This document shows positions 1 through 53,076 of a stretch of 53,076 bases of DNA, one piece after another (the first letter of the stretch is position 1; each line of letters opens with the position of its first letter). Origin of the DNA: Candidatus Nitrosocosmicus agrestis (GTDB taxonomy: Archaea; Thermoproteota; Nitrososphaeria; Nitrososphaerales; Nitrososphaeraceae); the NCBI RefSeq assembly GCF_008389435.1, contig NZ_VUYS01000024.1, positions 1 to 53,076 of the forward strand, in the 5' to 3' direction. A program made the translations under genes and the position numbers. The notes under the pieces are model-generated. The model was not told the origin of the DNA. It was given only the letters and a program-made list of their open reading frames with translations, and did no database searches.

Positions 1-461
1 TTCGGATCGACTATACATAACATATTTATGAGTATACACTTATCCACACCTTAACTTTGGAGCAAATGAGCAATGAAAATGCGTTACTAGATCAAAAAAA
101 TGTTCAAAAAATGATAAGTATTTTTCTATTTCAGTATTAATCATTTCCCCCTAAGAGAATCTTTTATTGTGTAAATTGTGCTTGACTTAATATTGAATTT
201 AAGATTGTATCGTATTGGATATAGTGATATTTGAATATCTGTTTCAGAATACATGAGAGGGTATCCGAGTTTTATTTCTTATTTCTTATTTCTTATTTCT
301 TATTTCTTATTTATTCACAAGTATACTCAATATTGAAAATTAATAGAATAAACAATAATCAGGTGGTGATAAGCGAGCAATAATACCATAACTAGATACT
401 ATATGGATTTAGTTATTATCAATAATCTAATTTTATATATCAAGTCCTGAGTTTATCCTGC
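1..461. other. Non-coding left edge with a 7-bp tandem repeat
   Basis: No convincing gene. Positions 272-313 hold about six tandem copies of TTATTTC (five exact, the last ending in A). It is a simple-sequence tract with no spacers, so not a CRISPR. The stretch after it (about 360-461) is the likely promoter region of the gene at 462. Confidence 0.6.
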
Positions 462-761
462 ATGAGGAAAACATCCGAAAATGGAAGCAAAATTCTGGAC
501 ACTATTTACGGAGAATCATTATCACTTTTCGAACAGTCTGAATATAGACAACGGCTACAAAAATTACTAAGAAAAGACGATTCAAATCAAAGTAAATTCG
601 TTGAACGCATAGCCTCGCTACCATTATCAGCTTTTATCAAATGTGAATATACTAAATGCGGAAAACCAAACTGTGATCAGGAACACGGACCATATTATTA
701 CGGTTATTGGAAAGACAAAAAGACTAAAAAACTAAGGAAAAAGTATCTAGGCAAGTTATGA
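462..761 (+). CDS. DUF6788-like small zinc-knuckle protein
   Basis: A 99-residue protein with a basic, helical N-terminal half and a C-terminal motif CEYTKCGKPNCDQEHGPYYY followed by YW and a lysine-rich tail ending RKKYLGKL. This cysteine/histidine cluster followed by HGPYYY.YW and a K/R-YLGK ending is the pattern I know from DUF6788-type proteins, which are common near mobile DNA in archaea and bacteria. Function unknown; a nucleic-acid-binding zinc knuckle is an inference. It has its own ATG and stands alone, transcribed towards the dehydrogenase at 1317. Confidence 0.65.
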   Translation: MRKTSENGSKILDTIYGESLSLFEQSEYRQRLQKLLRKDDSNQSKFVERIASLPLSAFIKCEYTKCGKPNCDQEHGPYYYGYWKDKKTKKLRKKYLGKL

Positions 762-1316
762 TCGCACTCAATTATATACAAAAAAAGTCAAAGTGTTATA
801 TCTGACCGTGAGAAAGAGCAATTTCTCTAACTTCTTAGGTAACAGCTTCAGAATGTTGTTTATAGTTATAAAAAAAGTAGTAGAGTTAAAACATCCATGG
901 TTCGTGATATTCAAAATGTAAGATTCAAAAAAGATATTTTATCTATTAAAGATAACTTCAGAATTACTATTTACCCTGTTCTAAAGATCGGCAGTCTTGT
1001 ACCTGTTGCGTCAATACACCAAGTTTATCCGTTCAATGATAAATCACATAATATAAGATTGGTGAATGGATGCAATTTGCATTATTTTATTCTCTGAACT
1101 TGCATAAACTCACGGTCTGATCCTATCTATTTTATTATTATTGTTGATCACCTAAAATCAATCGTCAGCCACTGATCCTGGTATAAATGCTAGAGTTCTT
1201 GATAGATATGGCAAATAGTAATTGAAAATATATATTTAGTCTTTATTTTTTGATGTAGTTGTGAAGATCAATTCGTATTTATCCAACATTACGTCAAATC
1301 AAAAGGAGGTAAAACT
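762..1316. other. Intergenic region
   Basis: No gene supported. A 66-codon open frame at 897-1097 has no recognisable domain or ribosome-binding site and I do not call it. The end of this stretch (1303-1309, AAGGAGG) is the strong ribosome-binding site of the next gene. Confidence 0.5.
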
Positions 1317-2366
1317 ATGAAAGCCGCTGTATTTAGAGAACATGACAAGGATCCTGAAAAAGTAGTAAAAATTGAAGATATAGATATTCCCAAAATAAAA
1401 CCCCATGAGGTTTTAATAAAGGTTGAAGCTACAGCCTACAATTATAATGATTTGTGGGCTATTTGGGGCAGTCCAATTAAGGTCCCGATGCCTCACATAT
1501 CAGGGACAGATATCTCAGGAACGGTAGAAGAAGTTGGTGAAGAGGTTACTTCAGTGAAAAGAGGCGATAGAGTGGTATCCCATGGAAATTTGAGCTGCCG
1601 AATATGTAATCTCTGTACTTCTGGTAGGGAGTATGATTGTAAAAAGAGGCAGGTATGGGGATTTCAGACAGGTCCTTTGTGGGGCGGTTACTGTCAATTT
1701 GCACATTTACCTGAGGTAAATATTGTAAAGATTAGTGATAACGTATCATTTGAAGATGCAGCTGCTATCTCCATGGTTGGAATGACATCATGGCACATGC
1801 TTGTTGATAGAGCTAGGATAAAACCTGGTCAGACGGTGTTAATAATGGGTGGAACTAGCGGTGTTGGTATGGTTGGAATTCAGATCGCCAAACTGTACGA
1901 CTGTAATGTCATAGCTACAGCAGGCAATAAACAAAAAATGGACAAGTGTTTAGAAATAGGGGCAGACCATGTCGTAAATCATAGAGAAGCAGACTGGTAT
2001 AAAAAAGTAAGAGACATTACTAACAAAAAAGGCGTTGATATAGTATTTGAACATATAGGGAATACTGTGTTTCCTCAGGCAGTATCTTTATTAAAAATGG
2101 GTGGAACATTGGTTTCTACAGGCGCTACAACAGGATATGACTCTACAATAGATTTAAGGTATCTCTTTTTCAGAGGAATAAATATAGTTGGAGCTACTCA
2201 AGGAACAAGAGCAGAACTAGAAGAGGTGTTATACTGGACAGCAAATAAGAAAATTAAACCACTTATAAATGCAGTACTACCATTCCAAAATATGGTAAAA
2301 GGACATATAATGATGATAAATGGAGATCAGATAGGCAAGACAATTACTACACCACAAAAACTATGA
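1317..2366 (+). CDS. Medium-chain dehydrogenase/reductase (zinc-type, quinone oxidoreductase-like)
   Basis: 349 residues, full length for the MDR superfamily. An N-terminal GroES-like domain carries a four-cysteine structural zinc lobe (C94, C97, C100, C108), followed by a Rossmann nucleotide-binding domain with GGTSGVG at residues 178-184, typical of NADPH binding. The catalytic zinc ligands of alcohol dehydrogenases are not apparent: the usual Cys position reads YNYNDLW and the GHE motif is replaced by GTDISG. It is therefore more like quinone oxidoreductases or enoyl/crotonyl-CoA reductases, whose NYN.VWA motif it resembles. The start is set by a strong Shine-Dalgarno AAGGAGG seven bases upstream, unusual here where many genes look leaderless. 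Substrate unknown. Confidence 0.85.
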   Translation: MKAAVFREHDKDPEKVVKIEDIDIPKIKPHEVLIKVEATAYNYNDLWAIWGSPIKVPMPHISGTDISGTVEEVGEEVTSVKRGDRVVSHGNLSCRICNLCTSGREYDCKKRQVWGFQTGPLWGGYCQFAHLPEVNIVKISDNVSFEDAAAISMVGMTSWHMLVDRARIKPGQTVLIMGGTSGVGMVGIQIAKLYDCNVIATAGNKQKMDKCLEIGADHVVNHREADWYKKVRDITNKKGVDIVFEHIGNTVFPQAVSLLKMGGTLVSTGATTGYDSTIDLRYLFFRGINIVGATQGTRAELEEVLYWTANKKIKPLINAVLPFQNMVKGHIMMINGDQIGKTITTPQKL

Positions 2367-2572
2367 GATTCAAAACTAAACTAAAAAAACTAAATTGATT
2401 GACCAAGGACTTCATTTTCATATTTTATTCTACTAACGTAGCATCCATCACTTTGGAATTCAAATGTTTCCAATGTTTCTTGCATTAAAAGTATATGGAT
2501 TATGCAAAAAAATGCTTTGTCGCCTAACTCAAACTATTTAGCTCGAATTGTTCATAATAGGTATTTGTGATT

Positions 2573-3469
2573 GACTGTTGGCCTTCCTATAATCGTTCAT
2601 TGGTTAGAAGTGGTGAGATATATCCTCTTCTCGCATGATTTCCTTGATAATTGGGGTTATGAACTAGATAGAGGATGAATAAAGGCAAGAAGGGTAAACC
2701 CTTTATATTTCCCAATTCTTTCATACTGGCCATTGGTTACATCCGTTACTCATTTCACCTTGCTTATAGACAAACCGAAGGGGTAGTCAAAGCCACGGGA
2801 AAAAGGTTACCTTCAAATTCACCAAGCTACGGTCACATCTGTAAAAGGATCAACAGGTTAAACATCGACATAAAAAGAGAGAATGTAGTTGATGATCTCA
2901 TTATTACCATATACATTACAGGTATCAAAGTTACTAATAGAGGTCAATGGATGTCTGATAAATGGAACATGCAAAATAGAAAAGGCTACTTGAAAATCCA
3001 CATCGCCGTTGACATAAAAAGCAAGAAAATTCTGTCCATGGAAGTAACAGACGAGCATGTTCATGATAACAAGATGCTACCAATGTTGATTGATAATGTT
3101 CTTAAATCAAACAATGATAGATTTGCAGTATTAGTGGATAGAGTTTTAGGTGATGGAGCCTATGACAGTAACGATACTTTTAGATTTTTATCAGAGAATG
3201 GGATTATACCCTGTATTAAAGTTAGAAAGAATTCAAGAGTGAGGAATACTGCTCATAGTTTTAGGAATCTGTCTGTGATAGCCCAGAGAAACGACTTTGA
3301 ACAATGGAAGGACAGCATGGTAAGTTATGGACAAAGATGGATTGTTGAAACTGTGTTCTCATCTTTAAAAAGAATGTTTGGTGAATATGTTTATTCTATC
3401 AAAATGGAAAACATGAAGCAAGAGCTGATGCTTAAAGCGTCTCTGTATAACAAGTTTATATCTATTTAG
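2573..3469 (+). pseudogene. Decayed IS5-family DDE transposase
   Basis: The open part (2675-3469, 264 aa) matches the IS5-type layout: YRQTEG in the N-terminal region, TGIKVTNRGQW, the second Asp in GDGAYDSND, and the C-terminal Y-GQRWIVETVFSSLKRMFG block with the catalytic Glu. Upstream sequence continues the protein in other frames (WPSYNRSLVRSGEIYPLLA from about 2579, then HDFLDNWGYELDRG), so at least two frameshifts separate the true N-terminus from the open frame. The first catalytic Asp, expected in a D-S/A-TGIKVT context, reads IYITGIKVT and is missing. The element is thus almost certainly dead. I did not find clear terminal inverted repeats. Confidence 0.8.
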
Positions 3470-3670
3470 AGAAAAGAAATATGAATTATTTGTAATCTGG
3501 ATGAATCATGCAACAGAGCAACTTCAATGTCTACAGTGATCTGGAATCTAAAACCATTTATGCTGAAAAACTCCAACTATTAAAATAACTCATATTGTAT
3601 TAACTCGTGCGGTAATAATTATTCTTCTTTTATCGTTAGAATAATAGGAATTATTTTATATTTCAGTTTT

Positions 3671-5041
3671 GTGAGGTTGTGTATGAGGTTAATTGTATAC
3701 TTAATTATACTTGGATCATCATTCGCAAGCATTTTATTTCTAAATTCAATGAGTTTAGGTGGATATAGTCAATTTTCTTTGAATGATACAAATTTTTTAC
3801 CTGATATGCCTTCTAACTTTTCATTCATGTTGCAGCCAAACATTTCTAATAATTCACCAATATCGGATAATGAAATCACTAGGCAGACTTTTAATGGTTC
3901 AAACCTAAATGACCTTGCCTTACTTGAGGATCAAGTTAAACTGGCTCAAGAAAAAATAGCCCAATCTGATTTAGGTAGTAAGGATTGGAAAGATTACACA
4001 AGCAAAGATTTGGGTCTTATCTTGAAACATCCATCGGATGTATCATTTCAAAAGGAGGGTCAGGAGACAAGATTTGATCCTTATCGGGATCTTAAAATAG
4101 GTGATATAGATAAAGATGGCTTTAGCATAAGCCCAAGTATTTATGGGAAAAATTCTAGCGAATTCCTTGATATTGTAAATCAAGCTAAAGAATCGCATCT
4201 GAATATGAACATAAACAACTCATACCTTATGTTGGTTGAGGATACATCCCCTATGAACATTAGCGGTAATCCGGCATATTCATACCTGATTTCATTAATC
4301 AACAGTGTTCTTGAGAAATCGACCTTTGTGTCAAATAACACGTTCATACTTCATAATGAAAACGTTTACAGATTCGTATTTGTCACAGAGACAAATTTGT
4401 ATAACCAAACAAATCCTATATTCAATTATTTATTGAATTCACTAATGTGGACGGATACTCCAAGCTACGGAGTAACCAATTCAACTTCCAATTCAACTTG
4501 GAATATGATACAAAATCCGACTTCTCAAGTGTCAACAAACCAGAGTCTTTCCAATGATACCGCATTACTTCAGACTACTCAGGGGGATATCAAAATACAG
4601 TTTTATCCCGATTTGGCACCAAAGCATGTAAAGAATTTTAAGGATCTAGCACGTCAAGGATTCTACGACGGTGTGATTTTTCATAGGATTGTTCCAGGTT
4701 TTGTAATTCAAGCTGGCGATCCATATACAAAAAATGCAAGCATTAGCAGGGATCTGTGGGGATCCGGTGGACCTGGTTATACCATCAATGAAGAATTTAA
4801 CAATATGTCTCACGAAAGAGGGGTTGTATCCATGGCCAGGATGCCAGATCCAAATAGTGCTGGATCTCAGTTCTTTATTGTAGTAAATGACTCTAGATTC
4901 TTGGATAAACAATATACTGTATTTGGTAAAGTAATCGAAGGTATGGAAACTGTGGACAAGATCGCCAATGTTACTACCAATTCACTAGATCAGCCCGTTG
5001 ATCCTAATATGGTTAGAATCCAAAAAGTATACGTACAATGA
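3671..5041 (+). CDS. Exported cyclophilin-type peptidyl-prolyl isomerase with PsbP-like middle region
   Basis: 456 residues. An N-terminal hydrophobic segment (about residues 5-28) looks like a signal peptide or anchor. The middle (about 100-260) begins WKDYTSKDLGLILKHPSDV, a PsbP-like pattern seen again in several exported proteins of this window. The C-terminal 155 residues are a cyclophilin domain: TTQGDIKIQFYPDLAPKHV, FHRIVPGFVIQAGDP, AGSQFFIVV and YTVFGKVIEGM, keeping the FHR and QFF active-site blocks. It should assist folding of proteins outside the membrane. GTG at 3671 gives the longest form; ATG at 3683 is also possible. A T-rich tract after the gene (5159-5204) probably ends transcription. 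Confidence 0.85.
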   Translation: MRLCMRLIVYLIILGSSFASILFLNSMSLGGYSQFSLNDTNFLPDMPSNFSFMLQPNISNNSPISDNEITRQTFNGSNLNDLALLEDQVKLAQEKIAQSDLGSKDWKDYTSKDLGLILKHPSDVSFQKEGQETRFDPYRDLKIGDIDKDGFSISPSIYGKNSSEFLDIVNQAKESHLNMNINNSYLMLVEDTSPMNISGNPAYSYLISLINSVLEKSTFVSNNTFILHNENVYRFVFVTETNLYNQTNPIFNYLLNSLMWTDTPSYGVTNSTSNSTWNMIQNPTSQVSTNQSLSNDTALLQTTQGDIKIQFYPDLAPKHVKNFKDLARQGFYDGVIFHRIVPGFVIQAGDPYTKNASISRDLWGSGGPGYTINEEFNNMSHERGVVSMARMPDPNSAGSQFFIVVNDSRFLDKQYTVFGKVIEGMETVDKIANVTTNSLDQPVDPNMVRIQKVYVQ

Positions 5042-5158
5042 TGGATTGGTTGTCAAAACTAACCCCACAATCTACATCGTCTATAAGCAAATAATCATTG
5101 GAAATAGACAATTAATTAACTCGATGTGTATTAGGTTTATCTTTGCTAATGATGGAAA

Positions 5159-5204
5159 TCTTTTTCCCCTTTTTTTATAATTTTAATATTCTTTTTTTTT
5201 GGGT
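5159..5204 (+). terminator. Poly-T termination region
   Basis: Several runs of four to nine T (CTTTTTCCCC, TTTTTTT and TTTTTTTTT) lie about 120-160 bases after the cyclophilin stop codon. Archaeal RNA polymerase terminates at oligo-T tracts on the non-template strand, so this is a plausible terminator. No strong hairpin precedes it. Confidence 0.45.
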
Positions 5205-6956
5205 GGTTGAAATTCATGCTTAATTAATAAATGTACAAATAATGTAACCAGGAGGATCTATGAATATGGCAAAAACTATCCGTGATTAACTTACATCTGT
5301 AATTCAAATTCATTCGCAATAGAATCAAATATTGGACTATTTGTAAACATCAAAATACATCCCATAAATTAGTTTGTAATTGATTTTAATGAATTGCATC
5401 AAAAATCCTTCGCAAATAATTAATCAGCACGAGAGCTCCGGTGGTGTAGGAAAACCATTTTTTACTATCAAGGTTCACACTTCCGCCCATGCAATTTCCC
5501 TTATAACCCTTTTTTTTGAATACAGATCATTAAAAAATCGATTATTCCAGGTTTAAGGTCGATGAAATAGATCATATTGATAAGTTGACAAAAAGAATCA
5601 TGTTACGAAAGATAATTTATCAAACTTATTTTCTAATCTCTAACTTTTGCAATTCATTTCGGAAATTTTCTATTGTAATTTAATATTACAAGAAACGATT
5701 TATACCTGGCCTGCCAATTGAAAGAATAATAATCTGGTATTAGCTGACTTGTAATAACTATAGTACTTTATACCATGTCTCCTTAAAAATGAATTTGCAT
5801 CATAAAATAATCATTATTTATCATGTCTTTTTCTATGGGTTTAGGATCTTAGAACATTATGGCAATTAAATTTGATTTTAAGTAGTCTTGGAGAATTCAA
5901 TGGGATTGCAGCATTCAAAAGGATAATTATTCTTGAAATATTGACTTAATGATTACTACGTTGCGGTAGAACTTGATGAGCGGGAATATCTGAGAGGTCA
6001 TAAAAATATTCTAATAGTTTCATTAATCCATTGTTATGATCTCCAATAGAAAAAAAGAGTTGATTAATACGTAATTCTAGGTTCCGATGTATATCAAATA
6101 TCAACCACATACTGAAGCATTAGGAGTTTTTAAATGTAATTAACAGAAGGAGAAAGAAGAAATGATTTGGTATTTATACAATTGAATTAATTTAACATGC
6201 TCTTTACTGTTCGATGTAAATGTTACTATATTAGACTAGGATATATCAAAGGAGAATTTGCACCAAATATGAATTAGGTATATAGATATTCATAACCTGT
6301 CTTGGTAACAAGAGGATAGGACTATAGACAATAGTTTTACTCCATGAGATTATTTAATTGGCAAGTCAAGTCTGTAAATAATCCAGAAAATCCAACTTTT
6401 AAAAAGAAATAATTACTCAATGAATCTGGTTTGCATAAGTTCTTATCAAAGGATTTGATGTAGCACGCTATCGGCTGAACTCAACAAAAATAAGCTGAAC
6501 CGAAGAAATTGACATTTCCTTAAAAACTGCTTTCAATACTTTTGCCTAGATTGAAAGACCCTTGGATATTTTTTTTCAAGCATAAAATGTTAGAAAAACA
6601 AAGCATATTGGTTATAACAATTAATTCTTAAGATTCGATTATGTCATGAGAAAAATTTAACTGTATCAATGGATCTTCGCTTCCGTCAAACTATGATTTC
6701 AGATTTAGTCCACAAGCTCTTTTCCAATTGCAAATTCTTAATGTAGTATCAATTCATATTAAGTTCAATGTATAAAATTGCCTATGATTTCCAATTAATC
6801 ATTTATAGTGTATATATTTTAAAACCCAAACGTATAGCAATGAATACAAAATTTCATGATATATATAAAACGACGCTTGCCTTTTTATACAAAATGATCA
6901 TAGTAATTTTCATGATTTCAATGAGAGAAGGTTCATTTCAACAATCTCTAACAAAA
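5205..6956. other. Long gene-poor stretch, probably decayed mobile-element DNA
   Basis: About 1.7 kb with no convincing gene, although AGGAGG at about 5251 precedes a nine-codon frame (MNMAKTIRD, stop) that looks like the start of a broken antitoxin-like gene. It contains the tRNA-Glu fragment at 5407-5449. A 63-codon frame at 6768 has no domain and is not called. Given the att remnant, the region is probably the eroded integrase end of an old element. Confidence 0.5.
5407..5449 (+). repeat. tRNA-Glu 5' fragment with integrase-N remnant (old att site)
   Basis: These 43 bases are identical to 24820-24862, i.e. the last 28 bases upstream of the intact tRNA-Glu plus its first 15 nucleotides, stopping at GTGTAG where the D-arm intron begins. 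Read as protein they give PSQIINQHESSGGV, the same as in the element-A integrase. After the break the sequence TATCAAGGTTC (about 5477) resembles the core followed by element-A sequence. I read this as the left end of an older type-A element with an internal deletion. Confidence 0.75.
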
Positions 6957-7324
6957 TGATGGTGAAGAAGATGTTAACAATAGTTACAACAATGTCATGG
7001 GTCAGGATGGTGATGAGCGTGAAGCATTATAGAACGATGAAGCTTAAAAAGGAAGGAACCAAAGCTGCAAGTGTATATCCATATAGTAACTCGCTTAATT
7101 GCAACAATCTTTCTTAAGAACTTAATGGTGTAGGTATACCTAGTCCACAGGATGACCAAGATTTACAGGGCGAAACCGGACCTCCGGGTCCACAAAGACC
7201 ACTAGTGTTAGGATTTGATCGTATTCATGTAATTGATGAGATTAGAGATAGGGATAAAAAGAAAAATTTCTTCTATATTTCAAGCGTTCATGAGAAGCTA
7301 GGATATAAAAGTTTTTTATCATAG
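6957..7324 (+). pseudogene. Remnant of a collagen-like exported protein
   Basis: The frame ending at 7324 contains PSPQDDQDLQGETGPPGPQR (about 7138-7200), a Gly-X-Y pattern like the intact collagen-like gene at 39529 but with several Gly positions lost. After it the sequence becomes charged (DEIRDRDKKKN) and stops. Upstream, an ATG near 6960 opens a short hydrophobic-basic frame that is interrupted before the repeat. I cannot define a complete gene, so this is called a decayed copy. Confidence 0.5.
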
Positions 7325-7433
7325 AATGACCAATTTAAAAACATACCTTTACTGATTTAATAGTTTTCAAATATAAAATAAGGTGGTAGAAAGTATGAAA
7401 CCTTTTTAGAATTCTAAATACATACCATAAATA

Positions 7434-8564
7434 TTGATTAAAAGAACTATTTTACTTGAATTTATATATTTCAAAGTTCATAAAGAAAAAAAATTCCATT
7501 ATTTTTTAAATGCTTTAACGATTCTTATGTCTATGTCCTTTCTTATTCTGGGCTCGATAGTGTCAAGTTGGAATGTGAATGCACAATCCATTGAATCTGT
7601 TTCGCAAAAAGAAAATGGAATTCAAAGTAATTTACAGCCTTCTCATGATGAAATCACCGAAAATGCAGGAAATGCTTTAACAACAGAATCAGGTTCTTCT
7701 GATACTAGTTCAGGTGTTGTAACTGATAATCAGATCAGGTTTGGCGAATCAAATTCTCTGAGAGGGTCAGCTGCTCCACATCCTGATGGTGATTGTTTGT
7801 TCGATCCATCCTTGCCAAAATGTGCTTCAGATGAGAATGGTAACTGTCCTGAAGGCTTTGGAATAAATGAAGATGAGCAGTGTTTCCCTTATCACGATAG
7901 ATGCCCGGAAGGCTATCACAGCCATGAGGATGATGAGAGTGGGAGATGCATTCCTGATAGCGTTCCCTGTGATCCAGGTTATATTATGAGCCCTGAGTTT
8001 CCGACCTGTGAATACAAAGATTTTGTTTGTCAAAAACACCCCGAACTAAACAATTGTAAATTGGAGGGTAATAATGTGCCTGCTAATGAATCTGCGTATA
8101 ACTCCGGTTATGGTCATGGATGCTCCGATGCAAAAATATCTGACTTTACTAAAAGATATATCAATCAACCCGGCATGGGCCCAAGCTATCATACACAAGA
8201 GTTTATGCGCGCATACAATGATGGATTTGAGACATGTTCTGAGGGGACCTATGAACCTCCATCAACTTCAAAGGGGACATTTAAGGTGATAGTTCAAGTT
8301 ACAAGCCTATTATCGGAAGATACTTATGGTGGAATCACCATAAATGTTGGCACCTTTCCTGAGAGTGTTTTCAAGCTCTCAAATGGTATCTATTTCCCAG
8401 CAGGACAAACCGTTTCAAAGGAATTTACATTCAACTCAAGTGAAGTTCCTGTAGGAACAGAATTCAAAGTAAACCTTGACTATGGCGATGGCTATAACCA
8501 GTATATATATGGAATTAACACACCTGCAAAGAAACCCGAGGTAGTTCAATTCTTTATCCAATAA
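7434..8564 (+). CDS. Exported Cys-rich protein with C-terminal beta domain (paralogue of 15404)
   Basis: 376 residues. Signal peptide near residues 22-43 ending VSSWNVNAQS; a Ser/Asn-rich linker; a cysteine-rich middle (about 120-205) with repeated C-P-x-G-[FY]-x-x-x and DCLFDPSLPKC / CDPGYIMSPEFPTCEYKD units; a region with GCSDAKI and YNDGFETC; then a C-terminal beta domain (about 283-376) starting GTFKVIVQVT and containing PVGTEF and LDYGDG. The C domain recurs alone at 12161 and 35693. The start is TTG, as in the paralogue at 15404, with the same first residues MIKRT. A T/A-rich box at about 7403-7411 lies near the leaderless spacing. Function unknown; a cell-surface or secreted adhesive role is only a guess. 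Confidence 0.8.
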   Translation: MIKRTILLEFIYFKVHKEKKFHYFLNALTILMSMSFLILGSIVSSWNVNAQSIESVSQKENGIQSNLQPSHDEITENAGNALTTESGSSDTSSGVVTDNQIRFGESNSLRGSAAPHPDGDCLFDPSLPKCASDENGNCPEGFGINEDEQCFPYHDRCPEGYHSHEDDESGRCIPDSVPCDPGYIMSPEFPTCEYKDFVCQKHPELNNCKLEGNNVPANESAYNSGYGHGCSDAKISDFTKRYINQPGMGPSYHTQEFMRAYNDGFETCSEGTYEPPSTSKGTFKVIVQVTSLLSEDTYGGITINVGTFPESVFKLSNGIYFPAGQTVSKEFTFNSSEVPVGTEFKVNLDYGDGYNQYIYGINTPAKKPEVVQFFIQ

Positions 8565-8675
8565 CTGAACTTAACCTTTTTTATCTGGTTTTATTTTCTT
8601 TGGATCTAGTAGAAACAGCTTATAGAGTTGTAATAGTCCAAAATCTTTAATATCTCGCCCAAAATTTATTTTTTT

Positions 8676-9761
8676 ATGTTAGAGGAAAATCGGTTCGATA
8701 ATTTAAAAGCTCAAGAATTTGCTGGAAGACTTTTAGAGATAATCAATGGAGGTTGTCTTTCCCTAATGATAAGTATAGGACATAAGACAGGTTTGTTTGA
8801 CACAATGTCAAGATTACGGGAGCCATCTACTTCTGAGGAAATAGCAAAGGAAGCAAATCTCAACGAACGTTATGTGAGAGAATGGTTAGGGGGAATGGTG
8901 GTAGGTGGAATCGTTAATTATTCTCCTAAGGAAAAAAGGTATTGGTTACCACCCGAACATGCAGCATTCACAACCCGGGCTGCTGGAATTGATAATATAG
9001 CACTCTTTTCGCAGTATGTTTGTTTAATGGGATTGGTGGAAGACAAGATTGTAAATTGCTTTAAAAATGGTGGTGGTGTTCCTTATTCAGAGTACCCTAG
9101 TTTCCAATCACTTCAAGCAGAAGAGACATCAAGAGTATTCGATACGCGGTTGGTAGACCAAATAATACCTTTGACGGGGAACGAAATGATTAACAATCTT
9201 AACGAAGGGGCATTAGTTTTAGAAGTCGGATGTGGGCGCGGCCATGCATTAAATCTTATGGCAAAAGCATTTCCTAATAGCAAGTTTTTTGGCTACGACT
9301 TTTCAGAGGAGGGTGTAAAAGCTGGAAGAAGAGAATCTAAAGAAATGGATCTAACAAATGTTGTGTTCGAAGTCAAAGATGTCAACACACTGACTGATAC
9401 TAATAAATACGATCTTATCATGGCCTTTGATACTATACACGATCAGGCTCATCCTACAACAGTACTCTCAAAAATATACCAGGCCTTAAAGACCAAAGGA
9501 ATTTTTCTAATGCAAGACATTGCTGCATCTAGTAACACAGAAGAGAATATTCAAAATCCACTCGCCCCGACACTTTATACATTTTCTACAATGCACTGTA
9601 TGACTGTTTCATTAGCACAAGGCGGCGATGGCTTGGGGACCGTGTGGGGCCGTCAGTTGGCAGAGGAAAAGCTAAGGGAAGCTGCTTTTTCTGAGGCAAT
9701 TGATGTCAAACAAATCGATGGTGATATTCTAAATTACTATTATGTAGTCCGAAAGACTTGA
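8676..9761 (+). CDS. SAM-dependent methyltransferase with N-terminal winged helix
   Basis: 361 residues. The N-terminal part (about 20-100) looks like a winged-helix dimerisation domain (TSEEIAKEANLNERYVREWL), as in Rv2258c/O-methyltransferase-like proteins. The C-terminal Rossmann fold has motif I VLEVGCGRGH (residues 181-190), an acidic residue ending the second strand (FFGYDFS) and LIMAFDTIHDQAHP in the fourth-strand region. The substrate cannot be read from sequence. It follows the Cys-rich exported gene in the same direction by 111 bases, and may be cargo of the presumed older element. Confidence 0.85.
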   Translation: MLEENRFDNLKAQEFAGRLLEIINGGCLSLMISIGHKTGLFDTMSRLREPSTSEEIAKEANLNERYVREWLGGMVVGGIVNYSPKEKRYWLPPEHAAFTTRAAGIDNIALFSQYVCLMGLVEDKIVNCFKNGGGVPYSEYPSFQSLQAEETSRVFDTRLVDQIIPLTGNEMINNLNEGALVLEVGCGRGHALNLMAKAFPNSKFFGYDFSEEGVKAGRRESKEMDLTNVVFEVKDVNTLTDTNKYDLIMAFDTIHDQAHPTTVLSKIYQALKTKGIFLMQDIAASSNTEENIQNPLAPTLYTFSTMHCMTVSLAQGGDGLGTVWGRQLAEEKLREAAFSEAIDVKQIDGDILNYYYVVRKT

Positions 9762-10257
9762 GGATGATAAGTAAGAATCGGTTTGATAACAAAATGAGAT
9801 AGTAATGTAGTCATGTAAATACTACTAATTCTAAATTCCATGGATTTAATGCAGTCGACTTTATAGAAGCCGATTTTCACAAGGATGTGTATTTAATAAC
9901 TGATCAGTAGTATACTGAAAAGGAACAAAATTCCTTGAGAAATTGGTGTGTACAGCAATATAAAATGGGTTAAGGGAGTATGATTGACCTTTGGATGCAA
10001 AAAAGTATGGATTGAATGAGGGATGCGGTGTTAACGCATGTGTTTAAAGCCCCGCCTAAAAAATTTATTCTAGTTTCATCTCTACCGTAGGTTATTTGAA
10101 AAAGTGATGGATGTGTGGATTGTATATCTACAAAAATCCCTCATATGATTATCAATCTATTTATCCTAGTTAGCTTGTGTTCATATCATTTTTGGAATTT
10201 TTCTGAACAAAAAAACTATAGAAGTTTTATTAATATTCTTTCTTCCTTTTTTTGACA
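9762..10257. other. Intergenic region
   Basis: About 500 bases with no gene, repeat or RNA I can support. Confidence 0.5.
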
Positions 10258-10608
10258 ATGGTATATATTATAACAAGAGTCCTAAATGGAGGCCGTCAGT
10301 TGTGGGTATATTCTGTCGCAATAGTTTCCTCGGGATTTCTAATATTGATTCTTTTATCATTTCGGTCAGGGTATATTTTTTTATCTTGATACTTTCTATC
10401 CTTTATGGCAACAAGTCTATTTTTGTACCTTCCTTTTAAAGCATCGTGTAGATGATGTATGCATTAAGTTGTCTGCCAATCTTTCCAATATATCTAGATG
10501 GACTTGGCAAAATTATCTTGATCTTAAATGATAAAGAAGAGTGTGTAATTTCAATCCCATTAAATATTATCATAATTCTATTCCTTAAAGTCATAGAACC
10601 TACAAGCT
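10258..10608 (+). pseudogene. Possible decayed small membrane protein
   Basis: An ATG at 10258 opens 43 codons with a strong membrane segment (VYSVAIVSSGFLILILLSF), ending at a TGA (10387-10389). The same frame continues with another hydrophobic stretch (MATSLFLYLPF), and a 50-codon hydrophobic frame follows to about 10608. Together these look like a broken multi-span membrane protein, but composition alone could explain it in AT-rich DNA. Low confidence. Confidence 0.25.
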
Positions 10609-10706
10609 AACGTTATTATCATGATTATAGGTCAATCAAATTCAATCAAACTCTAATTTTTTTAAAGTTTATTCTGTATAAGATCTTACAAGTTAGCATT
10701 ACATAA

Positions 10707-10967
10707 TTAGGAAAATTTTCTTTTGATTTTTGCGGTCCATTTGGATTCGTATTTTTCAAGAGTATTTGCCCTTTCATCTTTGATATACTCTGGATAAAGG
10801 ATCTCAAACTCTTTTACCGATGCAGTCAACGTCTTTGAGATCTCATCAAAGGATTGAGTAAATAGATCGAAAGAATCTCCTTTCTCTTTTGAATTGTCTG
10901 GAAGATCCTGCACCAGTTTTAGAAAATCTTCTTTTTCTTTTTCTGTCATTTCGTTAAAATCTTTCAT
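10707..10967 (-). CDS. Small charged protein, unknown function
   Basis: 86 residues, rich in Lys, Glu and Asp (MTEKEKEDFLKLVQDLP near the N-terminus, a basic WTAKIKRKFS tail). Predicted helical, no membrane segment, no cysteine, no domain I recognise. ATG start on the minus strand; stands alone between two non-coding stretches. Composition is protein-like, so I call it a real but uncharacterised gene. Confidence 0.55.
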   Translation of the reverse strand: MKDFNEMTEKEKEDFLKLVQDLPDNSKEKGDSFDLFTQSFDEISKTLTASVKEFEILYPEYIKDERANTLEKYESKWTAKIKRKFS

Positions 10968-11406
10968 AACATAGATCTATGATTTTTGCCTAAAAGAGCG
11001 GGTGTTAACCTGCAATTACCCTTTGTCAAAACTATTTATCCCAATTTAATTAAAAACGAATAGTTTCGATCTCTTATTAGTTTATATGAGGATGCTGAAG
11101 GCGTCAAAATAATTATTGCCCTTTTTTAATAATATTTAATATTTTTTTCAGTGGATCAACCACTAAGGTAATGTTTGAGTATGGCTAACTTTTTGATAAG
11201 GAATTTCCCATGCTAATAAGAATGACCATAACTTTTCATAGATAATAAGAGGCGATACTCTGTTCCAATAAATTTTTATCATTCTGTTTTGTCTATTTCC
11301 TAATCGATTTCTTCTTTTGCAAAGTATCTATATTTACATAGCATTTATCCAAACCTAAAAGTATTAAAAAGATATTAATATTATTTCAATCAATCTGATT
11401 TTAAGT
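10968..11406. other. Intergenic region
   Basis: About 440 bases between two minus-strand genes. The stretch next to 10967 should hold the promoter of the 86-aa gene; T-rich runs near 11121-11150 could end transcription. No gene seen. Confidence 0.5.
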
Positions 11407-11907
11407 TTAATAGAACCTTATTGATTTTATCATGTGGTTTACGTAGTGACTAAAATCCATTCCAAAACCAACGGTATAAGCAATCTGAAATTGGTAAATA
11501 CTGTTATTGTGTTCAACATACAAAAAAACATCCGCCAAATTTTGAACTCCAGAAACTATGAATTTATACCCTACGTAATGATCAACAAGGATCGGTTCTG
11601 TTTCTGATATGATTCCAAATCCTCTGTGTTGTAAACTTTTTTGGATAGAATTCGTTCTTTCATTGAGATCAACATTGTGGATGTTAGGAGTCATATTTAC
11701 TAATAATTGTACGTAGGATGTGGAAATACTCGTTTGTTCTCTCGAATCGTTTATCCTGAAATCTTTGCTACTAAAAATCGGATAATCTATAGCAAATCTC
11801 TTTTCTGGGCTGTAAAATGTTTCATATTGTTGTGCTGAAATTAGGTTGAGGCACCCAGTCAAAAAGACTGTCAGAATTAAAGTTAAACCAGCATAAATTT
11901 TCAACAT
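11407..11907 (-). CDS. PsbP-like exported lipoprotein
   Basis: 166 residues. The N-terminus has a signal sequence with a lipobox (LTGC at residues 16-19), so the mature protein is probably lipid-anchored by the Cys. The rest matches a PsbP-like pattern: YETFYSPEKRFAIDYP at the start of the mature domain and a C-terminal amphipathic segment YVNHMIKSIRFY. Paralogues occur at 17226, 18731 and as a truncated copy at 47907; the family is repeated in each tandem element. Known PsbP-like domains are extracytoplasmic; the archaeal role is unknown. Confidence 0.7.
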   Translation of the reverse strand: MLKIYAGLTLILTVFLTGCLNLISAQQYETFYSPEKRFAIDYPIFSSKDFRINDSREQTSISTSYVQLLVNMTPNIHNVDLNERTNSIQKSLQHRGFGIISETEPILVDHYVGYKFIVSGVQNLADVFLYVEHNNSIYQFQIAYTVGFGMDFSHYVNHMIKSIRFY

Positions 11908-12160
11908 ATGATCTATGTATTAATTTCAGTAATATTTACCTTGTAAATTTCTTTTAGAATTTTAGTACCCACTTGGACATAAGAAGAATATCTGTTTTCA
12001 ATCAAGTTTTTTTTTGATGATATGAAAGTGACCTAGACCATAAGGTAAATTGATCAAAGAATCTCTTGTAATAGAATTCTAATCTTTATGTATTGAGAAT
12101 TTTGGTAGTAGTATTTTCAACAATTTATAAAAATATACGTGGTTTATAGTAACTGTAAAT
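11908..12160. other. Divergent promoter region
   Basis: About 250 bases between a minus-strand and a plus-strand gene. The end holds the TATA-like box of the gene at 12161. Confidence 0.4.
12124..12137 (+). promoter_or_regulatory. TATA-like box for a leaderless TTG-start gene
   Basis: TTTATAAAAATATA is centred about 30 bases before the TTG start at 12161. In archaea transcription starts some 25 bases after box A, so the transcript would begin almost at the start codon. This supports the TTG start and a leaderless mRNA. Confidence 0.5.
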
Positions 12161-12613
12161 TTGTCTAGTTTAGTCTTTATTTTTAAAAAACATATCCTTC
12201 ATTCTAGTTGTGGATTTAAGTCCGATCGAGTTTTTTTTACGTTTTTTTTAGTTACATTACTATTCACTTTTTTTTATTTAACTGAAATACCTTCTATTAA
12301 TCATGTGAAAGCACAACAACAAAGCAAGCCTATTTTTAGGGTAAGTGTGGAGGTTACAAACACTGGGATTACAGACCAATATGGTACCATATATGTAAAT
12401 ATTAATGACAGTCCTGCAGTGGATGGGTTAAGCGGACAGATTTTTCCTGCGAGAGGAACAATATCTTTTGAATTTGTATTTGATTCAAAGGAAATTCCAG
12501 TTGGAAAGGAATTTGTTGCCGAAGTCGTGTATGCCACTGATATACACAAAAGGGTATATGGCAAAAATACTTCTCCTAATTCTTCAGAAACTGTTGCTAT
12601 AGAAATACCATAG
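12161..12613 (+). CDS. Small exported single-beta-domain protein
   Basis: 150 residues. A long basic N-terminus is followed by a hydrophobic signal segment (TFFLVTLLFTFFYLTEI) and a likely cleavage after HVKAQ. The mature part is one domain beginning FRVSVEVTNTGITDQYGTIY and containing FPARGTISFEF, PVGKEF and a Y(A/G)...YGKN..PN..ETV ending. The same domain is the C-terminus of the proteins at 7434 and 15404 and the whole mature protein at 35693. It looks like an immunoglobulin-like beta sandwich. TTG start, supported by the upstream TATA box. Function unknown. Confidence 0.7.
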   Translation: MSSLVFIFKKHILHSSCGFKSDRVFFTFFLVTLLFTFFYLTEIPSINHVKAQQQSKPIFRVSVEVTNTGITDQYGTIYVNINDSPAVDGLSGQIFPARGTISFEFVFDSKEIPVGKEFVAEVVYATDIHKRVYGKNTSPNSSETVAIEIP

Positions 12614-13049
12614 ACTTTATTACTATATTGCTAACAACATGCTTTTATTCACATATAAAAAGAAGCATTTCCTTCCATCTTTGAATTTGATTTAATCTGA
12701 GATGTTAGGCATATTCAGTTAGATGTAAATGTTTTTAAGTCCAAACTTTATTTTTGTCCATTCATAATTGATACTGTAAGAATGGTTTGATGTGAAGAAG
12801 GGTTGTGATAAGATCTTAAGATCTTTCTTAACGAGGGTTTTGGTAGTCTCGAAATTTACCTTATTTTAATAAAATTTACAAAGGCGTTAAGCATTATTTC
12901 TTTATTATTTTGTCTAAGGGATATGATCAGATTCTGCTACATATCGTGGTTTTATCAAATGAAGGATTGTGATATGATATGGTTCGTATTACTATGTATT
13001 TATATTTTGATTTAGGTATTTTGTATACAAACGTGGAATAACTAGCTTA
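12614..13049. other. Intergenic region
   Basis: About 440 bases between convergent genes; no gene, repeat or RNA supported. Confidence 0.5.
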
Positions 13050-13415
13050 TCAATAATCAGAATATTCATCTATTGTCTTTTGTGTTAGATAAATTGAGTC
13101 AACGTCTGTGGGGTCTACAAAGATGTAACCATTCTTTAGCAAATCGTCTCTGACATATTGCCTTATTTCTAGATTTGACTCTTCTTTGTTTCTGTTGCCG
13201 CCCCTTAACCTACATGCCTCATTATAAATATCAATAAACTTTACCGGTACTTTCAATTCTTTACCGGTACTTTCTATCAATACTTTGACAAATGTCAAAG
13301 TCAAACTCTGTATTTTGTCAGATTTGTCTTGTAGTTCCAATAAAATTAGAGTATGCAATATTCTATATAACATTCTATTACTATGAGTCAAAAGAATTTG
13401 AGTAAAAACCATCAA
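13050..13415 (-). CDS. Hypothetical protein with possible winged-helix C-terminus
   Basis: 121 residues as the longest frame; the internal Met at residue 15 may be the real start. No signal peptide. The C-terminal half (EIRQYVRDDLLKNGYIFVDP...IYLTQKTIDEY) has the helix-then-wing look of a small DNA-binding domain, but I do not recognise a family. The coding DNA holds a direct repeat of TTTACCGGTACTTTC (about 13238-13275). It sits just outside the left end of element A. Confidence 0.45.
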   Translation of the reverse strand: MMVFTQILLTHSNRMLYRILHTLILLELQDKSDKIQSLTLTFVKVLIESTGKELKVPVKFIDIYNEACRLRGGNRNKEESNLEIRQYVRDDLLKNGYIFVDPTDVDSIYLTQKTIDEYSDY

Positions 13416-13824
13416 ACTCAGACATGACTAATCTTTTAACTATCTGACAAGTAGAATATGATTGATACCTCTATTACCATTGTACGAATCATATCGTTGT
13501 TGAAGATCAATATTGTACATGTCTAAATACAGAAGCAAGTTTCAAATTCTTGTAAAATGAAGTTAAAATATTTGATTAAAAAAAGAAAGAGATTGTAAAA
13601 AGAGCTTCTACACATTACCAAACTGTTTGAGAATTGTATTAAACTATTTCTTCTTCATACAGGATTGAAAAGGGAGGTCGGTTTAGGTATTAAAGCAGCA
13701 GATTAGGTTTCGTGTATTACTTGACATCCTTTCATTTAATAAGTCTCCTAATGAATTCAGAAATAATGTGGGTAATACTTCTGTCACCACTGAATTTAGG
13801 AGATAAGGTAGGCCCAACAAGCCT
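13416..13824. other. Intergenic region next to the left att site of element A
   Basis: About 400 bases with no gene. Inferred to be the eroded upstream part of an older integrase-N gene, because recognisable integrase-N coding sequence begins just after it. Confidence 0.4.
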
Positions 13825-15018
13825 ATGGTATTAAGGACAAATTCAAGTGACGTTAAACGACTAATGACAGTGACTACAGACAATAACTGCCATTTAAAAC
13901 CAATAAGTGGAGAACTTGATGAGGCCGATTCAAAGTATTGTATTAATAACCATTCGCAAATAATTAATCAGCACGAGAGCTCCGGTGGTGTAGAGGCTCT
14001 TTTTGCAAAAAAGAGTCACACAGTCCGGCTAAGCATTTCGCCCTCTCAAGGTTCTTTTTCGCTGGTAAATCATCAAAAAACGACGATCCCGGGTTCAAAT
14101 CCGTTTGAAATCAATCATTTTGATAGATTGGATCAAAAAGATTTAGAATATGATAAAAAGTCCATCGAGAATATTATCAAAAGTACTAACTTTTGGGACT
14201 CATTCAGAAGCTATTTACTGGAACTCAATACTGAAAAAACCATATATAGCCGGCTTTCGTACGCGAAACGATACTACGATTTACTAATTAGTAGAAACTT
14301 CCATGAGCTTCATACCATGTCTAAAGACAAGCGAATTCATATTATGAAAGCATTAACATCCTTGTCTAAATATTTGGGAATTTATGACAGATGGAAGGAT
14401 ATAGTAACCAAATTCAATCTAAAGTGGTCGTCTGGATTTAATGGGATTGAAGTATTTAAAAAGATAATTGAACCAGTAAATACTCTTGATTCAATGATTC
14501 CTTCTTTGCGGTCGACATTGAAGAACTGTGACATTCCTATTGGTCATAGAAATATTTTGCTGTATTGCACTATGACCGGTCTTCGGGCTTCTGAAGCGAT
14601 TGAAAGTATAAAGTTAATCAAGAATGAAAATTCTAGATTAAAATATATCTCAAATGACAAAGAAATGATTAAACATTATGAATTTCCAGAAATATTTATC
14701 AGAAGGACAAAGAAGGCATATTGTAGTGTTATAATCGCTGATTTGATCGAACTTGTCTTTTCTTGTTCTGTTATGAATGTTGCTGCATTCAGATCATATT
14801 TTACAAAAAGAAAAATTCCATTAAACATGAATTATGGTAGAAAGATATTTGCCACTTATCTACGCAACAAGGGAATTGAGCCAGAGATAATAGATTTGCT
14901 ACAAGGAAGGATTGGTAGTTCAGTATTTGTAAATCATTATTACCGTCCCGATATTAAAGAGATAATTACAAAGAAGATAAGACCTGTGTTGAATGAGTTG
15001 AGAAAAGAATTACTATAA
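13825..15018 (+). CDS. int: SSV-like tyrosine integrase, C-terminal part of element A joined to an older N-terminal remnant
   Basis: 397 codons. Residues 1-76 are a remnant of another copy's N part (HLKP...SKYCINN.SQIINQHES) running through the 5' half of tRNA-Glu. From 14052 onwards it is the element's own C part (321 aa) with the catalytic domain: TGLRASEAIE (first Arg), FIRRTKKAY (basic residue), YGRKIFATYL (second Arg) and VFVNHYYRPD (Tyr nucleophile). On excision the crossover at CCCTCTCAAGG would place this C part in frame behind the N part at 24238-24920, giving about 549 aa. Integrases split by their own att site are known from SSV-type elements. Whether the hybrid seen here is expressed is unknown. 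Confidence 0.85.
   Translation: MVLRTNSSDVKRLMTVTTDNNCHLKPISGELDEADSKYCINNHSQIINQHESSGGVEALFAKKSHTVRLSISPSQGSFSLVNHQKTTIPGSNPFEINHFDRLDQKDLEYDKKSIENIIKSTNFWDSFRSYLLELNTEKTIYSRLSYAKRYYDLLISRNFHELHTMSKDKRIHIMKALTSLSKYLGIYDRWKDIVTKFNLKWSSGFNGIEVFKKIIEPVNTLDSMIPSLRSTLKNCDIPIGHRNILLYCTMTGLRASEAIESIKLIKNENSRLKYISNDKEMIKHYEFPEIFIRRTKKAYCSVIIADLIELVFSCSVMNVAAFRSYFTKRKIPLNMNYGRKIFATYLRNKGIEPEIIDLLQGRIGSSVFVNHYYRPDIKEIITKKIRPVLNELRKELL
13929..14051 (+). repeat. attL of element A (tRNA-Glu 5' half)
   Basis: 123 bases matching 24798-24920 with one mismatch. It contains about 50 bases upstream of the tRNA, then tRNA-Glu from its first base (13979) through the 30-nt intron to the anticodon arm, ending at the core CCCTCTCAAGG (14041-14051). 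After the core come 29 element bases and then CGACGATCCCGGGTTCAAAT (14081-14100) plus CC, the matching T-arm side of the tRNA, after which similarity stops before the acceptor 3' strand. This copy cannot make a tRNA. Confidence 0.9.
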
Positions 15019-15403
15019 TCAAAGCTGCTTGTATGACATCTAAATATGATGGTATTAAAAAGAAATTGATTAGACTTCAAAGGTTGATTACCTGAATTTA
15101 GTTCTCAATTCATAATCATTTAAACAAATGATTCCTCTAAATTATGTAGTAAAAATCTTTATCTAAGAATACGATAAACTTGCTTTAACCAATTTGATCT
15201 TCGATTACGTTAACTGAAAGAAAAATTACCCCTTGGCATATGACATCAAACCTAAAGTTTGAATTCACGGCACCGCTTGGAACGAGTCATGAAGATTTCT
15301 TAATTTATTCCTATGATGTTTTAACCAAGCATAAATGCTTTTGAAAATTCTACTATAAGAATATACGATAATATTTTAAACATTAAATCTGTAGTATCAT
15401 ATA
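15019..15403. other. Intergenic region
   Basis: About 385 bases after integrase C. Nothing beyond the TATA-like box at 15371-15380 of the next gene. Confidence 0.5.
15371..15380 (+). promoter_or_regulatory. TATA-like box for a leaderless TTG-start gene
   Basis: ATATTTTAAA lies about 29 bases before the TTG at 15404, the spacing expected when the transcript starts at or next to the start codon. Confidence 0.5.
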
Positions 15404-16522
15404 TTGATAAAAAGAACTGATAGTTATCATTATATTAATTTCGATAGTATAATTGGAAAAAATATTAGATCTGTTGTCAGATTTCTTACAATTTTTATTC
15501 TAATATCTACACTTGTATTGGGGTCGGCCGCCTCAAGTTGGAATGTATATGGACAATCCAATGAGACAAATTCACAAAGGGAAGATTCAGCCAATATTAT
15601 TCCAAATACTGCAGAAGAACAAAACAATGAAGATACAGATAAACAATCATCTTTAGAAAACGGTTCTTCAGGAAATGATTCTGAGAATACAAGTAGTAGT
15701 CAAACCATTTTACAAAAGTCAAATAGCCAGATAGGGGCTGCTAAATCGCAGCCAGATAGGGACTGTTTGTTTGATCCATCATTGCCAAAATGTGCACCCG
15801 ATGAGAATGGCAAATGTCCTGACGGCTTTCACATGAATGGTTATGAACAATGTTTTCCTGCTCATGATAAATGTCCTTCTGGATACCACAGCCATGAGGA
15901 TGATGAGAGCGGAAGGTGTATTCCTGATAGTGTTCCATGTGATCCAGGCTATATTATGAGTCCTGACTTTCCTACTTGTGAATACAAAGACAGTGTCTGT
16001 AAGAAGCATCCTACATTGAATGAATGCAAAGTTGACGATAATACTGCAAACAATTTACCATATAAATCTGGATATAGTCATGGTTGTTCTGATGCAAAAA
16101 TATCTGATTCTTCAAAAAGGTACATAAATCAACCAGGAAAGGGACCTAGTTATCATACGCCAGATTTTATGAGTGGATACAACGATGGATTTGAAACTTG
16201 TTCTAATGGAAACAATCAACCAAATTCAAAAGGAACTTTCAAGGTCATTGTTCAAGTTACAAACCCACTGTCAGAGGACACATATGGGGGAATCACCTTA
16301 AATGTGAGTAGCTATCCTGAAAATGTTTTTAAGTCCGCATATGGTCTGTATTTCCCAGCCGGACAAACCACTTCACAGACATTTACATTCAAATCAAGCG
16401 ATGTACCCGTTGGGACTGAATTTGAAGTAAACCTTGACTATGGCGTTGACTACAATCAACACATTTTTGGGATGAATACACCAGCAAAGAAACCTGAGGT
16501 AGTGCAGTTTTTTATCTCATAA
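15404..16522 (+). CDS. Exported Cys-rich protein with C-terminal beta domain (paralogue of 7434)
   Basis: 372 residues, same architecture as 7434: MIKRT start from TTG, signal peptide ending AASSWNVYGQS, Ser/Asn/Gln-rich linker, cysteine-rich region (about 120-210) with DCLFDPSLPKCAPDENGKC and CIPDSVPCDPGYIMSP, GCSDAKI and YNDGFETC blocks, and a C-terminal beta domain from GTFKVIVQVT. The cysteine-rich and C-terminal regions are highly conserved between the copies while the linker diverges. Its position one gene after integrase C mirrors 7434 relative to the old att at 5.4 kb, suggesting that both are cargo of sister elements. Confidence 0.8.
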   Translation: MIKRTDSYHYINFDSIIGKNIRSVVRFLTIFILISTLVLGSAASSWNVYGQSNETNSQREDSANIIPNTAEEQNNEDTDKQSSLENGSSGNDSENTSSSQTILQKSNSQIGAAKSQPDRDCLFDPSLPKCAPDENGKCPDGFHMNGYEQCFPAHDKCPSGYHSHEDDESGRCIPDSVPCDPGYIMSPDFPTCEYKDSVCKKHPTLNECKVDDNTANNLPYKSGYSHGCSDAKISDSSKRYINQPGKGPSYHTPDFMSGYNDGFETCSNGNNQPNSKGTFKVIVQVTNPLSEDTYGGITLNVSSYPENVFKSAYGLYFPAGQTTSQTFTFKSSDVPVGTEFEVNLDYGVDYNQHIFGMNTPAKKPEVVQFFIS

Positions 16523-17225
16523 TGATGTGTACATCTTTCTTCTCTACTAAATCAGCTACATCCTAAGCTATGACTGTAACCCGTTTATATCTTAAATTTC
16601 GGATTTGGTCATGCCTGAGGTAAGTAGGTATTGATACATAAAACCGTCTTTACTTGAAGGAAAGTAATAGTTTGCGGAAGTTAAGCCACTCATATCCAGA
16701 TTCGTTTTAAGAGGTAGGAGAAAAGCCATATAGGCTAGGGGGTGTTTTTTCTTTCAGTTGTTTTATCGAAAACAGGATTATGTTGAAAGAACGTTTAACC
16801 TTTTTGCATTCGTCTCAATTTAACTAATCTCTGTTTAGTGGTAAAAATTCTTTTTTATGGCCTCAAACGATGAATTACTTTCAGTTCTATCTATGTTAGT
16901 ATTTCAATTTAGTTTGAGACTTGCTAATATTAATTGGATCTCATTTCCCTAAAACTTTTAATAGAATTTCATAAGGATTTTGCGCCATTTACAAAATTGG
17001 CGCCCAAAAACCAAAGAAGGGAACTATTTCGTTTTATGATAAATATTCGTCAATCCATAACTCCACAATATCTATTCCTTCTACACTTTTATCCTGCCAT
17101 TCATAAATGGTTTCTCTCTTTGGATTAAGATGTGATCTTTGATAGCACGAGCTTGGGGCCCGACTATCGTGGCTACTTTTGTGAACCGTTTCCTTGTTTT
17201 GTTTCTTCTAACCATTCTATAAAAA
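16523..17225. other. Intergenic region with a short repeat fragment
   Basis: About 700 bases. No gene supported; a 64-codon frame at 16934 has no domain. The sequence GGCGCCC then AGAAGGGAACTAT (about 17001-17030) recurs at 17829-17860, suggesting a small duplicated or decayed PsbP-like gene end. Confidence 0.45.
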
Positions 17226-17732
17226 TTAATTAAAAAACTTGATTGAATTTATCATTTTGATAAATTTATCTACGGTGTAGTCAGTAATTGAGTTAGATGT
17301 TTCAAACCTCATAATTATATCATTATGAAGTAAAATTATATCAGTCATTATGCTGTCATTCTTGTCATATGTTTTAAATCCATATCCAGTAAGGTTTGCG
17401 TATTTTACTGGTTTAATATCTTCAAAGACTGTCCAATTTATGGTAGTAGAATCAGTATCATTTGCAAGAGCGCTCTCTACAAAATGTTTGATATCTTTTA
17501 CTCCGTAAGAAGGATATATGTATAAACCAAAAGTAATGTCTGAATCCAACATGTCTGAAGATTTGTTATAATTGATGTAACCACTCAAACTATCAGTCTT
17601 AAATGGATATTCGATCGTAAATTTATATTCAGGATTAATATAGGTTTTCCATTCTTCTGATTGAGCAAAAACAGAGTGTTGGGCGCCCAACCCTATAACA
17701 GCAAGTAAAATTATGACAGAAGGTATTAGCAT
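17226..17732 (-). CDS. PsbP-like exported protein (duplicate of 18731)
   Basis: 168 residues. Signal peptide (SVIILLAVIGLGAQHSVFAQ) then EEWKTYINPEYKFTIEYP, the PsbP-like opening, and a C-terminal DKFIKMINSIKFFN. The first 40 codons and about 45 bases upstream of the start are nearly identical to those of 18731, while the bodies differ a lot. That pattern suggests duplication followed by fast divergence or recombination of the mature part, with conserved promoter and signal peptide. No Cys in the signal, so probably secreted rather than lipid-anchored. Confidence 0.7.
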   Translation of the reverse strand: MLIPSVIILLAVIGLGAQHSVFAQSEEWKTYINPEYKFTIEYPFKTDSLSGYINYNKSSDMLDSDITFGLYIYPSYGVKDIKHFVESALANDTDSTTINWTVFEDIKPVKYANLTGYGFKTYDKNDSIMTDIILLHNDIIMRFETSNSITDYTVDKFIKMINSIKFFN

Positions 17733-17808
17733 ACAAATCTTCTATTACTTTTGCTAATATTTAGATTTGATATTTTTTTAGAATCTTTAATTATAATTTC
17801 ATCTGGAG

Positions 17809-17842
17809 TTTCGGCCAATACAGAGTGGGGCGCCCGTCTTTA
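17809..17842 (-). pseudogene. Fragment of a third PsbP-like signal-peptide copy
   Basis: The plus strand reads GGCCAATACAGAGTGGGGCGCCC, close to the conserved signal-peptide DNA CAAAAACAGAGTGTTGGGCG of the two PsbP-like genes on either side. Only this short part remains and no open frame follows. It marks an additional lost copy. Confidence 0.4.
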
Positions 17843-18096
17843 AAAGAAGGGAACTATCTAATATGGTATGAATAGAAGGGGCCCACCCCAACATTCCTAT
17901 AATCTTTTTATATTATGATCACTATAATATAGGTAATGAGTAATTGATGATCTCGTCGTCAATGTTCATTAGTGGGGAACTGGAACTCGAATCTCTAGCA
18001 TTTCTAGTTGCGGGATAATACTCACGAAATGGGGTTACTCGGAGATGTAATAACTAGAGCTTATGTGGGGTCCTTATGCCTGCAAAACATATTGTG

Positions 18097-18678
18097 TTAT
18101 AGTTTTAAATCTTTAATGATTTGATCACGAAAAGATAGTCTAAAATCTTCTCCTTTTTCTATTATGTGATCACCTTTGAGCGGCCAACCTCTATGATTGG
18201 CATATGCAATACAATCAGCAATTTTATGAGCATATGATGATTCGACACATTTTAATCCACCCTGCATTAAAAACCCTCGGATATCTCCATTATCAACTTG
18301 AAATTGGACCTCATTTATCTTAATCCGGTGTTTATCTAAAAACCTACTACAAATAGAGTTCAAATGTTTTCGCATTCTATATGAAATTTTTGATCGAAAT
18401 TTAACTTGCGGCATTTTACCAAAATTGATTGAATTATCTATTTCTTTACGTAATGAAGATATTCCAAATTTTATACAGCAGATCAAAACTCCTTGACTAA
18501 AATCAAAACTATTTATAATTTGTTGTTGTCTGTCTGTGGAGTAAAATACACTTGTCAGATGAGTAAAATTCTTAGGAAGACATGGAATATTTTTAATCAA
18601 TGATTCATGATTACAAATCATAAAAGCAATATATTCACCATCCTCTGTTTCATCTACTGCTCCGACAAATTCTTTCAA
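18097..18678 (-). CDS. Uncharacterised 193-aa protein (possible RNase H-like fold)
   Basis: 193 residues with no signal peptide. The N-terminus (MKEFVGAVDETEDGEYIAFMI) alternates strand-like residues with acidic ones, and the C-terminal segment (AHKIADCIAYANHRGW) resembles the last conserved block of DUF3800-type proteins, thought to have an RNase H-like fold. That likeness is weak and I do not assign an activity. It lies between the two PsbP-like duplicates inside element A, all on the minus strand. Confidence 0.5.
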   Translation of the reverse strand: MKEFVGAVDETEDGEYIAFMICNHESLIKNIPCLPKNFTHLTSVFYSTDRQQQIINSFDFSQGVLICCIKFGISSLRKEIDNSINFGKMPQVKFRSKISYRMRKHLNSICSRFLDKHRIKINEVQFQVDNGDIRGFLMQGGLKCVESSYAHKIADCIAYANHRGWPLKGDHIIEKGEDFRLSFRDQIIKDLKL

Positions 18679-18730
18679 TTATCATAACATAAATATCTGT
18701 ATTGGTTTATATTCCATTTCAATTTGAAGA

Positions 18731-19255
18731 CTAATCAAAAAATTTGGTAGAGTTAACTGATCTATAAAACTTGTCCAGATTGAAATCTGTTGTTGGGTTG
18801 GACGTAGTAAAAAAGAAAATCTTATCATCATGATCTAGGAAGATATTGGTTCGTAATGAATCCTTTCCATTATAAGTAACATACTCATAACCTGAACTGT
18901 TTGCAAAAATTACTGGGTGTAGAGGATCAAATATAGTTACATTTCTTAATTCATTAGACAAATCCTTTTGTAACCAATATTCAACATATGGTTTAATATC
19001 ATTAGAATCGTTTTTCTGAGATATAAGTAATGAAAAATCTATTTCTGATTCAAGATTGTTTGATATTTTTGGTTTATCACCAATTATCAATATATTTGCA
19101 ACATTTGTTTCCATATGAGGGTAATCTATTGAGAATTTATATTCAGGATTAATATAGGTTTTCCATTCTTCTGATTGAGCAAAAACAGAGTGTTGGGCGC
19201 CCAAGCCTATAAATACACAAAAAATAGCAAAAACAATAGCAGAAGGTATTAGCAT
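18731..19255 (-). CDS. PsbP-like exported protein (duplicate of 17226)
   Basis: 174 residues. Signal peptide (FAIFCVFIGLGAQHSVFAQ), then EEWKTYINPEYKFSIDYP and a divergent body ending DKFYRSVNSTKFFD. Shares promoter-proximal DNA (from 19238 to about 19287 on the plus strand) and signal peptide with the gene at 17226. One of at least five PsbP-like domains in the window, concentrated in the integrated elements, which points to an exported cargo family of the elements rather than a household gene. Confidence 0.7.
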   Translation of the reverse strand: MLIPSAIVFAIFCVFIGLGAQHSVFAQSEEWKTYINPEYKFSIDYPHMETNVANILIIGDKPKISNNLESEIDFSLLISQKNDSNDIKPYVEYWLQKDLSNELRNVTIFDPLHPVIFANSSGYEYVTYNGKDSLRTNIFLDHDDKIFFFTTSNPTTDFNLDKFYRSVNSTKFFD

Positions 19256-19405
19256 ACAAATCTTCTATTACTTTTGCTAATATTTAGCTTTTTTATATTG
19301 TAAAGAAAATTTTCAGGTTTAAAGGTGGGTTAATCTATAATACTACATTTGTCAATGTTTTGGCGACGGCATAATTTTTCCAGTTACAAAATCATTAAAT
19401 CTTTC

Positions 19406-19728
19406 TTTTGACAGAGGATTATCACCTGTCAAACATGTGTCAAATTGATTTTTAACAATTTAGACCTCTTTCGTGCTAACATTGTTACCATAATGTTAGA
19501 CATTTGACGGCTTGACAGGTTTGGCGAGACTTTTTCAAATGAAAAGAGATATTACCATTTTCTCGAAAATACGTTTTCGTAAATCATTGGAAACTTTATG
19601 AAAAATACCTGTCAAACCCGTCCACCTGTCAAATGATATCATTTAAAGTATCAAATTAAGCACTAGTTTGATTGAAAATATTATAAAATGGTTTGACAGG
19701 ATCTTGACGGCAATTTCTTGCCCGTCAA
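19406..19728. repeat. Array of TTGACAGG/CCTGTCAA repeats
   Basis: About eight copies or near copies of TTTGACAG(G) in both orientations lie in roughly 320 bases: 19406, 19424, 19436, 19503, 19512, 19608, 19625, 19692, with TTGACGGC and CCCGTCAA variants at 19703 and 19721. The array sits just after the primase-helicase stop and before the PsbP-like gene. Such clusters act in other plasmids as initiator or partition-protein sites; that role here is inferred. Confidence 0.6.
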
Positions 19729-22242
19729 TTAAACACATATATGATTTCTCATATGATGGATATCATCAATTAATGGGCACTTGTCACATTCAAATCTATC
19801 AGTGTATCCAATCCTATGTATATGGGAATTAAAATCCCTTTTTTCTGATACGCTATATTCTGTTTTTTTCATCAGCTTGATAATTCGCCCGCCTTTGGTA
19901 TCTCTTTCTCCAGTAATAGCGTCAATGCCTTTCGCTTTTAAATTGGGTGTCACTTCATTAATCTTTTTGGAAAGTTCACTTGAAGTTTTTGGCCATAAAT
20001 TACTCCTTCTTAATTCGGGTTTTATTTGGTCTATTACATCACCAAGTTCTTTATGTAGTTGAGTTGGACTCCCATTCCACTCGCTATTTCTTTCATCCAT
20101 GAAAATCAATATTGCTTCAGCGACTGGGGAAGATTCAATGACTTCGTCATTTTGTTCCAATATATTTTCAGAATATAGTTTGGTAAATTTGTTTTCTGGA
20201 TATCCCAAACATCTTGAAATGATCTCCCCCCATTCAGCAAAATCAGCCATTCTTGGGAGCTTCTCCAATATTTTTTCATCCCGGTGTTCTTCTCTGTATC
20301 TAAGTACCGTTACCAAAACGTCAAATATGTGTCCCAAAACAAATGGCTTTAACCATTCAAATTCTCTTTCAATGTCTTGTTCCTTTCTTCTCGCATTCTC
20401 TTCAATTCTTTTAAACTTGATAATCAAAGATCTATCCAAAAAATCTGCCCGTGTTGTAACTAAATTGATACCATTAATACCAATACATCTTTTGAAATTG
20501 TAAACTATATCCCCATCATCAGTATAAAGCGCTCGTTTGCTAAAGCCCGCGCCCGTAACTGCTTTACACAACAAATCTGAATGATAATTTGAAATAGATG
20601 ATATGTTGTCAAAGAATACGACGTATTGATGCTCCAAAGTCTGTATGATGTCATTATACTGCTTGCTAAATGAAAAGTTATCAACGCTAGATGGGTCTAC
20701 TATTCTCTTTAGCATCTTAAATGCTGTTGTTTTGGCGCCCCCGCCATCGCCCTTTACCACCAATATTGCTTTAGAAATATTAGGTATAAACAAAGAGACA
20801 AGGTATACAGATAGTAATATCTTGTCGTCGTTAGATTGTAGATTAAACAATCTTAAGAAGTGAATAAACCCTTTTTCATTGTCTTGTTTTGATGAAGATG
20901 ATGGTATGACTTGTTGACTGCAATTGGTTTCATATCTTTTAAAAAGTGGAATTTTGTTGCTTTTGATGATCTCCCAGCCACCTGACGAGATCTTGACTAT
21001 ATCCCAATCTAGATTTGTAAGATCATAGTAGAAAACACTTGGTTCTGCTTTTCTAGATGCTACTCTTAGACTCAAGTCGAACTTTTCTACTTTTTCGTCA
21101 AATATCATTTGTGTTTCTAAAAGGGAAACTATTTCGCTTACCCTGTCTTTGTTTAGAGGCTTCTTTTCTTTCTCATAATACTCCTTTTGTACTATCTTTC
21201 TGAATCGATCACTATCTAGGGGTATACATTCAATATGATCATTTATGCAGATTGTAACATAGTATCTGTTAAATTGGTCTTTGAAAACCTGTAACCATCG
21301 TTTTTTGATTGACTCTAACAAATCTGGAATATTTGATTTGTCAGTTGTTTCAACATTTTCGGCATTCCTTGATATGAAGTTCTTTGCATCTTTCCACTGT
21401 CTCTCAAATTCTTTTTCATCTAGGGGTGGTTTGAAATGTTCTTGATTCATTCTTTTAGATATTTCCTTTATCTCTTCTTCAGACATTATAGCTTTGTTTC
21501 TTTGTATCAGAGATTCCATCATCCTCAATAGATCTAGGTGTCTGTTGTTACCTTCAAATTTGACATAATCATGTTTAAACAGATCTTGGATGGTGGGAGA
21601 TTTGTTACTATCCGATATTGTGGGACCAAATTCTTCATATATCTGATTAATCGAATATTCAAGACCTTCTGACTGTTCTTCGTTTAATACCGTTGGAGTT
21701 CGAGATCCAATGATTTGATAAGGGTGTCCATTCTTATGAACTGAAGGTGAGCAATACATTATACCGTGCTTTCCTTCCGACTTTACCTCAATCGCTGGAA
21801 TTTCTTGATCCAGTGAATTGGGCGGTCCATCGATCCCTGATTTCTTTGATAACGGTTTTTCAACTACGAAATAGACGTGCGCCTTTTTATCTTTAGCATC
21901 AAGATGTTGTTCAACAATCGTGTTTTCTGCAATCTTTTCTAATGTATTGGTTTTACCAAATTTGGAAAGAAATGCTTCAATTCCTTTAGCATTGTCAATA
22001 TCTATACAGGCTAGATATTTTCCTTTGAATTCGCCACGCCATATTAATCCCGTAATGATTGCACAACCAGCCTTGAAAGCACTAGATTTCTTCCAATCTT
22101 CATAGACTTCCTTGGGTATTGGTTTGTCTTGCCATTCTTTCCATTCAACTTTGGGTATTTTTATCATGGAAGTGGCCGGGATTGCGTTTACACCGATTGT
22201 ATAAAACCAAAAGTCAGGATCTATTGTTTTGGGAACTGTCAA
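19729..22242 (-). CDS. Plasmid-type primase-polymerase/helicase fusion
   Basis: 837 residues. The N-terminal 180 residues look like an archaeo-eukaryotic primase/prim-pol domain: DID at residues 81-83 (LACIDIDNAKG), then KHGIMYCSPSVHKNGHPY. A P-loop ATPase follows, with Walker A GDGGGAKTT (about 497-505) and Walker B VVFFDN, similar to D5/SF3-type helicases. The end has a Cys/His cluster (FECDKCP...HHMRNHIC), a possible zinc finger. TTG start; its stop-start overlap TTGA with the upstream 117-aa gene and an AGGAG eight bases before support it. This is the likely replication initiator of element A. Confidence 0.8.
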   Translation of the reverse strand: MTVPKTIDPDFWFYTIGVNAIPATSMIKIPKVEWKEWQDKPIPKEVYEDWKKSSAFKAGCAIITGLIWRGEFKGKYLACIDIDNAKGIEAFLSKFGKTNTLEKIAENTIVEQHLDAKDKKAHVYFVVEKPLSKKSGIDGPPNSLDQEIPAIEVKSEGKHGIMYCSPSVHKNGHPYQIIGSRTPTVLNEEQSEGLEYSINQIYEEFGPTISDSNKSPTIQDLFKHDYVKFEGNNRHLDLLRMMESLIQRNKAIMSEEEIKEISKRMNQEHFKPPLDEKEFERQWKDAKNFISRNAENVETTDKSNIPDLLESIKKRWLQVFKDQFNRYYVTICINDHIECIPLDSDRFRKIVQKEYYEKEKKPLNKDRVSEIVSLLETQMIFDEKVEKFDLSLRVASRKAEPSVFYYDLTNLDWDIVKISSGGWEIIKSNKIPLFKRYETNCSQQVIPSSSSKQDNEKGFIHFLRLFNLQSNDDKILLSVYLVSLFIPNISKAILVVKGDGGGAKTTAFKMLKRIVDPSSVDNFSFSKQYNDIIQTLEHQYVVFFDNISSISNYHSDLLCKAVTGAGFSKRALYTDDGDIVYNFKRCIGINGINLVTTRADFLDRSLIIKFKRIEENARRKEQDIEREFEWLKPFVLGHIFDVLVTVLRYREEHRDEKILEKLPRMADFAEWGEIISRCLGYPENKFTKLYSENILEQNDEVIESSPVAEAILIFMDERNSEWNGSPTQLHKELGDVIDQIKPELRRSNLWPKTSSELSKKINEVTPNLKAKGIDAITGERDTKGGRIIKLMKKTEYSVSEKRDFNSHIHRIGYTDRFECDKCPLIDDIHHMRNHICV

Positions 22243-22592
22243 TTAAAGTTCTCCTCATAAGAAATACCATTGTCAATTTTCTTTTGCACTTTCTCAAGAT
22301 CTACTCCATATTTACTACATAAATTCAAGATGATAAGTTTGAGAACCTTTTCTTCAAATTCAAAACGAGAATTGAATTCAAGGAATTTCAAATATTTTTT
22401 TAAAATATGAAACTTGTGTGTGTAATCATTAGTTCTTACAATATAGTCAAAATTGTGGGTGTAATATTCGACAACTGATTCCTCATTCAAAGGTATCTGT
22501 ATTTTCCTTTCAAAATGAAAATCAACAGTATCATTCTTCAAAATTCCATAGAAATATGTATAGTCTGGTTTTCTACATAATCGATTATACAT
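22239..22592 (-). CDS. 117-aa protein upstream of the primase-helicase
   Basis: 117 residues, ATG start, stop codon overlapping the TTG start of the primase-helicase, so translationally coupled with it. Sequence is rich in Tyr, Phe and charged residues (YYTHNFDYIVRTNDYTHKFH), without signal or membrane segment. I do not recognise the family. Its place between an AbrB-like gene and the replication gene suggests a replication accessory role. Confidence 0.6.
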   Translation of the reverse strand: MYNRLCRKPDYTYFYGILKNDTVDFHFERKIQIPLNEESVVEYYTHNFDYIVRTNDYTHKFHILKKYLKFLEFNSRFEFEEKVLKLIILNLCSKYGVDLEKVQKKIDNGISYEENFN

Positions 22593-22596
22593 TTGT

Positions 22597-22755
22597 TCAT
22601 TCTCCTTTTCTTTGTTTTTTTGTCATTATGATCTTTCCTTTTTTGAACTGAATTTCTAGGTGATCGCCTACTTTCAACCCTAGTGCTGCTATAATTGGTT
22701 GGGGATAGTTATCGTTGTTGAACCTGGTCCTTGTTTTATCAGAGTGTGATACCAT
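22597..22755 (-). CDS. Small AbrB/SpoVT-like protein
   Basis: 52 residues (MVSHSDKTRTRFNN..., ALGLKVGDHLEIQFKKGKII), matching the strand-and-loop pattern LGLKVGD.LE...k.g.I of swapped-hairpin AbrB-type DNA-binding proteins. Its stop lies four bases before the next gene's start, so the three genes form one operon: AbrB-like, 117-aa, primase-helicase. It may autoregulate this operon through the repeats upstream (inference). Confidence 0.65.
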   Translation of the reverse strand: MVSHSDKTRTRFNNDNYPQPIIAALGLKVGDHLEIQFKKGKIIMTKKQRKGE

Positions 22756-22837
22756 CTAAATGATGATAAATTTATCTCATTCATAGGAAAGAGCGGGCCG
22801 AAACCTGCTTAAAGGAACTGTTGTACTTAATATTCTT

Positions 22838-23100
22838 GAATATAGAAGATTGTTATAGTTGAATGCAATGTGTTTCGCAAAGAAATAGAGGAATGTTATA
22901 GTCGATTGCTGTAGTTACAGCAAATGAATAGAATTTTTTTATGGATTATAAAAATAGAAGAATATATTATACGATTGAGGACTTGTCGGCAAACGAATAG
23001 AAGATTGTTATAGTTGATTGTCCACTAATGGGCAAATGAATAGAATTTTTTTATCGTCTATAAAAATAGAAGAATATTCTATGGTTAGAAATCATTAATC
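22838..23100. repeat. Iteron-like direct repeats, candidate replication origin
   Basis: Five related units start near 22838, 22877, 22920, 22989 and 23032. Units share (G)CAAA-GAATAGAA; some continue GATTGTTATAGTTGA (22845 and 22999), others TTTTTTTAT (22933 and 23045) followed by TATAAAAATAGAAGAATAT (22948 and 23060). Directly repeated, AT-rich units placed just upstream of a replication operon are the classical look of iterons. No assay or GC-skew calculation was possible. Confidence 0.6.
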
Positions 23101-23717
23101 CATATTTCTACGATGTCTAAATTATCGCTAACATCTTAAGTAAATGAATATTTTTCATCATCTCCTTTTCTAACAAGATTTTCTAAAATGGCTTTTGCTT
23201 CAGGGCCAACGATCGTGACTATTTTTGTTTCTCCCACGATGTCTTCTTAAAAAAGGACCAGAGCTTTATAGTTTTCTATTTATAGAAAGGGATGTACTTT
23301 CTAACATAGTAATCAAAAGCATTTCTGAAAAGTTTATAGCCTATGGGAATGAAAAGCATTAAAAATTTTTGTCAAGTATGTTTTGAAAGTTTTGGCGACG
23401 GCATATCATGCCCACTCATTATAAATTTGAACATGATAAGAAATCTTGCAACTTTGGTTTGAAATTGGATTTTCAGTGTTTTATAATGTGTAACTTATAG
23501 AACTATCACATCTTAAAAAATCTGTCAACTTACATTCTGTTTTTTCGTTTTCCGAGATAGAATTTATAATTCTGTCTATCAATCTTTGATTCTGCAAAAT
23601 GAGATATAAGAAGAAATAGATTGTTACTATGGCTTATCTCTCTCAATTATGGTCTTCGCCGACCCCTCATCCAAACCATTACCGCCATTAACAAACATAA
23701 TTGGCAAAACCTTTCTG
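23101..23717. other. Non-coding region of element A
   Basis: About 600 bases without a gene. It contains one copy of the recurring motif AGTTTTGGCGACGGCAT (23388-23404). Confidence 0.45.
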
Positions 23718-24071
23718 TCATCCTGATGAAGCGCGCCATTTGTCGCATGTTTTATCAACCAACTCTTTGTTGTAGGGTTCGTAGATTTCAGATGTAACAA
23801 TTTCTGTACCTATTACAGCCCCCTCATTTGTATTGCTTTTCGTTATACTTGCAAAGGTTTTGTAGTGATGAAATATCATTCCCACTATGATGGGTTCAAT
23901 GGGTATGAATCTGCTCGCAAAAGACTGGTGAGATGTATAAAGTTTGGTGTTGTCAAATAGAGAATCAAAAGTCTTTTTGACATCCTTGGTCTTTAATTCC
24001 TTCTTAAATTCTGACCAAACCAACTTTTCTATTTCAATGAGTTGTCGGAATGATAGTATACTGCGGCCCAC
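23718..24071 (-). CDS. 117-aa hypothetical protein next to integrase N
   Basis: 117 residues with an ATG start, no signal peptide; helical N-terminus (SFRQLIEIEKLVWSEFKKEL) followed by a mixed segment. No family recognised. Divergent from the integrase N gene at 24238; the 166 bases between probably hold both promoters. Confidence 0.5.
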   Translation of the reverse strand: MGRSILSFRQLIEIEKLVWSEFKKELKTKDVKKTFDSLFDNTKLYTSHQSFASRFIPIEPIIVGMIFHHYKTFASITKSNTNEGAVIGTEIVTSEIYEPYNKELVDKTCDKWRASSG

Positions 24072-24237
24072 ATAGACATTATAAAGTCAATGGATTTAAC
24101 TATTATACATGTATACACAGCGTATTATAACTATGACTCAAATCAAAACTGTCTAAGATCAAACTTTTTTAAAGTATACAAATCGGCATTTAATAGAAAA
24201 AGCTTAATTCTTCATTGGACCTAGAGTTCATATCACT

Positions 24238-24996
24238 ATGTTATCAAAAGCAGAAGTTCAGTATCTTCAGGGTCAAAAACAAGTTTCCAAATCCTATGAA
24301 AGGAAGTTAAAGTGCTTAATTATGAAAAAGATAAGGTCATTGCAAAAAGAACTTCCGCTTCTGTCTACGCTATTTGGTGAAAATATTAGTTCAATTTTAT
24401 CTGGATTCGTAGATGAGAATTGCACCTCGATCCAAATTCCAAAACAAGAAGATGTCAAACATACACTCATTGTTCAAAATTTCAACAATGTAAAGGGTGC
24501 TACTGAATTAAGTAATGGACAATTTACTACTCTTGCCCCAGGCTACAAGGGATTTGAGATTTATGGGGGTGTTAACCGCTTAAAAGCCTGTGATCAATAT
24601 CAAAAAATACAAGGAGCTACGGAATTTAGTAATATCCATTCTAATACTCTCATTGCTACTGAATTTAGTAGCAAGAAGCGATACAAGAAGCATAATGGGG
24701 GAAAGAAACTTCCCGCAGGAACGAAATGCTTCAATATGTCTTTAAATGGTAGTGATGGCCATTTAAAACCAAGTGTTGGTGTTTTAGAGGGGCCAGCTTC
24801 AAAGTATTGTATTAATAACCCTTCGCAAATAATTAATCAGCACGAGAGCTCCGGTGGTGTAGAGGCTCTTTTTGCAAAAAAGAGTCACACAGTCCGGCTA
24901 AGCATTTCGCCCTCTCAAGGCGACGATCCCGGGTTCAAATCCCGGCCGGAGCATCCTTGTGTTATCTATTTGAACCCGGGACAGGGTTATTTCTGA
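24238..24996 (+). CDS. int: Element A integrase, N-terminal part
   Basis: 252 codons, of which residues 1-228 are the true N part. It opens LSKAEVQYLQG...SKSYERKL with a helical segment common at the start of archaeal tRNA-targeting integrases, then continues into coding sequence that is also the tRNA-Glu promoter region and 5' half (SQIINQHESSGGVEALFAKK). Past the core the frame runs into the rest of the tRNA and ends 44 bases beyond it. Joined at the core to 14052 it restores a full integrase in frame. The 30-nt tRNA intron is ten codons long and so keeps the reading frame. Confidence 0.85.
   Translation: MLSKAEVQYLQGQKQVSKSYERKLKCLIMKKIRSLQKELPLLSTLFGENISSILSGFVDENCTSIQIPKQEDVKHTLIVQNFNNVKGATELSNGQFTTLAPGYKGFEIYGGVNRLKACDQYQKIQGATEFSNIHSNTLIATEFSSKKRYKKHNGGKKLPAGTKCFNMSLNGSDGHLKPSVGVLEGPASKYCINNPSQIINQHESSGGVEALFAKKSHTVRLSISPSQGDDPGFKSRPEHPCVIYLNPGQGYF
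24798..24920 (+). repeat. attR of element A
   Basis: 123 bases matching attL (13929-14051) with one mismatch (ACCCTTCG here, ACCATTCG there). It spans about 50 bases upstream of the tRNA, the 5' half with intron and the core CCCTCTCAAGG at 24910-24920. Confidence 0.9.
24848..24953 (+). tRNA. tRNA-Glu(CTC) with a 30-nt intron in the D-arm
   Basis: Acceptor GCTCCGG pairs with CCGGAGC, discriminator A at 24953. D-stem GTGT/GCAT, anticodon stem TCGCC/GGCGA with loop CTCTCAA (anticodon CTC), T-stem CCGGG/CCCGG with loop TTCAAAT. Between GTGT and AGTCC lie 30 extra bases containing a hairpin CTCTTTTT-gca-AAAAAGAG, which I read as an intron near position 13-16, needing the splicing endonuclease. 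The exact splice sites can slide by two bases (AG repeats). The mature tRNA would be 76 nt. Its upstream 50 bases come from element A, so promoter and 5' half are element-supplied. This is the only complete tRNA in the window. Confidence 0.92.
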
Positions 24997-25167
24997 ATTA
25001 TCTATAGTATACTGTTTTTGTATTACAGTATACTGTTTTTGAAAGTCCGGCGAGTAGTACATATCGCAACTGATACAGTATAGGCCAATTTTCTTGAATG
25101 ATTCTTTAGCGCCAACTCTAATATAGCTAGAATTTAGACCTTTGTGACAAATTCGACACTTTGTCAA
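24898..25167 (-). CDS. int: Element B integrase, N-terminal zinc-ribbon part
   Basis: 89 codons. MTKCRIC...CISC carries two CxxC pairs (zinc ribbon) and ends RMLRPGFEPGIVALRG, which is the antisense reading of the tRNA-Glu 3' half, followed by a stop three codons later. The matching C part is at 46588-47438; joining them at the core gives a continuous frame of about 365 aa. This is a second type of att-split integrase, on the opposite strand and using the opposite tRNA half from element A. Confidence 0.8.
   Translation of the reverse strand: MTKCRICHKGLNSSYIRVGAKESFKKIGLYCISCDMYYSPDFQKQYTVIQKQYTIDNSEITLSRVQIDNTRMLRPGFEPGIVALRGRNA
24910..24958 (+). repeat. attL of element B (tRNA-Glu 3' half)
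   Basis: 49 bases identical to 47428-47476, from the core CCCTCTCAAGG through T-arm, acceptor 3' strand and the five bases TCCTT beyond the discriminator. Confidence 0.9.
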
Positions 25168-25330
25168 TTGGATCTAAGATAATCAAAATCAGAATAAATA
25201 GATTGATCTGGTGTATTATAATACAAACAGAATTAGGTCGAGTTAGGCTCTATCGGTTGATCTTTGGCTTAAAGATTCCAAATATAGTGTAAAAATTACA
25301 TCCACTTACGTTGTAGATCAGCGGATGATA

Positions 25331-27298
25331 CTAAATTGCCCTACCAAACAGGGACAACATTGCATTATTCTCATGGAGCGTTAATGAACTATTCGCTACC
25401 GCATAACTTATTGAAGGTCCGATGTCAAAATTGCCTGCGAGTTTTTCAGTTTCAATACCATCTTTTTCAAGGATTTCTCCTATATTCAATATGGAATGCA
25501 TGTACATTAGTTTAGATCTTTTTCCCTCTTCGTCTTGTGTAATGATCTTTAACGTTCCGCTAAAGACGTATTGATGCGCAGTTAACAATCCTATTCTTCC
25601 ATCTTGTATCTCATATTCACAGTTATTCTCTGGACAAATGGTGCTATTGGACCCAACTTTAAAATCTAAACTTTGTACAGAATAAGATTTACTTGAATTT
25701 CCAAATCCTTTACTTACGCTAAGCGTAGCATTGATTGCAAATTCGTCTTCGTTTAATATTTGATTTTTATCCAGCGAATTTACGGATATTTTGTTTTCTG
25801 GAGAATGAACACTTTGATTGATAATACTTGTATTTTCAAATAACGAGGATGTGGATGATGATTGATCAGCCAAGGACGTTAAATACAGTTTGTATCTGCC
25901 AATCTCGCTTACATTTTTTACATTTCCTGGGCTTATTATGATTTCAAATGGTGCCGATTGTTGTGGTTTCAAATCATCGGGATTTGTATAAGTTAGTTCA
26001 GTTCCGAGTATGTTGCCATTCCTATCATACAACGTGATTATCACTTTCACGGAATCTTTCGCATTTGGTCCTTTGTTTAGGACCTCGCCAACAACTTTGA
26101 AATTATCGCCATCAAAGAAGTGTGTTGAACTTGTAATATTTAGGTCAGATTCAGAAGATGAAATAGTCTTGTGTATTTCATTGTCGTCACCATCATTGTC
26201 AAATAAATCTAGTGTACCATTACTTTCATCATGAATGGTGAAGGTGTTGTTAGTTGCATCCGCTAAGTCGGATTCTATCGTAATGGGTTTTGTTTCTTTA
26301 TTTAGCCATTTAATTGACTCCAACACAGTTTCTTTAAATTGATTTAATTGTACCGCTTCTTTAGCAGAACTTGGAAAATAGTCTGAATCAATTTCTATGC
26401 TATAGAGTTTATCATTGTTTTTGACCGTTATATGCTCGTTTTCATAATTGCTTCCTAATTCATGGACCTTAAATGATGACGCTTGTTTTCCATCAATTAT
26501 GTACTTTCCTACTTGGGTAGGCTCCAGTATGACATAATCAAGATCGATATAATATTTTAATCCCATATTTGATAAGATTTTGCTATCAAAAAATGAAGAG
26601 TATATTACATCAAGGGATATTCCTTCGACGGAAAACAAATCAGAAATAGTATCATTCAATGAGTTTGGGTCGAGATATCTTATAGAAATGGTCATTTCCG
26701 GGTAATAGTCAGAATCATGTTCGGTCGATTCGAGGTAAACTTCATTATCAGAAGTACTCAAATTCCAACCTTTTGGGTATGAGAAGGAGTATCCATCATC
26801 TGAAGTAAAGTTATTCCATAATGTCTGAGACACGCTATTCAAAGAATTTGACATTTTGAACATATGATTCGGATTTGAAATTTGAGGAACTATAAGATCG
26901 GAATCTTCAGTCGTATTTGTTTGATTCGATGAATGTGTTATGTCATTACTTGCCGTAGTACCTAACGTTTTGTCCGAGGATGGAATCAAATTTAATGTGG
27001 TACTATTAACTGTGTTCTGACTACTATTTGCAGATTTTTGATAATGGTGGTTTAATGGTTTAAGAAAGTCTTTTTCAAATAAATTATCCGGTAAATCAGG
27101 TGTCATTATTTCAGAGATGTTAGAAGTGACGTCGGGAATAATAGGTGTTGAATCCGACTCCATTTGAGCAAATGTAGATTGAAAAGTTATACAAACTAAG
27201 AACAGTGATGAAATTAATCCGTAAATTAGTTTTTGATTGTGAGAATGCAATATTATCACTCCTATCCTAATGATCCATATTCTCTTCGAAATCGACAT
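25331..27298 (-). CDS. Large exported protein with PsbP-like and FxLYD-like domains
   Basis: Up to 655 residues, but the better start is TTG at 27250 (HSHNQKLIYGLISSLFLVC), which gives a clean signal peptide ending FAQM and has GGAGTG just upstream. A PsbP-like domain (WNNFTSDDGYSFSYPKGWNL) spans about residues 163-320, followed by a Ser/Asp-rich linker and a FxLYD-like domain (about 405-480: VVGEVLNKGPNAKDSVKVII, LYDRNGNILG). Further beta-rich sequence completes it. Downstream of the 27267 gene with overlapping ends, so co-transcribed. Likely a surface protein; function unknown. Confidence 0.7.
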   Translation of the reverse strand: MSISKRIWIIRIGVIILHSHNQKLIYGLISSLFLVCITFQSTFAQMESDSTPIIPDVTSNISEIMTPDLPDNLFEKDFLKPLNHHYQKSANSSQNTVNSTTLNLIPSSDKTLGTTASNDITHSSNQTNTTEDSDLIVPQISNPNHMFKMSNSLNSVSQTLWNNFTSDDGYSFSYPKGWNLSTSDNEVYLESTEHDSDYYPEMTISIRYLDPNSLNDTISDLFSVEGISLDVIYSSFFDSKILSNMGLKYYIDLDYVILEPTQVGKYIIDGKQASSFKVHELGSNYENEHITVKNNDKLYSIEIDSDYFPSSAKEAVQLNQFKETVLESIKWLNKETKPITIESDLADATNNTFTIHDESNGTLDLFDNDGDDNEIHKTISSSESDLNITSSTHFFDGDNFKVVGEVLNKGPNAKDSVKVIITLYDRNGNILGTELTYTNPDDLKPQQSAPFEIIISPGNVKNVSEIGRYKLYLTSLADQSSSTSSLFENTSIINQSVHSPENKISVNSLDKNQILNEDEFAINATLSVSKGFGNSSKSYSVQSLDFKVGSNSTICPENNCEYEIQDGRIGLLTAHQYVFSGTLKIITQDEEGKRSKLMYMHSILNIGEILEKDGIETEKLAGNFDIGPSISYAVANSSLTLHENNAMLSLFGRAI

Positions 27299-28502
27299 CC
27301 AGTGACATTACCGCATAAAATCTAGTCGGATTTCCTACACTTCCCAATCCGGATTCCGTTATTTCATCTACACTAAATCCAAATTGTTTTACTGTGTCAA
27401 TAGCTTTCCAGAATGATCTTAAATCATTTTCAGACTTTAGCATAAATTTCTCATCTCCTTTTAATACAACTGTAGAATCACTAATGAATTCCAAGGTTAC
27501 TGCAGGATAATATTGAATTACTGTTGAAAATATCTTGGAAGGTAAATCTATTTGGCTCTTGGAACTTTCCTTTGGAGCCGAGATATATTCGGCATCTCCT
27601 TTCTTTATTAGATGAGATTGACCGTCAATTTGCAAATAACCTGATGGTGTAAGTAGATAACTGGCAGCTCTAACACTAAACCCATCAACTAGGCCATATT
27701 TCAAATTCTGTAGATACCTCCCATTGTTTGAATTACTATCGTCATAAAAGGAATAACTAGTACCATCTTCAGGCTTTGGATTTATTTTGATCATATCCAT
27801 ATTAGAAATATTTGAAGCGACCTCTTTTGTCATATTTGTAAATTTCCACTTACTCACAGGTTCGCTAAATCTTTCAAAATTTAGTAATGGTTCATTAACT
27901 ACTTCTGTTAATGATGTGTCTTTGATCTTAGAAACAAGACTAGGAGACATCTTTTCTAAGGCACTATATGGATAATTTATATCAATGGGGCCATATTCCT
28001 GAGTATTTACTATCAATGGTCCTTCAATAGCAAAACTCCTCCAACCAACATCAAATAGGGATGACGTCTGATTGGAATCTACAATGAGGTTTGACACCTT
28101 GGGCACTAATGAAATATCATAATACAAAGTAGCGTTGGAGGGTCCTCCAATTACTGAAGCCTTGTATTGGAGGATTGCACTATCAAATTTCGCCTGACTC
28201 TGGTCTTTTAAAGAGAATAATTCATTTATTTTGTCCAATACATTTTTCAAGCCATTGGAGTTATCTGATGAATTTAAGGTAAATTCTATAGATGGATTGC
28301 TTATGTCTAGAATGGGATCTGTAGTATATTTGCTAGGATATTCTAAAGTTATAATTTTGTCAATTTTAAAGGATGCTAATGCAGTACCATTTTCATGCGA
28401 TATTAGGCCGTTAAATTGAATTGCCATAGATTCATTTGAGATACACAAAGCAAAGAAAAGACCTACTATAATCAACAAACAAGTTTGATATAGCGATTCC
28501 AC
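27267..28502 (-). CDS. Exported protein of unknown function, first gene of a two-gene operon
   Basis: 411 residues with a signal peptide (TCLLIIVGLFFALCISNESMA) and a long beta-rich extracellular body; no transmembrane segment at the C-terminus, no cysteine cluster. I recognise no family. Its stop lies about 17 bases before the likely TTG start of the following exported gene, inside the Shine-Dalgarno spacing, indicating coupling. Together they form an exported pair near the left end of element B. Confidence 0.65.
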   Translation of the reverse strand: MESLYQTCLLIIVGLFFALCISNESMAIQFNGLISHENGTALASFKIDKIITLEYPSKYTTDPILDISNPSIEFTLNSSDNSNGLKNVLDKINELFSLKDQSQAKFDSAILQYKASVIGGPSNATLYYDISLVPKVSNLIVDSNQTSSLFDVGWRSFAIEGPLIVNTQEYGPIDINYPYSALEKMSPSLVSKIKDTSLTEVVNEPLLNFERFSEPVSKWKFTNMTKEVASNISNMDMIKINPKPEDGTSYSFYDDSNSNNGRYLQNLKYGLVDGFSVRAASYLLTPSGYLQIDGQSHLIKKGDAEYISAPKESSKSQIDLPSKIFSTVIQYYPAVTLEFISDSTVVLKGDEKFMLKSENDLRSFWKAIDTVKQFGFSVDEITESGLGSVGNPTRFYAVMSLDVDFEENMDH

Positions 28503-28661
28503 TATTTCTTCAGGATTATTATACTCGTTTATATTTGTAATGAGTGAGAATAATTGAATATTATATCAATCTTATACCAAATTCGTTTTACTTATCTTTC
28601 AATCGAAAATTGATATAATAAACGTGTTATCTATTTTAGAATCTCTTTATACATCAGATTT

Positions 28662-28967
28662 CTATTTTATGTGATTTAAAGCATCTTTAATTTGCTCCAA
28701 GTTCTCATCAATATGATACCTTATCGTCTGAATATTCGATTCGTATAATGGTGCTAGTAATCTAACTTCTTCTTCTACGGCGTCAGGAAGATGATCAAGG
28801 TTTTTGGGATAATGAATTGTTATGTAGTATTCACCTCTAAATTCAATCTCCATCCTATTTTTATTACAGGTTATGGCAATCATTCCTAACTTACGTAGTG
28901 AAGGGCTTATTCTCACCATAAATTCATTATTAGATGTAAAGACTATGACATTTGATAGATATGACAT
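28662..28967 (-). CDS. 101-aa protein overlapping a VapB-like gene
   Basis: 101 residues, ATG start overlapping the upstream stop by one base (TAATG). Mixed alpha/beta composition (ISPSLRKLGMIAITCNKNRM, YYITIHYPKNLDHLPDAVEEEV). No known toxin family is evident: the acidic triad of PIN domains is not clear and there is no RelE-like basic pattern. Context (small antitoxin-like protein directly upstream) makes a toxin role possible but unproven. Confidence 0.6.
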   Translation of the reverse strand: MSYLSNVIVFTSNNEFMVRISPSLRKLGMIAITCNKNRMEIEFRGEYYITIHYPKNLDHLPDAVEEEVRLLAPLYESNIQTIRYHIDENLEQIKDALNHIK

Positions 28968-29122
28968 TAGGCTGTATCTCCATTCTCACATTTTTGCTTG
29001 TCTAATAGATTACCGATTACTTTGTTGAACGAGTCACCTGTTTTTCCTAGGTCTTTAAGTGCGTTGTAGTTATCCAAGTCTATTAAAATCTGCTTGTATT
29101 TGTTAGTGTTCCCAGAATCCAT
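28967..29122 (-). CDS. VapB-like small protein
   Basis: 51 residues: MDSGNTNKYKQILIDLDNYN then ALKDLGKTGDSFNKVIGNLL. The I.ID..Y..LK.LGKTGDSFN.VI..LL pattern is that of small VapB/DUF7557-like antitoxins of archaea, with an N-terminal DNA-binding strand. Overlaps the 101-aa gene by one base (TAATG). Confidence 0.65.
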   Translation of the reverse strand: MDSGNTNKYKQILIDLDNYNALKDLGKTGDSFNKVIGNLLDKQKCENGDTA

Positions 29123-29386
29123 ATCATATTTATGACCTAGATGATATATAAGTATTTACTGTAAATTGGTAATGATTGGCTTTAAATGGATTTAGTTTTC
29201 GAGAGGTTTAATATAGAGTCGTTTTAAGACTACCTCTCTGTATCGATCGGAACTGAATCTTATTCATTCAACCACGCGGATGAAGTTCTTATTATTTAAT
29301 CTGTTCCCGACTCTTGCTTGTATCTTACATCTGACGCATCTGACATTTCTGACAAATTAAAATCCAACTCACTGATCGCGTATTGC

Positions 29387-31627
29387 CTACTCAATTTGTA
29401 AGGTAAGTGGGTTTTTCTTTATAATCCTCACAAATTGATTATTAATTAGCAGGTCTCTGACTTGTCGAGCTTTACGATTCCTATCTAGTTTCAGATTATT
29501 TCTATCGATTATTTCCGAACGCGAATCTAAAATATATGCCTTCACTACCCCGTCAGTTTCACAGGCCTCATATAGAATGTCTTCAAATCGCACTTGAGTA
29601 TCATCTACATATCGTCTTTTTAGGATGTTAAAGCATTTTTCATAAGCATATTTATCGGGCTCTATCGGAACTCTTGTTGAAGATTCTATATACCTCGATA
29701 TTATTTTACTATAGAATTCTATTGCCTCATTAGCATCCAATTCATCAACTGTTTGTTTTAGTTTTAGTTTTGACACGTTTTTGCATAGTCTAATAATTGT
29801 TTCTAACACTCGGTTCGAACCAAAATCAGGATTAGATTTTCTAAGGGCGGTATAAAAGTATTTTATACGTTCCTTACACTCTGAGCTCAGTTTTGGATCT
29901 AATTTCCTTGCATACTCAATATGTTTCTGTAGATATAAATCATACTTGGGAATACGTTTGTCAGATAACTCCATCTTCTTTTCAGTGTAATAAAGTATAG
30001 CACTATCGCTGGTATTTTCAGTTACCACGTTTATCAGGTCAAATCTATCCAAAACAGGAGCTGTTAAAGGTATTTGACTAAGACTAATATTACCATCAGT
30101 TATGTCTGCGTGGTAGGTGGGTTTTAAAAGATTGGTTGACCCAACTATTGTTGTAGGGGATTCAATGTCAGAATGTATCCCATGTTTATTGATGCTAAAC
30201 TCGCCTTCCTCCATCGCATCTAACAAGTATTTTTGTTCTTCAAATGGTATGGTTCCAATCTCATTTAAAGCACAGACACTATACTTTGCTAATGGGATTG
30301 AGCCCAATCTAAGTAAATGATGTTCATTTTCTTTCTCAATAATTGCAGTCAGGCTTTTCCCAGATGAATGCTGACTACTTTCAAAACGACCATTAGGAAG
30401 GAGTTTTGCCGCCTTCTTTAGTAATGAGCTTTTTGCGTTACCGGGTTTACCCACTAACAATGTATGAGTTCTATTTCTCCCAGACTGATTGGATTTGGTT
30501 TTGTTCAAATCATCACCTGAACTAACTAGACTTAACAGAAGACATTCCTTTGCGAGATCTTGTCCTATTACGGATTTATCAAACATATCAACTAGTTTTG
30601 GTATTGTAGATTCACCGAATATCCTTGCAAACCTTCTTATGGCTTCCTCATCCAAACTACTCGTTACTACTTCGATTCTATTTTCATAGTCTAGCTTATT
30701 TCGGCTGTATAAAATTGGAAGAAGATTTCCTTTCTGATTCTTTTGAGTGATATGAATAGAGCCACCTATTGTTACCTTTTCTCCTACCTTAATGTTATGT
30801 GTATCTGTATCAAGTAGCAAACAATTCAACCTTTCAATTTCACTAAACCTTTCATCATCTTGGAGTTCTATCATTATTGCATTAACATATTCGTAATGTA
30901 CATTCAGACTACTTTGACATTTCTTACAGGAGGATGAATTCAATCGAGGTTCCTTATAAATGGGAACTTTAAACTGTTCAGTAGTAGAATACCAGCCACA
31001 GATACATTCAGCTTGATATGCTTGAATTAATTTGTAAGGCTCAGATACACTAATAATGACTCCCTTAACTTTGTGATATCCCTCACTTTGTTTGATTGCA
31101 TTGGATACGCTGATCGTTTCTGATTTTGTTACATCATTTATGTCAGATATGTCAGATTCATCAGGATTTACAATATACTCTCTAATAGCGTCCAAAGGAC
31201 CATTGGTCGGTATTCCGTTGATGTAGTATTCGATATTGTCTCTTTGTATGTCTAAACTTGACAGTATAGATTTGATTATAGAGTTTACTTCCTTAGTTCT
31301 TATTTCTTCTTTCAAATCATTGGTTATTTCATCATTAGTTTCTTCCCAGTTGATTCGGAATCTACCATCCACTTTTTCATACTTGATATTAGTTTTGAAA
31401 TTACCATGATTTCTAATATTAGTTACAATCTGGTATTGAGGATTAATTTTGATCCATTTAATATTGTTATTTCTATGTTCATCAGATATAGGCAATCTAA
31501 ATAATACTTCCAATTTAGGGATTTCATTTCGAAATGCAGATTTTGAATTATCTTGAAGAGTTTCAGCACGACTATCCTTAGTAAAGGTACCAAAGATTTC
31601 ATCCAACTGAGATGATTCAGTTGTCAT
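29387..31627 (-). CDS. mcm: Divergent MCM-type replicative helicase
   Basis: 746 residues. N-terminal domain with an MCM-like cysteine zinc site (ECICGW...CKKCQ, about 205-245), then the AAA+ core: VIGQDLAKECLLLSL, Walker A GKPGNAKSS (about 391-399), Walker B region VCALNEIGTIP (about 450-460), sensor/Arg-finger stretch with VLDRFDL, and a C-terminal helical domain. The Walker B Asp of chromosomal MCM (IDE) is replaced by Asn (LNEI), while Glu stays. Length and divergence point to a mobile-element MCM rather than the host copy. Probably initiates or unwinds element B DNA. Confidence 0.85.
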   Translation of the reverse strand: MTTESSQLDEIFGTFTKDSRAETLQDNSKSAFRNEIPKLEVLFRLPISDEHRNNNIKWIKINPQYQIVTNIRNHGNFKTNIKYEKVDGRFRINWEETNDEITNDLKEEIRTKEVNSIIKSILSSLDIQRDNIEYYINGIPTNGPLDAIREYIVNPDESDISDINDVTKSETISVSNAIKQSEGYHKVKGVIISVSEPYKLIQAYQAECICGWYSTTEQFKVPIYKEPRLNSSSCKKCQSSLNVHYEYVNAIMIELQDDERFSEIERLNCLLLDTDTHNIKVGEKVTIGGSIHITQKNQKGNLLPILYSRNKLDYENRIEVVTSSLDEEAIRRFARIFGESTIPKLVDMFDKSVIGQDLAKECLLLSLVSSGDDLNKTKSNQSGRNRTHTLLVGKPGNAKSSLLKKAAKLLPNGRFESSQHSSGKSLTAIIEKENEHHLLRLGSIPLAKYSVCALNEIGTIPFEEQKYLLDAMEEGEFSINKHGIHSDIESPTTIVGSTNLLKPTYHADITDGNISLSQIPLTAPVLDRFDLINVVTENTSDSAILYYTEKKMELSDKRIPKYDLYLQKHIEYARKLDPKLSSECKERIKYFYTALRKSNPDFGSNRVLETIIRLCKNVSKLKLKQTVDELDANEAIEFYSKIISRYIESSTRVPIEPDKYAYEKCFNILKRRYVDDTQVRFEDILYEACETDGVVKAYILDSRSEIIDRNNLKLDRNRKARQVRDLLINNQFVRIIKKNPLTLQIE

Positions 31628-31999
31628 CTATTTTCCCCCCATTACCAAGTCACTATCTTGTTCACACTCTAATCCTGTAAATGTCTCATGAAGTATACTA
31701 ATTTTATGTTTAATACTGGTGTCACCCATTTCTCGTCGTCTCTTATCCTTGGAAGCGAAGTATTAATAAACGTTATCATTATGAGTTATGTCTTTGTTAG
31801 GTATATAATTAACAGAATTCTTAGACGCTATTGATTCAACTATCGTATTATGGCAATAATCCTAGAACAGATATCATAGTAATTACCTCAAATTATTCAC
31901 AGTTTAATTATAACATATATCTTCATACTACTAATTATGTGCCCCTAAAATTTATTACTCTGTTATGCATAATACAATCACGCATATTTTGACCGGTAT
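31628..31999. other. Intergenic region upstream of MCM
   Basis: About 370 bases that should hold the MCM promoter; no gene. It leads into the hairpin cluster at 32000. Confidence 0.45.
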
Positions 32000-32220
32000 G
32001 CAGCAGTGAAACAGCTGATACAAGGTCTCGTCAACTTTGTATCGACGAAGTTGTTTCATTGAAGGAGCCAGCCGTACACTTCTATCTCGTCGTTTACGGC
32101 TGGCTCCTTATGTCGTTTCAGCGGCTCGTCTTAATAACGAGCCGCTGAGGCTTTTACATTATCATTCATTGCGTTTTACAACCGTGTCACCCAAAGGCCC
32201 GCTCAGGCCTTCGGGCTTGC
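32000..32220 (+). ncRNA. GC-rich four-hairpin cluster, candidate structured RNA
   Basis: In AT-rich surroundings this 220-bp block forms successive inverted repeats: TGAAAC/GTTTCA (32007-32012, 32053-32058) enclosing GATACAA/TTGTATC (32017-32023, 32037-32043); a perfect 15-bp stem AAGGAGCCAGCCGTA (32062-32076, partner 32095-32109); an 11-bp stem CAGCGGCTCGT (32119-32129, partner 32137-32147); and AAGGCCCG/CGGGCTT (32194-32201, 32212-32218). The strand is unknown; plus is given only for orientation. Could be a non-coding RNA, a replication or transfer origin, or a repeat element. The 74-codon frame crossing it is not a plausible gene. Confidence 0.5.
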
Positions 32221-32366
32221 TTGTTGTTTATATGCCAAGGCATTACTTTGAAAGGTTTTAATTTCATTCGTACATTAATAGAAATTGAAGATATAATTGA
32301 TATAGATAAATTAACCTATAACAAACGATAGAAATGTTCATATTCAAATAAATACATTGGGACGTA

Positions 32367-32636
32367 ATGACCACTATGCCCATTATCTATGTAGCCTCTA
32401 TCAAAGATATCTTTACAAGCAATTTAATGACGATACCAGATATCGACAATAAATTAAATAAAGAATTATTTAACAAGCCTTATGAGGAAATTATTGTTGA
32501 TTTTTCAGGTATAATTACAATAAGTCAAGATTTTGCCAATCATTATCTATTAAACAAATCCAAAAGTGAGAAAACAATCCATGAAGTAAACCTCCCTCTA
32601 TTTCTTCAAAATATGTTCGAGAATATTGTATTTTAA
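32367..32636 (+). CDS. STAS-like (DUF4325) protein
   Basis: 89 residues. EEIIVDFSGIITISQDFANH followed by a hydrophobic NLPLFLQNMFE matches the STAS-like DUF4325 pattern, in which a strand ending DFSGV is followed by a short helix. Such domains are usually regulatory partners in signalling. Single gene with ATG start, no membrane segment. Confidence 0.65.
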   Translation: MTTMPIIYVASIKDIFTSNLMTIPDIDNKLNKELFNKPYEEIIVDFSGIITISQDFANHYLLNKSKSEKTIHEVNLPLFLQNMFENIVF

Positions 32637-33063
32637 ACTATTAATTGCCTTTATTATCTTGTCTGACAAATGCGAAGTAAAGTACACGATGGAAGAATAC
32701 ATATAAAAGATAGTTTTTGAATCTCAATACAAGATTTCATAAGGACTAAAGATTATCTTTATCAACAGCAGTGTGCATGAAGAATAAATTAACTTATTGT
32801 ATTATAGGTAATTTAGAATAGGTATACCCTGCTTGATAATAACATTAAATATCATAAATATGCAGTCTCATGATATTTTTATCAATATTCCCATTTGCGA
32901 TAATTTTACCTTCATTACTAAAACACAGTATTAACCTTATTAACCTTGTAGTACAATTATGAATAGCCTAGAGAAATAGCAAAGGCTACATTCATGCGAT
33001 AAAAGTTGAATGTGAAGAAAGTAGTAAATTGATGATGACTATATAATAGTGCTTTCAGCAACA
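32637..33063. other. Intergenic region
   Basis: No gene or RNA supported. Confidence 0.45.
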
Positions 33064-33333
33064 ATGGTGGTTAAAGAAGTCGGAAACTACTTGTCTGCTG
33101 CTATTGTTGCTGATGCTAAGCCCTATTATTACTACGATTTTCACATATTTACAAAAGCATGAGACTTGAAAACCATATGCGGTAACAAACAGTCAGCTGA
33201 TGCCTTTGTTGCTTCTTAACTAGGACATACCGTTTACGAACCTAGTTCTACCGAAAGATTCAGTTTTCTTACGAGTGTAGAAAGATTTGACCACTATAAG
33301 ATAACGGCATTCGGTGAGCAGGTTCATAAATGA
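33064..33333 (+). pseudogene. Relic of an unknown protein with FDHY..FGE end
   Basis: An ATG at 33064 opens a frame (MVVKEVGNYLSAAIVADAKP, Tyr-rich) that continues through in-frame TGA and TAA codons to SFLTSVERFDHYKITAFGEQ then VHK and a stop. A shorter remnant with the same ending (FDHYRSIVFGERIPK, stop) lies at 37407-37457. Two copies with the same terminal block imply a real, dispersed gene family, possibly transposon-related, that has decayed here. I cannot name the family. Confidence 0.45.
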
Positions 33334-33778
33334 GGTTTAATTTTTAAATGATTAACGGAAGAATCTTTAGTTGATTGCATTTCTCAATCTAAACAACCAT
33401 TTTAATTGCAATTGCTTGCGAATGAGTGCGGTTTATTTATATTAAGGATATTTGATTATGAGCCAAGGACAAGAACAGCATGACTGTGGGTAACGGTCCA
33501 AATCATCACTCATATATAGTCAAAACCTCGTCTTGTTTACATTGGTAGTAGTGGGCCGTTACCTATTCATACATTTCATCACAAAACTTCTTATGCTGCG
33601 AATGTTCATTTGAGCGCCAGGTTTAATGTATTCTAAAGGATAAATGTACATATCATTTCAAGTCACAACTTATTAAATATCTAAATGATATAGTGATTGT
33701 ACAAATATTATAATTTATATGCTCGGGATTAGGTATGAAAAGGACAAAAATGTTGTCTTTTTATAGCTTATTGTACAT
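33334..33778. other. Intergenic region
   Basis: No gene supported; the last 60 bases should hold the promoter of the exported gene at 33779. Confidence 0.4.
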
Positions 33779-34474
33779 GTGCTGACAATGATTATATCAA
33801 AAAATGTAATTTATTCGCTTACAATACCTGTCGCAGTAGGGATATTGTTAATGACCATTTCAAGTACTAATACTGGCATCCAATCGGCCGAGGCTCAAAA
33901 TGTAACTAATACGACTAGCTCTAATGCAACTTCAAGTAATTCAACTAGTGCTATTGACACCTTTCGTGCTCAGGGTCAAATCTCTAGTTTAGCGTCTGAC
34001 ACGCTAGCTGGACGAACATCTAACTCTTCAGAAAACGCAATTTGGGTATTGGGCGGTGATTGGGAATTTAATGTAGCCAATGGCAACCTGACTAACTTTG
34101 TAGCTGATATAGATATGACGCAAGTAGATGGAACAGCAGCACATAAGCACTCGATAGAAAAGATAAACAACGCAACTGGAATGCCGATGGGTGCTCAGGA
34201 ACCACTTAAATTAAATTTCATGACTGGGGAACCTAATTCCAAAATAGCATTGGTAAACGGAAATTCTACGATGTTTAGAGGAACAGCAGATATAACCACT
34301 AATGGAGAAGTAAAATGGAAAGATGTTTTGATTCACGTAACTATGCAGAATGGAAACATCTTAAACATCAATATCGATCCAGCTAAAACTGAAGATCACT
34401 TTAAAGGGCTCCCAGTATTTGGAACAGTTCAATCAATAATAGATGAAAATGGAAAAGAGTTGTTGAAAAAGTAA
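33779..34474 (+). CDS. Exported protein, conserved style in thaumarchaea, unknown function
   Basis: 231 residues with a signal peptide (VIYSLTIPVAVGILLMTISS) ending near SAEAQ, a short Asn/Ser/Thr-rich stretch, then a beta-rich domain with GGDWEFNVANGNLTNFVADI, AHKHSIEKIN, MFRGTADIT and VFGTVQSIIDENGKELLKK. GTG at 33779 or ATG at 33788 may be used. I recall similar exported proteins from soil thaumarchaea but cannot name a function. Confidence 0.65.
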   Translation: MLTMIISKNVIYSLTIPVAVGILLMTISSTNTGIQSAEAQNVTNTTSSNATSSNSTSAIDTFRAQGQISSLASDTLAGRTSNSSENAIWVLGGDWEFNVANGNLTNFVADIDMTQVDGTAAHKHSIEKINNATGMPMGAQEPLKLNFMTGEPNSKIALVNGNSTMFRGTADITTNGEVKWKDVLIHVTMQNGNILNINIDPAKTEDHFKGLPVFGTVQSIIDENGKELLKK

Positions 34475-35108
34475 GAACTAAACTCTATCACACCTCTTTT
34501 TTACTGTTTTAATAGACTTTTACTTTCGTCCGTTTCAAGATATATAATTTTACAAACCCTAAAAGGACATACAGTTGTTTGCAACTGATTACACCATGTT
34601 TATATTTTAGGTGACTTATCCATATTTACACAAACTCCGTCAACTCCAAATGCAAACTGAATAATGAGATATCTGTCTACCACTGCATGAATGAAAACCA
34701 TGTTACGGTTCATAATCCCACTGTTAAGTACGCGCTCTATCACTATTAATCCATTTGTGAACTGTCAACATCATGCAGTAATTTTGTATCGATTACAACA
34801 AATATCACTTACAATGAAATGAAATGCTTTGTTTTATTTGCCTTGATAAAATGGTCTTTCACCCTTATCTTTACCTTATTTTACCAATAGCGTGAGTAGT
34901 TTAGATATATTTCTTGTAAGAACTACACAGGCATCCACTCACAGTACATCTAGGAAGTTCGGAATTGATAAGATGAAGCTTTTTAGAATGCGAACAATTT
35001 TTACAAGGAAGATAGTCGGTAGGATTGAAAAACTTTATCATGGTTAAATAATATTAAAATGCTTTCCGAGTATAAATGAGTCAATATAGGATTCAAGAAT
35101 AATAAGAA
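34475..35108. other. Intergenic region
   Basis: About 630 bases between convergent genes; no gene, repeat or RNA supported. Confidence 0.5.
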
Positions 35109-35351
35109 TCATCCACTGAGCTTTTGATCTTTTGCTTCTTGTTGTAGACATTCTCTCAATCTTGACAAATGATTTTGCTTATCCTTTTTTATCTCATTCC
35201 ACAAATCTACAAGGTTTTGACGTCCATCACTTTGAGCATCCTGAATATACTTGTCTACTGCTGAATAAAGGAAGTCAGCCTCTTTTCCCATTGCAGATAT
35301 AACGTTGTAAGTGGAATTTGACAAATTGGTATTTTTTTTGTCACTTGACAT
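35109..35351 (-). CDS. Small helical protein, unknown function
   Basis: 80 residues, predicted all-helical, with an acidic/amide-rich sequence (KYIQDAQSDGRQNLVDLWNE, KKDKQNHLSRLRECLQQEA). The spacing of E/H residues recalls a small ferritin-like or spore-coat-like helical hairpin but no clear metal site can be read. Own ATG; isolated gene. Confidence 0.55.
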   Translation of the reverse strand: MSSDKKNTNLSNSTYNVISAMGKEADFLYSAVDKYIQDAQSDGRQNLVDLWNEIKKDKQNHLSRLRECLQQEAKDQKLSG

Positions 35352-35692
35352 TCCATAACATGTGCATAATAGTATTTAAGAAATAGTAATTTTGGTATAT
35401 AAAATGTAATAGAATACTATAATGAGTAACCATCATCATTTAGTCGCACAAATCTAAACCCAGTTCTAAATATTGATACTATTTATGATTAATTTAAAAG
35501 AAATTCTCTGGTAAGCCCTAACGCTTAGCACAGAGATGTTAATAAAAATAGAATAAAAGCGTCAGGTAGCATACATATCTCTTCATTAAATTGTGATAAT
35601 TTATGGACGAAAATAGAATAATAAGAACTAATGCCGGATAGTCAAAGGATGGAGACTAATCGCACTATCGCCATTACAAACAAGTTCAAGGA
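35352..35692. other. Intergenic region
   Basis: About 340 bases between two minus-strand genes; the part next to 35351 should hold the promoter of the helical protein. Nothing else seen. Confidence 0.4.
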
Positions 35693-36121
35693 TTAGGGAA
35701 TGCTAATGCTTACTGTTTCAGGAGAGTTGGATGGGCCATTGCTACCGTATGCAAACCTATGAGAATCATCACCATACACAACTTCTGCAGTAAAACCAGT
35801 TCCTACCGGAACATCACTTGAACTAAATGTAAATGTATAGGACTTAGTTTGATGCGATGGAAATAGCTGACCACTTTGCCATTGTGCGGCCATGGCGCCA
35901 TCAATATCAACATTTACAGCACCGTATTCATCACTATCACCGTTATTTGTGACCTGGACTATTACCTTGAAAATTTGATTACCTTGTGCATGAGCCATAT
36001 CATTGGGAGAATGTACAGTCAATAAACCCATAGATAATATACCACAAATTGAAAGAGCAAATACTATTGTATGATGGCTTTTATCTAATCTAAATATTGA
36101 GCAATTTAGGTAACTATTCAC
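35693..36121 (-). CDS. Small exported single-beta-domain protein
   Basis: 142 residues. Signal peptide (TIVFALSICGILSMGLLTV) with a cleavage region near AHAQG, then the beta domain IFKVIVQVTNNGDSDEYGAV ... FPSHQTKSYTFTFSSSDVPV ... SNSPETVSISIP. Fourth copy of the domain seen at 7434, 12161 and 15404, and most similar in size to 12161. Probably secreted or surface-attached; function unknown. Confidence 0.7.
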   Translation of the reverse strand: MNSYLNCSIFRLDKSHHTIVFALSICGILSMGLLTVHSPNDMAHAQGNQIFKVIVQVTNNGDSDEYGAVNVDIDGAMAAQWQSGQLFPSHQTKSYTFTFSSSDVPVGTGFTAEVVYGDDSHRFAYGSNGPSNSPETVSISIP

Positions 36122-36581
36122 TATTTATAGAGAACGTTTATCATTTTAACAGTTGCTTTAATAGATACTGCAAGATTGTTCTCTCATTCGCTTTTCTTAA
36201 TTTAACTATATACAGAAGAGTATTATCTATGCTATGGACAAACAAGTTATTATCACATTATTGATAGGTGGTATTATAGTCAAAAAGGTTGAGTCCTTTT
36301 ATCAATCTATTAAGAGAATATCCGTAGTTTAACTAACTCTTGGCTGCATTCCTTAACACTGCATTCCTTAAAACCTGTGCACTATCTCCTAGGTAGATAC
36401 GAAAAAGGATTGTTCAATAACATTTGCGATGTATCAAAAAGATCTCCACATCTATATCATTATGTAAAAAGAAGATTATTTTAATCCTTGAATTTATCAC
36501 TTTTTGTAAAAACATGTTTGATAGTGGATTACATTATTAAATTAAAAAGAAGGGTTGGGATAATCGGTGTAAATAATACCT
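36122..36581. other. Intergenic region
   Basis: About 460 bases with no gene, RNA or repeat supported. Confidence 0.5.
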
Positions 36582-37217
36582 CTAACTCACAGTAACAGTA
36601 CCTGTCATCCAAGGATGGACTACACAGATGTAGTTATATGTTCCTGGTGTAGTAAACGTCATCGTAAATGAAGTAATTGGTGGAGCACCTGGCGGAACCT
36701 GTCCTTCTGGCCAAATCCAACCCGAGTTCACATAACTTTCATCACCGATAAATGTGTAGTTTGCGTTTGGTGGAAGGTAAGTTACATTTGTTTTAGTGCC
36801 ATCAATTACAACGGGAGCAGATGACCTCATATTATCTACTACGACCAGTTTATTATTTGGATTTGATGTATCGGGCATTGTTGTAGGTTCGACATTAGGA
36901 GAAGGTATAGCAGCGATTAATTCAGTATTGTTTGGAATACTAAAAGGAGCTACGAATGGAGGAACCATGTTATTATCCTTAACAAAGGAGATAGTGTGGG
37001 GTTCGCCTACTGTTGTTGGATTATTCCAGGTTACACTTTGACCAGCTTTTATATCGACATTTTGAGGAACAAATATGGTCAATGGAGCAGTTCCATTACC
37101 TCCGCCTGCAGCCACAGTAACAGCACTTGCTTGTTGCTGTGAAGAAACTCCAAAAACTATCACAAGAGAGATAGCAAGCAATACTATGCTAATGGTTATA
37201 TTATTATTAATTACCAT
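36582..37217 (-). CDS. Exported cupredoxin (plastocyanin-like blue copper protein)
   Basis: 211 residues with a signal peptide (SIVLLAISLVIVFGVSSQQQ). The cupredoxin fold has VPQNVDIKAGQSVTWNNPT near the start, the first copper ligand His in GEPHTISF, and the C-terminal ligand loop YNYICVVHPWMTGTVTV giving Cys, His and Met (C-x2-H-x2-M). A long insertion between the first His and the C-terminal loop makes it bigger than minimal plastocyanins. In ammonia-oxidising archaea such proteins are abundant and are thought to carry electrons outside the membrane. Confidence 0.88.
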   Translation of the reverse strand: MVINNNITISIVLLAISLVIVFGVSSQQQASAVTVAAGGGNGTAPLTIFVPQNVDIKAGQSVTWNNPTTVGEPHTISFVKDNNMVPPFVAPFSIPNNTELIAAIPSPNVEPTTMPDTSNPNNKLVVVDNMRSSAPVVIDGTKTNVTYLPPNANYTFIGDESYVNSGWIWPEGQVPPGAPPITSFTMTFTTPGTYNYICVVHPWMTGTVTVS

Positions 37218-37406
37218 TGCTATTGGATTTGTATAGGAATATTAAAAGTTATAGTAGTTTATCAGTATGTTTTCTAATATTACGATAAATCCAAACATTG
37301 AGTATATGTTATCTTTTCTAAGAATAATGAAAAGCGCAACAATTTTCTACGTGTTTTTTTATAACAAATATCAGAGTTGCAACTGAAGATCTTATTAATT
37401 GTAAAA

Positions 37407-37457
37407 TGGTTTGACCATTATAGATCTATAGTATTTGGCGAGCGAATTCCTAAATGA
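37407..37457 (+). pseudogene. Short relic of the FDHY..FGE family
   Basis: Reads WFDHYRSIVFGERIPK then TGA, aligned with FDHYKITAFGEQVHK and TGA at 33334. No longer open frame precedes it. It marks a second lost copy of the same unknown gene. Confidence 0.4.
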
Positions 37458-37559
37458 GTTTTGCAGTGTCGTGACTAGTTCTAACTATACTTTTATAAAA
37501 CCTTAGTTCAACTTTGGATTAGAATCCCTTTTATAACCAATGAGCCTGAATTAAGCCAA

Positions 37560-37775
37560 ATGACGTATCCTGCAGGCTACAATCCCTCTTCATCTGGTGG
37601 ACGAAGAGGCTCAGGGTCATCTAATTCGGGCATATTTTTAATCATATTTCTTCTGGTTGTCATTATAATGATTGGCTACACAATATACAATGCGACTAGA
37701 CCTATTACTTATCCATCAGCGGCCGATTTTATGATTTATCATACTTTTCAATTAGATGCAATACTAAGTCATTAA
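37560..37775 (+). CDS. Small single-span membrane protein
   Basis: 71 residues: a Pro/Gly/Ser/Arg-rich N-terminus (SSSGGRRGSGSSNSG), one membrane span (IFLIIFLLVVIIMIGYTIY) and a short tail. No family recognised. Separate ATG, 78 bases before the next gene in the same direction. Confidence 0.55.
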   Translation: MTYPAGYNPSSSGGRRGSGSSNSGIFLIIFLLVVIIMIGYTIYNATRPITYPSAADFMIYHTFQLDAILSH

Positions 37776-37853
37776 TATAATGCTATTTTACTTAGTAAAG
37801 TGAAAGACAAAATTAAGACAAATGAGATATACTTACATTAAAATTAAATAAGA

Positions 37854-38225
37854 ATGTCCGAAAATATCCATGTTAGAGCTGAATTCCTCATAAAAGAGGA
37901 TAATGTGGAACAATTTAAGAAACTGATAAGGGAAATGAGTCGGGCTGTCGAGGTCAACGAACCGACAACATTAGTATATCAAGCCTATTTTAACACAGAT
38001 GGAACAAAATGTATGGTCCCTGAAACATATGTAGATTCCAAGGCTGTTATATCTCACAATGAAAGTGACGCTTCAAAAATGATTCTTCCTAAAATATTTA
38101 ATATAGCGAAATTAAATACGCTAGATGTATATGGCAATCCCAATAATGAATTAAAAAAGTTGTTGGTAGGTTTCAATTCACAGATATTTAATTTGTATAC
38201 TGGATTTAGTCGTAAAGGTGAGTGA
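37854..38225 (+). CDS. Antibiotic-biosynthesis-monooxygenase-like (ABM) protein
   Basis: 123 residues. Opens IHVRAEFLIKEDNVEQFKKL and continues with EPTTLVYQAYFNTDGTKCMV and ETYVDSKAVISHNES, the strand-helix-strand and Y.....S...H pattern of dimeric ferredoxin-like ABM domains. Such proteins include monooxygenases and heme-degrading or signalling relatives; catalytic residues cannot be assigned from sequence here. Confidence 0.65.
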   Translation: MSENIHVRAEFLIKEDNVEQFKKLIREMSRAVEVNEPTTLVYQAYFNTDGTKCMVPETYVDSKAVISHNESDASKMILPKIFNIAKLNTLDVYGNPNNELKKLLVGFNSQIFNLYTGFSRKGE

Positions 38226-38338
38226 TTTCGGTCGGCCTGTGACCACCAAATCCGAGGACTTGATATTGTAACTCCGAGTGCTTTACGTGTAGATACTTTA
38301 TAGTTAGGATATACGAAGAGATACCTATGCATATTAGG

Positions 38339-38626
38339 TTAATTACTTTGAATACTAGTAATACCAGCGATCCCAAGTAATAATAAGAAAGATCCTATGA
38401 AAGCTTTAGCATAAATAAAAGTCATATTTGACTCATAGGATTGAAAATCATGATAAACACTGATCCATAGAATCGAACAAGTTAATATTAATGCCACTGC
38501 AATGAACAACTTAAGTCCTCTTCCTGATGTATTTGAATAATTATTTCCGTAATGGTGTTTTTCGGGTCCGATGTCCATTGCTTGCTCAATATGTAATTCA
38601 AGTTTATAAATAATATCGAATTTCAC
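38339..38626 (-). CDS. Small two-span membrane protein
   Basis: 95 residues with a cytoplasmic-looking N-terminus (HHYGNNYSNTSGRG) and two spans (LFIAVALILTCSILWISVY and AFIGSFLLLLGIAGI). No family recognised. Convergent with the ABM gene. Confidence 0.5.
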   Translation of the reverse strand: MKFDIIYKLELHIEQAMDIGPEKHHYGNNYSNTSGRGLKLFIAVALILTCSILWISVYHDFQSYESNMTFIYAKAFIGSFLLLLGIAGITSIQSN

Positions 38627-38720
38627 AAAACATCGGATACATCAACTTACTACTCAATAATAAATACAACGAAAACACTTTCAGAAAAACATTTAGATCG
38701 AACATTATATTACAAGTTCT

Positions 38721-39056
38721 GTGAAATTAACTTACATAACACCAATTCTGGGATTAATATTATCTATATCTTTTATCCCTCATGTATATGCACAAACTAA
38801 TTTTACAAAACTATTCGAAAGTGATGCGTATAGGAATATATGTACCGGATTAAGTGTGAAATTTTGTTATTCTCCTCTTACTATAGTGTATGAATCAAAT
38901 AACTCTATTATCGCTGGTGTATTAGAAGGAGGATTATCTCTTATCGGTGACGAATTAGATTTACTCAATAAGGCAGGTTATAAAGTACATAATTTTGTTC
39001 CTGATGTAGGAGATAGCGCATTGCATTATGAACAATGGGTATATCTTACAAAGTAA
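38721..39056 (+). CDS. Small exported protein (context paralogue of 40966)
   Basis: 111 residues from a GTG start: signal peptide MKLTYITPILGLILSISFIP ending VYAQ, then a domain with two cysteines (NICTGLSVKFCYSPL). The bases around the start (TAGATC, then AAATTAACTTACAT) match those at 40966, so the genes share promoter and signal-peptide ancestry although the mature parts differ. Each is followed by a GC-rich hairpin of similar flank. Confidence 0.6.
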   Translation: MKLTYITPILGLILSISFIPHVYAQTNFTKLFESDAYRNICTGLSVKFCYSPLTIVYESNNSIIAGVLEGGLSLIGDELDLLNKAGYKVHNFVPDVGDSALHYEQWVYLTK

Positions 39057-39096
39057 GAAACTAATGTGTGCCTCTTCGTGGTCTCGCTAAACTGCT

Positions 39097-39117
39097 AGCG
39101 CCTGCGAAGCAGGCGCT
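39097..39117. repeat. GC-rich 9-bp hairpin after the exported gene
   Basis: AGCGCCTGC-GAA-GCAGGCGCT is perfect with a three-base loop and lies 40 bases after the stop at 39056. The flank (CTCTTCG before, GGCGCTCACTC after) resembles that of the hairpin at 41349. Could be a terminator or a REP-like element. Confidence 0.6.
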
Positions 39118-39528
39118 CACTCTCCTTATTTTGTCATCAAGACCGGGTTTAAAATTAGAATCGTTTCATGTTTATCTTTCTTGTACCTTTTACACTATTC
39201 TAATCATAAGAGATCTGTTTATAGACTTTAGTTTCAGCAATGATAATTGGATGGTAACTCCAGCCATGTAAATTTTGTCCATATTGTATCCACGCTAGAC
39301 TTTCTTTGTCTCGAGAGAATACTGTCATTATCTTTATCTCCGACATTGTGTGTGATTCGTCATGATTAATGATAAAGATGATGCGATTCCAAAAATGAAA
39401 CTGATTATGTCTTTTAATATAGGTAATGGATTTACTTTATAGGTTTCAAATAACTGTCTTTTTTATACACGATTATTTTATAATCTAATTCTACAACACC
39501 TAAATTTTAACCAGGTATTATTTCTTTA
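39118..39528. other. Intergenic region
   Basis: About 410 bases; a 67-codon frame at 39068-39271 overlaps the hairpin and is not convincing. The end holds the promoter of the collagen-like gene. Confidence 0.4.
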
Positions 39529-40125
39529 ATGAATAATCCGATTGTGTTATCGACAATGACAATAGCAATATTTTCTATGATGTTATTTACACCTATTGAT
39601 CATAATGTTTGGTCGCTAGACTTGAATTTTGGAGGCCAAAATGGATTAAGCTTTAAAATGGATGAAATACCTTCAATCGGTTCGCAAGGTCCGCAGGGAG
39701 CAAGGGGTCCCCCTGGTCCACAGGGTCCACCCGGTGCTACTGGTGAACCCGGTCCTGTGGGTCCTCAAGGAGAGAAAGGTGAAACTGGCCCAGCAGGTCC
39801 TATGGGACCCGCAGGTCCGCAAGGCCCTCCAGGACCTGCAGGAGGAGGAATCCAAACCGGCACACTGATTGTCAAGGTAGATGTTCATTATCCAGCTGCC
39901 AATGAAATTAATGCATCTGATGTTCGTATTGTTGTTAATGGAAATAATCCGTTACCCTCAGAATTTCAGGGTTCTGAAACAGGAACAAATGTGACCATAG
40001 AAGAAGGTGATTATTCAGTTACACCCATTCCACCTCAAGGAACGGGCGAACAAACATCAGAGTTTCAATGTCAGGGCACAATGTTTAGCGGTCAAACTAA
40101 GCAGTGTACTGTGTTGATCTTCTAA
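39529..40125 (+). CDS. Collagen-like exported protein
   Basis: 198 residues. Signal/anchor region ([18 protein letters not shown]), then 17 to 18 Gly-X-Y triplets (about residues 52-106; [20 protein letters not shown] is the start), rich in Pro, followed by a beta-rich C-terminal domain of about 90 residues with two cysteines (FQCQG, KQCTV). Collagen-type repeats form triple helices and the C domain probably trimerises or binds partners. Likely a surface filament or adhesin. A decayed relative lies at 6957-7324. Confidence 0.8.
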
Positions 40126-40479
40126 AGATGGCAGTTAGATACCGACGAAATTTAATAAACAATTTCCATCATTGTTTATTCTTTGTGTAGCTCTTCCGTC
40201 AAATCTTGTAATATTGGTCATATTCTACAAAGGATTCTTTTCTCATCATCATTTCACCTTTACCTTTGTGTCTCCAATAGCCTCTTGAAATTCCTTTTTC
40301 CGATCAGAGTTTGAAAAATAAGCATTAACTTTTACTATGTTCATTCTGTCGCTTCGTTCACAAGTATCTTTGTTATCTCTATTGACAGACGTGTGTAGTA
40401 AATGTAATCGCTTCTTTCCTTGTATGTTCTAGCGTTTATGGATTGGTGATGGAAGTATAGTGTTGTTCCTATACTTATT
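40126..40479. other. Intergenic region
   Basis: About 350 bases without a supported gene or structure. Confidence 0.45.
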
Positions 40480-40686
40480 ATGAGTAGTATATTCAATTAT
40501 ATACAATCTTTATTATGGAGTTCGAATTTAAAAGGGGATATATTATTTTGCGGTAACTTTTGTAACTCAGGTTTACTGGCTAAATTAGTTGCAACGAATA
40601 AACACTCTAAACTCAAAGATGATTATACTATTCTCTTGCAGAAAATTAGATATAACTTCATAAATGTAACTTACCTAAAGGAATAA
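40480..40686 (+). CDS. Small hypothetical protein
   Basis: 68 residues: SIFNYIQSLLWSSNLKGDIL, then FCGNFCNSGLLAKLVATNKH and a YNFINVTYL end. The composition looks protein-like, not random, and no signal or membrane segment is present. Family unknown; a sensor-like or roadblock-like alpha/beta fold would fit but is a guess. Confidence 0.4.
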   Translation: MSSIFNYIQSLLWSSNLKGDILFCGNFCNSGLLAKLVATNKHSKLKDDYTILLQKIRYNFINVTYLKE

Positions 40687-40965
40687 TCTGATCAATATGT
40701 TACAGTGAAATATCTAAAGGATAATTAAGTTGGATAAGATAGATCTGCTAAATGTGGGGAGGGAATATCATATGTTATTTGCCCTAAATTCTATTTAGGA
40801 ACTAAAATATTTGATTACAGTTTGCGTCACTTCATACCGCGTCAATTATAGTTGCTTATGAGAATCTTCAAACCTGAATCATCTCCATGTTTCTATCAAT
40901 AATTACAATTCGAACAGTAAAATCTTTCAGGAAAGCATATAGATCTAATGTGATATAATAAATCC

Positions 40966-41331
40966 ATGAAATTAATTTACATGATAGTGTTACTAATTAT
41001 GTTTTCACCACTATATCAAAATGTATTGGCCATAGAATTTGTGTCACCCGAAGATGATTTATCTGAGCTTGCTGAAACTTCATTGGATACAGAATTATCG
41101 AGATGTTATCTTTATACATATACGTTAGAAGCAGATAAAGAAACATTACAAGAGTGTTTTGACAATATAATGAAGTATTCACAGATAGTATGTAATGGAC
41201 CAGAAGGTCTTGAAGCAGATAAATGTCAAGTCGCAGAAAAGTATGTAAGATATCTGTATTCTCAAATGCATCCAGAAGTCTGTAATACGGATCCTTCACG
41301 TTGTACACCACCACCTCGACCAGTACTATAA
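40966..41331 (+). CDS. Small exported Cys-containing protein
   Basis: 121 residues with ATG start: signal peptide MKLIYMIVLLIMFSPLYQNV ending LAIE, then an acidic domain with six cysteines (RCYLYTY, ECFDN, VCNGPEG, KCQVAE, VCNTDPSRC), probably disulfide-bonded outside the cell. Shares start-region DNA with 38721 and is also followed by a GC-rich hairpin. Unknown function. Confidence 0.6.
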   Translation: MKLIYMIVLLIMFSPLYQNVLAIEFVSPEDDLSELAETSLDTELSRCYLYTYTLEADKETLQECFDNIMKYSQIVCNGPEGLEADKCQVAEKYVRYLYSQMHPEVCNTDPSRCTPPPRPVL

Positions 41332-41348
41332 CAACTAGCGTACTCTTC

Positions 41349-41372
41349 GCGCCCGCTCTGTAGAGCGGGCGC
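41349..41372. repeat. GC-rich 11-bp hairpin after the exported gene
   Basis: GCGCCCGCTCT-gt-AGAGCGGGCGC, perfect 11-bp arms, 18 bases after the stop at 41331. Same flank type as 39097 (CTCTTCG before, GGCGCTC-CTC after). With 39097 it forms a pair of like elements each trailing an exported gene. Confidence 0.6.
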
Positions 41373-41406
41373 TCCCTCCTCTCGCTGATTAAACCTGAGT
41401 AAAAAC

Positions 41407-41628
41407 TTAGTATCGTTTTATAATAATTTCTCGTACCTTCCTTCCCTTTTGAAAGCCTCTGAAAGATCGTGTTCTAAGCTTGTAGTTACAACAAGGACAA
41501 TAAACACTTTCATCCCATTTTATGAATATCTCACACACACTACATCTTTTCTGGCCTTCTTTGTATCTAAATGGAACATCTGATTTCCTTTTTGCTTTAT
41601 ACCTTACACAAATTCCATTACAAGTCAT
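41407..41628 (-). CDS. Zinc-ribbon protein
   Basis: 73 residues. An N-terminal Cys pair (MTCNGIC), a conserved KRCSVCEIFIKWDESVYCPC and CNYKLRTR, and a basic tail (FQKGRKVREIIIKRY). Two CxxC knuckles forming a zinc ribbon are clear. This short form is common in thaumarchaea. It may bind nucleic acid or be a transcription accessory factor. Confidence 0.75.
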   Translation of the reverse strand: MTCNGICVRYKAKRKSDVPFRYKEGQKRCSVCEIFIKWDESVYCPCCNYKLRTRSFRGFQKGRKVREIIIKRY

Positions 41629-41804
41629 AATAATTAAAACGTCTAAGATGATTCTACAATGGCCATAAATACGTAATTAATTTTGGGCTTTTTATCTATC
41701 AGCATATACATGAGTCGATCTCGAATAAACAACAAACTAAATCTCATTTCTGAGAGTATATTCATATGGTTATATTCAGTGATAGTGTATATATTAATAG
41801 GTAA

Positions 41805-43007
41805 GTGTTGGCTACATGGACAGTCAAATCCCTATCCGAGAAGAATGGATATGATTTTAAGATCTATGGACCGAAAGAAAAACCCATAACAGATATTGCT
41901 CCTCTTAACAAAGCTACTAGAAAAGATTTATCGTTTTGCTCTTCTGAGGTAGCCGATAATAAAACCTTAGAATCCATATCAAAATCGAAAGCAGGTGCAA
42001 TTCTTTGCAATAACAAAATAAGAAAATCTCTGACCAACACAAGATTAATGGAATTAACGAATCGAATAAAAGACAATCATTATGATGAGAAAACGATTGT
42101 GTTTGTGGATAATCCCAGATTAGTATTCATAAAAATTGCCAAGACAATAAAACCAGAAAACAAAATACAAAAAGTAATATCAAAACATGCGGTAATTTCA
42201 GATTCAGCTAGAATTGGAAAAGACTGTTACATAGGCGACTTTGTTGTAATAGGCGATGGCTGTACCATAGGCGACAACAGTATAATACAGTCTAGAACAA
42301 CCTTACAAAACTGTCAAATAGGAAATAACTGTACGGTTCAATCGGGTACTGTAATAGGTGAAGAAGGATTTGCTTTTGAGAGGAAAAAAGTTACATTTGA
42401 ACTTGAAAAGTTTCCTCATTATGGTTTGGTTATAATAAAAGACAATGTACAAATTTCTGCCAATTGCTCTATCGCCCGTGGCTCAATTTCTGACACTGTG
42501 ATTGAAAAAGGAACCAAAATAGATTCCTTATGTCATATAGCACATAATATTCATATTGGCAGAAACACCCAAGTTACTGCAGGCACAGTAATTGGTGGAA
42601 GTACTACCATAGGCAATAACTGCTGGCTTGGCCTTAACTGTACTATAAAGAACAAGATAACGGTTGGAAATAAAGTAATAGTAGGTTCTGGAAGTTCTGT
42701 TATACATGACATAAGTGATGAAGATATTGTTGCAGGCAATCCAGCTAAATCTATAAAAAACAAATTAAACTTGGGAAACTACAAGTTGTTTTTGATGGCC
42801 GGACAGACAAAAGCCCGACTAAACACAAACGAGAAACAAACAGAGCCTTTAGAATCACAACATCTAGAAGGTAGTAAAAAGAAAAGAAACCAAAAACCAA
42901 AGCGCAAAATATATGATTATTCAAAATCTAATAATGGTTACAAGATCAAGCGAAAAATGCTTGCATTTTTGTATATTGTTGGAAGCGTGCTTCTTTATAG
43001 TGTTTAG
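41805..43007 (+). CDS. LpxD-like hexapeptide-repeat acyltransferase
   Basis: 400 residues. The N-terminal part (about 35-95: DIAPLNKATRKDLSFCSSEV, GAILCN) resembles the uridine-binding LpxD domain; then a left-handed beta helix of hexapeptide repeats (about 120-320: ARIGKDCYIGDFVVIGDG, HIAHNIHIGRNTQVTAGTVI) as in acyl-ACP-dependent N-acyltransferases. A Lys-rich linker and a C-terminal membrane span (MLAFLYIVGSVLLYSV) are unusual for LpxD. Archaea lack lipid A, so another amino sugar is the probable substrate. GTG start is weak; an internal start cannot be excluded. Confidence 0.7.
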   Translation: MLATWTVKSLSEKNGYDFKIYGPKEKPITDIAPLNKATRKDLSFCSSEVADNKTLESISKSKAGAILCNNKIRKSLTNTRLMELTNRIKDNHYDEKTIVFVDNPRLVFIKIAKTIKPENKIQKVISKHAVISDSARIGKDCYIGDFVVIGDGCTIGDNSIIQSRTTLQNCQIGNNCTVQSGTVIGEEGFAFERKKVTFELEKFPHYGLVIIKDNVQISANCSIARGSISDTVIEKGTKIDSLCHIAHNIHIGRNTQVTAGTVIGGSTTIGNNCWLGLNCTIKNKITVGNKVIVGSGSSVIHDISDEDIVAGNPAKSIKNKLNLGNYKLFLMAGQTKARLNTNEKQTEPLESQHLEGSKKKRNQKPKRKIYDYSKSNNGYKIKRKMLAFLYIVGSVLLYSV

Positions 43008-43040
43008 AAATCCTACACGGGATAGATATATTAAAACAAA

Positions 43041-43586
43041 ATGAACACTCAGAGTATGTTATATGGTATAACCGCCAATTTCCGGGATTTTCAAATATCG
43101 CTGTTATCTCTAGCATTATTATCTATCTCTTTGACCTTGGGTGAAAATATGGCTATGGCACAACAACAACTACCTCAACAGCAGCAACCTCAAACTGCAA
43201 ATTCTCCAGTAAACTCCATGTGCCAGCTTATTCAGGATAATAGGTTCATTGCGGGCCTTACAGGACTAGATCAAGCAGTAAATATATGTAATAACTTAAA
43301 CACGATTGGTGCCAATCAAGCATTATCTGAATTATGTTCAATTGTAGGAGGGTTTAACATCATTAATGTAGAAAACTTTTGTAACTTACAGAACTCAAAT
43401 CAAGACCAACAACTACAACAACAGCAGCCTCAAAATTCAAACAACAACAACAATCAGATTCCAGAAGCCAACCAAAGTACTAGTATTCAGGATAACGTTC
43501 CCTCTCAAAGTCAGCAAGAACAATCAGGCTCTATAATAGACAGATTGTTAAACATGCTGTTTGGTTTCCTTAATTTTGGTAGTTAA
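43041..43586 (+). CDS. Exported Gln/Asn-rich protein
   Basis: 181 residues: signal-like segment (ISLLSLALLSISLTLGENMA) ending MAQQQ, a first Q-rich run (QLPQQQQPQ), a short Cys-containing domain (NICNNLNTIG, LCSIVGGFN, NFCNLQ), a second Q/N-rich run, and a C-terminal amphipathic helix (IIDRLLNMLFGFLNF). Four cysteines in the domain suggest disulfides. Follows the acyltransferase in the same direction by 34 bases and may be co-transcribed. Unknown function. Confidence 0.6.
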   Translation: MNTQSMLYGITANFRDFQISLLSLALLSISLTLGENMAMAQQQLPQQQQPQTANSPVNSMCQLIQDNRFIAGLTGLDQAVNICNNLNTIGANQALSELCSIVGGFNIINVENFCNLQNSNQDQQLQQQQPQNSNNNNNQIPEANQSTSIQDNVPSQSQQEQSGSIIDRLLNMLFGFLNFGS

Positions 43587-43636
43587 ATTAATAAAAATAC
43601 TATGGAATTGTGATCAAATTATGTAAGGACGGCTAA

Positions 43637-43903
43637 TCAATCAAAGTCAAACAGATCGCCTAAAAAGCCTCTTTTCTTGTGCTTTCTTCTACGGTAATAA
43701 TCATCATCGTCATCATGATAATCCCGTCCGGAATGGTACTTTGTATAGTGTTCATCTTCGTATCTATCCTGAATCTTAGTCATCTTTTCCAGTTCTCCTC
43801 GGTCTAACCACACACCTTTACAACTTGGACACTGATCTATTTCTACTCCCATTCTGTTGCTAATTCGCATTGGAGAGGAGCAATTAGGACAAATTAAGGA
43901 CAT
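43637..43903 (-). CDS. zf-TFIIB-type zinc-ribbon protein
   Basis: 88 residues. N-terminal MSLICPNCSSPM and QCPSCKGVWLDRGELEKM give the CPxC...CPxCxGxWLDxGEL signature of the zf-TFIIB family (small zinc-finger proteins, not the transcription factor itself). It then has an acidic-aromatic stretch (DDDDDYYRRRKHKKRG) and a GFLGDLFDFD tail. The role is unknown. Confidence 0.8.
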   Translation of the reverse strand: MSLICPNCSSPMRISNRMGVEIDQCPSCKGVWLDRGELEKMTKIQDRYEDEHYTKYHSGRDYHDDDDDYYRRRKHKKRGFLGDLFDFD

Positions 43904-44077
43904 TGTTGTATCTTATACTTTATGCTATTTAAATTCCGTATAAAGAAGAGGATATGCGAAAGGATTATCTGTATATTTCAAGACAAGTAATGCGAATTAG
44001 TAATTGATTAGCATTTATAAAAATGAATACAGGAACTTGCAAATTCTTCCATATTATACTCGGACAATTAGGTATCA
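43904..44077. other. Intergenic region
   Basis: Short promoter region of the zinc-ribbon gene; nothing else seen. Confidence 0.35.
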
Positions 44078-44167
44078 CCTTCATCAACTCCTCCAACACC
44101 GGCCTTATCCCTTTTTTGTAATAATTTCATTTATGTCCGGCTTGTAGTAATGGTTGACATATTCTAT
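44078..44167 (-). pseudogene. Relic of type-A integrase C-terminus
   Basis: The minus strand reads VNHYYKPDINEIITKKG, then after a frame change IRPVLEELMK, the same ending as the integrases at 13825 (VNHYYRPDIKEIITKKIRPV) and 46302. Only the last 30 residues, including the Tyr nucleophile context, remain. It marks a further lost element-A-type integrase in inverted orientation. Confidence 0.65.
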
Positions 44168-44308
44168 ATTAATTGGCCTTATTGTATCTTTAAATCTTCT
44201 TGTCACCATGTTTTAATGTGATACTCTCACAGAGATAGCATCTAACAGCATTTAGCCGCCTTTTTCAATATTAGAATATATTCAAGCATGTTATTTAAGT
44301 TACAGAAT

Positions 44309-44572
44309 ATGAATAAACTAATTTCAATAATTTCTGTAATCTTTAGTCTAGGATTTGCCGCGATGGCACATCTTATTGAATTGATCACACAAGATGTTTA
44401 TGCAATGTTTCATGGCTAGAGTTTTTCTACAGATATAGTATTTGTAGCCTCTTCCTCGAGTCAGTCAAACTCTAAAATTATAAAGCAAGATAACCTCACC
44501 ACCTCGAAAACACATAAAGATAACCCCACTCAAATTCAAAATCAATCACCAACAACAATTCAGACCAAGTAA
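44309..44572 (+). pseudogene. Small exported protein interrupted by in-frame TAG
   Basis: Codons 1-36 encode a signal-like peptide (MNKLISIISVIFSLGFAAMA), then TAG (44417-44419), and the same frame continues for 50 codons of Ser/Thr/Gln/Asn-rich sequence (SFSTDIVFVASSSSQSNSKI, NPTQIQNQSPTTIQTK) ending TAA. The continuity of the frame with exported-protein composition on both sides supports a single gene with a nonsense mutation; read-through cannot be judged. Confidence 0.5.
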
Positions 44573-44775
44573 TATCATTTTTACTCTTTTTGAACTAATG
44601 AGTAAATACTGTTGAATGTTTCTGAAATTGAGACTTATTTCAAAGCAATTTCTCATCATCCGTCAATTAATCTATCTGCCTTGAGCTTATTTGTGAGTAA
44701 TTTGTAGTTATTAAAAGTAGACACAATGTGTTATACGAAAATTACTTCATGCAACAACAAACTAGAGGGTGATTT

Positions 44776-45564
44776 TCATTCTTTTGTTGCTATTGTTATC
44801 AGGTAACCTAACCTTACTGCATTATCAACTATGTATGGCTCTACGGCCGTAAGGTATTCCTTCCTAAGTAATTCTATCTTTTCATTGTTATCGCTCTTTC
44901 GGAATGCTTCAATAAGTTGGACCATAGATCCTGATTTTGTTGACATTTCCTGCCAATAGTGATTTGGACTAAGAATTGGAAAATTCATTGTATCTCTCTC
45001 AAAGTATAACTCTTTTACACCAGTCAAAAGCTCTTTTACTCTATCTGGATTACCCCACTCAACGGGAGAAGAAGTCGGTGTAGTTGGCGCGTATTTTGAT
45101 ACAACGGAAAACATTCTTCCCATCGCAAGGTCTGGTGACCACGTTGTAAATCCTATACGCCCGCCCTTTTTGAGAACCCTAAGCATTTCCTTTGCGGTCT
45201 TCTCTTGGTTTGGAGCAAACATATGACCAAAGGTAGAAAGAACTACGTCAAATATTTCATCCTCAAATGGAAGGTTTTCGGCGTTTCCTTCTTCCCATAC
45301 AATGTCGTTAAATCCTGCAATAGATTCTTCTTCCTTTGCCAAAGATAAAAGCTCCGGAGTAATGTCTATTCCGGTTACCTTTGCCCCAATTCTTCGGGCT
45401 GTTATAGCGGTGTTACCAAATCCACAAGCTACGTCTAAAACAGAATCTGTTGGGTCGACTTTGACAAGTCTTGTCAATTTGGCAGAAACAGGAGGAACTG
45501 TTCTACCAAGACTTTTATAATCACCTAATGCCCAAACTCCTTTACTTTGATTAGTAGTACTCAA
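44776..45564 (-). CDS. UbiE-like class I SAM-dependent methyltransferase
   Basis: 262 residues. Motif I VLDVACGFGN (about 43-52), acidic end of strand 2 (VTGIDITPELL), NAENLPFEDEIFDVVLSTFG and LRVLKKGGRIGFTTW are all typical of UbiE/arsenite-type class I methyltransferases that act on small molecules. Substrate unknown. Isolated gene on the minus strand of the composite right half of element B. Confidence 0.85.
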   Translation of the reverse strand: MSTTNQSKGVWALGDYKSLGRTVPPVSAKLTRLVKVDPTDSVLDVACGFGNTAITARRIGAKVTGIDITPELLSLAKEEESIAGFNDIVWEEGNAENLPFEDEIFDVVLSTFGHMFAPNQEKTAKEMLRVLKKGGRIGFTTWSPDLAMGRMFSVVSKYAPTTPTSSPVEWGNPDRVKELLTGVKELYFERDTMNFPILSPNHYWQEMSTKSGSMVQLIEAFRKSDNNEKIELLRKEYLTAVEPYIVDNAVRLGYLITIATKE

Positions 45565-46301
45565 TTACAATCGATAGAGTCTATTTACCAATTATACTTT
45601 AAGTTTAGTTTAATAACGCCTGATTGTTAATTCTCTGAATTTCTTTCCTTTTGGCACCCACTAAAGCGCCTTGTTCTTCGACCATAGATGTAGGTCTCCA
45701 CATAGGTCAAACATTTTATTGGTATAAGACTGTATTGACTTCTAATTAAATTACCCATGAGAAGAGATGTGTGGTACTACTTCTCACAGGTAAGAGAGGT
45801 TACACGAAATACCTTAAATAGAAAGCATTGGCCGAGAATTTAAGCTTTAATGGAATTAAGTTACACGTTTTATAATGTAAATAACTATAGAAAAGGGAAG
45901 TTATGATACACCGACATGTGTGTGGATTTTAATTGACCGAGAATCTGGTGCCCAGAAGTGTTTGCTCCTACACATTTTAATCTAGAGAAACATTGAAAAG
46001 AAACTAATCCGGGTAGTATGCCATATTAGTAAAGCATATCAGAGTCTAAGAGTTATCTGGTGTCGTGTGACTGTTAGTTTTCGCCTCTGTTGCAGCGCCT
46101 GACGATTGTATTATTATTAATCAGATATACTATTTGAGTCAATCCTATTCTTTTTATAGGAATTAGAATAAAGGTTTGCATTTAGGCGGTAACTTTAGAA
46201 CTTGCTAGTAGCCGTATAGGAAATAATTGAACCTTGCAGAAAACGATGTTCGTTATTCATACTTATTAACAAAATTTGATAATAGTTGCTAGTCAAATCA
46301 G
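45565..46301. other. Intergenic region in the integrase graveyard
   Basis: About 740 bases between the methyltransferase and the integrase relic at 46302. No gene supported; only a short TGAGAAG/CTTCTCA inverted pair near 45759 was seen. Confidence 0.45.
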
Positions 46302-46500
46302 TTACTGCATTAACTCACCCAATACCGGTCGTATCCTTTTTGTTATTATTTGATTGATATCGGGTCTGTAATAGTGATTCACAAATACTGAACTACTAAT
46401 CCTTCCCTGAAGTAAATCGATTATTTCGGGCTCAATTCCTTTGTTGCAGAAGAAGGTAATAAAGACCTTGTGACAATAATACATGTTCGGTTTACATGAC
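46302..46500 (-). pseudogene. Relic of type-A integrase C-terminus
   Basis: The 60-codon frame reads YYCHKVFITFFCNKGIEPEI, then IDLLQGRISSSVFVNHYYRP and IITKRIRPVLGELM. It is very close to the C-terminal 60 residues of the integrase at 13825, but the catalytic Arg in YGRKIF is His (YCHKVF), and the upstream catalytic region is missing. Dead fragment in inverted orientation, downstream on its own strand of the inverted tRNA 5' half at 47742-47806. Confidence 0.75.
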
Positions 46501-46587
46501 TATTTTATAATCCTCAATTTATCTGTAAATTTCTATTAATTTGATAATCTCTTTGAAAGGATTAAGTTATATTATTTATCCTTATAA

Positions 46588-47452
46588 TTAAGTTCTTGTT
46601 AACAGGTCATTTAGTTTATCCAACTTGTCCGCAACTCGATTATAAATTGTTTCGAGTTGCGGGCGATAGTAGTGCCTGACAAAGATGGAATTAGGTATTC
46701 GTCCTTGTAAAAGATCTATTAATTCTGGTTCAACCCCCTCATTCCTCAAGAAAGTAGCAAATATCTTGCGGCAATAAGACATATTGCATTTCTTATTATT
46801 CCTCTGAAATGCAAGTCTGATTTTAGAGTAGTTTAAATCTTCATATTTAGATTCCTTTACCAAATTCATTATGTGCTTATTCATTATTGAGATGAATGCC
46901 TTCTTAGTTCTTCTGATAAAGATTGACGGAAATCTAAAGTGTTCCAGTCTTCTGCCGTCTTTAGAGAGGTAATCCCTAGAAGAGGAGGATAATAAATTAA
47001 AGGACTCGACAGCTTCTGTTGGTCTTAGGCCTGTCAAAGTATTGAATATTAAGACATTGGCAAATCTAGGGAACTGTTTAACTGATTGTCTTACCCAGTC
47101 TATCATACTATTAATATCGTTATTTTCATCGTTTATTTTACGAAAACTATTCAGCGAATCGGTATTTGACCATTTTAATTGATAATTATTTCTCACTTGT
47201 TGCCATTTCTCATATTGACCTTGATACTTTGATAATAACGATAGTGCTCTCATAACATGACCCCGTTTTTGAATAGACATCTTTGCTAATTCAGAGAAGT
47301 TCCATGTTTGTAATAAGCTATGATACTTCTTAGCATATACCATACGATTTCTAACAGTGGCTTTTTCAAGCTTTAGGCTTGATTCCAAATATTCTTGAAA
47401 ACCCTCCAAGGACGGGATTTGAACGTTCCCTCTCAAGGCGACGATCCCGGGT
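46588..47452 (-). CDS. int: Element B integrase, C-terminal catalytic part
   Basis: From the core the protein runs NVQIPSLEGFQEYLESSLKL and on to the catalytic blocks TGLRPTEAVE, FIRRTKKAF, YCRKIFATFL and SIFVRHYYRPQ, i.e. an intact tyrosine recombinase. About 279 residues follow the core; joined in frame to the zinc-ribbon part at 24898-25167 they give about 365 aa. In the present chromosome the upstream 69 codons of this open frame (47428-47634) are att and neighbouring sequence in the wrong frame for the zinc ribbon next to it. Confidence 0.8.
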
Positions 47453-47476
47453 TCAAATCCCGGCCGGAGCATCCTT
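47428..47476 (+). repeat. attR of element B (tRNA-Glu 3' half)
   Basis: Identical over 49 bases to 24910-24958. It carries anticodon-loop end, T-arm and acceptor 3' strand without a 5' half, so it cannot make a tRNA. Confidence 0.9.
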
Positions 47477-47686
47477 ATATTTGAATTCTGGGGCCAATTT
47501 GGGCCTGTTTTGTTGATATCTGTTTTTTGAGAATCTGTATACAGTTTTTGATTTACTGTATAGTTTTTTATCGTAGTGAATATTACAATTTGGACATGTA
47601 TATCCAATCTTTTTGAGGGTTCCTGCATTTCCAATTCTGATATAGTTGGAGTTCAATCCCTGGTTACAAAGGTTGCATTTTGTCAA
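47453..47686 (-). pseudogene. Second zinc-ribbon integrase N remnant
   Basis: MTKCNLCNQGLNSNYIRIGN and CPNCNIHYDKK match the zinc-ribbon N part at 24898-25167 (MTKCRICHKGLNSSYIRVGA), but the frame ends YKDAPAGI through the antisense tRNA in the wrong frame. A single frameshift in the linker separates it from the att-to-catalytic frame. Probably the N part left by another, lost type-B element, or an inactivated copy. Confidence 0.7.
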
Positions 47687-47741
47687 AAGAATGTTGTATT
47701 ATATGATGAATAGAGCTTAAAGGTTTCCTATCTTGTCGCGA

Positions 47742-47806
47742 TTGAGAGGGCGAAATGCTTAGCCGGACTGTGTGACTCTTTTTTGCAAAAAGAGCCTCTA
47801 CACCAC
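47742..47806 (-). repeat. Inverted tRNA-Glu 5' half (with intron)
   Basis: On the minus strand this is GTGGTGTAG, the 30-nt intron, GTCCGGCTAAGCATTTCG and CCCTCTCAA, identical to the tRNA 5' half from position 8 to the anticodon loop. The acceptor strand and the upstream bases are lost. Its orientation is opposite to all other copies, and it faces the plus-strand 3' half at 47428 across about 270 bases. Confidence 0.85.
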
Positions 47807-47906
47807 TGATGCGAAAGATCTATCCTGGTTGAAGTTCCACCGATTCATTAAAGTGTGGACCATCTTATATCGCTAAAATATCAGAATATGCTAATAGAAC
47901 AATGAC

Positions 47907-48038
47907 ATGTTGCGGTATTTGGTAATGTGTTTTGTTGTGTTGATGATTACAGTTTTAGTAGTGACGGCCCCCACTTTAGTCCAAGAATGGAAAGCATTCT
48001 ATAGTCCAGGATACAAATTCTCCTTTCCCTATCCTTAA
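47907..48038 (+). pseudogene. Truncated PsbP-like exported gene
   Basis: 43 codons: a hydrophobic signal (LRYLVMCFVVLMITVLVVTA), then QEWKAFYSPGYKFSFPYP and a stop, exactly where the PsbP-like domain of 17226, 18731 and 11407 starts. The rest of the domain is gone. Shows that another cargo copy once existed right of the tRNA pile-up. Confidence 0.6.
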
Positions 48039-48187
48039 TATTCAAATAATTAAACCACCATAACAAACAGGTCATATTTAGGAGTATTGTTCCACAGTTT
48101 CGCGGTCGTCGTTAGGAAAGATTTCTCCTCTGATATTCACTAATACCTTCACTAGAAATTCTAAAAGTGCCCTCTGGCGGCGCCCCA

Positions 48188-48370
48188 ATGAATAACTTTT
48201 CTCGGAGAATTGAAACTGCATCTGCAAAATATGATAATCCTGATTTGGCCTTTCTTTTAATATTCCTAAATCAACTTAGTCCGACCCATGAACATGAGAC
48301 TCATATAGCGTCTGAAGCAGCATATCCTCCATTTCGCGAGTTTTGGAATCAGAACTATCAGAATAAGTAA
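48188..48370 (+). CDS. Small hypothetical protein
   Basis: 60 residues from the ATG at 48188 (an in-frame ATG at 48167 also exists). NPDLAFLLIFLNQLSPTHEH and a His/Glu-rich stretch look protein-like; no signal, no family recognised. Could be an eroded end of a longer gene. Confidence 0.35.
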   Translation: MNNFSRRIETASAKYDNPDLAFLLIFLNQLSPTHEHETHIASEAAYPPFREFWNQNYQNK

Positions 48371-48545
48371 AATTTACCATGAAAAATACTATTTTCGCTG
48401 ACTATAAGTAAATCTAATGTTATGTATACGTGCTCTCGCATTTGGTGTCTTTGGCCTATACATATGTAAGGACGTTCCTATTAATTTAGAACGCAATTAA
48501 GATAAAAAAAGAAAAAACGTATGAGTTTAGAGAAAGTGAATAAAC

Positions 48546-48662
48546 CTAGTCTATTTTATCTTTGGCTTCTTCTGCACCCTCTTCTATTTTATGACCTGCC
48601 TTCTTTGCTCCTCTTTTCATACTTTCCCCTGCATCTTCAACTGATTCTTTGGTATCTGACAT
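48546..48662 (-). CDS. 38-aa LEA/CsbD-like small protein
   Basis: MSDTKESVEDAGESMKRGAK, then KAGHKIEEGAEEAKDKID, a Lys/Glu/Ala-rich amphipathic helix with 11-residue-like periodicity resembling LEA or CsbD-type stress proteins. ATG and TAG stop on the minus strand. Real but tiny; no direct evidence of expression. Confidence 0.6.
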   Translation of the reverse strand: MSDTKESVEDAGESMKRGAKKAGHKIEEGAEEAKDKID

Positions 48663-49305
48663 AGCATACTTGAATTAACATTCTATTTAATCATCAGTTG
48701 ATCTTACGCTACTCATAATTAGGAAGAGCCGTCGCCAAAACTTTCGATCTCGTAGGAACAAAAATAGATAGTCATTTTTATATCAAAAAATATAAAATTA
48801 TAAAAAATGTTGAGATAATCAGCGTAGATTTCTGCGACCATATTGTATATAGATGAGCATGGCAATCCTCATTAACATCGAGAATTTCCTCTTCAAAAAG
48901 TTGGATATCGTCAAACCGTACCTATAAGGCAGCACATCCCTACAAAAACTCATGAAATATTATCTATTAAGAGAACAAAACTGTGATCATACAATGCCAA
49001 AAGTAGTCATCTACCTAGCCTATTGCAAGTATAACCCACAATTCAATTATGAGTCAAATCGAACACATAGAATTGACTAAATGTAATTACAAATTAACCC
49101 TTGTTCTTTTAGGCAAAAATCAAGAGCAAGTTTTTCTAGTTGTTTAAGTCTAAAGATGTATAGTCTAGGACTTGAAATAAAACTATTAAAAACAATAGAT
49201 CATAGATTGAATTTACCTAAACTTGATTCAAGATTACGTTAAATTGTTAAGTTAATGACTATAAGAAATTAGAATCAAGACAATATTTAATAGGGTTAGA
49301 ATTCT
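48663..49305. other. Intergenic region with recurring motif
   Basis: About 640 bases with no gene. Contains the motif GCCGTCGCCAAAACT (48728-48742), the reverse complement of that at 23388. The rest is AT-rich. Confidence 0.45.
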
Positions 49306-49557
49306 ATGAAAGTCTTTACCATGCAAGATCTAGATGATTTTGCCAAATCCGATCTAGATAAATTGGAAAAATTGGCAGATAACTTTAAATGGATACATAA
49401 GCTGGACTATGACCTTAAGCAAAAGTATGACAAGAGATATGTTGCCATAAAGAACAGAAAGATATTAGACAAAGATACAAGTCTTGATAGACTGATTAAA
49501 AGACTCGATATAAGAAATTATGATGAGTCTATTGCAATAGAATATATCTATAATTGA
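49306..49557 (+). CDS. DUF5678-like small protein
   Basis: 83 residues. A helical N-terminus (LDDFAKSDLDKLEKLADNFK) and a C-terminal KRYVAIKNRKILDKDTSLDR resemble DUF5678, where YVAI...KVl.....L is the conserved block. Function unknown. ATG start, own transcription unit. Confidence 0.65.
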   Translation: MKVFTMQDLDDFAKSDLDKLEKLADNFKWIHKLDYDLKQKYDKRYVAIKNRKILDKDTSLDRLIKRLDIRNYDESIAIEYIYN

Positions 49558-50131
49558 CGGCTTCGTTTGAGTCCCAAATCACAACATGCCATCGCCAAAA
49601 CTTTTGAGACAACAATCTCAAGTCGAATCTACTTTTTTACGAAACCTGTAAAAATCATAAAGATATTTATCAATATAACTTTGAATCTGTTATCAATTCT
49701 AAAGAAGATGTATGTGCATGTTTTTACATATGATTTAACTTTGATAGCATATCCGATATATCAGAGATCTAATGCTGATATGTTTGAAGTAATCAGAGGA
49801 CATGAGTTTCTTGCCAGTTGAAGTAATAAGGTACCATATTACGAAATTGTATGTGGAAGATGTAATAGGCCTTTAAAAACAAGTTTTTTGACTATCAAGG
49901 AAACTTGACAAAAAGCCCTCATTACTAGTCTAAGCACTCCAGATGGAGCGTTCTTGTCATTGATGTGCATATATTGATTGTCTCTGAATATATTTTTATT
50001 GTTAGGTATCGGAAATTAGTGGGTAAATTAAACTTGCAAAATTTTGGTTTTATCACCAATTACTTAAGATTTTAGGGAATCAACATATGAGACCAAAACA
50101 ATCCTAATAAATCAAACCCTATTTTTATAAA
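49558..50131. other. Intergenic region with recurring motif
   Basis: About 570 bases. An 84-codon frame at 49567 has no domain and is not called. Contains ATGCCATCGCCAAAACTTT (49587-49605), another copy of the recurring motif. Confidence 0.45.
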
Positions 50132-52237
50132 ATGTTGGACCGGAGGAGACTTCAAAAAAGCACCATAATTTTATCTATAATTGTAGTTTCTTCTATAGTC
50201 TTATCTCTCTTTTCTTATAATTATTTCACTCAAACGAATGATAAGATTCAAAGCCTAGCGATTAGAGAGTTACAAACAAATTCCGAAATTGAGGCCTTTA
50301 GCTTATCGAATGGTCTTGGAAATGCAATTAATACAATTAGATCTAATTTAGAATTAATTGCCAATTCGCCTTCAACAACGGATTGGAATATTTCTAAAAT
50401 TCAAATACTGCTGAATAAGGGTTTGGAGTCAACAGCCAGTCTTACAGATGGTTACTATTTATTAGATAAAGAAGGTAAGATAGTAACATTTACAAGTATT
50501 GATGAGAAAGATAATTCTAAATACGTTGGAACGGATCTAAGTTCTAGAGAATATTTTAACATTCCAAAACAAAATGGAACAATTTACATAAGTACTGTGA
50601 TCATTTCAAACGACAATATCCCCCGCCTGTATATTTCAGTTCCAATTTTTTCATCGTTTGCACCTCAAGTCACTAATGTGGATAATAGAACAAATGGAAA
50701 CGAATCATTAAGCATATCTAAAACCTTTGAAGGAGTAGTGTTTGCGTCGATTGAAACAAAGATGCTCGGCCGATTTTTGGAAGATCAAATTCACCCAAAT
50801 TTTCCCGGGGATGTTACTTTTGTTGATAGGAATGGTACAATCCTTTATACTCAAAATCAAACATTAATTGGTGAGGGGATTTTTGGTCAAAAGTTTCAAA
50901 GAGCAGTGAATTTATTATTAAAGGACAGATCTGCAGAATTTAACTCAATCATAAGAAATGCAATGAATTCTAATAATGGTATGAATGAATTTACATTTGG
51001 CAATAATGTAACTACAATTGCATACGATTCCGTCACGGCTGGGGGAAAAAAAGTATTAGAATCATCTGATAAAATAGGAACCTTATTCATTGCCGCGCCC
51101 CATACACTTGCTGAAGATGTAACAGCAACTATCAATTTTCAAACTTCTCTTACATTTATCATAATTGGAACCATCATAACTATATCATTTATAACGGCAA
51201 TATTACTACTAAAATGGAATCGATTACTCGGCTCTTTGGTGAATCAAAAAACAGGGGAATTAAAAGAAATGGTAAAGGAATTAAGTCAATCAAATAGCGA
51301 TTTAACCAAAACAAAGAACGCCCTAACAAATACAAATCAAGAACTAGCCATAAGCAATTCTAAGTTAAAAGATGCCAACAAGGCACTGGAGCAACATGAT
51401 ATTCAACAAAAAGAATTCATCAATATTGCGGCCCATGAACTAAGAACACCATCACAAGCCATATCGGGAAATATAGAATTAATTGAAATCGCCTATCTTC
51501 CATCACTTTTAAAAGGAACATCAGCAAATTATGAAAAAATAGATAAAGAGTTTGAAGACATGGTAAAAGACAAGCAACAATTGCATGGCTTTATAGAAGG
51601 TCTGATGTCAACTTATAGAAATTCACGGCGACTTGAAAAAATAGTCTCGGACATATTGGATGTATCAAGAATTGAAGGCAAAAGGTTGGAACTTGATAAA
51701 GAAATTTTCAATATTAATGAAAAGGTCAAAAATGTAATCAGAGATATACATGAGGAATCAAGCGAGACTAGCAAAGCAGGAAATGTCAAACCCGTTGATA
51801 TCCGCTTTGAAACCGAGCAAGACCCATTAATGGTTCTAATAGACAGGACTAGAATGTTTCAAGCCATTTCCAACTTGATTAACAATGCCATTAAGTTTTC
51901 AGATAATGAACCAATAACTATTTCAATAAAGAAAGATCTTTTTGATAGCACTCGAATTGAGAAGAAATCTGACATTGTAACAACAAAAAATCAAAACGAT
52001 AAGAGTCAAGCAAATGGCGTTATAGTTTCAATAAAGGATAAGGGAAAAGGTATTGATGAAGAAATTTTACCACAACTATTTAACAAGTTTGTCACAAAAT
52101 CAGAGAAGGGAACCGGGCTAGGGTTATACATAGCAAAACGTATTATTGAAGCTCATGGGGGCGAAATCTGGGCCCAAAACAATCAAGATGGAAAAGGGGC
52201 AACATTTACTTTTAGACTACCTTTGCAAGATAGTTAA
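50132..52237 (+). CDS. Membrane sensor histidine kinase with extracytoplasmic sensor domain
   Basis: 701 residues. Membrane segment 1 at about 10-30, a large extracytoplasmic sensor (about 35-335) of Cache-type look (VGTDLSSREYFNIPK and YISTVIISND), membrane segment 2 at about 337-360 (FIIIGTIITISFITAILLL), a coiled coil (about 365-425), HisKA with the phospho-acceptor His435 in AAHELRTP, and HATPase_c with N-box NLINNAIKFS (about 580), DKGKGIDEEI (about 634) and GTGLGLYIAKRIIEAHGGEI (about 659). No response-regulator gene is adjacent, so its partner is elsewhere. Thaumarchaeal kinases with Cache sensors are common. Confidence 0.85.
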   Translation: MLDRRRLQKSTIILSIIVVSSIVLSLFSYNYFTQTNDKIQSLAIRELQTNSEIEAFSLSNGLGNAINTIRSNLELIANSPSTTDWNISKIQILLNKGLESTASLTDGYYLLDKEGKIVTFTSIDEKDNSKYVGTDLSSREYFNIPKQNGTIYISTVIISNDNIPRLYISVPIFSSFAPQVTNVDNRTNGNESLSISKTFEGVVFASIETKMLGRFLEDQIHPNFPGDVTFVDRNGTILYTQNQTLIGEGIFGQKFQRAVNLLLKDRSAEFNSIIRNAMNSNNGMNEFTFGNNVTTIAYDSVTAGGKKVLESSDKIGTLFIAAPHTLAEDVTATINFQTSLTFIIIGTIITISFITAILLLKWNRLLGSLVNQKTGELKEMVKELSQSNSDLTKTKNALTNTNQELAISNSKLKDANKALEQHDIQQKEFINIAAHELRTPSQAISGNIELIEIAYLPSLLKGTSANYEKIDKEFEDMVKDKQQLHGFIEGLMSTYRNSRRLEKIVSDILDVSRIEGKRLELDKEIFNINEKVKNVIRDIHEESSETSKAGNVKPVDIRFETEQDPLMVLIDRTRMFQAISNLINNAIKFSDNEPITISIKKDLFDSTRIEKKSDIVTTKNQNDKSQANGVIVSIKDKGKGIDEEILPQLFNKFVTKSEKGTGLGLYIAKRIIEAHGGEIWAQNNQDGKGATFTFRLPLQDS

Positions 52238-52437
52238 AAGGAAATCAGACAAAAGATTGTATTATAGCAAAATTTTGTGTCGAAACATATAAACTGGAAA
52301 ACCAATCAAGACCAAGTTTCTACATTGATCCATCTTCCGTTGGATAACCATCTTCAAAACTTTTTAATATAAAACTGTTAATGTATACTCAACTTTTTTC
52401 ATAAAATATTTGATAAAAGACTTTCTATCCCACGGTC
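52238..52437. other. Intergenic region
   Basis: About 200 bases; probable promoter of the next gene, no other feature. Confidence 0.4.
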
Positions 52438-53049
52438 ATGCTGACAAGGTCGACCTCATTCATTCAAATCATATTTGTCAAGTTTTCCCTTTCACTTAAA
52501 TTCAATATGTCTTGTAATGAGTTGACTGAAGAAGAATCCAAAGTTAATATGATCGAGCGGGATGGCAAAAGGGTCCCAATATCATATCAACTTGGAACAT
52601 TTCTATCCCATCTTATAACTGAAAGAGTGAGAGAAGAAAAGAGACGGCCCAGCTATAACCAAAGATCTAATATAAGGGAACTAAAAGAAATCCCATGGAT
52701 AGAAAAACTCTTACAAACGCCAATTGAAGATCATAGGAAATTTTGTTTGTGGCGTATATTAATACCATACTTAGTAAATATCAAAGGTATATGGGAATTT
52801 GAAATATATTAGATAGTAGAAAATTGGTTAAACGATGGTAACAAAAAGAGAAAAATTGGTCTTATTTCTATAATTGCATTCAAATCAAATATAAGAACTG
52901 TAGTAAACTTTCTTTATATTAGTAAAGTTAATTTAAAAGAAAAACAACTGAGTCTATCCCAAAATTATCTTTCTATAAACAATCATAAAACAAGAGAACT
53001 GTATCAGCCCAAGATAGTTCTCAGCCTTCTTCTCATATCTGGTAAATAA
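52438..53049 (+). pseudogene. PriX-like primase-accessory gene with in-frame TAG
   Basis: The first 124 codons end KEIPWIEKLLQTPIEDHRKF then CLWRILIPYLVN, matching the W-IE-LL-TPI-DHRK-C-WRI-PYL block of PriX-like primase subunits in thaumarchaea. At 52810-52812 a TAG stop interrupts, and the same frame continues VENWLNDGNKKRKIGLISII and on to TAA at 53049, in the place where PriX has NWL-K and a helical region. Probably a nonsense-broken gene or one truncated here. Internal Met at residue 24 may be the true start. Confidence 0.45.
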
Positions 53050-53076
53050 CTTTCTAAATCTGTTATGCCATGAATT

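What the first reader, a model, noticed from the sequence alone, without database searches (positions are those of the whole stretch)
13929..47476. One tRNA-Glu attacked from both sides of its anticodon loop by two integrase types
Directly visible: element A joins to the tRNA 5' half (123-bp repeat, one mismatch) and element B to the 3' half (49-bp perfect repeat), meeting at the same core CCCTCTCAAGG. The integrases are unrelated at the N-terminus (helical versus zinc-ribbon), read the tRNA in opposite strands, and each is split by its own att site. From family knowledge, archaeal SSV-type integrases normally use the tRNA 3' half; use of a 5' half is unusual. It is inference that the pile-up arose by successive insertions.
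Basis: partly seen in the sequence, partly recalled or inferred. Interest (0 to 1): 0.9.

Follow-up and report, generated by a model that had tools for sequence, protein, structure and literature searches.

The report
Two-sided integrase attack on one tRNA
In a soil ammonia-oxidising archaeon, mobile elements have inserted into one transfer-RNA gene from both its front and its back, and the front-side elements carry the tRNA's own promoter and intron inside their integrase gene, so the cell's working tRNA is partly mobile-element DNA.

Summary
The window (Ca. Nitrosocosmicus, Nitrososphaeraceae) has an intact tRNA-Glu(CTC) at 24848-24953, with a 30-nt D-loop intron that ARAGORN misses. Element A (10.9 kb) joins its 5' half and element B (22.5 kb) its 3' half, meeting at CCCTCTCAAGG. 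Joining the ends in silico restores one open SSV-type integrase for each element.

A close relative is empty on both sides (cyclophilin, tRNA-Glu, 155-aa gene). Several relatives carry 5'-side elements. tRNA-Arg(TCG) is also hit from both sides, with a 22.4-kb 5'-half element in a one-contig genome.

Correction: the two sides are not two integrase types. The catalytic halves are homologous (43% identity), and helical and zinc-ribbon N-termini occur on either side.

New: the 5'-half integrase ORF reads in frame through the tRNA promoter, the 5' exon and the intron. CTC intron lengths are multiples of three in 12 of 14 genomes, against 2 of 14 distinct lengths for the tRNA-Glu(TTC) intron. The CTC intron was seen only in this genus and one probably contaminated bin. 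Each 5'-side insertion therefore replaces the working tRNA's promoter and intron with element-borne copies. No excision or splicing was tested.

The parts
3671..5041 (+). Cyclophilin gene, left chromosomal flank of the tRNA-Glu locus
   Evidence: Pfam PF00160; the same gene lies about 0.5 kb upstream of tRNA-Glu in 5'-empty relatives G003 and G014
5385..5449 (+). Outermost, partly decayed copy of tRNA promoter plus first 15 nt of tRNA: left end of older element A'
   Evidence: Direct repeat D4; promoter and exon match with the rest decayed
5450..13928 (+). Older related 5'-side element A' (remnant), sharing genes with A
   Evidence: Repeats D1/D2 and 63% identical proteins 7434-8564 vs 15404-16522; decayed N-part at 13825-13928
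13929..14051 (+). Left att copy of A: tRNA promoter region plus tRNA 5' half with intron, ending in the core
   Evidence: 123 bp, 1 mismatch to 24798-24920
14052..14102 (+). 29-nt insert followed by 22-nt exact relic of the tRNA 3' half (tRNA positions 74-95) on the C-side arm of A's attP
   Evidence: blastn; the same insert and relic in an 84-86% identical element of CRAIB_MAG96 (L096)
14052..15018 (+). int(C) of element A: tyrosine-recombinase catalytic half
   Evidence: PF16795 E=5.5e-8; phrog_5127 integrase
19729..22242 (-). Prim-Pol primase/polymerase of element A
   Evidence: PF09250 E=3.6e-7
24238..24920 (+). int(N) of element A: helical N-part running in frame through tRNA promoter, 5' exon, intron and core
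   Evidence: ORF; joined to int(C) across the core gives one open 549-aa frame
24798..24847 (+). Element-borne tRNA promoter region (AAAGTATTGTATTAATAACCC), coding KYCINNP in int(N)
   Evidence: Conserved upstream of tRNA-Glu(CTC) across the genus; promoter role inferred from AT-rich box position
24848..24953 (+). Intact tRNA-Glu(CTC); 5' half element-borne, 3' half also overlapped by B's att repeat
   Evidence: Cloverleaf with 7-bp acceptor stem; homologues in 15 of 15 genus genomes
24863..24892 (+). 30-nt D-loop intron, bulge-helix-bulge type, in frame with int(N)
   Evidence: GUGU-AGA-GGCUC / GAGUC-ACAC fold; absent from tRNA-Glu(CTC) in other genera
24910..24920 (+). Shared core CCCTCTCAAGG; anticodon loop CTCTCAA = 24912-24918
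   Evidence: Overlap of the A and B repeats
24910..24958 (+). Left att copy of B (tRNA 3' half)
   Evidence: 49 bp, identical to 47428-47476
24910..25167 (-). int(N) of element B: zinc ribbon, reading antisense into the tRNA 3' half
   Evidence: Open frame LTKCRICHKGLN...RMLRPGFEPGIVALRG
29387..31627 (-). MCM helicase of element B
   Evidence: PF00493 E=4e-32
46588..47427 (-). int(C) of element B
   Evidence: PF16795 E=1.6e-8; 43% identical to int(C) of A
47428..47476 (+). Right att copy of B (tRNA 3' half)
47480..47690 (-). Second zinc-ribbon int(N), out of frame with the att site: remnant of an older outer 3'-side element
47742..47806 (-). Inverted copy of tRNA 5' half with intron (65/65 identical), ending at the end of the anticodon loop
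   Evidence: Repeats I2/I3; same feature next to zinc-ribbon N in five other loci

Best explanation
The locus is a tRNA-Glu(CTC) insertion hot spot used from both sides by elements with SSV-type (self-splitting) tyrosine integrases. All seem to exchange strands at the anticodon loop (CTCTCAA between the inverted arms GCC/GGC). Recombination itself requires only the core. The tRNA survives because one arm of attP carries the tRNA half that the insertion cuts off. Elements of type B carry the 3' half on the N-side arm in antisense. Other 3'-side elements carry it on the C-side arm in sense. Type A carries the 5' half plus the promoter on the N-side arm, written in frame into the integrase. Each type-A insertion pushes the old promoter, 5' exon and intron away and gives the cell the element's copies, so the working tRNA is now promoter + 5' exon + intron from A and the 3' exon from the chromosome or B. 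The helical or zinc-ribbon N-module is exchangeable. SHOWN by sequence: architecture, empty sites, recurrence, reading frames. INFERRED: exact crossover bases, core-only requirement, excision, splicing, promoter activity, and the order A' before A.
For: Exact att repeats meeting at one core. Both integrases become single open frames when element ends are joined. Both catalytic halves hit PF16795 and phrog_5127, and their profile matches the SSV1 integrase structures. G014 is empty on both sides: cyclophilin - 522 bp - tRNA-Glu - 29 bp - 155-aa gene. G003 is empty on the 5' side, and the 155-aa gene is displaced by element DNA in G003 and G004. Left ends of 5'-half elements are found in G013, G006, G010 and CRAIB_MAG96, all diverging right after CTCTCAAGG or ATCTCAAGG. 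tRNA-Arg(TCG) repeats the pattern: a 22.4-kb 5'-half element in the one-contig genome G003, and 5'-side plus 3'-side elements in G005. In-frame intron test: 12 of 14 CTC introns are a multiple of 3; 6 of 8 distinct CTC lengths against 2 of 14 distinct TTC lengths, Fisher p=0.008; 11 of 12 open in the integrase frame.
Against: No excised circle or virus/plasmid contig with the joined integrase was found. No reads were available, so activity is untested. Left-end copies for the 5'-side remnants of G004 and G001 could not be recognised above shuffled sequence. Intron frame statistics are weakened by shared ancestry: the distinct-length test alone gives p=0.02, and openness against shuffled interiors p=0.048. 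The window is a contig of a draft (43-contig) assembly, although the same arrangements occur in one-contig genomes. The window contig ends before the right chromosomal flank.
Confidence: 0.88

Rival explanations
1. The 5'-half copies are not attachment sites. They are tRNA fragments duplicated by homologous recombination or tandem duplication among ordinary 3'-half elements.
For: A's C-side arm still holds 22 nt of the tRNA 3' half, and tRNA fragments in other orientations occur (47742-47806), so fragments do get copied around here.
Against: In every clear case the 5'-half copy is followed directly by int(C) and the intact tRNA is preceded directly by int(N), at two different tRNAs and with diverged integrases; the joined frame is open.
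Confidence: 0.06
2. Assembly or binning artefact: elements of different strains joined at short repeats in a draft contig.
For: The window is contig C27 of a 43-contig assembly; the repeats are 49 and 123 bp.
Against: In the one-contig genome G004, tRNA-Glu has a 5'-side int(N) remnant plus 3'-side elements; in the one-contig genome G003, tRNA-Arg has the 5'-half element.
Confidence: 0.04
3. The in-frame, multiple-of-three intron is chance or shared ancestry. The intron is an ordinary host tRNA intron and only happens to lie in the integrase frame.
For: Only 8 distinct lengths, two of which break the rule (26 in G005, 55 in G008); D-loop introns at the same place are common in tRNA-Glu(TTC) of the whole family.
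Against: The TTC introns, for which no 5'-half integrase was found, show no such bias; the CTC intron was seen only in the genus where 5'-half elements read it and in one mixed bin; stops fall mostly in the third frame, rarely in the integrase frame.
Confidence: 0.25

Closest known systems
SSV-type (type I, 'suicidal') integrases of archaea, e.g. SSV1/SSV2
   Same: PF16795 catalytic half, attP inside the integrase gene, gene split on integration, tRNA target, overlap at the anticodon loop (PMC8371274)
   Different: SSV elements use the tRNA 3' half; here the same family uses 5' or 3' half, on either strand, with exchangeable N-modules
pTN3-like integrases of Thermococcales (5' half of tRNA-Leu)
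   Same: 5'-half att inside the integrase gene; intact tRNA rebuilt next to int(N) (PMC8371274, PMC5495485)
   Different: In pTN3 the rebuilt tRNA is separated from its original promoter; here about 50 bp of tRNA promoter region and an intron are part of the att homology and of the integrase frame, and 3'-side elements sit on the same tRNA
CalSub-E1 in tRNA-Ser of Ca. Caldiarchaeum subterraneum
   Same: The only 5'-side tRNA insertion among the 39 tRNA insertions in the 2019 thaumarchaeal survey (PMC6563490)
   Different: Single element, one side; here many 5'-side elements at two tRNAs in one genus
Intron gain in tRNA-Thr(GGU) of Caldiarchaeum by an integrated element (Sugahara et al. 2012, PMC3293823)
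   Same: 5' tRNA fragment plus an intron brought in by a mobile element through attP/attB recombination
   Different: There a pNOB8-type element with a recombinase gene that does not overlap the tRNA; here the intron is coding sequence of an SSV-type integrase and keeps its frame across most of the genus

Membership tests
SSV-type (suicidal) archaeal integrase | Phage_integr_3 (PF16795) catalytic domain | tested here: met
   Above the curated cut-off for A (33.3 bits) and B (35 bits), cut-off 27; SSV1 structures 3uxu/4dks/3vcf hit at E=0.007
SSV-type (suicidal) archaeal integrase | Catalytic residues (Arg in the RK box, nucleophilic Tyr) | tested here: met
   YCRK and HYY align with YFRK and HYV of 3uxu and are conserved in A1; the first Arg (TGLR) is invariant in A1 but outside the alignment to 3uxu
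SSV-type (suicidal) archaeal integrase | attP inside the integrase gene, gene split at the att sites after integration | tested here: met
   N and C parts at opposite ends of A and of B, open frame when joined
SSV-type (suicidal) archaeal integrase | Strand exchange at a 7-bp overlap in the anticodon loop | not testable with these tools
   Repeats end at or next to CTCTCAA; exact crossover needs biochemistry
[quoted passage not shown]
   Element A and relatives
pTN3-like integrase | Sequence membership (30% identity over 60% to pTN3 Int) | not tested
   pTN3 integrase sequence was not at hand; 'works like', not 'is'
pTN3-like integrase | Rebuilt tRNA separated from its own promoter | tested here: not met
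   Promoter region is duplicated with the att site and lies next to the intact tRNA
Archaeal bulge-helix-bulge tRNA intron | 3-nt bulges around a 4-bp helix at the exon-intron joints | tested here: met
   GUGU-AGA-GGCUC / GAGUC-ACAC folds as such on the 5' side; the 3' bulge AGU is read from sequence; splicing not tested

The most novel reading that the evidence does not exclude
In Nitrosocosmicus the promoter and intron of tRNA-Glu(CTC) are mobile-element cargo. One stretch of about 120 bp is at once tRNA promoter, tRNA exon, tRNA intron, attachment site and integrase coding sequence, and the intron's length and openness are kept by selection on the integrase frame. The intron entered CTC through such an element, perhaps from the tRNA-Glu(TTC) gene, whose first exon is the same.
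Probability: 0.5. Interest if true: 0.82.

Novelty: new variant of a known kind. Interest (0 to 1): 0.7.

Why it matters
5'-half use was regarded as rare in archaea (one of 39 tRNA insertions in the thaumarchaeal survey, PMC6563490). Here it is common in one genus and at two tRNAs. Because every 5'-side insertion replaces the working promoter and intron, it gives a direct, testable route by which mobile elements spread and maintain archaeal tRNA introns, an idea proposed by Sugahara et al. 2012. It also shows that the side of attack can switch without a change of integrase family, which bears on how integrases change target orientation.

Tried and rejected
Searched IMG/VR for the tRNA 5' end with intron start and for relatives of the catalytic half: nothing, so no free form. 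Considered an intact integrase running across the tRNA in G004 and G013 (int(N)-tRNA-int(C) in a row): rejected, because stops intervene in every frame between the two parts. Considered the 29-nt insert behind A's left copy as a second tRNA intron: no support, since the exon after it is truncated and the tRNA copy is not functional. Tried to find decayed left 5'-half copies for the 5'-side remnants of G004, G001, G006 and G002: scores no better than shuffles. ARAGORN gives no tRNA in the window because of the D-loop intron.
Full report
WHAT WAS CHECKED. The window is the whole contig C27 of its genome (3.22 Mb, 43 contigs). Relatives found by integrase search are titled Candidatus Nitrosocosmicus or Nitrososphaeraceae, so the host is placed in that genus, an ammonia-oxidising archaeon. 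All coordinates in the finding were reproduced: a 123-bp repeat with one mismatch for element A, a 49-bp perfect repeat for element B, both sharing 24910-24920 CCCTCTCAAGG. The intact tRNA-Glu(CTC) is 24848-24953. It carries a 30-nt intron in the D-loop (24863-24892), which is why ARAGORN reports no tRNA. The transcript folds with the joint GUGU-AGA-GGCUC / GAGUC-ACAC of a bulge-helix-bulge.

ANATOMY. From left to right: cyclophilin gene 3671-5041; older element A' (left end 5385-5449, a decayed promoter plus tRNA start); element A 14052-24920; tRNA-Glu; element B 24921-47427; an older outer 3'-side remnant from 47480 to the contig end. A has int(C) at its left end and int(N) at its right end, both on +. 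B has int(N) at its left end and int(C) at its right end, both on -. Joining each pair across the core gives one open frame each: 549 aa for A and about 360 aa for B. That would hardly happen if the att sites were wrong. Both catalytic halves are PF16795, match a PHROG integrase family, are 43% identical to each other and reach the SSV1 integrase structures. A carries a Prim-Pol protein and B an MCM helicase. The PHROG matches of the B protein 39529-40125 are to collagen-like tail fibres and rest on its Gly-X-Y repeats, so they are not taken as evidence of a virus; both look like plasmid-like cryptic integrated elements (inference).

EMPTY SITES. G014 is empty on both sides: cyclophilin ends at 4533, tRNA-Glu is 5055-5157, and a 155-aa gene follows 29 bp later. 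G003, a one-contig genome, has the cyclophilin end 494 bp from the tRNA, so its 5' side is empty, while its copy of the 155-aa gene lies about 24.7 kb downstream behind 3'-side elements. In G004, also one contig, it lies about 43.7 kb downstream. In the window the cyclophilin end is 394 bp from the outermost promoter-tRNA copy (5435) and 19.8 kb from the intact tRNA.

RECURRENCE. 5'-half left ends (promoter + 5' half + CTCTCAAGG or ATCTCAAGG, then int(C)) occur in G013, G006, G010 and CRAIB_MAG96. The last has an int(C) 84-86% identical to A's and the same 29-nt insert with a 3'-half relic. int(N) directly upstream of tRNA-Glu, the right-end signature, occurs in G001, G004, G006 and G013. The same pattern exists at tRNA-Arg(TCG): 5'-half copies followed by int(C) in G003, G005 and G013, with int(N) running into the tRNA. 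In the one-contig genome G003 this is a 22.4-kb element. In G005 there are also 3'-half copies with int(C) on the other strand. So a second tRNA is attacked from both sides.

The N-terminal type does not define the side. Zinc-ribbon N is found in 5'-half elements at tRNA-Arg (G003 left junction, G005). Helical N is found in 3'-half elements with sense orientation (own contig C8 at tRNA-Glu(TTC), G004, G009, G010) and with antisense orientation (L099). Three arrangements share one core: 5' half on the N-side arm, 3' half on the C-side arm, and antisense 3' half on the N-side arm. The simplest reading is that the integrase recognises the core, and the arm only rebuilds the tRNA. A's own attP seems to be a transition form, because behind the core it keeps a 22-nt relic of the 3' half.

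THE NEW POINT: PROMOTER AND INTRON IN THE INTEGRASE FRAME. The 5'-half integrases read through the conserved upstream box (AAAGTATTATATTAATAACCC = KYYINNP; at tRNA-Arg GATAAATTATATAACTG = DKLYNC) and the 5' exon (SSGGVE; at Arg RRVRSVVRISRR), and at tRNA-Glu also through the intron. tRNA-Glu(CTC) intron lengths in the genus and the mixed bin G059 are 21, 26, 27, 30, 36, 42, 45 and 55 nt; 12 of 14 genomes have a multiple of three, and 11 of these 12 are open in the integrase frame. The D-loop introns of tRNA-Glu(TTC), for which no 5'-half element was found, have 14 distinct lengths, two of them multiples of three (Fisher p=0.008). In the ten tRNA-Glu(CTC) genes of other genera that were read, there is no intron, and a pattern search of 70 family genomes found the CTC intron only in the genus and in G059. 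G059 carries several different tRNA-Glu(CTC) loci, intron-bearing and intronless, so it probably mixes strains. Sharing of introns by descent weakens these numbers: distinct lengths alone give p=0.02, openness against shuffled interiors p=0.048. Still, the sequence shows directly that the working tRNA in the window takes its promoter region, 5' exon and intron from the copy that borders element A.

HOW IT WORKS (inference). An incoming 5'-half circle recombines at the anticodon loop. The chromosomal promoter, 5' exon and intron are left behind at the far end of the element, and the tRNA is rebuilt from the element's promoter, 5' exon and intron plus the chromosomal 3' exon. A 3'-half element does the mirror image. 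Repeated insertion yields the array. Splitting the integrase blocks excision until a related integrase arrives, as proposed for SSV2 and pTN3 (PMC8371274).

AGAINST WHAT IS KNOWN. SSV-type integrases and arrays at one tRNA are known. 5'-half use is known from pTN3-like integrases and one thaumarchaeal case (PMC8371274, PMC5495485, PMC6563490). Intron gain through an element was proposed for Caldiarchaeum (PMC3293823). In the papers searched I found no report of one tRNA used from both sides, or of a tRNA promoter and intron kept in an integrase frame; most subscription papers were not searchable. Hence 'new variant of a known kind'.

LIMITS. No reads, no expression data, no circle. The right chromosomal flank lies beyond the contig. 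Promoter and splicing are inferred.

Noticed in passing
47742-47806 (-); L043 17823-17883 (-); L050 13758-13825; L137 1387-1452 (-); L078 3193-3251; L065 10022-10074: Zinc-ribbon int(N) genes are preceded by a copy of the cognate tRNA 5' half (CTC or TTC version), pointing the other way from the tRNA and ending at or within two bases of the end of the anticodon loop. Its intron is identical to that of a tRNA of the same genome in four of six loci, which points to local capture or gene conversion; recombination between the two cores would invert the N segment.
   Followed up: partly
L009 (own contig C8) 4965-8882: tRNA-Glu(TTC) of the same genome carries a decayed 3.8-kb element in its 3' half with helical int(N), and behind it a zinc-ribbon remnant: another pile-up at the second tRNA-Glu.
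   Followed up: yes
L185 (own contig C12) 9208-9620: A decayed helical int(N) sits directly upstream of tRNA-Arg(TCG) in the window's own genome, so this genome has 5'-side insertions at two tRNAs.
   Followed up: partly
L040 15169-15600 (-) and L051 6800-7190: Upstream of zinc-ribbon int(N) in G003, and decayed in G006, lies what looks like a sense 3' half of a different tRNA (ending GGTTCAAATCCCGCACTTCGCA), perhaps a trace of an earlier target.
   Followed up: no
23718-24071 (-): A 117-aa gene without family match lies divergently beside int(N) of A; homologues lie beside zinc-ribbon int(N) in G004 and G005. Possible integrase accessory or regulator.
   Followed up: no
46296-46487 (-) and 44111-44161 (-): Decayed fragments of further int(C) genes resembling A's inside B, signs of earlier insertions.
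   Followed up: no
39529-40125 (+): Collagen-like Gly-X-Y repeat protein carried by element B.
   Followed up: no
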